Source: an uncultured bacterium
GTDB taxonomy: Bacteria; Verrucomicrobiota; Lentisphaeria; Victivallales; UBA1829
NCBI GenBank assembly: GCA_949290385.1
Contig: CASERY010000068.1
Coordinates: 1 to 42,748, forward strand
Direction: 5' to 3'
Length of the DNA: 42,748 nt
In this document: piece by piece, positions 1-42,748 of the stretch
Layout: the number at the start of each line of letters is the position of its first letter
Position numbering within the stretch: the first letter of the stretch is position 1
Made by a program: the position numbers and the translations under genes
Notes under the pieces: model-generated
What the model saw: only the letters and a program-made list of their open reading frames with translations
What the model was told of the DNA's origin: nothing
Databases searched by the model: none

Positions 1-57
1 TTCGTCGGACGTTTCCGGTGATACAATCCGCTTTAACCCGGCGGAAGCTCCGTTTTT

Positions 58-717
58 TTATTCTTCCATAGCCGGACGTTCGCCGTTGCGGACACTTTTC
101 ATTTTTACGGAGAGGGTGGCAAATCCTCCTGCAATCACTTCCCGCTGAACAATCACGTTGGGCGGAACTTTCAGACAGACATTGGCGAAATTCCAGAAGT
201 TTTGAATTCCAAGTCCCACCAGCATGTCTGCTACTGCCTGTGCGGCACGGGTGGATACGCAGATAATGGCCATTTCACAGGGATGGTTTTTCAGCACTCT
301 GGGAGCCGTATAAATATCCAGCACCTGATGTCCGTGAATGCTGGTGCCGATCTTGTTTGCATCCTGATCAAAAACGGAAGAGATATTGAGTCCGTAAGAT
401 TCAAAGTCCTGATAACCCAGCAGCGCTGAACCCAGAGAACCGGCGCCAACCAGGCAGGCGTTGACAGTATGCTGCCAGCCAAGAAAATTTTTGATGTATT
501 CAATTAATTCATTAATTTCATATCCAACACGGCGGAGGCCGGAAATTCCTGTAAGTGCAATATCCTTGCGCACAACAATCGGTTCAATGTTCATATATTG
601 AGCCAGCACGGTTGTTGAAACGTAGGTATATCCTTCCTGCTTCATAGCGAATAACTTGTGCAGATAGGTAGGCATTCTCCGGATAGCCGGTGTATTTTGA
701 ATTTTCATTCGCCCCAT
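58..717 (-). CDS. rex: Redox-sensing transcriptional repressor Rex
   Basis: A 219-residue protein of normal Rex length. Residues about 32-55 form the winged-helix DNA-binding region, with the VVRKDIALTG stretch typical of Rex. The NAD(H)-binding Rossmann fold follows, with the glycine motif GAGSLG at 91-96. Members of this family sense the NADH/NAD+ ratio and repress fermentation and respiration genes when NAD+ is high. The start at 717 is chosen because GAGG lies six bases upstream; a second ATG at 708 is possible. The gene ends in TAA. It is the last minus-strand gene of the first block, and a 321-base leader separates it from the secreted-protein gene upstream, so it probably has its own promoter. 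Confidence 0.93.
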   Translation of the reverse strand: MGRMKIQNTPAIRRMPTYLHKLFAMKQEGYTYVSTTVLAQYMNIEPIVVRKDIALTGISGLRRVGYEINELIEYIKNFLGWQHTVNACLVGAGSLGSALLGYQDFESYGLNISSVFDQDANKIGTSIHGHQVLDIYTAPRVLKNHPCEMAIICVSTRAAQAVADMLVGLGIQNFWNFANVCLKVPPNVIVQREVIAGGFATLSVKMKSVRNGERPAMEE

Positions 718-1038
718 TGTCAGCCTCGATTGTTGTACCGGATTTTTTTATTTTCCCAGGATTTTCTCCGGAAGAATTTATATTGCAAGTATATCTGTGA
801 TTTTTGAATAATCAAGTGGTTTTTCAGAAGATTTGTGCACGATTTGTAAAATTTTTATGATGGCAAGTACATTTTTTTCCTATTGTCGGGGCTCTGCAGA
901 TCATTCTATTCCGAGGATAAGGATTCTGAAAAATGCTCCCTGCTTCTTCTGTATTCTTCTAAAATACTTCTAAAATGTCTGTGTATGACGTGTGTGTCCG
1001 GATCCGGAAATCCAAAGGCCCCCTGCAAGCCTTGCAGA
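718..1038. other. Intergenic region upstream of rex
   Basis: This stretch of 321 bases has no convincing gene. It holds the candidate rex promoter, a perfect 12-base palindrome (TCCGGATCCGGA, 997-1008), and a short hairpin (CTGCAAG/CTTGCAG type, 1023-1037) immediately after the stop of the secreted-protein gene. That hairpin may help end its transcript, but no T-run follows it. Confidence 0.5.
788..815 (-). promoter_or_regulatory. Candidate sigma70-type promoter for rex
   Basis: Read on the minus strand, TTGATT (815-810) and TATACT (793-788) are separated by 16 bases. This places transcription start about 65 bases before the rex start codon. I see no clear inverted TTGTGA-type Rex operator beside it. 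The call rests on hexamer matches only. Confidence 0.35.
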
Positions 1039-2055
1039 TTAGAGCTTTTCCCAGGGAAGGCAGATGAAAGAAAGGTCACAGTTTCGGACAAACTGGAAAT
1101 TTTCTCCGGCATACCATATGAATATATCGGGCACCACCCGGTCGGCAATTTCCACAGCCGTCTGATGAACCATCAACGGAATGGCGTTTTTCTGGCTGTT
1201 CTCAGGAAGGAACATGCGCAGAGAATAAGTAAAGTCATAACCGGGAATTCCATCTGAGCTCAAATCCATCTGCAGTGGAAGGGCCGTCTGGCCGCGAAAG
1301 TTCTTGGGGTGCAGCAATTTTGCCTTCCCAGAGAGACTGTTTGACATCAGCTGAAATCCTTTGCCGGCAATATGCTTGCGAACCGGGTCAAGATTCAGTT
1401 TTAGGTCCTGACCGGGGGAAACCTGAGGATTTTCTCCAAGGTATTCACTGAGACTGTCCTGCGGGAATGTAAAAAAGACGGCCAGAAGCGATTCGGCAGT
1501 CATATCGGCATATTTTACCAGAGAAAGTTCTTTTGAGGGGGTAGTGGAGGGCCCAAGTACTTGAGAATAAGATGTAACAGGCGTTATCTCAAGATTTTTA
1601 CCGCTGTCCGGAACCGATACCTGAGTCTGTGATCCTTTTTCCAGCAGAATAGAAACTTTTTTGCCTTTCAGGTGCTGGGTATTGACAGGGAGTCCATTGA
1701 CAGATCCGGAAAGAAAGCCAACTTCATACTCCAGGAGAATTCTGTCTGGAGAGCTCTCCAGGACAGACAGAATGCCGGAGGTTTCTGCACGGAATGTATC
1801 CTGCCGGAAAACAGGCATTCGTACACCGGGAATATTCATTTTCCAGGATTCATTCCGTGAAATATTCCCGGAGAAAGAATAGACTTTTCCGGCTGCTGCG
1901 CGTTCATTGAAGTGAAGAGTACAGACCCTTCCGGAAGGGTCTGCAGCTGCGGGAAGCGTTTCCTGCGCAAAGGCTCCGCAAAGCATTCCTCCGAAAAAAC
2001 AGAAGACAGAAAGGGCGAAAAAAACCGCTATTTTTTTGAAAGTTGTCCAGTTCAA
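1039..2055 (-). CDS. Secreted hypothetical protein
   Basis: A 338-residue protein that I do not recognise. Residues 1-31 look like a signal peptide: lysines at 7-8, a phenylalanine- and leucine-rich hydrophobic core, and a likely cleavage after the Ala-Phe-Ala at about 28-30. The rest is beta-rich with many polar and short hydrophobic stretches and no motif I can name, consistent with a periplasmic or outer-membrane-associated protein. The start is TTG at 2055-2053, supported by AAGGA six bases upstream; no ATG fits the signal peptide better. It ends in TAA. It lies 98 bases downstream of rdgB on the same strand and may be cotranscribed with it. Function unknown. Confidence 0.75.
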   Translation of the reverse strand: MNWTTFKKIAVFFALSVFCFFGGMLCGAFAQETLPAAADPSGRVCTLHFNERAAAGKVYSFSGNISRNESWKMNIPGVRMPVFRQDTFRAETSGILSVLESSPDRILLEYEVGFLSGSVNGLPVNTQHLKGKKVSILLEKGSQTQVSVPDSGKNLEITPVTSYSQVLGPSTTPSKELSLVKYADMTAESLLAVFFTFPQDSLSEYLGENPQVSPGQDLKLNLDPVRKHIAGKGFQLMSNSLSGKAKLLHPKNFRGQTALPLQMDLSSDGIPGYDFTYSLRMFLPENSQKNAIPLMVHQTAVEIADRVVPDIFIWYAGENFQFVRNCDLSFICLPWEKL

Positions 2056-2153
2056 AAGAAATCCTTTTCAGAAACGTGTCCTGATTCTGGGGAAAACAGA
2101 AAGAAAGAGATCCTGCATCGGGAAAAACCGACAGATCCTGACTGACTTTCTGA

Positions 2154-2774
2154 TCATACAAATTCAAAATCATCCATTGTATCCAGTTCAGCCCTGATAA
2201 AATCAACTGCTTTTTTCATGGCTCTGGCTCTATGGCTGATCGAATCCTTTACCTCAGCACTGAGTTCTCCAAATGTCTTGTCAAAACCTTCCGGAATGAA
2301 AATGGGATCGTATCCGAAGCCATGATCTCCAGCCGGGGCTTTCGCAATGGATCCGGCCACTTCTCCGCGGAAAGATTTGACCAGCTTCCCACGATATGCA
2401 ATGGATATTACGCAGACAAAACGCGCTTTACGATTTTCACAACCAGACATTTCCCGGAGCAGTTTCTGAATACGGTCCATATCAGATGCTCCTTCTCCCG
2501 CATATCGGGCGGAATACACCCCGGGAGCTCCATGAAGAGCCTCTGTCTCCAGTCCGGAATCATCTGCGAATGCGCTGATGTCTGCGTAAGCGGAGGCCTG
2601 GACAGCTTTCATGACGGAATTTTCTTCAAAGGTGGATCCGTTTTCAATAAGTTTAGGAAAATTCGGGTAAGAGGAAGGAGAAAGAATGGTGACACGGTCT
2701 TTTATGTCCTTTAAAAGTTCCTGAAATTCAGCAATCTTATGCTGATTGGACGTCGCTGCCAGAATTTGTAGCAT
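2154..2774 (-). CDS. rdgB: XTP/dITP diphosphatase (non-canonical purine NTP pyrophosphatase, RdgB/HAM1)
   Basis: A 206-residue protein, typical for the RdgB/HAM1 family, which hydrolyses dITP and XTP to their monophosphates and keeps deaminated purines out of DNA. Visible family motifs are the N-terminal ATSNQHKIAEF nucleotide-binding segment, DDSGLETEAL with GVYSARYAG (about residues 68-92), FGYDPIF and SHRARA near the C-terminus. The start at 2774 has AGGAG eight bases upstream. It ends in TGA. It heads a minus-strand group with the secreted-protein gene. Its promoter should lie in the gap shared with the divergent hydrolase gene. Confidence 0.95.
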   Translation of the reverse strand: MLQILAATSNQHKIAEFQELLKDIKDRVTILSPSSYPNFPKLIENGSTFEENSVMKAVQASAYADISAFADDSGLETEALHGAPGVYSARYAGEGASDMDRIQKLLREMSGCENRKARFVCVISIAYRGKLVKSFRGEVAGSIAKAPAGDHGFGYDPIFIPEGFDKTFGELSAEVKDSISHRARAMKKAVDFIRAELDTMDDFEFV

Positions 2775-3338
2775 ATCAAAATCTCCTGCGTAGAAGGATC
2801 CGTTTTTTCAAATATCTCTGTAATTTACTGCGGAATCAGGGATTTGACAATTGATTTTTTCTGTTTTTTCGGGAAAAAGGTTTGGAAATATTCGAAAATG
2901 GCACTGCAGACGGTATATTAAGATATAGTGGAGGAAGGGGAAGATGGAACATCTCATTCATTAGGTTCAGGCTTTATGCGGAGCCATGTTCTTGCTTTTT
3001 TCTTTTTTCGGAAGAGATCAGAATGGGATGCATGGTTTTCCATAAAAAACTTTCTCTGTTTTGAGCTCAGAAGGTACAGGAACGATCCTTTTTCTTATAA
3101 TTGCTTTGCTGAAAAACAGAACTCCGTCTGCATTTGAATCATACAGGGGAGGGAACTTTTCTCAAGCACAGCCTTTATTCTGTCGACGGGCTTATTGGGC
3201 TAGGGGAAAAAAGACCTGATCCGGATTTCCATGTACCAGGAGCAACCGGGAACAGGAGATTCTTCGACTGCTCGGGGGATAACACGGAGATTCCGAATTC
3301 AAAAGTTTCAAGATTTGCATATTTAAGGAGAAACAGCA
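2775..3338. other. Divergent intergenic region between rdgB and the hydrolase gene
   Basis: A 564-base AT-rich gap that should hold divergent promoters. TTGACA is visible at 2844-2849 on the plus strand but has no good -10 partner at the right spacing. A 33-codon reading frame at 2944-3045 has a strong Shine-Dalgarno (GAGGAAGGGG), reads through one TAG, and would encode a mostly hydrophobic peptide. It is too short to call with confidence. Nothing else convincing is seen. Confidence 0.4.
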
Positions 3339-3962
3339 ATGCGCTATCAGGAAAAACTCATCTGTGTAGGAGATCTGCAGGTAAACTGTGTTGTACTTGC
3401 AGATACCTTGAATGAAATTCTTTTTGTAATTGACCCCGGAGAGGATGCCGGGGATATTGCCGACGCGGCGGAACCGTATCTTGGTTATAAACGCAAAGTC
3501 ATTCTGCTGACTCATGCTCATGTGGATCACATTTCTGCGGTTGGAGCCGTTGCCGATCTGCTGAATACGTCTGAGATTTATCTGCACCCCGGGGATAAGT
3601 CGATGTACTTCAGCCCGGACAATCATCTGCTTCCGTACATGCCGCCGGCAAACAATCTGCCGAATGTCCAATGGCCGCCGGCGTTCAAGGATCTTGAGGT
3701 GATTGCGTGTCCGGGCCATAGTCTTGGCGGAGCTGCATACTATTTCAAGGAAATTGGGAAAGCGTATGTGGGAGATACGATTTTCAGAGAATCTGTCGGC
3801 AGGACCGATTTTCCGGGCGGGGATTATGATACCCTGATTCACACAATTCGAAAAAAGATTCTGACTCTTCCCGATTCCGTTATTCTAGTGCCGGGCCACG
3901 GCCCGACAACTACTGTGGGGTATGAAAGAATGCACAATCCGTATTTAATAAGCCATGGATGA
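3339..3962 (+). CDS. Metallo-beta-lactamase-fold hydrolase (glyoxalase II-like)
   Basis: A 207-residue single-domain metallo-beta-lactamase-fold protein. The metal-binding signature THAHVDH (HxHxDH) lies at about residues 58-64. It is followed by a later metal-ligand His in CPGHSLGG, the bridging Asp in YVGDTIF and the terminal His in VPGHGP. This pattern and length match YcbL/GloB-like hydrolases, many of which cleave S-lactoylglutathione or related thioesters; the true substrate cannot be told from sequence. AGGAG eight bases before the ATG decides the start. It ends in TGA. It stands alone on the plus strand, divergent from rdgB and convergent with smpB. Confidence 0.9.
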   Translation: MRYQEKLICVGDLQVNCVVLADTLNEILFVIDPGEDAGDIADAAEPYLGYKRKVILLTHAHVDHISAVGAVADLLNTSEIYLHPGDKSMYFSPDNHLLPYMPPANNLPNVQWPPAFKDLEVIACPGHSLGGAAYYFKEIGKAYVGDTIFRESVGRTDFPGGDYDTLIHTIRKKILTLPDSVILVPGHGPTTTVGYERMHNPYLISHG

Positions 3963-4553
3963 AAAAAGATCCGGAGTACGTCTTTATCCGGAGAACTCCA
4001 GCACCGGCAGTTTTTTAGAAATCTGCTTTGTTTTTTTCTTGTTGCTTTTCTTATAAAAAGAAAAAACTCCCACTTAGATTCCCGACTCAGTTATATTCAG
4101 GGAATCCAGCGGGAAGCAAGCTCAGGGCATTGTTGTACGTTTCCTCTCCCGAGATACAGGAGAAGGATAGGATAATAATGGATGACCAGCGAAAAAATAG
4201 AAGACACTTGTCTCCTTATTTATTCGGAGACCGGCGTTTTCTGCGGGATTGCACAGCGTTTCCAGAGTGTTTTTTATACTTTCTTTGATACCATTTTCAT
4301 GTGAACTTGCTTGAAGAAAAAAATGCTGGTCTGTGGGGAAAAAAACATGCTTCACACATTGAAGAATGTGTGAAGCAGAAAAATAGAACAGAATATTGTC
4401 AGCTATTTGTGGGATCTGTCCTCCTGTCGGATGGCTTTCTTGGAATCGTGAGAATAAAATATTTGAAAGCTTTCTCTTATTTCGCTCCAAAAGCCTATTT
4501 CTCTGGATTCCCTGTTTTTCCTGCCAGGAAGGATGTTTTCTCTGCGTTTTAGA
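3963..4553. other. Convergent intergenic region between hydrolase and smpB
   Basis: These 591 bases separate two convergent genes. They contain one strong hairpin terminator (separate entry). I looked for a tmRNA gene, often found beside smpB, and saw neither its acceptor/T-arm signature nor a tag-peptide reading frame. Small frames here lack ribosome binding sites and conserved sequence. Confidence 0.5.
4338..4377 (-). terminator. Rho-independent terminator downstream of smpB
   Basis: A perfect 13-base-pair stem (4348-4360 with 4365-4377) closes a four-base loop. Read on the minus strand, it is followed closely by a run of T residues (complement of the A-run at 4340-4346). It would end the clpB-grpE-dnaJ-smpB transcript about 180 bases past the smpB stop. 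No T-run lies on the plus-strand side. Confidence 0.8.
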
Positions 4554-5033
4554 TCAGTGGCGGGATCCCAGCTGACGTCTGGCATCCAGATCGTCCTGGC
4601 GTTTTCGAAGAGTTTCCCGCTTATCCTCAAAATTTTTGCCTCGGGCAACGCCCAGCTCCAGCTTGACAAAGCCGCGAACAAGGTACATTTTCAGAGGAAT
4701 CAGTGAAAAACCTTTTTCCTTGACTTTGTTTGAGAGCTTCAGGATTTCCTTTTTATGCATCAGAAGCCGTCTTCTGCGGACGGCATCATGATTAAAGCGG
4801 TTTCCGAAACTGTACGGGGAAATGTGAAGTCCGAAAACATACAATTCCCCGTTTTCGATCCGTGCAAAGGAATCCTGAAGCTGGACAGAACGCATTCTGC
4901 AACTTTTTACTTCAGTTCCGCGCAGTTCAATGCCCGCTTCCATGGATTCAAGGATTTCATAATCATGGAAAGCCTTGCGATTTCTGGCGATAACGCCTTC
5001 ATTGCTGTTCTATTCGTTTTCTTTCTTGGCCAT
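4554..5033 (-). CDS. smpB: SsrA-binding protein SmpB, with an in-frame TAG at codon 8
   Basis: SmpB binds tmRNA and brings it to stalled ribosomes for trans-translation. From the ATG at 5033 the frame runs 159 residues to TGA if the TAG at 5012-5010 is read. The conserved N-terminal strand (VIARNRKAFHDYEI, codons about 13-26) aligns well with SmpB of other bacteria. It lies after the TAG but before the next in-frame ATG (codon 31), and no ATG, GTG or TTG lies between TAG and this segment. A start at codon 31 would therefore delete part of the fold. Downstream motifs GTEVKS, HISPYSFGN and the basic RRRRLLMHKKEI region are normal. The gene begins 28 bases after dnaJ and closes the chaperone operon. 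TAG as Gln gives MAKKENEQN. Confidence 0.93.
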
Positions 5034-5061
5034 CTTTCATCCCTACAGGGAGAGGATTCCA

Positions 5062-6246
5062 TCATGAGTGAAGGAATCTTTCTGCCTTTCTGGTGAATTC
5101 CTGAATTTCAGGCTGGTTTGCAGGTGTCAGCGATTTCAGAAATTCTTCAAAGAGTTTTTTCTGATTGTCATTAAGTCCGCTGGGAATTTCCACTTTGACC
5201 TTGACAAGCTGATCGCCGCGTGTTCCGCCTTTCAATGCGGGCATCCCTTTGCCACGGATTCGCAGAGTTGTGCCGTTCTGTGTTCCGGGTTTCAGTTTGA
5301 GCCGTGTTTTTCCAGTAACAGTCGGCACATCTATAATGCCTCCATTGACAGCAGTTTCCAGAGAAATCGGCACCTCGCAGAGAATGGTGGTTTTTTCACG
5401 CTGGAAAACGTTGTGGGGACGAATCTTGATGATTACCATAAGATTGCCAGGTGCACCGCCATGGAGTCCGGGCTCTCCTTCTCCCGCAATTTTCAGCTTG
5501 GTCCCGTTGTCGACTCCGGGTGGAATGTGCATCTGCAGATCGCGTTCCTCCTTCATGCGGCCGCTTCCTCCACACTGGTGGCAGGGATTTGTGACAACCT
5601 GGCCTGTACCGTGGCAGGTTGGACAGGTATCCACGGCCTGAAAAAGGCCCTGACCCACCTAAACCTGGCCTGTACCGTGGCAGGTCGGACAGGTCTGCTT
5701 TGTGGAACCGGGTTCTGCTCCGCTTCCTCCGCAATGCGTACAGAGTCCGTCCCTACGGAAGCGGATTCTCTTGTCTGCTCCGAGAATTGCGTCTTCAAAA
5801 TCAATTTCCAGCTCATAGCGCAGATCATTTCCGTTGCTGGCAGCGGATCTGCCTCTGGAACGCCGTTTTCCTCCTCCAAGAAGATCCTCGAAGGAGAAGG
5901 AACCGCCGGCTCCGCCGAAGACCTGACTAAAGATGTCTCTCGGGTCGCTGAAGCCGGAGAATCCCTGAAAGCCTCCTGTGCCGCCAGGTCCTGCACCGCC
6001 GCCGGGGGCGTGCCCGCCTGCTTTTTCAAACAGGTCCGGACCGAACTGGTCGTACTGAGAGCGCTTCTGAGGATCGCTCAAAACTTCATAAGCCTGAGAG
6101 ATTGCTTTGAATTTCTCTTCAGCAGCCTTGTCTCCGGGATTTTTATCCGGGTGATATTTTACCGCAAGTTTGCGGTATGCTTTTTTTATCTCATCGGCAG
6201 TGGCTGTTTTAGCCACACCGAGCGTTGCATAATAGTCTTTCGCCAT
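5062..6246 (-). CDS. dnaJ: Co-chaperone DnaJ, with an in-frame TAG at codon 196 in the zinc domain
   Basis: DnaJ (Hsp40) delivers substrates to DnaK and stimulates its ATPase. Read through TAG at 5661-5659, the frame is 394 residues, normal for type I DnaJ. Domains in order: J-domain with HPD at 32-34, Gly/Phe-rich linker at about 75-130, four CxxCxGxG zinc repeats starting near 169, 186, 208 and 222, then the two C-terminal beta-sandwich domains. The TAG sits between zinc repeats 2 and 3, in GQV-TAG-VGQG. E. coli DnaJ has GQVQMRQG there, so Gln fits directly. Termination would remove repeats 3 and 4 and the substrate-binding domains. GAGG seven bases before the ATG supports the start. The gene ends in TGA and lies between grpE and smpB. 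Confidence 0.95.
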
Positions 6247-6330
6247 AATAGTACCTCATATTTTTCAGGCGGAAAATCATTTATGGCCACGCCTGTGCGT
6301 TTTTCCGCGAAACGCAGAAGGAAAACAAAC

Positions 6331-6987
6331 TTATTTCCCCTCTTTTTCTCCGGGCCCGGAACTGACAATGACCATTGCCGGTTTCAGCAGACGGTCCCCC
6401 ATGCGGTACCCCATGTTCCACTGACGCAGAACTTTTCCCGCAGGCGTGGTGTCGGAAGGTTCCTGGGATACAGCTTCATGAAGTTTCGGGTCGAAATCTT
6501 TCCCTGAAGCGTCGATTTTTTCGACTCCAAGATCTGAAAATGCTTTGTCAAATTCCTGCTGGATCATATCCATGCCTTTTTTCAGAGCCTCGACATTCTG
6601 AGCTTTTTCAGCGGCATTTACAGCCATGGAAAAATGGTCAAAGACCTGAAGGAAGGGGAAGAGAGTGTCCTGGATTACATGATAGCGCAGATTCTCCATT
6701 TCTCTGGCAAAGCGCTTCCTCTGATTGTCCATTTCTGCAAGGGCAAGAAGACGGCGGTTTTCTGTATCTGCTACTTTCTTTTCCAGTTCAGCAATCTGAT
6801 TTTTCAGCGTTTCTTCGGTTGTTTTCTTTTCTGTTTTTTCCTTCGGGGCCTTGGCTGCGGATGCCTGAGGCTGATCTGGAGTATTCTTGCCGGTATTGGC
6901 GTCCTGGACTTCCGCCTGAGCTGAAGTCTGGACATTCTGATCCATGGAGCCGGCTTTGCTGTCACCTGAATTATTTTCTTTGCTCAT
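6331..6987 (-). CDS. grpE: Nucleotide exchange factor GrpE
   Basis: GrpE releases ADP from DnaK. The protein is 218 residues from the chosen ATG at 6987 (MSKENNSG). The N-terminal about 60 residues are polar, rich in Gln, Ala, Lys and Glu, and probably disordered. A long coiled-coil helix follows (LKNQIAELEKKVADTENR onward). The C-terminal beta domain carries family motifs such as FDPKLHEAV and VLRQWNMGYRMGDRLLKPAMVIV. An ATG 30 bases further upstream (7017) is possible, but GGAAG lies just before the chosen start. Ends in TAA. It sits between clpB and dnaJ; dnaK is not in this window. Confidence 0.93.
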   Translation of the reverse strand: MSKENNSGDSKAGSMDQNVQTSAQAEVQDANTGKNTPDQPQASAAKAPKEKTEKKTTEETLKNQIAELEKKVADTENRRLLALAEMDNQRKRFAREMENLRYHVIQDTLFPFLQVFDHFSMAVNAAEKAQNVEALKKGMDMIQQEFDKAFSDLGVEKIDASGKDFDPKLHEAVSQEPSDTTPAGKVLRQWNMGYRMGDRLLKPAMVIVSSGPGEKEGK

Positions 6988-7068
6988 CTTATGCTTCCCA
7001 AACATCATAAAGTTCAAAAGTTGTTTCTGTTAAGCGGCATCGGCTGGTGGAAACCGGTCATACTATAG

Positions 7069-7101
7069 TGCCGGACAGATATTTTTTCAATCTGTCCGGC
7101 A
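7069..7101. other. Strong hairpin between clpB and grpE
   Basis: A perfect 12-base-pair inverted repeat (7069-7080 with 7090-7101, TGCCGGACAGAT type) encloses a nine-base T-rich loop. It sits 18 bases past the clpB stop. No T-run follows on the minus strand, so it is more likely an mRNA processing or stability element, or a weak attenuator, than a full terminator. TATAGT on the minus strand just beyond it could serve a grpE promoter. Confidence 0.55.
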
Positions 7102-7118
7102 GTCGGATTCCTTGATTA

Positions 7119-9752
7119 TCAGCTGCGTTTCCCGTGCTCAGAATTTTTCTTGCAGGCAAAGGCAAGTTTCTTTCCGGACGAGTCTTTGGAAATCTCAAGA
7201 CGCATGCCTTCGTGGAGTTCGCCAGAGATCAGCAGACGTGAAACAGGAGTTTCGATGTCCTGCACGACCACACGCTTCAGCGGACGGGCGCCGAACTGTG
7301 GATCGTATCCTTTTTCCGCCAGAAAATCTTTAGCGTCATCCGTCATGGTATAGGTGATATTCTGTTCTGCCAGATGTTTTCCAAAGGCGGCCAGCTGGAT
7401 ATTCAGAATGTCGCGAATCTGTTCCTTCTTCAGCGGCTGGAACAGCAGGATGCCATCCACACGGTTCAGAAATTCCGGACGGAACTCACTTCTGAGAATC
7501 TTCATGAGCTGAGGACGGAGGGCTTCCACATCCGGGGCTTTTCCGCCTGCCGCGCTGTCCAGAATCAGATCACTGCCCAGGTTGGAGGTCATGATGATAA
7601 TCGTATTTTTGAAACTGACAGTTCTGCCGTGAGAATCTGTCAGCTGTCCGTCATCCAGAATCTGGAGGAAGAGGTTGAATACGTCTTTATGGGCTTTTTC
7701 AATTTCATCGAACAGAACGACCGAATAAGGACGACGTCTGACGGCTTCCGTAAGTTGTCCGCCTTCTTCAAATCCCACATAGCCCGGTGCTGCACCGATC
7801 AATCTGGACACACTGTATTTTTCCATATATTCAGACATATCGATTCGGATGATGGCTCTTTCATCATCAAAGAGGTCCTGTGCCAGCGCTTTTGCAAGTT
7901 CCGTCTTGCCCACGCCCGTGGGACCCAGAAAGATGAAGCTTGCAATGGGTCTGTTCGGATCCTTCAGACCGGAACGGGATCTGAGAACGGCATCTGCAAC
8001 GGCATCAACAGCTTCATCCTGACCAATGACTCTGCGATGGAGCTCATCGGAGAGGTGGAGCAGTTTTTCCCGTTCACTTTGCACCAGTTTGCTGATGGGA
8101 ATATGGGTCCAGCGACTGACAATCTCGGCAACATCCTCTTCGGTGACTTCTTCCTTCAGAAGACGTTTCTCCGAGTCTGTGGAATCGGCCAGCGCCTTTT
8201 CCGCAGCGGCAATCTGTTTCTGAATGCCGGGAATGATGCTGAAACGGAGTTCTCCGGCTCTTTCCAGATCGGATTCACGTTCAGCCTTGTCCAGATTAAC
8301 TTTTGCCATATCCAGGCTTTCACGGAGTTTGCGCATGTTTCCGATGGCATTCTTTTCGGTATCCCAGGAAGCGCGCATCTTCGCGGTTTTTTCCTTCAGT
8401 TCTGCCAGCTCCTTCTCCAGTTCCTGGCGGCGCGCTGCGGAGGCGGAATCTTTTTCCTTTTTCAAGGCAGAAAGCTCTATTTCCAGACGCATGCACTTGC
8501 GTTCCAGTTCATCAATTTCTGAAGGACAGGAATCGATTTCTGTCCGGAGTTTTGCCGCAGCCTCGTCAATGAGGTCAATGGCTTTATCCGGCAGGAAACG
8601 GTCTGCAATGTATTTGTCGGAAAGGGTTGCCGCTGCAACAATGGCCGAGTCACGGATCTTGACTCCGTGATGGACTTCATAACGTTCCTTCAGACCGCGC
8701 AGAATGGCAATGGTATCTTCTACATTGGGTTCTGAAACCACAATGGCTTGGAACCGCCGTTCAAGTGCCGGATCTTTTTCAATGTATTTGCGGTATTCAT
8801 CCAGGGTCGTGGCTCCGATGCAGTGCAGTTCACCACGGGCAAGCATGGGCTTCAGAAGATTGCCTGCGTCCATGGAGCCTTCCGATGCGCCTGCGCCGAC
8901 AACGGTATGGAGTTCATCAATAAAGAGAATGATGCTGCCGTTGGAAGAGGAGACTTCCTTGAGAACGGCTTTCAGACGCTCTTCGAATTCACCTCTGTAT
9001 TTTGCACCGGCAATCAAAGCTCCCATATCCAGAGCAATAATCCGCTTGTCTTTCAGGGATTCCGGAACGTCTCCATGAACAATCCGCAGGGCCAGACCTT
9101 CCACGATGGCGGTCTTGCCTACACCGGGTTCTCCGATGAGCACAGGATTGTTCTTGGTTCTACGGGCAAGAATCTGGACTGCTCTACGGATTTCGTCATC
9201 ACGGCCGATTACGGGGTCCAGCTTGTCCTGAGCGGCACGTTCTGTCAAATCGCGGCCGTATTTTTCCAGGGCTTCAAAGGAAGTTTCCGGGGTCTCGCTG
9301 GTTACACGTTGATTTCCGCGGACCTGTTTAAGCACGTTAAGGAAAGAATCGCGAGTAACTCCAGCCTTTTCAAGAATATTTCGGCAGGTGGAATCAACGG
9401 CCATAATAGCCAGCATTAGATGTTCCACGCTGATATATTCATCGGTCATTTTTTCTGCGTTGTTTTTCGCTCCAATAAGGACTTCACTGAAGGCACGGGA
9501 TGTATACGGATTCTGTGCACCTGGACCTGAAACAGAGGGAATTTTATCCAGTTCAAGATCAATGGCGTTTTCCAGCTGAGGAATATTGACATTCATCCTT
9601 TTGAGAATGGATGGAATCAGCCCATCCTCCTGGGACACCAGGGCTTTCAGAAGATGAATCGGGGAGATTTCCTGGTTGCCGCGCTGTACGGCGGATTCCT
9701 GAGCCTGCATCATGGCGGCTCTGGATTTTTCAGTCAATTTCTGCATATCCAT
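7119..9752 (-). CDS. clpB: ATP-dependent disaggregase ClpB
   Basis: ClpB is the Hsp100 disaggregase that works with DnaK/DnaJ/GrpE to rescue aggregated proteins. It is 877 residues, close to the usual 860. Domains in order: N-terminal Clp repeats (1-145), first AAA+ module with Walker A GEPGVGKT at 207-214 and ILFIDELH at 275-282, the coiled-coil M-domain at about 405-530, and the second AAA+ module with Walker A GPTGVGKT at 610-617 and sensor region GARPLKR near the C-terminus. AAAGGAG ten bases upstream supports the start; an ATG two codons later is possible. It ends in TGA and has no in-frame TAG. It heads the clpB-grpE-dnaJ-smpB group; no CIRCE element was seen upstream. Confidence 0.97.
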
Positions 9753-10525
9753 AGTTCATAATCTCCTTTGGGTGATTTTATTTTTTTTTACTTTTACATC
9801 TTATTTTCGATAGCATTTTTTATGCCAGTGTTCCAGGGGATCTTTAAGATAATGATTTTCAATGGATCATAAAAAATGGACAAATAAAAAGTGTGGGACA
9901 TTTTGACGCATATTGAGACTCGGCTGCCATTTTGTTCTCTTCTCCACCTGCCATTTTCTGAGATTGTCTTCTCTCTATTCATTATAGTTATTACTGTTTT
10001 ATGATTCTTCATTTTAGAGCAAGTCTAGTTTTCGTTTCATGCGGATTCGACCTTAATGGTCTGGCTTGCCGGGTTTACATTCAGGAGGACTTTTTCTATC
10101 CGGCGAATTTCCAGCTTGATGATCTGCTTCTTCTAGTTCTTTTAGCCGGAATGATCTACCAATAGACAGAAAGAGGGAGGTCGCATACAAGCAGTCTTGA
10201 CAGAAAACGGCAAATGATTTATAATGTATAATTCGGAAGGGCAGTTGCTTTTCCAGGAGCAAAAATCCTGCCTGAAAATGGTCTGGAATTATCAATATCA
10301 TCTCTGAAGTCTTGTGGATTTCGGTGGTAGAAATACCGCCTGAAGATGGTTTGGAACAGGATAAGATGACTCCCGTTTCCATCTCCTTATGCGTGCTTAA
10401 CGGAACCGGATTGAAAGGGGCGGGGGGTGACAGAATGGAACCGGTGTCGGGCAGAGAAAGAAATCCTGCTTGAGTTGACAATAAAAGATGCCTTGTAAGA
10501 ATAAAATAAACTGAGGTTGATGAAA
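9753..10525. other. Long divergent intergenic region between clpB and the GH123-like gene
   Basis: This 773-base gap holds the promoters of two divergent genes. It contains a pair of imperfect 19-base repeats (separate entry). A stretch at 9880-9960 resembles degraded repeat or insertion-element debris: AAAATGGCAG occurs twice on the minus strand and a GTGTGGGACATTTTG motif is present. Several short frames on both strands (for example near 10001-10234 plus and 10053-10160 minus) look locally protein-like but lack start signals or contain TAA/TGA, so they are at best gene remnants. Confidence 0.4.
10270..10356 (+). repeat. Pair of imperfect direct repeats
   Basis: GCCTGAAAATGGTCTGGAA at 10270-10288 recurs as GCCTGAAGATGGTTTGGAA at 10338-10356, 17 of 19 identical and 68 bases apart, upstream of the GH123-like gene. 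They could be tandem binding sites for a regulator of that gene or leftovers of a duplicated segment. No inverted symmetry is evident. Confidence 0.5.
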
Positions 10526-12124
10526 ATGAAATGCTGTTTGACGGATCCGCTGGAATGGCTTTTTCCGGATTGTCTGAATTCTGTTCCTGGAACGCCTTTT
10601 TTTCAGGCGGATGTGCCTCAGGGGGGAGTCGCATCTGTAAATGTGGTTCTCCAGGATGTACCGGAAGAAACGCTTATGCGTTTTCATGCTTTGCTGCCCC
10701 AGGACTGTGACGGCTGGAAAATCGAACTCTTCTGTCTTCAGGGGGTGCCGGTGAAACGCAATACGGGATTGTACGGGTTCTGTGAGAATGCAGAAGAACC
10801 TAATACCTTTGTAACACGCAGAGCTCCCTTTTGCGTATATGACATCATGGAGCCTCTCCCCCGAACTTCTTTCCGGGTGCCGCCCGGATCTTCAGCTTAT
10901 CAGATTCGCATGGAAATTCCTGGTGGTGCGAAGGCCGGGATTCGGGATATACAGTTTTCCTTCAATCATGAATCGGTGGTTTTCCGGGTAGTTGTCTGGG
11001 ATGTGCCTCTTGTTCCGTGCGGCAGAAACAGCGTTATGAATACCAACTGGTGGTCCTGGGACAATATTGTACACAGTCACGAACTGGAAAATGATTCTCC
11101 CGCATTTTACCGGATGCTGAAAAAATATGCATCCATCATGTATGCTGCACGTTCCAATACGGCGTTGATTCCTCTTCGGATGCTGTTCACTCGGGATGAG
11201 AAAACGGGAGAACTGGAACTGAACCGTGGAAAGCTCCGCAGAATCGTAAAAATTTTTACAGAAGCTGGCATTTACTATCTGGAAGGCAGTCCGTTCGGAC
11301 ACCGGGCCAACAATGAGTGGTTGAGTCCGGATTTTCAGACAATCATTACGGACCACCGGGTGGATACAGAAGCAGCCAACAGGGATATTGCTTCCATGGC
11401 TTCCCAGCTTATGCATGAAATTGTGCGCAATCAATGGCAGGACCGCTATTTTCAGCACGCGGCAGATGAACCCATATCAGTCAATGCCGTTTCCTACAGA
11501 ATTCTTGTGGGGCTGATTCGCAAATATATGCCCGGAATTCCGATTCTGGAAGCTATGTCGGATCCCGAGGCACCGCTTGCCGGGGCGGTGAACATCAGCT
11601 GTCCGCAGGTGCAGTGCTATGAAAACAACCGGGAACATTACGAGGATACCAGGCTCCAAGGCGATCAAATATGGCTTTACACATGCTGTATGCCGGGCGG
11701 CAGATATCTGAACCGGCTGTTGGATGGGGAATTACTCCGTCCGACACTTCTTGGCTGGGGATGTGCTTACTACCGCGTGAATGGATTCCTGCATTGGGGA
11801 TTGAACTGTTACAAGTCGGGAAGTGATCCGTTTCAGGAGACAACGCCTCAGCACGGAAAAACTAATTTTCTGCCTCCCGGGGACACACATATTGTCTATC
11901 CAGGAGCCCGGGGGCCGTGGCCTAGCGTCCGCATGGAAGCTCAGCGGACGGGGCTGGAGGACTGGGAGATGATTCGGGTTCTCCAAAGAAAAAATGCAGC
12001 GCTTGCAGACCGGATCGTAGCGGAGGTTTTCCGGAAATTCAATGACTATATCGCATGTGCCGGAGCCTATCGTACAGCGCGGCGAAAGCTGCTGTCGGCT
12101 TTGTCTGAACAGACCAGAAAATAA
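10526..12124 (+). CDS. DUF4091/GH123-like glycoside hydrolase
   Basis: A 532-residue protein. The C-terminal half has the DUF4091 pattern, a catalytic module related to GH123 beta-N-acetylgalactosaminidases. The acidic motif HAADEP (near 11456-11473) probably holds the catalytic Asp-Glu pair. The closing motif PSVRMEAQRTGLEDWEM matches the family's usual (S/T)IRxEALRxGxEDxE. The N-terminal half is beta-rich and probably a carbohydrate-binding or sandwich domain. No signal peptide is visible, so it may act in the cytoplasm. The start at 10526 is chosen because GAGG lies nine bases upstream; TTG at 10517 and ATG at 10520 are too close to it. Ends in TAA. Substrate unknown; animal mucin-type or glycolipid glycans are an inference from GH123. 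Confidence 0.8.
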   Translation: MKCCLTDPLEWLFPDCLNSVPGTPFFQADVPQGGVASVNVVLQDVPEETLMRFHALLPQDCDGWKIELFCLQGVPVKRNTGLYGFCENAEEPNTFVTRRAPFCVYDIMEPLPRTSFRVPPGSSAYQIRMEIPGGAKAGIRDIQFSFNHESVVFRVVVWDVPLVPCGRNSVMNTNWWSWDNIVHSHELENDSPAFYRMLKKYASIMYAARSNTALIPLRMLFTRDEKTGELELNRGKLRRIVKIFTEAGIYYLEGSPFGHRANNEWLSPDFQTIITDHRVDTEAANRDIASMASQLMHEIVRNQWQDRYFQHAADEPISVNAVSYRILVGLIRKYMPGIPILEAMSDPEAPLAGAVNISCPQVQCYENNREHYEDTRLQGDQIWLYTCCMPGGRYLNRLLDGELLRPTLLGWGCAYYRVNGFLHWGLNCYKSGSDPFQETTPQHGKTNFLPPGDTHIVYPGARGPWPSVRMEAQRTGLEDWEMIRVLQRKNAALADRIVAEVFRKFNDYIACAGAYRTARRKLLSALSEQTRK

Positions 12125-12266
12125 AAAGATATCCTCTGTAAATAAAAAGGTGGCAGCCGTAAAGGAAAAGGAGGGTATATTTTAGTAGAAACAGGGAGGA
12201 TTGGATTGTGCTGACAAGATAACGGAAGAAAAGGTTGTCCGCATTTTTTCCCGGGATTTTTTTCCA

Positions 12267-12282
12267 AAAAGGTGTCTGTCCC
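12267..12282 (+). repeat. Short dispersed motif, copy 1
   Basis: AAAAGGTGTCTGTCCC here matches AAAAGGTGTCTGTTCCC at 40046-40062 apart from one inserted T. From memory, closely similar AAAAAGGTGTCTGTCC strings recur in non-coding DNA of many bacteria, often near IS200-like transposase genes, so this may be repeat debris. No transposase is nearby. Confidence 0.45.
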
Positions 12283-12357
12283 TTATCTTTTTCCCTGATG
12301 CGTTTTTCCCTAAAGTATACTCCAGAAGACTGCAGGGGAATTAATCTTTAGTTCCCT

Positions 12358-12882
12358 TTAAAGTGTATTGTAAGCCCACTGAAGAAGGGCTTGCCTCTGG
12401 ACCGGATGACAGATTTTTCTCAGGGCCTGTTCTTCAGCATAGGAAGGCGATGCAGCGTATTTTCTCCATTGTGCGTCATGGCGCTTAAAGGCAATCCAGC
12501 GTTTTATCTGACGAGCGTCATCGGGCGATCTGCGCCCCTGATAGTAACGGCAGTACCACTGAAACCAGCCACGGGGATCCTGATCCCGGATCCAGCCTTT
12601 TTCTCTCCAAAAGGACAGGGGCATGGAGGCAAGGACATGAAAATAGTTGAGCGACGGATCCGGATGGCCGGGACTGAGTTTGGCTTTTGCAAACCAGAAA
12701 GCTGGAAATTCATTCTGGCAGTCTGTCATGTAACAGCCTCCGAAAACGCCTAATTCCAGCATTTCAAACGGGGTGAAAGCAGGCTTGAATTCGGGAGCAA
12801 AATGGGTGCCGGGTTCTTCTGTCAGCTCATAAATATAATTCTTCTGCATTTTGTCATTGACGATAATCCGGACAGGCTTCAT
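12358..12882 (-). CDS. Conserved hypothetical protein
   Basis: A 174-residue protein from the ATG at 12882, which has AGGAG 11 bases upstream. A longer frame begins at 12933, but its first residues look non-conserved. The protein is rich in aromatic residues (Trp, Phe, Tyr), contains RDQDPRGWFQWYCRYYQGRR-type aromatic-basic runs, and has no signal peptide or membrane segment. I believe relatives of similar length occur as hypothetical proteins in diverse bacteria, but I cannot assign a function. It ends in TAA. It is convergent with the GH123-like gene and separated from mnmA by a long gap, so it is probably transcribed alone. Confidence 0.8.
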   Translation of the reverse strand: MKPVRIIVNDKMQKNYIYELTEEPGTHFAPEFKPAFTPFEMLELGVFGGCYMTDCQNEFPAFWFAKAKLSPGHPDPSLNYFHVLASMPLSFWREKGWIRDQDPRGWFQWYCRYYQGRRSPDDARQIKRWIAFKRHDAQWRKYAASPSYAEEQALRKICHPVQRQALLQWAYNTL

Positions 12883-13674
12883 AGATCGATGGACTCCTTT
12901 TCTCTTGCTTTCCTTTCCTTCGGGAAATATCATTTTAGGCTTTGATTATTCCTTTACTGTTACTTCCTGGGATTGCCGTTTCCGGAAGCTCCGGAGCGTT
13001 TTATCAAAATTTTACGGTCTTTTATAAGCCTATTTCCCTCTAAAACTGTTCCTGCGTATTTCAGGTTCCGCAGGAGAAACATTGAATGAAAATCATCTTT
13101 TTATATCACAGACAAGGAAGAAGTATAAAAAGTTCTTCATCCCCTGCGATGATATTGCAAAACAGGAAAGGGGGTTTGACTTTTTTATCTTATTCAGACG
13201 GGGTTGCAGAATAAAAAGGCCGACAGACAGAGGATTTTTTCAGCAGGTATTTCTTACTGCTGAAAAGAAAGAGCAAAAAAATGAAAAGAATTCTTCTTAT
13301 ATCTCATCAAAAACTATGATGTCGTTGCTGCATTTTTTATGATCCAGCTTAAGCGTAAAAACACCACGGATTCAAGCCGCAATGTCGATTCTCCTGTTCA
13401 TTATTTATAACGATATCCATAGTTTGACGGTTGCTACTATCTGTTCAGACAGAGGTATTGATTTCCTTTTATGGATCCTGTGCCACCGGCAGACTGGAGT
13501 GAAGGATTGATATTGCATGAAAAAAATTAGATAAAGAACCCCCTGAGATAAAAGTATAGGATCTCAGAAGTGGAAAATTGATTTTATGAAAATCAAGTTC
13601 CAGTTGTGTGCCATTTATTCAAAAACGGAAGAAAATAAAAGCTACAGGAATCGCAATGAGGTTCTCATGCCGTG
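12883..13674. other. Intergenic region between mnmA and the conserved hypothetical
   Basis: A 792-base AT-rich gap. A plus-strand frame at 13082-13342 (TTG start) and a shorter one at 13086-13214 share a good AGGAG at 13072-13076, but neither encodes recognisable protein. The AGGAG is partly inside a CCTGCG/CGCAGG hairpin (13052-13075). Another hairpin (TGAGAT/ATCTCA) lies near 13542-13565. No TAG-containing hidden gene was found. Confidence 0.4.
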
Positions 13675-14796
13675 TTACTGGTGTCCGGACTTGATCCAGG
13701 CCCCGCCGATCAGACAGTCATCTTTATAGAAGACTGCAGCCTGGCCGGGAGTAACTGCTCTCTGAGGCTGGTCAAACTGCACGGTGAAACTGTTGTCGGA
13801 ATTTTTGAAGATGTCTGCCGGTGCTGGACGACTCCGGTAGCGGATTTGTACATCTGCCCGGAATTCGGACATTTGAGCATAGCATTTTGATAGGAAATTA
13901 GGTCGCTCAAGCTCCAGAATGGATGTTTCCAGAACCTTCGGATCTGAACTGAGTTCAATATCATAACTGTCCGGGTGAATTCTGCTGACATAAACAGGTT
14001 TACCTGTCGCAACACCGGTTCCTTTTCTCTGTCCAATTGTATACGCATGAATTCCTTTGTGATCGCCGAGAATTTTGCCAGTAGCCGCATCGACAAAATG
14101 ACCTTTCTTAGGAGATCCATGAAAAAGACTGCAAAGCATTTCTGCGAGGGAGCCGTTTTTCGGAGCAAAGCAGGCATCCTGACTTTCCGGTGCATCGGCA
14201 TTAGGCAGCTCCAGTTTCCGGGCGATTGTCCGGACAGTATCCTTGGTCATGGCCCCCAGCGGCATGTAGGTGTGAGCAATCTGATCCGTGGAAAGCCCGA
14301 AAAGAAAATAGGATTGGTCCTTTGCACGGTGGCATCCTCGTGCCAGACAGAAACCGCCGCATTCATCCGACAGGATTCTGGCATAATGTCCGGTAACAAG
14401 ACCGGCACATCCACACTCCAATGCAAATTGAATTAAACGTCCGAATTTGAAAAGCGGATTGCAGACCGCACATGGATTGGGCGTGCGTCCGGCATCGAAT
14501 TCATTCCAGCAATACCGCATAATAAGTTCTTGAAAATCTTCTGCCAGATCCAGATAATGGACATTTATGCCTAACTTTTTCGCGGCCCTATCTATTTTTT
14601 CTGTCTGGACGGAAGCCCCGTGTAGAAGACGCATATTGACCGCTTCTATTTCGTAGCCCGCTTCACGGCAGATATAAGCGGCAATAGTTGAATCAATGCC
14701 GCCGCTGAAGGCAATCATCAGGCGGGATCCCGGAGGAAGTCCCCGAAATGCATCATAGCTGGGATCCAAATGGGGTAAAAGAGTACTTGTCATCAT
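13675..14796 (-). CDS. mnmA: tRNA-specific 2-thiouridylase MnmA
   Basis: MnmA puts sulfur on U34 of tRNA-Gln, -Glu and -Lys. It is 373 residues from ATG 14796 (or 372 from the adjacent ATG at 14793). The PP-loop ATP motif FSGGIDS is at the N-terminus. The first catalytic Cys is in GRTPNPCAVC, TGHYAR follows, and the second Cys is in the family motif ESQDACF. The C-terminal beta-barrel region is complete. It ends in TAA. It starts one base after the DUF167 stop and is the last gene of the ftsH group. If UAG is read by a glutamine tRNA, its wobble position could be a substrate of this enzyme; that link is speculative. Confidence 0.94.
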   Translation of the reverse strand: MMTSTLLPHLDPSYDAFRGLPPGSRLMIAFSGGIDSTIAAYICREAGYEIEAVNMRLLHGASVQTEKIDRAAKKLGINVHYLDLAEDFQELIMRYCWNEFDAGRTPNPCAVCNPLFKFGRLIQFALECGCAGLVTGHYARILSDECGGFCLARGCHRAKDQSYFLFGLSTDQIAHTYMPLGAMTKDTVRTIARKLELPNADAPESQDACFAPKNGSLAEMLCSLFHGSPKKGHFVDAATGKILGDHKGIHAYTIGQRKGTGVATGKPVYVSRIHPDSYDIELSSDPKVLETSILELERPNFLSKCYAQMSEFRADVQIRYRSRPAPADIFKNSDNSFTVQFDQPQRAVTPGQAAVFYKDDCLIGGAWIKSGHQ

Positions 14797-14797
14797 G

Positions 14798-15112
14798 TCA
14801 TACCTGACTGAGAATGTTTGAAAGGTTCTGCAGATCCACATTTTTCAGAAGCAGAACCTTTTTCCGACTGGTCTGGCCGGATGCAAGCTCCACTGAGGAT
14901 TTTGGAATTTTCAATAAATCAGCAAAAAATTTGCAGAGTTCTCCATTTGCCTTACCATCCACAGGTGGTGCTGTCAATGTGATTTTCAAGGCATTCCCGC
15001 AGATCCCTGCAATTTTGTTCCTGCTGGCTCTGGGTTGAACCCAGCAGGATAAAAAAAGTCCCTGTTCGGAAACTCGAATCAGGGACTTGATTTCTGTATC
15101 AGAAATTTTCAT
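14798..15112 (-). CDS. DUF167 (YggU-type) small protein
   Basis: A 104-residue protein of the DUF167/YggU family, which is widely conserved and has no established biochemical role. The recognisable core is the VQPRASRNKI-AG segment and the motif APPVDGKANGELCKFFADLL, followed by a Ser/Arg-Lys-rich SGQTSRKKVL end. It ends in TGA. It lies 31 bases downstream of ftsH and one base upstream of mnmA, so the three are almost certainly cotranscribed. No signal peptide or membrane segment is visible. Confidence 0.88.
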   Translation of the reverse strand: MKISDTEIKSLIRVSEQGLFLSCWVQPRASRNKIAGICGNALKITLTAPPVDGKANGELCKFFADLLKIPKSSVELASGQTSRKKVLLLKNVDLQNLSNILSQV

Positions 15113-15143
15113 GAATGTAAATATATCCGTATCATGAAGAAAC

Positions 15144-17255
15144 TTAGGACTGCTGATCTACAGTGCCGTTGTCTTTCTGGACAGTCTGTTCTGCTCCGGC
15201 AGAAGAGGTGGATCCTTCACCGGCTGTTTCAGATTCAGTGCCGCCAGATGTCTGATTCCGGTCTGCTTCTGATGAAGACTTTTCTGTTGCGGATGATCCG
15301 GATTCCTTTTCATCCGGATCTGGAAGATCAAGCATTCGGCGGATTTCAGCCGCACTGATGGTCTCCTGTTCCAGTAGGGCATTGGCCAGTTTATCCAGCT
15401 GATCACGGTGTTCTGTTAGGATCCTGCAGGCGCGCTCCTTGGCTTCCATGACAATGCGTTTGACTTCATTGTCTATTTCACGAAGAGTTTCCTCACTGCA
15501 TGATTCATTTTTGGTGATGTCGCGTCCCACATAAATATGTTCAGAACGTTCACCATATTTGACCGTGCCGAGTTTTTCACTCATGCCAAAGGAGCAGACC
15601 ATGGCGTGTGCCAGATTGGTGGCATGGGATATGTCTGCAGCAGCTCCGCTGGAGATGTCGCCAAACGCAATTTCCTCTGCAACGCGGCCGCCCATATCCG
15701 TGGCAATGCTGTCAAGCATTTCCAGACGGCTTCTGGAATAACGATCTTCATTTTCCATCATCATGGTCATGCCCAGAGCCTGGCCCCGGGGGATAATAGT
15801 GACTTTATGAAGCGGAATCCCATATTTACAGTAAAGATTAACTATGGCATGGCCCGCTTCGTGCCAGGCTGTGAGCCTGCGTTCGCGTTCCGGAATTTTG
15901 CGACTGCGGCGTTCACGACCGAAACAGACTTTATCACGAGCTTCCTCCATATCGGCCTGGGTAGCTGCTTTGCGGTTGTTGCGGGCAGCCAAAAGGGCAG
16001 CTTCATTGACAAGATTGGCAAGATCAGCTCCACTGAATCCGGGGGTGCTCTTGGCGATTACATCCAGATCTACGGAAGGATCCAATTTGATGTTTTTGAC
16101 ATGGACATCCAGAATTTTTCTGCGTCCGGCAATATCCGGAAGATCTATGACAATCTGTCGGTCGAAACGTCCTGGCCGGAGCAGGGCGGGATCCAGTACA
16201 TCTGCACGGTTTGTGGCGGCAAGTACAATTACACCTTCCTGTGTTTCCAGACCGTCCATTTCAACGAGCATGGCATTCAAAGTCTGTTCGCGTTCATCAT
16301 GTCCTCCGCCGATGCCGGAGAAACGGGAACGGCCAACTGCGTCAATTTCATCAATGAAAATCAGGCAGGGTGCATGTTTGCGTGCCTGATCGAACATATC
16401 ACGCACACGGCTTGCACCTACACCCACAAACATTTCAACAAAGTCAGAACCGCTGATGGAAAAGAACGGCACGGAAGCCTCTCCAGCTACAGCCTTGGCC
16501 AGGAGAGTTTTACCTGTTCCCGGAGGTCCGGTAAGGAGTGCTCCATGGGGAATGCGTCCGCCCAGCATTTTAAATTTCAGTGGATCTTTTAAATAATCTA
16601 CGATTTCCTTGGTTTCTTCTTTGGCCTCATCGCAGCCGGCAACATCGTCAAACGTTTTTCTGTGTTCGTCCGGAAGAATCATGCGGGCGCGGCTCTTGCC
16701 AAACTGCATGGCACCTTTGCCTGCACCGCGGATCTGGCGTGCAAAGAGAAAGTAGATGATGCCGAGAATCAGCAGACCGACAATGAGATTGGCAATGACG
16801 CCTTTCCACCAGTTGTCGCGCTGAAGAAAGGTAACTTTAATGCTTTTACTGTTCTGAAGTTCATCAACCAGCTTGTCTGTGGCATAGATACGGGTGGTAA
16901 AGGTATTGGGCGTTCCCTGCGCTTCAGAGAGATCCGCCTCTCCCGGAACAGACTGCTTATTGACATACTGGCCTTCAAGAAGAAGAATAGAGTCCGATTC
17001 GGGCATGATGTTCACAGAGGTAATCAATCCGTCCTGCATATTGCGTTCAAATTCAGCAGGAGTCCACTCCGCGTGGGTCCCGAGATCCGGATGGAATCGG
17101 AAGACTAGAAGGGTGGCAAATGCCAGCAGAATAACCATCCACACAATCGGTGCAAAAGGGGTTTTTCTGGCGTTCGGTTTCAAGTTTCTGTTATTTTCTG
17201 GATCGTTCATGAATGATTTTGTTTCCTGATTGGTTGTTTCTGTCGTTGGAGGCAA
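15144..17255 (-). CDS. ftsH: ATP-dependent zinc metalloprotease FtsH
   Basis: FtsH is the membrane-bound AAA+ protease that degrades misassembled membrane proteins and regulatory substrates. It is 703 residues. Membrane helices lie at about 35-54 and 152-171 with a periplasmic domain between. The AAA+ module has Walker A GPPGTGKT (243-250), Walker B LIFIDEID (298-305) and the SRH region ending RPGRFDR. The zinc site is HEAGH (465-469). The C-terminal about 60 residues are Ser/Glu/Gly-rich and probably disordered. It ends in TAA and uses no in-frame TAG. Upstream is the FHA gene (102 bases away), downstream are DUF167 and mnmA. Confidence 0.97.
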
Positions 17256-17357
17256 ATCTGCTTCGGAAGTCCCATTGCATCAAGATATGAGCTATCCCGG
17301 CAGAATCTGTCCCTGATTTTCAGAGAGGAACGGAATTCCCGGTCATCCTCTCAAATT

Positions 17358-17894
17358 TCAGGCAAAAAGATTTTTGACTGCCTGCGGATCTATAATCATG
17401 ATAACAAGAAAGATTGCAAGGGCAATAACAATCAGTGCCAGCAGAATGATGAGCGCTATCATGATTTTCTGGATGCCATTGCTTTTCTGCTTTTCTGCGA
17501 AACCGGCACGTTCAATGCGTTCCAGTGTTTTGGTTCCTTGTGCGGCATTGATGTTAATATTTGTAGCGGTCTTCATAATGGTGGTGCCACTTTTGTCTGC
17601 GCAGTCATAAAGCATTTCAGTGCCGCCGATCTGAATGACGTCACTGTTCTGAAGCTCCTGCCCGTCAGTTGCGGGAACATAATTGATTCTTGTGCCGTTT
17701 GTGGAGCCCTGATCCTTAACAATGTATGTGTCGCCTTTGCGGACAAGGGCACAGTGATACGTGCTGATGGCCGGGTCAGGAATGCAGATATCGCGCTCTT
17801 CCACGCGGCCGATGGTATACAGATCTTTTGTTAATTCAAACGTTTTTCCTCGGAACGGTTCAGACAGAATAATGAGTTTGGGAGTACCGGCCAT
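17358..17894 (-). CDS. FHA-domain protein with C-terminal membrane anchor
   Basis: A 178-residue protein. An FHA phosphothreonine-binding domain spans about residues 6-100, with the conserved GR (in YTIGRVEERD), SxxH (STYHCAL) and STNGT motifs in order. A single hydrophobic helix (about 145-170, rich in Ile, Leu, Ala) near the C-terminus suggests tail-anchoring, with the FHA domain in the cytoplasm. The family reads Ser/Thr-kinase signals, but no kinase lies nearby. The start at ATG 17894 has AGAGGT in front. It ends in TGA. It precedes ftsH on the same strand and may be in the same transcript. Confidence 0.88.
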   Translation of the reverse strand: MAGTPKLIILSEPFRGKTFELTKDLYTIGRVEERDICIPDPAISTYHCALVRKGDTYIVKDQGSTNGTRINYVPATDGQELQNSDVIQIGGTEMLYDCADKSGTTIMKTATNININAAQGTKTLERIERAGFAEKQKSNGIQKIMIALIILLALIVIALAIFLVIMIIDPQAVKNLFA

Positions 17895-18209
17895 TTCATA
17901 CCTCTGTAGTTTTGGACTATGCAAAATTAATGTTAAACATATGGGGCGGTTTGTGCAAGGCAGCAGAAAAAACGCAGATCAGCCATGCCAATTGAGTTAA
18001 TATACAGCTGATTAAATAAGAATAAAGGTGCAGGACGGATAAAAATCCAAAAAAATTCTGCAAAGAGATGAAAAAAACATGAAAAATCTTCTGGAAATCG
18101 GGCTGCTGTAGATGTATATTGATGTTCTGCAAACATGGAATTTTCTTTTACCAGGAACATAGAACATTAATCGTTATTTTGCAAATACAACACAGAAAAG
18201 GTACAAAAG
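17895..18209. other. Divergent promoter region between FHA gene and tig
   Basis: A 315-base AT-rich gap between divergent genes. It must hold promoters for both, but I could not pick hexamer pairs with confidence. No coding sequence is seen. Confidence 0.4.
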
Positions 18210-19520
18210 ATGTCCGAATCTTTGAAAAACGCAGTTGTTTTCAGCTGCACAGAAACCGCTCCGTGCGCATACAATGTGGAATTCAAACTCGCTCCTGAGT
18301 CTGTCACTCAGGAATTCAATGCTGCAGCCAAAACCGCTCAGAAACAGGCGCAGCTTCCCGGTTTCCGTATCGGAAAAGCCCCGCTTTCCATGGTGAAGAA
18401 CCGTTACAAAGATTATATCCTGGAAGATGTGGAACGTGCTATCCAGAGCGCAGCTTTTGAAAAACTGACCGCAGACAGCAAGCTGGATATTGTTTCCTTC
18501 GGACAGCTGAAGGCGGAAAACAAACCTGCTGAAAATACGGAATATGTTTTTACCATTGAAGTGGAGACGGCTCCCTCTGTAGCGCTTCCGGACTATAAAT
18601 CCTTTAAAATTGAAGTGGAACCCGGAGACCCGGCAGATAAGCGTGTGGCATCCAGACTTGAATATATGAAGGGTCTTTATGCTGATTTTCTGTCTGTGGA
18701 AGAACCCGCCAAGAAAGGCGATATGCTGAAGGTCTCCTATGAAAGCGATTATACGCCAGCTGAAGATGCTTCCGCATCTCTGAAGCGTGCTGCAAAGGCT
18801 GACGATGCATGGCTCTGGCTCAATGAGCCTGAACAGTTCCCCGGCATTATTGCGGCTCTTGAAGGAGCTGTGAAGGGGCAGGAATATTCTGTGGCAGTAA
18901 CTTATCCCGCTGACTGGAGAGAAGCCGCTCTTCAGGGAAAAACCGTGAACTACAAATTTAAAGTCCATGAAATCCAGCGGAAAGCCCCGATTGAAAGCGA
19001 TGAAAAACTTGCAGAAAAAATCGGAGCCGGCTCTGTGGAAAAAATGATGGAGCAGTTCAAAGCCGATGCAGAACGTGAAATGGAATATGAACAGAAGGAA
19101 AAAGGCAAGGAAAAGGCCCTGGAACTGGTTTTGAAGGAAACGGCAGAATTTCCGCTTCCGAAGGAAGTTCTTGCATCCACTGTTCAGAGAGAATTCTCCC
19201 GCATTGCAGAATCCCTGGTACGCAGCGAAAAGGATGTGGAGGCCTTTAAGGCGGATCAGGATAAGCATATGGAAGAGGCAAAGAAGAATGCAGAGGCTTA
19301 TCTCCGCAAATTCTTTATCCTCCGTGAAATAGCGAAAAAGGAATCCATTACGGTTTCCAGCGCTGAAGTCGACGCCCAGATCAAGGGCATGAGCGCATAT
19401 ATGGGCTACAAGGAGGATGACATCCGCAAGATGCTGGAACGCAATGGTGGTACAGCCGAACTTCAGGCGGATATCCTCATGTCGAAAGTTCTGGAGTTCA
19501 TTGCCGGCGGCAAAAAGTAA
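18210..19520 (+). CDS. tig: Trigger factor
   Basis: Trigger factor is the ribosome-bound chaperone that meets nascent chains. It is 436 residues, the usual size. The N-terminal ribosome-binding domain contains the signature FRIGKAPLSMVKNRY (family FRxGKxP) at about 50-65. A central FKBP-like prolyl isomerase region follows (about 160-255, rather divergent and with few canonical active-site aromatics), then the long helical C-terminal substrate-cradling domain. AAAAGG upstream of the ATG supports the start. It ends in TAA and is followed by a strong terminator. The tig-clpP-clpX order is the classic bacterial arrangement. Confidence 0.95.
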   Translation: MSESLKNAVVFSCTETAPCAYNVEFKLAPESVTQEFNAAAKTAQKQAQLPGFRIGKAPLSMVKNRYKDYILEDVERAIQSAAFEKLTADSKLDIVSFGQLKAENKPAENTEYVFTIEVETAPSVALPDYKSFKIEVEPGDPADKRVASRLEYMKGLYADFLSVEEPAKKGDMLKVSYESDYTPAEDASASLKRAAKADDAWLWLNEPEQFPGIIAALEGAVKGQEYSVAVTYPADWREAALQGKTVNYKFKVHEIQRKAPIESDEKLAEKIGAGSVEKMMEQFKADAEREMEYEQKEKGKEKALELVLKETAEFPLPKEVLASTVQREFSRIAESLVRSEKDVEAFKADQDKHMEEAKKNAEAYLRKFFILREIAKKESITVSSAEVDAQIKGMSAYMGYKEDDIRKMLERNGGTAELQADILMSKVLEFIAGGKK

Positions 19521-19556
19521 TCCGGAATGACTGACAACAATTGAGAAAACGTCAGG

Positions 19557-19613
19557 AGGACAGCTGGCGCGGCGGATTTTTTGAATTCATGCCGTTGCGG
19601 CTGTCCTTTTTTT
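19557..19613 (+). terminator. Rho-independent terminator after tig
   Basis: A long GC-rich stem: AGGACAGC (19557-19564) pairs with GCTGTCCT (19600-19607). An inner CGCGGCGG/CCGTTGCG helix extends it with two G-U pairs and a three-base bulge. A run of seven T residues follows directly. It sits 37 bases past the tig stop and separates tig from clpP. Confidence 0.85.
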
Positions 19614-19622
19614 GCCTATATT
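19595..19622 (+). promoter_or_regulatory. Candidate clpP promoter overlapping the tig terminator
   Basis: TTGCGG (19595-19600) and TATATT (19617-19622) are 16 bases apart, about 70 bases ahead of the clpP start. The -35 lies inside the terminator stem. Since the terminator should cut off tig transcription, clpP needs a promoter near here. Confidence 0.35.
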
Positions 19623-19693
19623 AGATATAGATCCAATGGAAATAACTTTTTTGAGCCTTGGACAGAACCTCTGACAGAAAGAAGCTTACAAGT

Positions 19694-20299
19694 ATGAAAA
19701 ATTCAATGTATGTACCCATGGTCGTGGAACAGACTGGAAGCGGAGAACGCGGATATGACATCTATTCCAGACTGCTGAAAGACCGCATTATCCTTCTGGG
19801 AACTCCCATTGACGACAGTGTAGCCGATCTGATTGTAGCTGAACTTTTATTCCTTCAATCGGAGGATCCGAAAAAAGACATTGATCTGTATATCAATTCT
19901 CCCGGCGGTTCTGTGACTGCCGGACTGGCGATTTACGATACTATGCAGATGCTTTCCTGTGATGTGAAAACTTACTGTGTGGGTCAGTGTGCCAGCATGG
20001 GGGCTGTTCTTCTGTGTGCCGGAGCCAAAGGCAAGCGTTTTGCTCTGCCCAATTCCCGCATTATGATTCATCAGCCCTGGGGTGGCGCGGAAGGTACGGC
20101 TGCCGATATTGACATTCAGGCCCGGGAGATTATTAAAATGCGCAGACAGCTGAACGGCATTATTGCCTATCACTGCGGAAAGACGGTTGAAAAAGTGGCG
20201 CGGGATACGGACCGTGATAACTTCATGTCCGCAGAGGAAGCTGCGAAATATGGCCTTGTGGACCAGGTTCTTCAACATAAGACGTCTGTCAGGAACTGA
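19694..20299 (+). CDS. clpP: ATP-dependent Clp protease proteolytic subunit ClpP
   Basis: ClpP forms the serine-protease chamber served by ClpX. It is 201 residues from ATG 19694. Catalytic triad residues are visible: Ser101 in QCASMGA, His126 in MIHQP and Asp171 in ARDTDRD. The conserved [10 protein letters not shown] oligomer region is at about 64-74. The chosen start places the usual [21 protein letters not shown]-terminus correctly; a TTG 36 bases upstream would add an atypical extension. It ends in TGA. The gene lies 27 bases before clpX, so the two share a transcript. Confidence 0.96.
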
Positions 20300-20326
20300 G
20301 ATGAAACGGGGATAAGGTGATCTGCT

Positions 20327-21685
20327 ATGAGCGAAAATAAAAAAGAAGCCTGCTGTTCTTTCTGCGGACGTCCGGAATCAGAAGTGGGGCCTCTGATTGC
20401 AGCTCCTTCCGGGGCGGCAATCTGTAAAAATTGCATTGACATTTGTGAAGAGGTGTTTCAGGAGCACAGCGGAAAGGGTGCATCGGCTAAGGCAGGTGCA
20501 AAAATTTCATCCTTTGTCCAGAATTTGAAAGTTCCGACTCCCGCAGAAATCAAGGAAGTGCTTGACCGGTATGTCGTTGGCCAGGAAAGAACAAAAATGG
20601 TGCTTTCAGTGGCGGTGTACAACCATTACAAGCGTCTGCAGTCCAAAACTGCGACTCCTGTCAATCCGGAAAGTCCGGATGGGAATGATGACGACGGTGT
20701 GGAAATTGAAAAAAGCAACGTCCTTCTGATCGGGCCAACAGGGTCTGGAAAGACTCTGATTGCCAAAACTCTTGCAAAACTGTTGGATGTCCCGTTCTGT
20801 ATTACAGATGCTACAACATTGACTGAAGCCGGTTACGTTGGAGAAGATGTGGAAAACATCATTCTGCGCCTGGTCCAGGCTGCGGATTACGATGTGGAAA
20901 AGGCTCAGCTCGGGATTATTTACGTGGATGAAATTGACAAGATTGCCAAAAAAGGTGAAAATGTATCCATTACCCGGGATGTTTCCGGCGAAGGTGTTCA
21001 GCAGGCGCTTCTGAAGATTCTGGAAGGGACTGTTGCCAATGTTCCGCCCAAAGGCGGACGCAAGCATCCCCAGCAGGAATATTTGCATGTGGATACGACG
21101 AATATTCTGTTTATCTGTGGCGGAGCTTTTGTGGGGCTCGACAAAATGGTCCAGCGCAGAGTGGGACATCATGTGCTCGGATTTTCTGCCGGGTAGCAGT
21201 CGTAGAGTGACAGTCAAAGCTCTTCAGAAAAAGAGGTCAGCCTTGATGATGAGAAGGTCCTTTCCGCTGTCGAACCGGAAGACCTGGTCCGTTTCGGTTT
21301 GATTCCGGAGTTTATCGGCCGTCTGCCTGTTGTTACTGTTTTGGATCCGCTCAGCCGGGAAGATTTGCTCAAAATTTTGGTGGAGCCAAGAAATGCTGTT
21401 ACACGGCAGTATGCAAAACTTCTTGCAATGGAAGGCGTTTCTTTGAAATTTGAGCAGGGCGCTCTGGAAGCTCTGGCGGAACAGGCCAGTGAAAAAGGAA
21501 CAGGCGCTCGTGGACTCCGGTCTCTGATTGAAAATCTCATGGTGCAGATTATGTTTGATCTACCATCCCGCAAGGATGTAGGAGAGTGCATTATTACGGC
21601 TGATACCGTTCACGGAAAGTCTGGACCTGTCCTGATTCCAAAGGATAGTGCTGGCGGGGATCATAAAAGAAAGAAAAAAGCCTGA
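20327..21685 (+). CDS. clpX: ClpX unfoldase, with in-frame TAGs at codons 290 and 293
   Basis: ClpX unfolds substrates for ClpP. With both TAGs (21194-21196 and 21203-21205) read, it is 452 residues ending in TGA. The zinc-binding domain has Cys10, Cys13, Cys33 and Cys36; Walker A GPTGSGKT is at 136-143, the pore loop GYVG at 169-172 and Walker B IIYVDEID at 197-204. The TAGs fall in the variable loop after GFSAG, where E. coli ClpX has GFGATVKAKSD. Conserved sequence resumes in frame: [22 protein letters not shown], then sensor-2 GARGLR and the C-terminal small domain. Termination at TAG would remove sensor 2 and the small domain needed for hexamer function. The TAGs are two codons apart in a Ser/Gln-rich loop, so Gln is plausible. 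AAGGTGAT precedes the ATG. Confidence 0.95.
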
Positions 21686-21711
21686 ACCCTGAAAATGGAA
21701 CGGGGCTTTTT
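21675..21711 (+). terminator. Probable terminator after clpX
   Basis: AAAAAGCC (21675-21682), overlapping the clpX stop region, pairs with GGCTTTTT (21704-21711). The 3' arm supplies the T-rich end. The stem is A/T-rich and the T-run short, so strength is uncertain. Confidence 0.5.
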
Positions 21712-22614
21712 CCCCTGCAGTCCCTGCGAATTCTTCTCTCTGCGACGGGAGGGAAATGCAGAATGAAAAGATGATTTTTTGTGCCTGTTCATACTCCGAT
21801 TTTCGATTGGCTGTGTGAACAGGTAAATTTTTTTCAGAACAGTCCGGAATAATACTACGGAGAATCTGTTCTCGGAAAAATATTTCAAGGAGAAAATTTG
21901 CCAGTCCGGAGCTAAACAGAGTAGTAGACTGAGGAAATTCTGTTTTACGCGGAGCGGAATGATCAGGCAGCATGGGTAGGACCGTGATTTCTGAAAAGAA
22001 AAAGAAAATACTCCAACTTTCCTACCGGACTTGGAATGGAGTTTCTGTCGAAATGTCTGCGGAATACAGAAGGACAGGCTTACGATCCAGACTTTCATTT
22101 TTAGCGGTAGAAAATTTTATCCAGTTTTTTACTTTTTTCTCTAATAGGACCCAATTGTCCAGATGGCGTTATCGTGTGCCTTGGATGATAGTACAATGAC
22201 TTACAGGGAGAACATGTTTTGGAAGAATCTATTCCTGTGTAAAACGGAAGAAAAATAATATTCAATAAATAATACTATTGCAAAGAGTCTTTGCGGGGAA
22301 ATCATGGCTTGATTTTTAATATTTTTTCAAGAGAAAGATATTCATGCTGGAGTTCTTCTGTGAAACTGGAATTGTGGCTGATCTCAGAAGTTTTTTATCT
22401 TTGGGGGAGGGTAAATATTGTCCAGAGAGGGGAAGCCTGAATTTGCTATTTTTCTGTAGCTGTGCCACCGCCACAGAGATGCGGGATAAATGTCGTTTAG
22501 AGAGAGAAATCCTGAAGGTCTGTTGGGAAATTCCCGAAACAAACTGAACGGGATTTCCCCGGAGTGAATCTTTTTAATTCCAAGATTCTGAACCTGAATT
22601 TCTTCAGATCCGGA
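21686..22614. other. Convergent intergenic region between clpX and the acyltransferase
   Basis: A 929-base gap without a convincing gene, even when TAG is allowed as sense. It holds the two clpX-proximal hairpins and, at 22525-22559, a GGGAAATTCCCG/CGGGATTTCCC hairpin with a one-base bulge. That last hairpin lies just past the acyltransferase stop and probably helps end that minus-strand transcript. Other frames lack ribosome binding sites. Confidence 0.45.
21784..21834 (+). terminator. Terminator-like hairpin downstream of clpX
   Basis: CCTGTTCA (21784-21791) pairs with TGAACAGG (21816-21823). An inner CCGAT/ATTGG helix forms within it, and a T-run follows at 21828-21834. It may be a second terminator for clpX or the end of a small transcript. 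Confidence 0.5.
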
Positions 22615-23412
22615 TCAAGATTCCAGATCATAGGGATTGGCAGGTGTATTCTCCGGAAGCTGAAAGACTTCAGGCTGTCCGTTTTCGTCAAAATAACGGT
22701 GAAGAGACCGCTCCATGTTTTTATTCCAGAGAAGACAGAAAAAAGGTTCCGTCTTCTTCAAAACGGCCGGAATTCCAGCCAGCAGACTGCCTTTCGGAAC
22801 AGAAGCAAAATTCTTGTTGACCAGAGAATTCTGTGCCACTGTTGTATAATCCGGAATGACGGTGCCTGGAGCAATGGTGCAGGTATTGCCAATCCAGACA
22901 TTATGGCCAATTTTAATGGGTTTAGTACAATTCTGAATTTCAGAACTTTTTTCACGGTAGACAAAATGAAAATTCGAATCATAAACCTGTGAATTCCAGG
23001 CAATGGCTACATTGTATCCGATATCAATGCGGTTATGACAGACGATCAGAACTCTTTCCCCGCAATAGCTGTTTTTTCCCATGTGCAAGGTGCCATGGTG
23101 AAGAAGAATGGTCGATCCTTTTGAAACCCGTACGGCGTTGCTGAGGACCAGACGAGAGGATTTCTTAATAAGACGTATCTGAGTGGGAATTCCTTTGGAA
23201 AAATTTGTCCGAACACCCAGTTCGATTGGAGCTCCATGAAGATCGAAGTCCTCACTTAAGGAGAAACATTTGCGGGAGGGAGCACTGATTTTGACTTTAT
23301 AGCCGATTAAAACCGGCAGATGACGGGCAACATGGAATGGAAATGTACGGAAATTAAAGAGGAGGGTGTGAAGATAGTTGACACGGCGAATGGATGAAAA
23401 TTTAAATTTCAT
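22615..23412 (-). CDS. Left-handed beta-helix acyltransferase
   Basis: A 265-residue protein. The middle and C-terminal half (about 95-215) carries hexapeptide-type repeats, such as IGHNVWIGNTCTIAPGTVI and VPKGSLLAGIPAVL. These mark the left-handed beta-helix acyltransferases (maltose O-acetyltransferase/WbbJ type) that acetylate or acylate sugars. The putative catalytic His in NFHFVYRE/IGHNVW surroundings is present. The first 90 residues are basic and less typical. No signal peptide. It ends in TGA. It is isolated, without glycosyltransferase neighbours, so a role in surface polysaccharide or lipopolysaccharide decoration is an inference. The exact start is uncertain. Confidence 0.85.
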   Translation of the reverse strand: MKFKFSSIRRVNYLHTLLFNFRTFPFHVARHLPVLIGYKVKISAPSRKCFSLSEDFDLHGAPIELGVRTNFSKGIPTQIRLIKKSSRLVLSNAVRVSKGSTILLHHGTLHMGKNSYCGERVLIVCHNRIDIGYNVAIAWNSQVYDSNFHFVYREKSSEIQNCTKPIKIGHNVWIGNTCTIAPGTVIPDYTTVAQNSLVNKNFASVPKGSLLAGIPAVLKKTEPFFCLLWNKNMERSLHRYFDENGQPEVFQLPENTPANPYDLES

Positions 23413-26867
<3,455 letters not shown>

Positions 26868-26910
26868 TGCGGAACGAAAAAACAAGCAAGAAAAAAGAGG
26901 AATAGTCAAT

Positions 26911-28047
26911 ATGGCGGATGTGAATGGAAAGGGCGGAAATGCTAAAAACGTTTCTGCTCAGGATGGAAAAGATAAAAATCTTCAGATTGCGCTCAGCCAG
27001 ATCGAAAAAGAGTTTGGCAAAGGTTCCATTATGCGCCTTGGAGACAACCGGGTTGTGGATGTGCCGGTCATCAGTACAGGTGCATTGTCCCTGGATATAG
27101 CGCTTGGTATTATGGGGCTCCCGCGGGGGAGAATCATTGACATTTTCGGACCGGAATCTTCCGGTAAAACAACTTTATGTCTTCACGTGATTGCCAATGC
27201 GCAGAAAGCCGGCGGAACCGCTGCCTTTATTGATGCTGAACATGCGGTGGATCCTGTCTATGCCCGCAAGATCGGCGTGAATATAGACAATCTTCTGATT
27301 TCTCAGCCGGACTGCGGTGAAGATGCTTTGAACATTGCTGAAATGCTTGTCAGAAGCAATGCGGTGGATGTGCTTGTGATTGATTCCGTGGCGGCCCTGG
27401 TTCCCAAGAGTGAAATAGATGGCAATATCGGAGACTCCTTCATGGGACTCCAGGCACGGTTGATGTCTCAGGCTCTGCGCAAGCTGACTCCGGCAATCAG
27501 CCGCAGCAAAACATGCTGTATTTTTACAAACCAGATGCGTGAGAAAATCGGTGTGATGTTTGGAAATCCCGAAACAACGCCTGGCGGAAATGCCATGAAA
27601 TATTACTGCTCTGTCCGGCTGGATATCCGCCGCGTGACAGCGATCAAAGATGCATCCGGAGAATCCATTGGGGCCAGAACCCGGGTTAAAGTGGTTAAGA
27701 ACAAACTTGCGCCTCCGTTTAAAGTGGCAGAGTTTGACATCAACTGGAATGAAGGTATTTCCCGGATTGGATCCATTTTGGATGTAGCTTGCGATATGGG
27801 GCTGATCGAGAAGAGAGGTTCCTGGTTTTCCTTCGAAAACGAACAGCTTGCTCAGGGAAGAGAAGCTGTGAAGGCTTACCTGACAGAGCATCCTGAAGTG
27901 ACCGACCGTATTTACGGAAAAATCAAAGAGCGGATCGCAGAACGCAATGCTCCGGCTCCGGATACTGTGGCTGTACAGGAACCGACGACTGAAACTGCAG
28001 ATGCAGGACAGGAGCATTCAGAAACGTCTGAACAGAATCCGGCTTGA
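26911..28047 (+). CDS. recA: Recombinase RecA
   Basis: RecA forms filaments on single-stranded DNA, drives homologous recombination and triggers LexA cleavage. It is 378 residues. Walker A GPESSGKT is at 80-87, followed by FIDAEHA, the Walker B region [12 protein letters not shown], and loop 2 with TNQMREKIG. The C-terminal 40 residues are acidic and Thr/Glu/Gln-rich. AGAGGA precedes the ATG. It ends in TGA. All 13 glutamine codons are CAG. It follows gyrB closely on the same strand and may be cotranscribed; no obvious LexA box was noted. Confidence 0.98.
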
Positions 28048-28160
28048 CAGTTCGGCTTTTCTTTGTCTGGCTGTCCGTTCTGTTGTGATCGGGGGGTTGT
28101 GTGAGAAGAGAAGTGGCTGTATTCTGATCTTCTTTGCAAAACCGGATCAGAGGAGAAAAT

Positions 28161-30809
28161 ATGTTTTTTGAAAAACCGATGATGCATCTTTCGCATATTC
28201 CGGTTAAATACCGCCGGTGCTGTGTTGTGCTGACAGGGGCGTTTGTGTTTTCCTGGGGAATGGTGTTCTGTTTTGCAGAAGATCTTGATTCTGCAATTCC
28301 GCAGGGGCTGCTGTTCAATACCGAGGCAAGAGCTGTAAGTTAGCCGGGTACACCGGAATACCGGGACAAAGTTTCCGGAGATCTGGCATTTGATTCCGGA
28401 GACTTTGCCATTGCTGCAAGTTTTTACCGGAAATACCGGGAAACCGCAGAAAAGCAGCAGGATGACGCCGCAAGACGCAATGCCTTTGAATGCGAAGTGG
28501 ATGCCCTGATTTTTGCTGGTCTTGCGGATCAGGCGGAAGTTGTGCTGAAGGAATTTGAAGAAGCATATCCAGACGGAGTCAATGCAGTATCCCTGGAGAT
28601 CTGGAGAGCGGACATTCTTCTGAACAGACGGGAAATCCCGGAGGCGGAGAATGCCTTGTCCAATATTCTGCCGAAATTATCGGCGGTGGATCCCCGCCGT
28701 ATCCGGGTACTTCTTTCACTGGCCTACGCATACGAATTGAACAAAGACTATCGGAAGGCCGCAGAAATTTACGGTACAATTGCCGGCAAAGATGCCAGTA
28801 CCCTTATCGGCCGTCGTTCTGCCGAGCGCAGGATCATGAATCTGATTGCTTCCGGGAACACGGAACAGGCCCTGAGTGAACTGAAACAAATTAAACTGGC
28901 AGAAAACAGCAGAGACCTGAATGCGCTGAAACTCCTGAACTTTTATCTTCAGTTAAAGTCGAAAAATGACGCGGAATCTCTAAAAAAGTCCTGGCAGGAG
29001 ATCCGGAATCTTGCACCGGAATCTGTTTCAAGAACCAACGATGCCTTTTTTTCTCTGATTTGCGGATTGATTGGTTCCGCGCTTGAAGAAAAAAAACAGG
29101 ACAGTGCGGCTTTTGAAGCATATCGGATGGCTTATTCATTTTCCGGATCAAAACAGGATTCTTTTCATTTTATGGAGTCCATGGTAGCATGTCTGGACCG
29201 CCTGGACCGTGCAGAAGAAGCTGCAGATCTGGCTCAGCGCGAGTTCGAGCTTTTTACCGGACCTTTTGCAACGGTGGACATGCGAATGCGTGTGGCGCAT
29301 GTCCTGGCAAAAGCCGGACGAGGCAAGGAAGCAAGAACAGTGCTGACACAGGTTGTGCTGAATGCCCCGCTGAAGGATGAAGGAAATAAGAGAACGCTTT
29401 TTCTGGAGTCTCTGGACATGCTTCTGGCTGCAAGTCTGTTTTCAGATGCAGATATGCTGGTCAACGCATGTTATCCGGATCCGGATTCCTATGAATCGCT
29501 GAATGGGCATAAAAAGGTATTATTGGCTTCCGGACATCAGAATGAAGCGGTGGCTGTCTGCCGGGAAATTGGTGAAAAGTATCCGGAGCATCGTCTGGCG
29601 GCTTATGAGGAGGCGGCAGATCTCTGCCGCAGCTTAAGGGCATATACAGATCTGATTTCGTTTGCGGATATGATTCTGGCGGAAGATCCCCAGAACCCTG
29701 TGTTGTTTTTGCGTGCTGGTGCTTATGAAGTGCAGGGGAAAAATGCCGAAGCAAAAAGGGATTATCTGAATTTTATTCAGAATATGAAAGGGCAGGGAAT
29801 GACCGACTCTCTTGCTCAGGCATATTACCGGGGGGCCCGGGTTTGTATGCTCTGCGGAGATTCGGCAGAACTGATTCTGCCGCTGTTTCGCAACTTGTTT
29901 GAAAAAATGCCTTCACATGAATTGGCGCCTTCTGCCGGATACTGGATGGTTTATCTTGAATTGGGACAGGGCAATGTTGAGGAAGCAGAACGCCTGTGCA
30001 GCGTGCTGACGGAGAGGTATCCGGACCATGAATCCACGTTTTCCGCACGTTTGAGACTGGCGCTTCATGATTTGGATGCAGGAAACAAGGATCGGGCAGA
30101 AAGCGCTCTGATTGCTTTGGAAAAATCCGAGTATCCGGCTATTCAGGCTCGGGCCTTGTTTGAGAGAATGCGCATGCTTTATGGAGAGAAAGACTGGGAG
30201 GGTGCCCGAAAGTGCATTATGGATCTGGAGCAGAAATTCCCGGATGATCCATGCCTTTCAGACGCCTATTATTTTGCAGGAGACATCAGCCGGGCTCAGA
30301 ATCAGTTTGCCGAGGCGGTGATATATTACCGCAGGGCTGCGGCAAAGCGTCCCGGATCTCTGCTGGAATAGGCATAGCTTGGATCCATAGGAGACTGCTA
30401 TTTTGCCATTGCGTGTTCCACAGACCGTCGGGATCCGCTGGGAGAAGCAATTGCATCCTATGAACAGTTGCTGAAGTCTCCGGCACTGCTGCCGGAACAT
30501 ATTGCAATGGCTTATTATCGTCTGGGCCGTTGCTATGTTATGCTGGAAGACGATGACAATGCATTAAAAAACCTGAAAACGCTTCTTTACTGTGTTCCTC
30601 CTGAAGAGGCGGAAAGACATCCGCTGGAAACCTACTGGATCGTAAAGGGCGTGAATCTGCTGGAGCAGATTGCTCACAAGACACCGCTCCCGGAACAGTG
30701 CGAAGCTGCAGTTCAGGCATTGAAATGGCTTGAAAAAAGCGGAATTCAGGATTATGAAAGTGTGCAGAAACGAATTCTTGCGGTGCATAAACTGCAGAAG
30801 AGACCCTAA
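28161..30809 (+). CDS. Exported TPR-repeat protein, with in-frame TAGs at codons 61, 737 and 739
   Basis: With three TAGs read (28341-28343, 30369-30371 and 30375-30377) this is one 882-residue protein ending in TAA. Residues 1-38 look like a signal peptide. The rest is built of tetratricopeptide-like helical pairs (for example ALDRLDRAEEAADLAQREF and the C-terminal IASYEQLL and MAYYRLGRCYVM units). The reading frame is open and TPR-like on both sides of each TAG. The 737-739 site reads LLE-TAG-A-TAG-LGSIGDCYF, and Gln-Ala-Gln there makes a normal TPR helix. AGGAG precedes the ATG. It starts a five-gene cluster with ExbB/ExbD-like genes, suggesting a periplasmic scaffold for an energised envelope complex (inference). 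Confidence 0.88.
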
Positions 30810-30826
30810 GATAAGGAAGTGAATGT

Positions 30827-31462
30827 ATGAATTATTTACAGATGATTTCCCAAGGCGGCCCCATTATGATTATCATTGCCTTGTGCAGTGTGATTGCGGT
30901 TTATATTTTCCTTCAGAAATGGTTTCAGTTTCACAGGGCGCAGGTGAACGTGGGGGAACTGGTGGCCGGCTTGGTCAATGTGCTGCGCAGAGACGGCATG
31001 ATTGAAGCTATTACGCTGTGCGATCATACACCGGGCCCCGTGGCCAGAATGCTGACCTCTGCCATTCATGCGTATCAGAATGGGGATGATATTAAACAGG
31101 CTTTGGAGGAACAGTCTCTGGTGGAGGTACCGCGTCTTGAATCCCGGCTGAATGTACTGGCCACGCTGGCATATGTGACGCCGCTTCTGGGGCTTCTTGG
31201 AACTGTGATTGGTCTGGCGGAGGCATTTCATACGGTGTATGTATCGGGGGCGGCTATGACACAGCAGCAGCTCTCTGAAGGAGTTTACATGGCGCTGACA
31301 TGCACTGCAGCTGGATTATGTGTATCGATTCCATGTCATATAGCGTATAATTATCTGGTTTCGAGAGTGCAGTCTTTCTGCGTGGAAATGGAAAGAGCGT
31401 CCTCAGAGATTATGTACTTTTTCAAACATCATAACCGGGAAGGGAAAACGGATGAAAACTGA
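30827..31462 (+). CDS. MotA/TolQ/ExbB-family proton channel protein
   Basis: A 211-residue inner-membrane protein of the ExbB/TolQ family, whose pentamers conduct protons to power outer-membrane processes. Membrane helices lie at about 11-30, 113-135 and 155-177. The conserved family motif TPLLGLLGTVIGL is at 118-130, and the third helix contains TCTAAGLCVSIP. AAGGA lies before the ATG, 17 bases after the TPR gene. It ends in TGA and overlaps the next gene. Partner proteins (ExbD-like and a TonB-position protein) follow directly, supporting a complete ExbBD-TonB-like unit. Confidence 0.92.
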   Translation: MNYLQMISQGGPIMIIIALCSVIAVYIFLQKWFQFHRAQVNVGELVAGLVNVLRRDGMIEAITLCDHTPGPVARMLTSAIHAYQNGDDIKQALEEQSLVEVPRLESRLNVLATLAYVTPLLGLLGTVIGLAEAFHTVYVSGAAMTQQQLSEGVYMALTCTAAGLCVSIPCHIAYNYLVSRVQSFCVEMERASSEIMYFFKHHNREGKTDEN

Positions 31463-31928
31463 ATCTGTAGTACGGGTTCGTCCGAGGCTGAAAATATTCC
31501 GTGGACACCCGAGCCTGATTCCGTATATCAGTCTTTTTTTTATTCTGGTCCTGTATTTCATGATGGGGACGAACTTCGTACCGGTGGAAGGGATTTCCGT
31601 GGATTTGCCGCAGGGGCCTACAACACGTATTTACGCTTCAAAGAAGCTGATTATTACTGTGGACAAGGAATCCAATATATACTTTAACGATATGCTTATT
31701 CCAAATATCGCTGTGCTGAAGAGACAGCTCAATGAGATCCTTCATGAAAATGCCGGAGGCAGAAACCGTGAAACCTTGATTATTCGTGCGGATAAGAATA
31801 TCAGTCTTGAGCTTGTAGCGCAGCTGATGGCCCTCCGTGAAGAGTTGAACGTGAATGCCTTTTTTATGACCCATACGAATCTTTCTGCGGGACAGAACAA
31901 GGCAAATTTTCTGGAATCTGAACAATGA
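31452..31928 (+). CDS. ExbD/TolR-like protein lacking the usual membrane Asp
   Basis: A 158-residue protein with one N-terminal membrane helix (about 22-39) and a periplasmic ExbD/TolR-type domain with the VEGISVDLPQ segment and a LIIRADKNISLELVAQLM region. Normal ExbD/TolR has TPLIDVVFLLLIFF, where Asp carries protons. The aligned residues here are IPYISLFFILVLYF, with Ser27 at the Asp position. This suggests a structural, regulatory or divergent paralog, perhaps paired with a canonical ExbD elsewhere. It overlaps the ExbB-like gene by 11 bases and the next gene by four (ATGA). It ends in TGA. Confidence 0.82.
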   Translation: MKTESVVRVRPRLKIFRGHPSLIPYISLFFILVLYFMMGTNFVPVEGISVDLPQGPTTRIYASKKLIITVDKESNIYFNDMLIPNIAVLKRQLNEILHENAGGRNRETLIIRADKNISLELVAQLMALREELNVNAFFMTHTNLSAGQNKANFLESEQ

Positions 31929-32809
31929 ATGAATTTGCAGGAACCTCAAAAAACAAAGCATCCCAGATAGGAGCACGGCTCAAGTCTTTTTTGTTTTTTT
32001 TGTCGATTGCGGTCCTGCTGCATGTCGTTCTTGCACTGCTGTTTCATCCTACGAGGCAGGAGTTGAAGGAGCCTGAAACAAATTCGCTGTTTACCGTATT
32101 TATAAATGAAGATGATCCGGTTCTGGCGAATATGCGTTATGAACTGACCTACGACGATCCAACGGTGCTGATCCATCCGAAAGACAGGTTTGGATTTAAC
32201 CTGTATCATGCAGTTGAACCGGATGAGGAATATCCAAAACTTCTGCCGGATGCAGCCATGGTCCTGACCGATGTCCTGAAGAAGCCGGGTGTGGAAGAGG
32301 AAAGTGTATCCTTTGATGTTTTCAATGGTGAAACGATGGCTTACCGATCTGTTTTTCAGGAAATTCCGTCAAGAGTTATGAGCAATCCGGATGACGAAGC
32401 CCGATTCGGAAAAAAACAGAAGACTGAAGAGGTAAAATATCCCTGCTGCACTTTTGCAGATGGGGGGATTATAGACTTGGAAATTTCGGGGAATCCCGCA
32501 GTATCCATGGAGCAGAAGCCCGTGCGTCCCGGTGTCTACCGGATGATGCCCTTCGGGGAGGATGCCCTGCTGCCGAATGTACGACTGGTGACTTCGTGCG
32601 GCAATGGAGAACTGGATTCTCTGGGAATGTCAAAACTTGAGAAATTGCTGATCTCCGGAAAACTGCTTCTGCAGACTCCGGAGTATGTTTATATCGTCTG
32701 GCTGAAACCGGAATATCCGGAGGCGGAACAGGGAAAAAATGCAAAGACGGATTCCCTTGCTGATTTTCCGTATCCCGGGGATGAGCCGCAGACCGGAGGT
32801 GTGTTATGA
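31925..32809 (+). CDS. Membrane-anchored protein in the TonB position
   Basis: A 294-residue protein that I cannot place in a family. One hydrophobic helix near residues 22-41 (FLFFLSIAVLLHVVLALLF) anchors it, with the rest probably periplasmic. There is no Pro/Lys-rich spacer as in classic TonB, but the position after ExbB/ExbD-like genes, single N-terminal anchor and C-terminal segment (KLEKLLISGKLLLQ, PEYVYIVWLKPEYP) are consistent with a divergent TonB/TolA-like partner. It shares four bases (ATGA) with both neighbours, so it is translationally coupled. It ends in TGA. Confidence 0.75.
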   Translation: MNEFAGTSKNKASQIGARLKSFLFFLSIAVLLHVVLALLFHPTRQELKEPETNSLFTVFINEDDPVLANMRYELTYDDPTVLIHPKDRFGFNLYHAVEPDEEYPKLLPDAAMVLTDVLKKPGVEEESVSFDVFNGETMAYRSVFQEIPSRVMSNPDDEARFGKKQKTEEVKYPCCTFADGGIIDLEISGNPAVSMEQKPVRPGVYRMMPFGEDALLPNVRLVTSCGNGELDSLGMSKLEKLLISGKLLLQTPEYVYIVWLKPEYPEAEQGKNAKTDSLADFPYPGDEPQTGGVL

Positions 32810-33054
32810 TTCCTTTACCGCTGGAACATGCATTCAGTGTTTATTTTGCTGTGTGGTTTGCTGTTCTGTTTGTTCTGTGGTTCCGGGAGGAACGCAGATG
32901 CAGGAAGGCCAGTGAATGGTTTGTGGTAAAAGAGCGGCTTTATACATGCGATCATTGCCATTACTCATTTCTGGCAAAGCATGACAGTGAAAATGTAACC
33001 CGCTGCCCGCGATGCAATGAGATCTGTTTTTTACGGAAAAGAAAACGTTTTTGA
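32806..33054 (+). CDS. Small membrane protein with zinc-ribbon
   Basis: An 82-residue protein, the last of the five-gene cluster. A hydrophobic helix (about 10-27) is followed by a zinc-ribbon of two CxxC pairs: CDHC at about 49-52 and CPRC at about 69-72, with a basic C-terminal tail. The pattern suggests a membrane-tethered metal-binding domain facing the cytoplasm. The ATG overlaps the preceding TGA (ATGA). It ends in TGA. I do not recognise a named family. Confidence 0.75.
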   Translation: MIPLPLEHAFSVYFAVWFAVLFVLWFREERRCRKASEWFVVKERLYTCDHCHYSFLAKHDSENVTRCPRCNEICFLRKRKRF

Positions 33055-33126
33055 AATATTTTCTTTTTGTCTGTTATTAGAAGAATACTGCAATAGCGGA
33101 ACGCAATATGAGAAGGCTGCAATAAA

Positions 33127-33630
33127 ATGAAACAGAAGAAATTGAAAATTGGAATCAGTGCATGCCTGATGGGGTTCCGTTACAGATATGACGGCTTGTC
33201 AAAGTTAGACCGACGAGTTATTGAGGCACTGGACGGAAAGGTGGATCTGATTCCGGTTTGTCCGGAAGTCGAGTGCGGACTGGAGATTCCGCGCCCCAAA
33301 ATGCGCTTGGAAGCAACATCCAGAGGAACACGTATGAAAGTAATTGAGTCTGGAGAGGATATGACCGACCGGATGATTGCATGGGCGGATCATAAACTGG
33401 AACAGCTTTCGGAACGGGATATAGCAGCTTTTCTATTTAAATCAAAATCTCCTTCTTGCGGATTGGCCAGTACAAAAGTCTTTTGCAATGGAGGGAACCG
33501 GCTGATGTCGGAATGCGGGACCGGAATCTTTGCCAAAGTCCTTACAACGCGTTTTCCCAGGATGATTGTTGGAGAAGAGCTGGATCTGGATGAATTTCTG
33601 AAACGTTTGGGCCTGGATAAGTCATTTTAA
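33127..33630 (+). CDS. DUF523 family protein
   Basis: A 167-residue protein of the DUF523 family. Recognisable motifs in order are GISACLMGFRYRYDG (family SACLLG-x-x-RYDG), PVCPEVECGLEIPRP, FLFKSKSPSCG and a CGTGIFAKVL end. The conserved Cys residues (in SACL, PVCPE, SPSCG) suggest metal or redox chemistry, but no function is established that I can cite. It ends in TAA. It lies 72 bases after the zinc-ribbon gene and may have its own promoter in that gap. Confidence 0.9.
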   Translation: MKQKKLKIGISACLMGFRYRYDGLSKLDRRVIEALDGKVDLIPVCPEVECGLEIPRPKMRLEATSRGTRMKVIESGEDMTDRMIAWADHKLEQLSERDIAAFLFKSKSPSCGLASTKVFCNGGNRLMSECGTGIFAKVLTTRFPRMIVGEELDLDEFLKRLGLDKSF

Positions 33631-33699
33631 GAAAAGTCAGTTATCCTGCTGCCGGGTACAGCACACATGATCGGATAAAAATATCCATCCAGGGAATAG

Positions 33700-33798
33700 A
33701 AAACCACTGTATTCTGCCGGGCAGCGAATCTTATTCAATAGATCAATTCTCTTGTTTTTCACGCAGGAAACTGCTGTATTCTGGTGGGCAGTGCAAGG
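33700..33798 (+). repeat. Pair of imperfect direct repeats with hairpin potential
   Basis: GAAAACCACTGTATTCTGCC-type sequence at 33700-33732 recurs at 33766-33798 (shared core CTGTATTCTG-NN-GGGCAG), 66 bases apart, between DUF523 and sfsA. Each copy can fold a small stem (for example CTGCC/GGCAG). A related string CTGCATTCTGCAG occurs, on the other strand, in the pair at 40026-40118. These may be members of one dispersed family. Confidence 0.5.
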
Positions 33799-33911
33799 AC
33801 CGAAAAAAAAGACTGCTGAATGGGAAAGTTCGCCTGAATACTGGAAGTCTAAAAGATTTCCAGGTCGAAAGAAAGACAGAAATTCAAAAAATCGATCATA
33901 CTGAAAAAATT

Positions 33912-34646
33912 ATGCAATATGAACGAATGGTGAAAGGATTTTTTCTGAGCCGTCCTAACCGTTTTATTGCCTACGTGGATTTAAATGGAGTCAGGACAAT
34001 TTGCCATGTCAGAAATACTGGACGCTGTGCGGAACTGCTTAAGCCTGGCGCGACAGTTTACATGCAGGAAGCTCTTCCTGGAACAGTCCGCAAAACCCGT
34101 TTTGACCTGATTGCTGTGGAAAAAGGTTCTGTTCTTGTAAATATGGACAGTCAGGCCCCCAATCAAATTGCGTGGGAATACTTACAGCAGCTTTATGGCG
34201 GATCGGATTCATGTATTGAACGTGAAGTGGTGTATGGACAATCCAGATTGGATTTTCGTATACGGCTGCCTGGAAATCAGCACATGCTGATTGAAGTGAA
34301 AGGCGTTACACTTGAACATAATGGGATTGCCGCTTTCCCTGATGCTCCGACGGAGCGTGGGGTTCGGCATTTGCGTGAACTGGAGCACTCAGTAGGTGAA
34401 GGATATAAGGCAATGCTCCTTTTTATTGTTCAAATGCAGGGAGTCGTGCATTGTGTTGTTCCGAATGACATTACGCACAGAGCCTTTGGAGATGCGCTTC
34501 GGGCCGCCGTTCAACATGGAGTGATGGTTCGTGCATTGGATTGTTTTGTAACACCTGAAAGTATTACACCCCGTCAAATGATTCCTGTAAAACTGGATGG
34601 CATACCCGAAGAATTTTTTATGAGGGGGATGAATTTCAGTAAATAA
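33912..34646 (+). CDS. sfsA: SfsA family (sugar fermentation stimulation) protein
   Basis: A 244-residue protein, the usual SfsA length. Family signatures are visible: the N-terminal ERMVKGFFLSRPNRFIAYVD with HVRNTGRCAELL, the nuclease-like core SRLDFRIRL and MLIEVKGVTL, FPDAPTERGVRHLREL, and the C-terminal half with LLFIVQM. SfsA is a nucleic-acid-binding, nuclease-fold protein linked to sugar metabolism in E. coli, with unclear mechanism. No strong Shine-Dalgarno precedes the ATG. It ends in TAA. It lies 281 bases after DUF523, across a repeat-bearing gap. Confidence 0.93.
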   Translation: MQYERMVKGFFLSRPNRFIAYVDLNGVRTICHVRNTGRCAELLKPGATVYMQEALPGTVRKTRFDLIAVEKGSVLVNMDSQAPNQIAWEYLQQLYGGSDSCIEREVVYGQSRLDFRIRLPGNQHMLIEVKGVTLEHNGIAAFPDAPTERGVRHLRELEHSVGEGYKAMLLFIVQMQGVVHCVVPNDITHRAFGDALRAAVQHGVMVRALDCFVTPESITPRQMIPVKLDGIPEEFFMRGMNFSK

Positions 34647-34669
34647 CGACTTAACAGGGAGGAGAGAGA

Positions 34670-35032
34670 ATGATTTCTGTATGGGATTTGATGCCTTGAG
34701 GTGCATATACAGATATTTTTCTTGCATCTAAGGGAATCAATGAGCTGTACCAATTTTGCATTGAACAATCCTGGATTCCTGATAATTTTTCTGTGAGGAA
34801 GAATCATACAGCAAAGGATTTTGTTCTTTCCCGTAGATATGGTGTGATGGGATTCATGCTTAATGTCCGGATTTTTTTACAGCTGTTTCAGAAAAAACTA
34901 TCTCCTGAGCTTTTGCGGTGTTTTTTGCCCTTGAAAGGAAAAGAAGGCTTAAAAGGTAGAGTCCGAAAAAGAAGAATGCGAGAAGGAAACACATTTTTCC
35001 CTTCTCGCAATTATTTTATTCCAAGAATGTAA
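34670..35032 (+). pseudogene. Possible gene remnant with an early TGA
   Basis: A strong ribosome binding site (GGGAGGAGAGAGA, 34657-34669) precedes ATG at 34670. The frame hits TGA at codon 10, then stays open for about 110 codons to TAA at 35030-35032, encoding a basic protein I do not recognise. TGA is a normal terminator in this genome, so this could be a nonsense-broken gene, a nine-residue leader peptide, or chance. The 3' end overlaps a terminator hairpin, which argues against function. Confidence 0.25.
34977..35009 (-). terminator. Terminator hairpin for the PpiC gene
   Basis: TGCGAGAAGG (34977-34986) pairs perfectly with CCTTCTCGCA (35000-35009), with an A/T-rich inner extension. On the minus strand a T-rich stretch (TTCTTCTTTTTC) follows. 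On the plus strand ATTATTTTATT follows, so it may work in both directions between convergent genes. Confidence 0.65.
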
Positions 35033-35040
35033 AATAAAAA

Positions 35041-36198
35041 TTATTCTGCATCCTGGGGTGCTGCATCGTCAGAAGATGTTTCCGGAATATTGACAACGAC
35101 ATTCATGGATTTACGGAGTTCTTCCAGATGTTTCAGGATATTTTCAGTATTCTTCTGGTTGGCGATGTAGCTTTTGACTTCCTGGCTGATATTTTCGAAT
35201 GGGATGTATTCAGCAGGTGTTTTCTTATCCAGGCGGATGATGTGGTATCCGAAGGGGGTTTTCACCTCTGTGGTTTCACCTACATTCTGGATGGAATAAG
35301 CGGCTTTTGTGAAGTCTGGATCAAACATATTGTTATCGATGGAAATACCATCTTCCGTGAAGGCGGGGAGCTGACCCTTGGAATTCTTGCCGCTGGGGCA
35401 GTCGCTGTACTGGGCAGCAAGATCTTCAAACTTCTGACCTTTGGCCAGTTTATCCTTGACTTCAGCGAGTTTTTTCTGAGCTTCAGCATCCTTTTCCTTT
35501 AATTCTGCCTCAGACAGATTCTGGCTGTTCATCTGCTCTGTAGGTGCAAGAATCAGAATGTGAGAAACTGTAATATTGGCAGGAGTCTTGAAGTCTTCCT
35601 GATTTTCACGGTAGAACTTTTCCGCTTCTTCATCCGTAATATCTTTGGGAAGAACTGCAATGTTTTTAGACTGGAGATAGGCGTTGATAGCAAAATAATC
35701 CAAACTGGGCGCATAGGTCAGAATCTGATCAATGTAATTTTCAAGCGTTGTATTCTGTGCTTTGAATTGTTCATTGAGCTGATCCTGTTCCTCCTGAGGA
35801 AGTGCTTTGAAATTTTTCAGAAGAAATTCCTTGGCCATTTCAGGAGTCGGTTCGAATCCGGCCTTTTTAGCCTAGGACACGAAGATCTTCTGGTTGATCA
35901 TATCCTGAACTACGGACTGAATGGCCTGATCTGCGTTTGCTTCAAGCATGGGATTGAAACGGAGCAGCTGGTTGAGCTGGTCCATGACTTCCTGCTTGGT
36001 AATGTCCTGACCATCGACTGTTGCGATGACATCGGGATAGGATTCCATGGCTTTGTCAACCGCAGAGGTATCGCTTTGCAGAAGTTCAAGAGGAATGCTC
36101 TGATTGTCCGCCTCTTGGGCCAGTGCAGGAGCAGCGGATACTGCAGTACAGACAGCTGCCGCTGCAGCCATCATTATGTGTTTTGTCGTTTTTTTCAT
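35041..36198 (-). CDS. Periplasmic PpiC-type peptidyl-prolyl isomerase, with an in-frame TAG at codon 109
   Basis: A 385-residue exported foldase when TAG at 35874-35872 is read. Residues 1-27 are a clear signal peptide (MKKTTKH, Ala-rich core, cleavage after ALA). A SurA/PrsA-like N-terminal helical region follows. The parvulin domain is at about 205-320, with VSHILI, FEDLAAQYSDCPSG and TPFGYHIIRL motifs. The TAG lies in the helical region, in MINQKIFVS-TAG-AKKAGFEP. Relatives have an INQKLLLQ(E/Q)AKKAG-like run there, so Gln or Glu fits. Termination would leave a secreted stub without any isomerase domain. GAGAGG is seven bases before the ATG. It ends in TAA. It follows the lipoprotein gene on the same strand. 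Confidence 0.92.
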
Positions 36199-36348
36199 GA
36201 TAAAAACCTCTCTTCTATTGGGTTATGTTGAAAAATCGTGAACTCTGACAGCATTCAGACATCCGGGAATGCCGCGCTGCTGACAACAAGATATATGAAA
36301 ATGGCAGATTTTTCAACCTGCCGCAGAATAAAAACAGGAAAGCATCTA

Positions 36349-37098
36349 TTAATGTTCAGTGCTTTTTCCTGACAAAACATCGCGGGAAATCTGAAAATAT
36401 CCGTTCTGGACTATTTTTTTCCAGGGAACTCCGCCCGGATCCTGGATAGACAAAATTGTGGAAATGGTTTGAAATTTTGCAGGATCTCCTTCCTGAAGGG
36501 CGTCATATGCATCGAAATAAAGACCTGTATACAACCGGTCCTTCTCAAGCTTTGCGAGGACTTCTGAATCTTGGATTTTCTGATCTGCATACTGTTTGAT
36601 GAAGGCCATTTCCGGAGAAGCCTCACAGTAGCGGGCCAGTTTTTCAGCGGAGGCTTTCATAATTGGAGAAGAAACCGGGGTATTCAGCAGATTCAGCAGA
36701 CTGTTTACCTCTGTGAGAATGCGCAGCTGGTCGCGAGTCTGAACCAGGGAAGGGATGCCTCCAAGTTTGCGGACAGCTTCATCAATGCAGTTAGACGCTC
36801 CATTGATGTCATTCCGGGCAATTTTTTCATTTGCCTGAAGAATATAAGCATTGGTGTGAAGAATTCTTTCCATTTGCGGGATAAATTCATTGGAGGGATC
36901 CAGAGCCTTATAGCGTTCAAGTTTTGCGGACGCATCTTTGTAGTCTTTGCGGTCCAGAGCCCTTATGATGTCCAGAAGCAGGTTGGAACGTGTGGATGGA
37001 ACCTGCACTTCATTATCTCTGCGGCATCCGGCTCCGGAGAGAATGCAGGAAAGAATTATGGCAGCAGCAATAAAAAAGGATAAAAAACGCAGTTTCAT
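36349..37098 (-). CDS. Hypothetical lipoprotein
   Basis: A 249-residue protein. The signal sequence (MKLRFLSFFIAAAIILSCIL) ends in a lipobox-like SGAGC, so it should be lipidated at about Cys25 and attached to a membrane. The mature part is mostly helical with TPR-like features (YKDASAKLERYKALDPSNE, GDPAKFQTISTIL). No family name is evident. The ATG at 37098 gives the proper signal peptide; an upstream ATG at 37131 adds an unlikely extension and neither has a strong Shine-Dalgarno. It ends in TAA. It lies 150 bases upstream of the PpiC gene and may be cotranscribed with it. Confidence 0.8.
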   Translation of the reverse strand: MKLRFLSFFIAAAIILSCILSGAGCRRDNEVQVPSTRSNLLLDIIRALDRKDYKDASAKLERYKALDPSNEFIPQMERILHTNAYILQANEKIARNDINGASNCIDEAVRKLGGIPSLVQTRDQLRILTEVNSLLNLLNTPVSSPIMKASAEKLARYCEASPEMAFIKQYADQKIQDSEVLAKLEKDRLYTGLYFDAYDALQEGDPAKFQTISTILSIQDPGGVPWKKIVQNGYFQISRDVLSGKSTEH

Positions 37099-37577
37099 TA
37101 TAAAAATACCATCTTGGTTGATTTTTTGCATGGAGAGTATCTTGCACCGGATTGGAACGTTCCTACAGAAAAGAATACGCCGTTTTCAAGCTCCCATTCC
37201 AGAGGCGCCGGGATACCACTGACAAATTAGCAGATCCTGGAATTTTTTCAAATGAAATGGTCCGTTATTTGGAAAAAGACACATTAAAAAAATAAGAAAT
37301 ATCCTTTTTTCTCCTTTCTCTCCGGAGAAGAAGGTGAATAGCTGATTTTTTTAAGCAGTCTATGGAGAATGAAAGAAGAAAAACAGTTGAAAGACAGTCA
37401 TTCCCCATATAATGTATACACTGCACCCCCCTCCCGAGAAAGCGGGCGACGGGGTGAGGCATTGAAATCATCTGAAAATCGTCCAGACGGACCAGAATGA
37501 TAAGGGTGCTGTGCTGTTCACCTTTTTTCGTGCAGATTTTTACAGAATTGAATGACCGGAGAGGAAAGAATCAAGAA
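37099..37577. other. Divergent intergenic region before the first hydrolase
   Basis: A 479-base AT-rich gap. On the plus strand a perfect TATAAT (37408-37413) lies 15 bases after TTGAAA (37387-37392), a candidate promoter with short spacing. A plus-strand frame upstream of the chosen hydrolase start (from 37497) could extend that protein by 27 residues. No other coding signal is seen. Confidence 0.4.
37387..37413 (+). promoter_or_regulatory. Candidate promoter with perfect TATAAT
   Basis: TTGAAA (37387-37392) and TATAAT (37408-37413), spaced 15 bases, about 165 bases ahead of the hydrolase ATG. The spacing is shorter than ideal. Confidence 0.35.
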
Positions 37578-39971
37578 ATGGAAAGCCCCGACTTTTATAA
37601 TCCAGACTGCTGTAATAACAACGGTAAGTATCAGATTGTCTGCGGAGATCAGCAGCTTGTTTTTGACCCTGCAAGCGGGCCGATGCCCAGAAGTGTATCG
37701 GTAAAACGTTTTGACGGATCATTTCTGCCGGTGATTGTCAACCGTGATCCCGGATTTTCCATTGCCGATGGTGAAGGACGGGTCTTTTTTCCGCGTTTGA
37801 CAGAATCACCCCTCTTTTCCAGAGAGAACGGGGCGGAGGTGGTTCGATTCAACCAGGTGGAATTTTTTACTGCCGACGGGGAAAAAGGAAAAGATTTAAC
37901 GGCATCATTTCAGTATGAAATTTTTCCGGACGGGACTGTTTTTACAGATTGCTTCTTTCTTTCAAATCGGGCAGACCGGCGGGTTTTTCAGGATTTAAAA
38001 ATTTCTTTCAATACCGACGTTTCCGGCTTTGATGATGTCCGTTATGCTTTGCTGCATCGGCCGGCAAAGCAGGATGGCGCAGTGATTCAGGACCTTTCAC
38101 CGAAGCGCTTTCAGGAACGGAATACCCCCTTGAATTTTTCTGAAATCCTTCCACTTGCAACATTCAACTGCTTTGAGAACAATGGAGAGGATCTGTATTT
38201 TGAGTTTTTCATGGAAGGTGGAACAACGCTTTCCGGCAGGCCGGGTGAAAACAGTACGCTGCTTTCATGGCAGAATAATTCTCCTTCCATTGTCTGGAAT
38301 TTCCAGACGGTTCCTGCAGAAAGGGAGCATCTGGTCTTTCAGTTCCGGAACCGCTGGGGATGGTCTGTCAAGACACCTCCGAGAGAGCGGCATATGCCTC
38401 CATTGACAATGTATCACTATTTTGACAATACTGTTCGTTATCCGTCCGAGAATGTTCTGGAAGCTCTGCGCGACTCCTCCTGTGATGTTCTGATTATCCA
38501 CGAAAACTGGCGTCTGGATATTCAAAACGGAGGAATACCGTTCAACGAGAAGGAACTGAAAATGGTTATTGAAAAAGCTCATTCCTTTGGCATTCGAATA
38601 GCGTTGTATATGCGTGGAGCGGAACTTTCCGCCATGGAGGATTTCTGTTCCTGGTTTGACCGTTATCTCAGAAAAGATTATGACGGACTGTATATGGATT
38701 ACGGCGGAGCGATGACTCATACAGAAGGCCCCTCTGAAAATTTCGTGAATGGCCGAACCTTTTTCCGCCGTCAGTATATGAAGCTGAGGTCTCTGCGCGA
38801 AAGAGTCGGAAAAGACGGCTTGTTTTTCTCCCATACCGGCACCCATTATGCGGCACTTGGCATGAATTTTATGAACGGCTACGTCTCTGGAGAAGGAGAG
38901 CGCGGGATGTTGATCCGCGGATGGAAGCAATACCGTTATTTCAGTATGACATCCGGCAGCTGTGGAACGTTGTGGAGTGCGGCCTTTCCGGAGTATTCAA
39001 CCCGGAGAATCATTCCTTTCATTGCTTCTGCCGGACAGTATCCTCACTCAGCGCTTGGAGAACAGTTCATCTCCTGCAGTCTGGTTCATCCCAAGGAACC
39101 CGGGATTAATGACCGGGCTTTCCGTCCGCTGTGGAAACTGTGGAAAATGTTCGTCCATGAGCGGGATATTGCCGTATACAATGACTTCAACAGCAAAAGC
39201 GTTTTTTCTTCGGAGGCTCAGACCGGGCACTATCTGATGATTTCGGAAGATCGTCAGCGGGCTTTGCTGATTGTCTCCAATTTCGCCGCAGAAAAGCGTA
39301 CAGTTCATGTTGCTGTGGACTGGAACAGACTGCCTTTTTCTCCGGAAGACAGACAGATTTATCTGCTTGCCCCGGATGAAAATACCCCCGGCCAAGTGCA
39401 TAAGATGGAAGACCCGGAGCTGACCGTATCTCTTGACGGATTCGGCTGTGCAGGTTTTTATTTTACTTCGGATCAGCCTGATTTCAAAGAATTTTTGCGT
39501 CCCTATCATCAGGTATGCATGCCGGAAGGCAAGGCATGGCTTGCTGAAATCAAAGAGCAGAAGAAACTGCGTGAGAATCCGCCTCGCTGGGAAAGGGTCC
39601 TGCTGACTTTGAAGATTGCGGATATGCCTGCATTCGGCTATGAGGATTCCATGACGGTGGACCTTTTCCTCAATGAATCGTATATCGTGGAATTCAAGGA
39701 GGACGGTTCATTTCAGAAACTCTGTGAAATTGTTACAGAGGACGGACACTCTTTGACCACAGGGGAAATCTCTGCTCCAGTTGATCTGGGACAGTTGCTT
39801 GGACCCGGAAGACATCATCTGGGGGTCTATGCAACGCATCTTGGAGAACCATTTTATTCGTTCTTCATTGCAACCTTGTCCAATGGAACGGACTCCAGCT
39901 ATGATATCGTATTCCGCAATGATCTGGAAGATGACCGGGCATTCCTGCACTTTGATGTGCTGATTCCGTAA
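37578..39971 (+). CDS. Putative glycoside hydrolase with TIM-barrel domain
   Basis: A 797-residue protein from ATG 37578. The first about 270 residues are beta-rich, as in N-terminal sandwich domains of GH36- and GH31-like enzymes. The middle has barrel-type strands: DVLIIHENWRLD, GIRIALYMRG and DGLYMDYGG, whose Asp is a good catalytic candidate, plus FFSHTGTHY. A C-terminal beta-sandwich follows. No signal peptide is seen with this start; a start at 37497 would add a Cys-rich, weakly hydrophobic leader. It ends in TAA and contains no in-frame TAG. Family membership (DUF6259- or GH36-like) and substrate are uncertain. It lies upstream of the DUF4091 gene, suggesting a glycan-degradation locus. 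Confidence 0.72.
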   Translation: MESPDFYNPDCCNNNGKYQIVCGDQQLVFDPASGPMPRSVSVKRFDGSFLPVIVNRDPGFSIADGEGRVFFPRLTESPLFSRENGAEVVRFNQVEFFTADGEKGKDLTASFQYEIFPDGTVFTDCFFLSNRADRRVFQDLKISFNTDVSGFDDVRYALLHRPAKQDGAVIQDLSPKRFQERNTPLNFSEILPLATFNCFENNGEDLYFEFFMEGGTTLSGRPGENSTLLSWQNNSPSIVWNFQTVPAEREHLVFQFRNRWGWSVKTPPRERHMPPLTMYHYFDNTVRYPSENVLEALRDSSCDVLIIHENWRLDIQNGGIPFNEKELKMVIEKAHSFGIRIALYMRGAELSAMEDFCSWFDRYLRKDYDGLYMDYGGAMTHTEGPSENFVNGRTFFRRQYMKLRSLRERVGKDGLFFSHTGTHYAALGMNFMNGYVSGEGERGMLIRGWKQYRYFSMTSGSCGTLWSAAFPEYSTRRIIPFIASAGQYPHSALGEQFISCSLVHPKEPGINDRAFRPLWKLWKMFVHERDIAVYNDFNSKSVFSSEAQTGHYLMISEDRQRALLIVSNFAAEKRTVHVAVDWNRLPFSPEDRQIYLLAPDENTPGQVHKMEDPELTVSLDGFGCAGFYFTSDQPDFKEFLRPYHQVCMPEGKAWLAEIKEQKKLRENPPRWERVLLTLKIADMPAFGYEDSMTVDLFLNESYIVEFKEDGSFQKLCEIVTEDGHSLTTGEISAPVDLGQLLGPGRHHLGVYATHLGEPFYSFFIATLSNGTDSSYDIVFRNDLEDDRAFLHFDVLIP

Positions 39972-40025
39972 ATCCGGTCGCAGGACATGCTGGCCTCATC
40001 CAAAAAATAATACTGGATGAGGTCT

Positions 40026-40118
40026 GTCTGCAGAATGCAGAAGGTAAAAGGTGTCTGTTCCCAGGAATTCCACATTCCATTTAAGGATGGTTCACTTGGT
40101 CTGCAGAATGCAGAAGGT
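40026..40118 (+). repeat. Pair of exact 20-base direct repeats
   Basis: GTCTGCAGAATGCAGAAGGT occurs at 40026-40045 and again at 40099-40118, 73 bases apart. Each copy holds a small CTGCA/TGCAG hairpin. The reverse complement contains CTGCATTCTGCAG, similar to the CTGTATTCTG core of the repeats at 33700-33798. Confidence 0.7.
40046..40062 (+). repeat. Short dispersed motif, copy 2
   Basis: AAAAGGTGTCTGTTCCC, matching 12267-12282 with one extra T. It directly abuts the first 20-base repeat. Confidence 0.45.
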
Positions 40119-40649
40119 CTTTATAAGTCCATGTTTATCTCAAGACCTGGGCATGAGAGCATGGAGTAAAGGGGGGATTTGTTTTGGATCCCGTCTGTCT
40201 TGTTGTTTCTGCAGATATTCTCTTATGATGCTGCCTGGAAGAGGGGAAAAGCATAAGCAACACAAAGGTTTTCTTTTCTGCAGAGATGGCGACCGTTTAT
40301 ACTGGAAAGACCGGAAAGTAAATGATTGTCCGGAATTATGCAGCCTGCCTGAGTGAGATTCAGAATGGGATCGATCAGAAGGTGTGATTCGGGAATGGAG
40401 GAGGAAAAAGGAGAGAAGAAGAGGAGAATTTTGAAAGTCTTTTTTTGTGTATGCGGGATTGTTTTTTTATTTCCCCGGAAGTATTGTGTGGAACGGCGCA
40501 GCCAGATATGACATGGTTTTTATGCACCTGTTATCGTTTTTTTGAACAGGATCTTGCGGCGCAAGGAAAAGAGCTGATCCGGCAGAACAGAGAAAATGGG
40601 TTCGCCGGGACGATTTTCAACCTCGACTTTTGAAAGGACACCAGAATTG

Positions 40650-42608
40650 ATGAAAATTCCGTTTTCCGCAGGAACGCTGTTGCTTTGTCTTGCAGGCGTT
40701 TTTCTACTGCCAAACCCCGGATATGCGCAGCTGGAAAAGATATCCGGAGAAGCTGAAAAAGTCTATGTCCAGCGCCGCGCGGAACTCCAGGAAGATTCAA
40801 AATCTTCCTGGATGCGGATTCATTTGAACAATGTGGCTCAGAATCCGGAAGGAACCGGCGTAGTCAATGCTGTGCGTGTGGCTGGAGATGTCCAGAACTG
40901 TACTACAGAGGCAGACAGTCCATTTGTTTATTATGATGTGCCTGCCATGAGTGAGATTCAGCGTTTGCCTGATGTTTATCCGGTGGATGGATCTGCCATG
41001 TCTCCGGTGAGAATTCTCATGGCCCGCAATGAATATGAGCCGGGATCTTTTGTTATTTATCCGCTTGCGGATCTTGGGAAAGTGGAATTCCGCCTGAAGA
41101 AGTTCGTCAATGAAAAAGGCGATGTGTTTCCTTTGGACAATCTGGATCTGAAAGTCGTAAAGGTTTGGTATCAGAATGGAAACGGATGGTACAGCTATTT
41201 CGGCGATACTGAATTGAAGCTGGTGCCTGAACTGCTGCTGAATGACGAGGACCTCATTGAGGTGGATGAGGTGAAAAAACAGAATTATGCCCGTCTGATT
41301 TTCCCGGATGGAACCGTATTCCGGGAATGGCTGACCGCCCCTCTGGATATGGACAGGCGAAATGCTCAGACCGGGGTGTTCAAACCCATGGCAAAATCCT
41401 TCCGGGATGCGGCAAAACTTCAACCTGTTGCGCTGAAAGAGGGGGAATTCAAGCAGTTTTTCCTGACGGCTCATACAGATCAGAACACTCCTTCCGGATT
41501 TTATCAGGGATCCGTGGAGCTGGTCCGGAATACGAATGTAATCGGAAGCATTCCGGTGGAAATCCGGGTGCTGCCGTTTGAACTGCCGGAGCCCAGAAGT
41601 TACTTTGATCTGAATAAAGAATATCTGACGACGTTGATGTCGTACTGCAGTCTGGAACTTATTGGCCTCTATAATGGGGGCGATTATGAGCTGGCCCAGA
41701 AGCAGTATCAGAAAGTCATGGAGAACAATCTGAAACATAATCAGAAAACTCCCTAGAGCCGTGGACATCCTGATGAATACGAATTCTGCCGCATGGTGGA
41801 TCTGATGCATCAGGCTGGATACCATTTCAGTTCCTTTTACGGGGGGGCTGCCAAAGGAAACAACCAGCTGGAATGGCGTCATTATGCAAAATTGTACAGA
41901 AAATGGTTTCAGGATTCATGGATTTTTCCGAAAGATGCGAATATTTACATGGGATATGGAGATGAACCTTCCGCAGAAGGGGTGATCCGGACGTTCCCAA
42001 GACTGGAAGCTTTTCAGGATCAGGGATTCAGACTCGGCCAGAGCGGGCATGATCATCTGTTTGATACAGGAGGATTTTTTTACAGCGGAGTTAATCTCGC
42101 CTCGGATCCCACGGACCGGACATCAACGCGCAAATGGAATGAAGTGGGATATGCCAATGTGGCATGGTATGCCGTTCAGCATGTGGGGCTGGAAAACCCT
42201 GCCTTTACCAGACGGCAGTATGGTCTTGGCGCATATCTGGCAAATTTCAGTGCAACCAATAACTACGCACATCATTTCGGTCCTTACAATGACCGTTCCA
42301 TTACGTACAAACCCATGGTTTTAGCCTATGGTTGTCATGACGGAGTGATTGACACCATTCAGTGGGAGGGATACCGGGAAGGAATTGATGATGTGCGTTA
42401 TGCTACTCTTGTAAAGATGCTTGCCCGGGATATTCTTGAAAAAGGCAGCACTGTCCAGGGGAACGAGGCGCGCAAGGCACTGATGTATCTGGCGGAGCTG
42501 GACAACACTGAATGTGATTTGAATATGGTCCGGCTGGAAATGATCCGCATGATTCTGCATCTTCAGGCCGTCCTGGATGAATGCGCAGACGGCAAGAACT
42601 AGAAATAA
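40650..42608 (+). CDS. Secreted DUF4091/GH123-like glycoside hydrolase, with in-frame TAGs at codons 369 and 651
   Basis: A 652-residue protein when TAG at 41754-41756 and 42600-42602 is read. Residues 1-26 form a signal peptide (cleavage after GYA), so it acts in the periplasm or outside. A beta-rich N-terminal domain is followed by the DUF4091-type catalytic region: the acidic MGYGDEPS motif (probable catalytic Asp-Glu) and the closing TIQWEGYREGIDDVRYATLV motif. The first TAG sits between QKTP and SRGHPDEYEF, in the middle of the protein, with conserved frame on both sides. The second is followed by AAA and TAA, so the gene still ends within two codons. The same motif set occurs in the protein at 10526-12124. 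Termination at codon 369 would delete the catalytic half. Confidence 0.86.
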
Positions 42609-42634
42609 GGATGGGAAATACAGGAGATTTTACA

Positions 42635-42748
42635 ATGCAGACCGCCTTTTGTTCAATTCAGAATTTATTGTTTAAACCATGCCGGATGGCTTTTGTTTTT
42701 TGCGTTCTTCTGATGGCTGGAGGATGCCGTGAGACGCCTGCTCTTTTC
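42635..42748 (+). CDS. N-terminus of a lipoprotein, cut by the window end
   Basis: The first 38 codons of a gene that continues past the window. The encoded segment is a signal sequence with a hydrophobic core (MAFVFCVLLM) and a lipobox-like AGGC, so the mature protein would be lipidated at about Cys31. AGGAG lies eight bases before the ATG at 42635; an in-frame ATG at 42611 is also possible. It follows the DUF4091 hydrolase on the same strand and may belong to its operon. Confidence 0.7.
   Translation, partial: MQTAFCSIQNLLFKPCRMAFVFCVLLMAGGCRETPALF

Follow-up and report, generated by a model that had tools for sequence, protein, structure and literature searches.

The question raised by this locus is whether the codon UAG is translated in the chromosome of an uncultured Lentisphaeria bacterium and, if so, as which amino acid. 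The window, i.e. the whole stretch of DNA that was analysed, is contig CASERY010000068.1 of assembly GCA_949290385.1 (42,748 nt). A sequence-only reading had reported ten in-frame TAG codons in six of its genes and had proposed that TAG is a sense codon, probably for glutamine. All ten were located in the sequence (Table 1), and the identities given to the SmpB, DnaJ, ClpX, TPR and PpiC genes were borne out by Pfam matches in the frame read through TAG. In the sixth gene both TAG codons are present, the second of them two codons ahead of a TAA, but the name DUF4091 found no match in Pfam (E 1e-3) or NCBIfam (E 1e-8). The statement that window genes are interrupted by TAG only could be followed for seven of the ten codons, which lie in columns aligned to relatives in a filtered tally; no TAA or TGA of the window is in this tally.

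Table 1 Genes of the window with in-frame TAG codons
Gene	Position	Strand	In-frame TAG	Location of TAG	Family match
smpB	4554..5033	-	5010-5012	residue 8	Pfam
dnaJ	5062..6246	-	5659-5661	residue 196 of this reading, zinc-finger domain	Pfam
clpX	20327..21685	+	21194-21196, 21203-21205	weakly aligned stretch	Pfam
TPR protein	28134..30809	+	28341-28343, 30369-30371, 30375-30377		Pfam
PpiC-type peptidyl-prolyl isomerase	35041..36198	-	35872-35874		Pfam
Large ORF (so-called DUF4091)	40596..42608	+	41754-41756, 42600-42602		none

In-frame TAG across the sampled genome

The proposal that TAG is a sense codon received strong support outside the window as well. In 725 kb of the genome, 61,439 codon columns aligned to relatives contained 55 TAG, 5 TAA and 16 TGA codons, when only the best-scoring frame was kept and a column was required to have at least 5 of 14 identical neighbours and to lie at least 5 residues from the alignment end. 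Nine of the 21 TAA and TGA columns stem from a single wrong-frame alignment. The mirror test with a relative, genome G028, gave 3 TAG, 1 TAA and 7 TGA in 69,437 columns, and chance does not explain the larger number of internal TAG codons here (Fisher's test against G028, p 4e-15). Earlier tallies, one of which gave 26 TAG, 17 TAA and 53 TGA, were discarded as too sparse or distorted by antisense ORFs from the GC-richer relative (GC content 0.58 in G028 against 0.46 here).

The TAG columns amount to about 0.9 per 1000 aligned codons and are spread over 46 ORFs on 21 of the 31 sampled contigs. Three RND genes carry one, six and three TAG codons and no TAA or TGA, while no TAG was found in the RND genes of 20 other genomes, 17 of which lack prfA by score. 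Of the 21 other genomes of the class that are not over the prfA cut-off, the comparison covered all but G098, G101 and G113: the 17 without a prfA-length match, and G001. G148 was represented by one weak RND match only. Recoding of the genomes covered was rejected on the basis of these TAG-free RND genes. A TAG also occurs in the RpoA gene, of which the matched stretch is free of stop codons in 60 of 60 relatives (the partial match of G023 misses the site), and the gene for release factor RF2 itself contains one. An MraY protein of 295 residues that ends at a TAG (P0242) is present in the protein collection; it is the truncated entry of this very genome and represents four contigs. Ordinary pseudogenes, assembly error or contamination could be suspected in a draft with 78% completeness and 2% contamination, but such an origin is very improbable, as TAG alone is strongly enriched among the stop codons, on most of the sampled contigs and in housekeeping genes, and prfA is absent at its expected locus (see below).

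For 152 genes in which the C-termini of homologues are reached, the first TAA or TGA was TGA in 82 and TAA in 70 cases. In two of these genes a TAG falls on or close to the expected terminus (offsets 0 and +9), and a TAA or TGA follows three codons later; a third has a TAG at +27 and a stop at +49, so that at most three of the 152 may end in TAG. This is a weak test, since in G028 TAG terminates only 4 of the 156 counterparts.

Release factors

RF2 terminates at UAA and UGA only. The gene for this factor is present, with SPF and GGQ motifs, and tmRNA and SmpB were also found. A normal prfA, the RF1 gene that the sequence-only reading had named as evidence against recoding, was detected neither by score nor at the expected locus. 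In a search with the TIGR00019 profile the best match in the assembly was RF2, with 268.7 bits against a cut-off of 423, whereas 175 of 197 genomes of the class contain a match over the cut-off. Absence by score alone is weak evidence because 21 other genomes of the class are not over the cut-off either.

Of 38 relatives with both rpmE and prfA, 37 have rpmE immediately before prfA by our reading of gene positions, and in the relative G008 prfA is followed by an ABC transporter. In the present genome (G000) rpmE is followed by 399 bp and then by the best match of this transporter within the 725 kb sampled (50.6% identity over 360 residues, 405 bits; the next best has 218 bits). No remnant of prfA was found in the 399 bp (best E 0.5), although with the completeness given above a copy of prfA in the missing part of the genome is possible. 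In view of the excess of in-frame TAG, the absence of prfA, the presence of RF2 and the TAG-free RND genes elsewhere, UAG is almost surely a sense codon.

It could also be imagined that UAG became unassigned after loss of RF1, and is now passed by near-cognate readthrough with insertion of mixed residues and rescue by tmRNA. The presence of tmRNA and SmpB and the variable sites without a clean residue match would agree with this, and excerpts of a study on recoded Escherichia coli describe insertion of Q, Y, D and V at unassigned UAG, frameshifting and tmRNA tagging (PMC6207430). However, with the TAG frequency given above and up to six TAG codons per gene, in RpoA, RF2 and MraY among others, these proteins would probably be missing if most ribosomes stalled at an unassigned UAG, and sites that are almost exclusively A, S, G or T would receive glutamine or tyrosine. 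We regard this possibility as quite unlikely.

Search for a tRNA reading UAG

The assembly, which is 78% complete, yielded 46 Rfam tRNA matches at E 0.001 and one more at E 10, none of them with a CUA anticodon. Of the Rfam matches, 45 were typed by ARAGORN, and a partial one reads as tRNA-Glu. The assembly also lacks other tRNAs that would be expected. When introns were allowed, ARAGORN did not report a CUA tRNA from the 725 kb; with the threshold set very low it gave a flood of 2854 candidates, seven of which were labelled cta. Viral contigs were inspected separately: a CUA-tRNA pattern recovered 53 stretches and ARAGORN 63 CUA tRNAs, of which 2 have a G3:U70-like pair on a crude reading.

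UAG is the codon for pyrrolysine, and genome-wide use for this or another 21st amino acid would fit the mixed aligned residues. It is nevertheless highly improbable, since PylS did not exceed the cut-off (178 bits) in any of 37 genomes, including the present one, where the best match had 20 bits.

Identity of the inserted residue

With UAG a likely sense codon and prfA not found, sequence comparison suggests that UAG is most probably translated as alanine, by a predicted tRNA-Ala(CUA). Support comes from a likelihood-ratio test on 11 deep alignment columns, which gave +16.5 bits for alanine, -1.7 for serine and -11.2 for glutamine. These columns are from four genes with about 120 homologues each, after exclusion of P0242 and of columns with less than 70% coverage; three of the four genes are paralogues of the RND type, and for two of these a common homologue set was used. 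The fourth, MraY, was chosen after its site had been noticed, and without it the values are 13.0 for alanine and -2.7 for serine. When applied to sets of 11 random variable columns of known residue, the test was right in 198 of 200 cases for alanine, 188 of 200 for glutamine (never called alanine) and 199 of 200 for serine, with the columns drawn from those used for training and having a top share of up to 0.8 only.

Alanine was seen in all 11 deep TAG columns, serine in 8, threonine in 7 and glutamine in 5. For comparison, alanine is seen at 97.7% of 301 columns of its own codons and at 34% of those of other codons, and glutamine at 89.5% of 114 columns of its own. The composition of the MraY column is A74 T28 S13 G3 F1, and two RND columns have S53 A44 G17 C6 and A107 S12 G1. 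At MraY 297, RND 379 and RND 748, where homologues have small residues, no glutamine was seen. The MraY protein P0241 (78% identity) has alanine at the TAG site, as do G008 and G016 at the RpoA site. Among the PDB alignments shown, alanine occupies the WaaG-like site in four of four (three being one protein) and the RpoA site in three of four, the other having valine; it occupies the RuvA site in all three that reach it, two being of E. coli.

The assignment to glutamine (translation table 15), by an unseen tRNA-Gln(CUA), was not upheld. TAG occurs at columns in which homologues have almost exclusively small residues, glutamine is rare at the TAG columns as a whole, and it is disfavoured in the likelihood-ratio test. 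A cruder tally, the pooled likelihood from single relatives, ranks glutamine first of 20 with alanine 17.2 bits lower, and at TAG columns glutamine stands out from its background share (7 of 55, p 7e-4) more clearly than alanine does from its own (11 of 55, p 0.02). Table 15 has also been reported in gut phages (excerpt of PMC9523058). On the other hand, if UAG encoded glutamine, mutation of CAG to TAG would be silent and about 44% glutamine would be expected, the level at CAG and CAA, as against the 7 of 55 found (p 5e-7). Furthermore, the 12 TAG sites that could be read in G008 have A5 K4 S1 G1 L1 and no glutamine, for which the chance is 9e-4. The excess of glutamine may reflect the mutational route from CAG to TAG, and we consider glutamine unlikely as the encoded residue.

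Another small residue, serine in the first place and then threonine, would suit the frequent occurrence of both in the deep columns. Seryl-tRNA synthetase ignores the anticodon, and Ser(TGA) is the only serine tRNA in the assembly. Serine is however 18 bits below alanine in the test and was not seen in three of the deep columns. Mutation of TCG to TAG would be silent, yet serine is found at 4 of 55 TAG columns as compared to 41% at TCG. A code with serine or threonine is improbable.

Several further observations speak against alanine or do not discriminate between residues. At sites with glutamine in G028, the PDB alignments have lysine for YebC (5 of 5), aspartate twice and glutamine three times for RF2 (5 shown) and aspartate for PilC (one reaching the site), with alanine at RuvA only. 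Residues vary more at TAG columns than at the average column (median top share 0.47 against 0.76), and identity to the top residue is 20%, as compared to at least 37% for any well-sampled sense codon. Differential scoring with Pfam (20 proteins, A-Q about -2.0 bits) and NCBIfam (10 proteins, A-Q +1.0 and A-S +3.6 by our own sums) did not separate the residues and was abandoned. In the window, the smpB column has lysine in 9 of 11 matched loci and a gap in 2, and the dnaJ column is variable among 47 DnaJ sequences (V11 R6 H5 S4 G4 T3 Y3 N3 A3 Q1, gap 4); these two columns carry no information on residue identity.

Proposed path to the new code

The reading that we favour on balance is that this Lentisphaeria bacterium has lost RF1 by deletion and translates UAG as alanine chromosome-wide, as a young change with TAG mainly at tolerant sites. 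UAG would first have become rare, after which RF1 would have been dispensable and could be lost. Alanyl-tRNA synthetase recognizes its tRNA by the G3:U70 pair of the acceptor and disregards the anticodon, and the predicted tRNA may have arisen when a tRNA-Ala acquired the anticodon CUA. TAG would then have spread by point mutation, mainly from CAG, AAG, GAG and TCG, at sites where alanine is tolerated.

Relation to known codes and significance

Bacterial reassignments of UGA are accompanied by loss of RF2, and RF1-deleted recoded E. coli keeps RF2. Like the former, the present case combines a stop codon turned to sense with the apparent disappearance of the corresponding release factor, here UAG and RF1. 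The UGA codes described are for tryptophan (Mycoplasmatales, endosymbionts) and glycine (Absconditabacteria, Gracilibacteria), and according to the part of the Codetta survey consulted, earlier bacterial stop codon changes all concern UGA, while every one of the five bacterial codes that it newly reports concerns arginine codons (PMC8629427). Code 15, with UAG for glutamine, is described for crAss-like phages (excerpt of PMC9523058); UAG is a sense codon in both cases, but in phage genes and for glutamine there, and in chromosomal genes and at sites with residues unlike glutamine here. The same codon and the same predicted residue are known from green algae (mitochondria of Hydrodictyaceae and of Neochloris), where a tRNA-Ala(CUA) was found and UAG was scarce in relatives before reassignment (excerpt of PMC6821328), comparable to its rarity as a stop codon in G028. 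The algal case concerns a mitochondrial genome with the tRNA in hand, whereas the present one concerns a bacterial chromosome with RF1 apparently lost and the tRNA predicted only.

In the literature searched, no bacterium was found to be described as translating UAG as alanine. If true, no natural UAG code would to our knowledge have been known in bacteria before, nor any bacterial alanine codon other than GCN. Gene calls made with table 11 for this lineage would be truncated, as illustrated by the MraY entry P0242. A natural UAG code with loss of RF1 would be nature's equivalent of the recoded E. coli, which likewise lacks RF1 and has tmRNA, but was engineered by removing UAG from genes (PMC6207430), whereas here UAG is in use. 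Since the change looks young and relatives exist that have prfA and no in-frame TAG, such as G008 with 87% RpoA identity, the order in which codon disappearance, release factor loss and tRNA change took place may be testable.

Probable use of TAG as a sense codon

The sequence-only reading had drawn attention to ten in-frame TAGs in the window; all ten were confirmed to be in frame, and five of the six proteins concerned match their families if TAG is translated. The draft genome to which the window belongs as contig C68 (G000; 2,680,693 bases in 168 contigs, 78.5% complete, 2.0% contaminated) is the sole member of its genus among 36 searched genomes of its family, and the nearest matches of the window DnaJ, at identities of at most 62%, are from uncultured Lentisphaeria, several of them rumen-labelled.

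For a codon count, ORFs of at least 60 residues from relatives (2.19 Mb; 100 stretches of the related genome G028 plus 13 named loci) were aligned with 725 kb of G000 (42 stretches), the best frame was retained and codons were tallied within the alignments. The 61,439 aligned columns contained 55 TAG, 5 TAA and 16 TGA codons. The TAG columns were spread over 46 ORFs on 21 of the 31 sampled contigs, the other ten having 0 to 6,489 aligned residues. Nine of the 21 TAA and TGA columns sit in a single wrong-frame alignment (stretch L135), and several of the others are probably gene ends or non-coding. The mirror test, with G000 ORFs against G028 DNA, gave 3 TAG, 1 TAA and 7 TGA in 69,437 columns. 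Because of these two sets of counts, we conclude that TAG is in use as a codon in G000, and TAA and TGA hardly at all. Within the RND family, three G000 genes carry ten TAGs; the RND genes of 20 other genomes, including 17 that lack prfA by score, have no TAG. RpoA has one TAG in G000, and the matched stretch is stop-free in 60 relatives (one partial).

A MraY of 295 residues in the protein collection (P0242, representing four contigs) is identical over its full length to that of G000 and ends at the TAG of that gene, so that the collection holds shortened gene predictions for this species. Among the literature matches listed, which comprised titles and abstract openings with few subscription papers or preprints, none described a bacterial chromosome in which UAG is a sense codon; UAG as alanine is described in algal mitochondria (PMC6821328).

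Locations of individual features
Feature	Location	Observation
RND gene	G000:C97 (L146:1150-4266)	six in-frame TAGs, well over the average of about 0.9 per 1000 aligned codons
tRNA-Gln(TTG)	L037:412-485	starts with G; G1:U72 pair (by eye)
tRNA-Gly(TCC)/tRNA-Tyr	G000:C5 and G000:C158	pair on two contigs
tRNA-Arg(ACG), Asp, Glu(TTC), Leu(CAG)	G000 contigs C16, C38, C43, C63	close pairs
CUA tRNAs	viral contigs L244-L296	53 stretches fit tRNA-like CUA pattern; 63 by ARAGORN, labelled tRNA-Pyl(cta) in the 14 listed
Release-factor match	G000:C30:60903-61076	short, weak (49-56 bits)
rpmE and prfA of G008	G008:C14 and C22	on separate contigs, unlike 37 other relatives

Probable identity of the residue at UAG

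The residues opposite the 55 TAG columns were A 11, Q 7, K 5, E 5, S 4, T 4, P 3, V 3, D 2, L 2, R 2, F 2 and five singletons. A pooled likelihood, which assumes that TAG is a settled codon, placed glutamine, the residue proposed as probable by the sequence-only reading, first and alanine 17.2 bits below it. However, Q occupied only 7 of the 55 TAG columns, as against 44% of CAG/CAA columns (p 5e-7), and A was commoner than a glutamine codon would permit (p 4e-4). The best residue reached 20% at TAG, and identity was at least 37% for every sense codon with over 30 columns. No residue fits TAG as a settled codon, and therefore deep columns were examined.

These covered 11 TAG sites in three RND genes (6, 3 and 1 TAG) and MraY (1), with 119-120 homologues each from a large protein collection; the one-TAG gene has its homologue set in common with the first RND gene, and the queries were translated with TAG as Q or as A, which introduces a slight bias. 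Alanine was present in 11 of 11 columns, Ser in 8, Thr in 7, Gly in 6, Gln in 5 and Lys in 4. The MraY column (A 74, T 28, S 13, G 3, F 1) lacks Q, and RND columns 379 (S 53, A 44, G 17, C 6) and 748 (A 107, S 12, G 1) are rich in small residues. Polar residues are preferred at RND columns 113 (Q 86, K 19, R 12; A 1), 661 (T 87, Q 23; A 1), 305 (K 31, E 20, D 14; A 8) and 695 (K 60, R 42; A 5). A likelihood ratio for which the known codons in these alignments served as training data gave Ala +16.5 bits, Ser -1.7, His -7.9, Gln -11.2, Thr -11.9 and Lys -19.1, which argues against glutamine. For sets of eleven random variable columns of a known residue, themselves part of the training set, the call was right for Ala in 198 of 200 draws and for Gln in 188 of 200, and Gln was never called Ala.

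Twelve TAG sites were read in G008, which is the closest relative as judged by RpoA, and correspond there to A 5, K 4, S 1, G 1 and L 1, with no Q. PDB alignments gave A for WaaG-like (all 4 shown, three of them from one protein) and for RuvA (3 of 3 reaching the site, two from E. coli), A 3 and V 1 for RpoA, K in 5 of 5 for YebC, D 2 and Q 3 for RF2, and D and F at two PilC sites (one alignment reaching them).

We predict that G000 has a tRNA-Ala(CUA). No tRNA with a CUA anticodon was found in the 78.5% complete assembly at E 10; since the typed set also lacks the expected Ile GAT, Ala TGC and Ser GCT, GGA and CGA, this absence is weak evidence. The G1:U72 pair read in the tRNA-Gln(TTG) is unusual for a tRNA-Gln.

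Probable loss of prfA

The sequence-only reading had suggested a search for loss or change of prfA. In G000 the prfA model scored highest on the gene for RF2, at 268.7 bits against a cut-off of 423.25; apart from this there was only a short 49-bit stretch, perhaps an ArfB-like rescue factor. The RF2 itself (523 bits), a factor that ends translation at UAA and UGA only, has the SPF and GGQ motifs and one TAG within its own gene. The prfA cut-off was exceeded by 175 of the 197 genomes of the class; the 22 others are G000, four with weaker or partial matches (G001, G098, G101, G113) and 17 without a prfA-strength match (54 to 92% complete). Several of the latter (G016, G034, G108, G117, G173 and others), at 69-92% completeness, have RND genes without in-frame TAG.

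Gene order was used to tell loss from an assembly gap. By eye from the coordinates, 37 of 38 relatives with both genes have rpmE immediately before prfA and in the same orientation. The exception is G008, in which an ABC transporter comes after prfA; the locus of this relative may already have been rearranging. In G000, an ABC transporter comes 399 bp after rpmE. It is the top match in the sampled sequence to the G008 transporter (405 bits; next 218), and no prfA-like sequence was found between it and rpmE. The ancestral order was presumably rpmE-prfA-transporter, although all three occur together in no single genome seen, and the genes after prfA in G028 differ from those of G008. The locus and the genome-wide search make it likely that prfA was lost in G000. 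In G028, UAG is the stop in 4 of 156 genes, and because of this rarity its release would be easier.

Proposed route from CAG to TAG

A single step separates TAG from CAG, AAG, GAG, TCG, TTG, TGG, TAT and TAC, but two steps separate it from any alanine codon. If UAG is alanine, TAG would arise through replacement at tolerant sites, mostly by a C-to-T step from CAG. Such a route would lead to variable sites with Q, K, E or S in relatives and a surplus of A, and this is the pattern seen at the TAG columns. We infer that, if UAG is read as alanine, the enrichment of Q at these columns would reflect the route from CAG to TAG.
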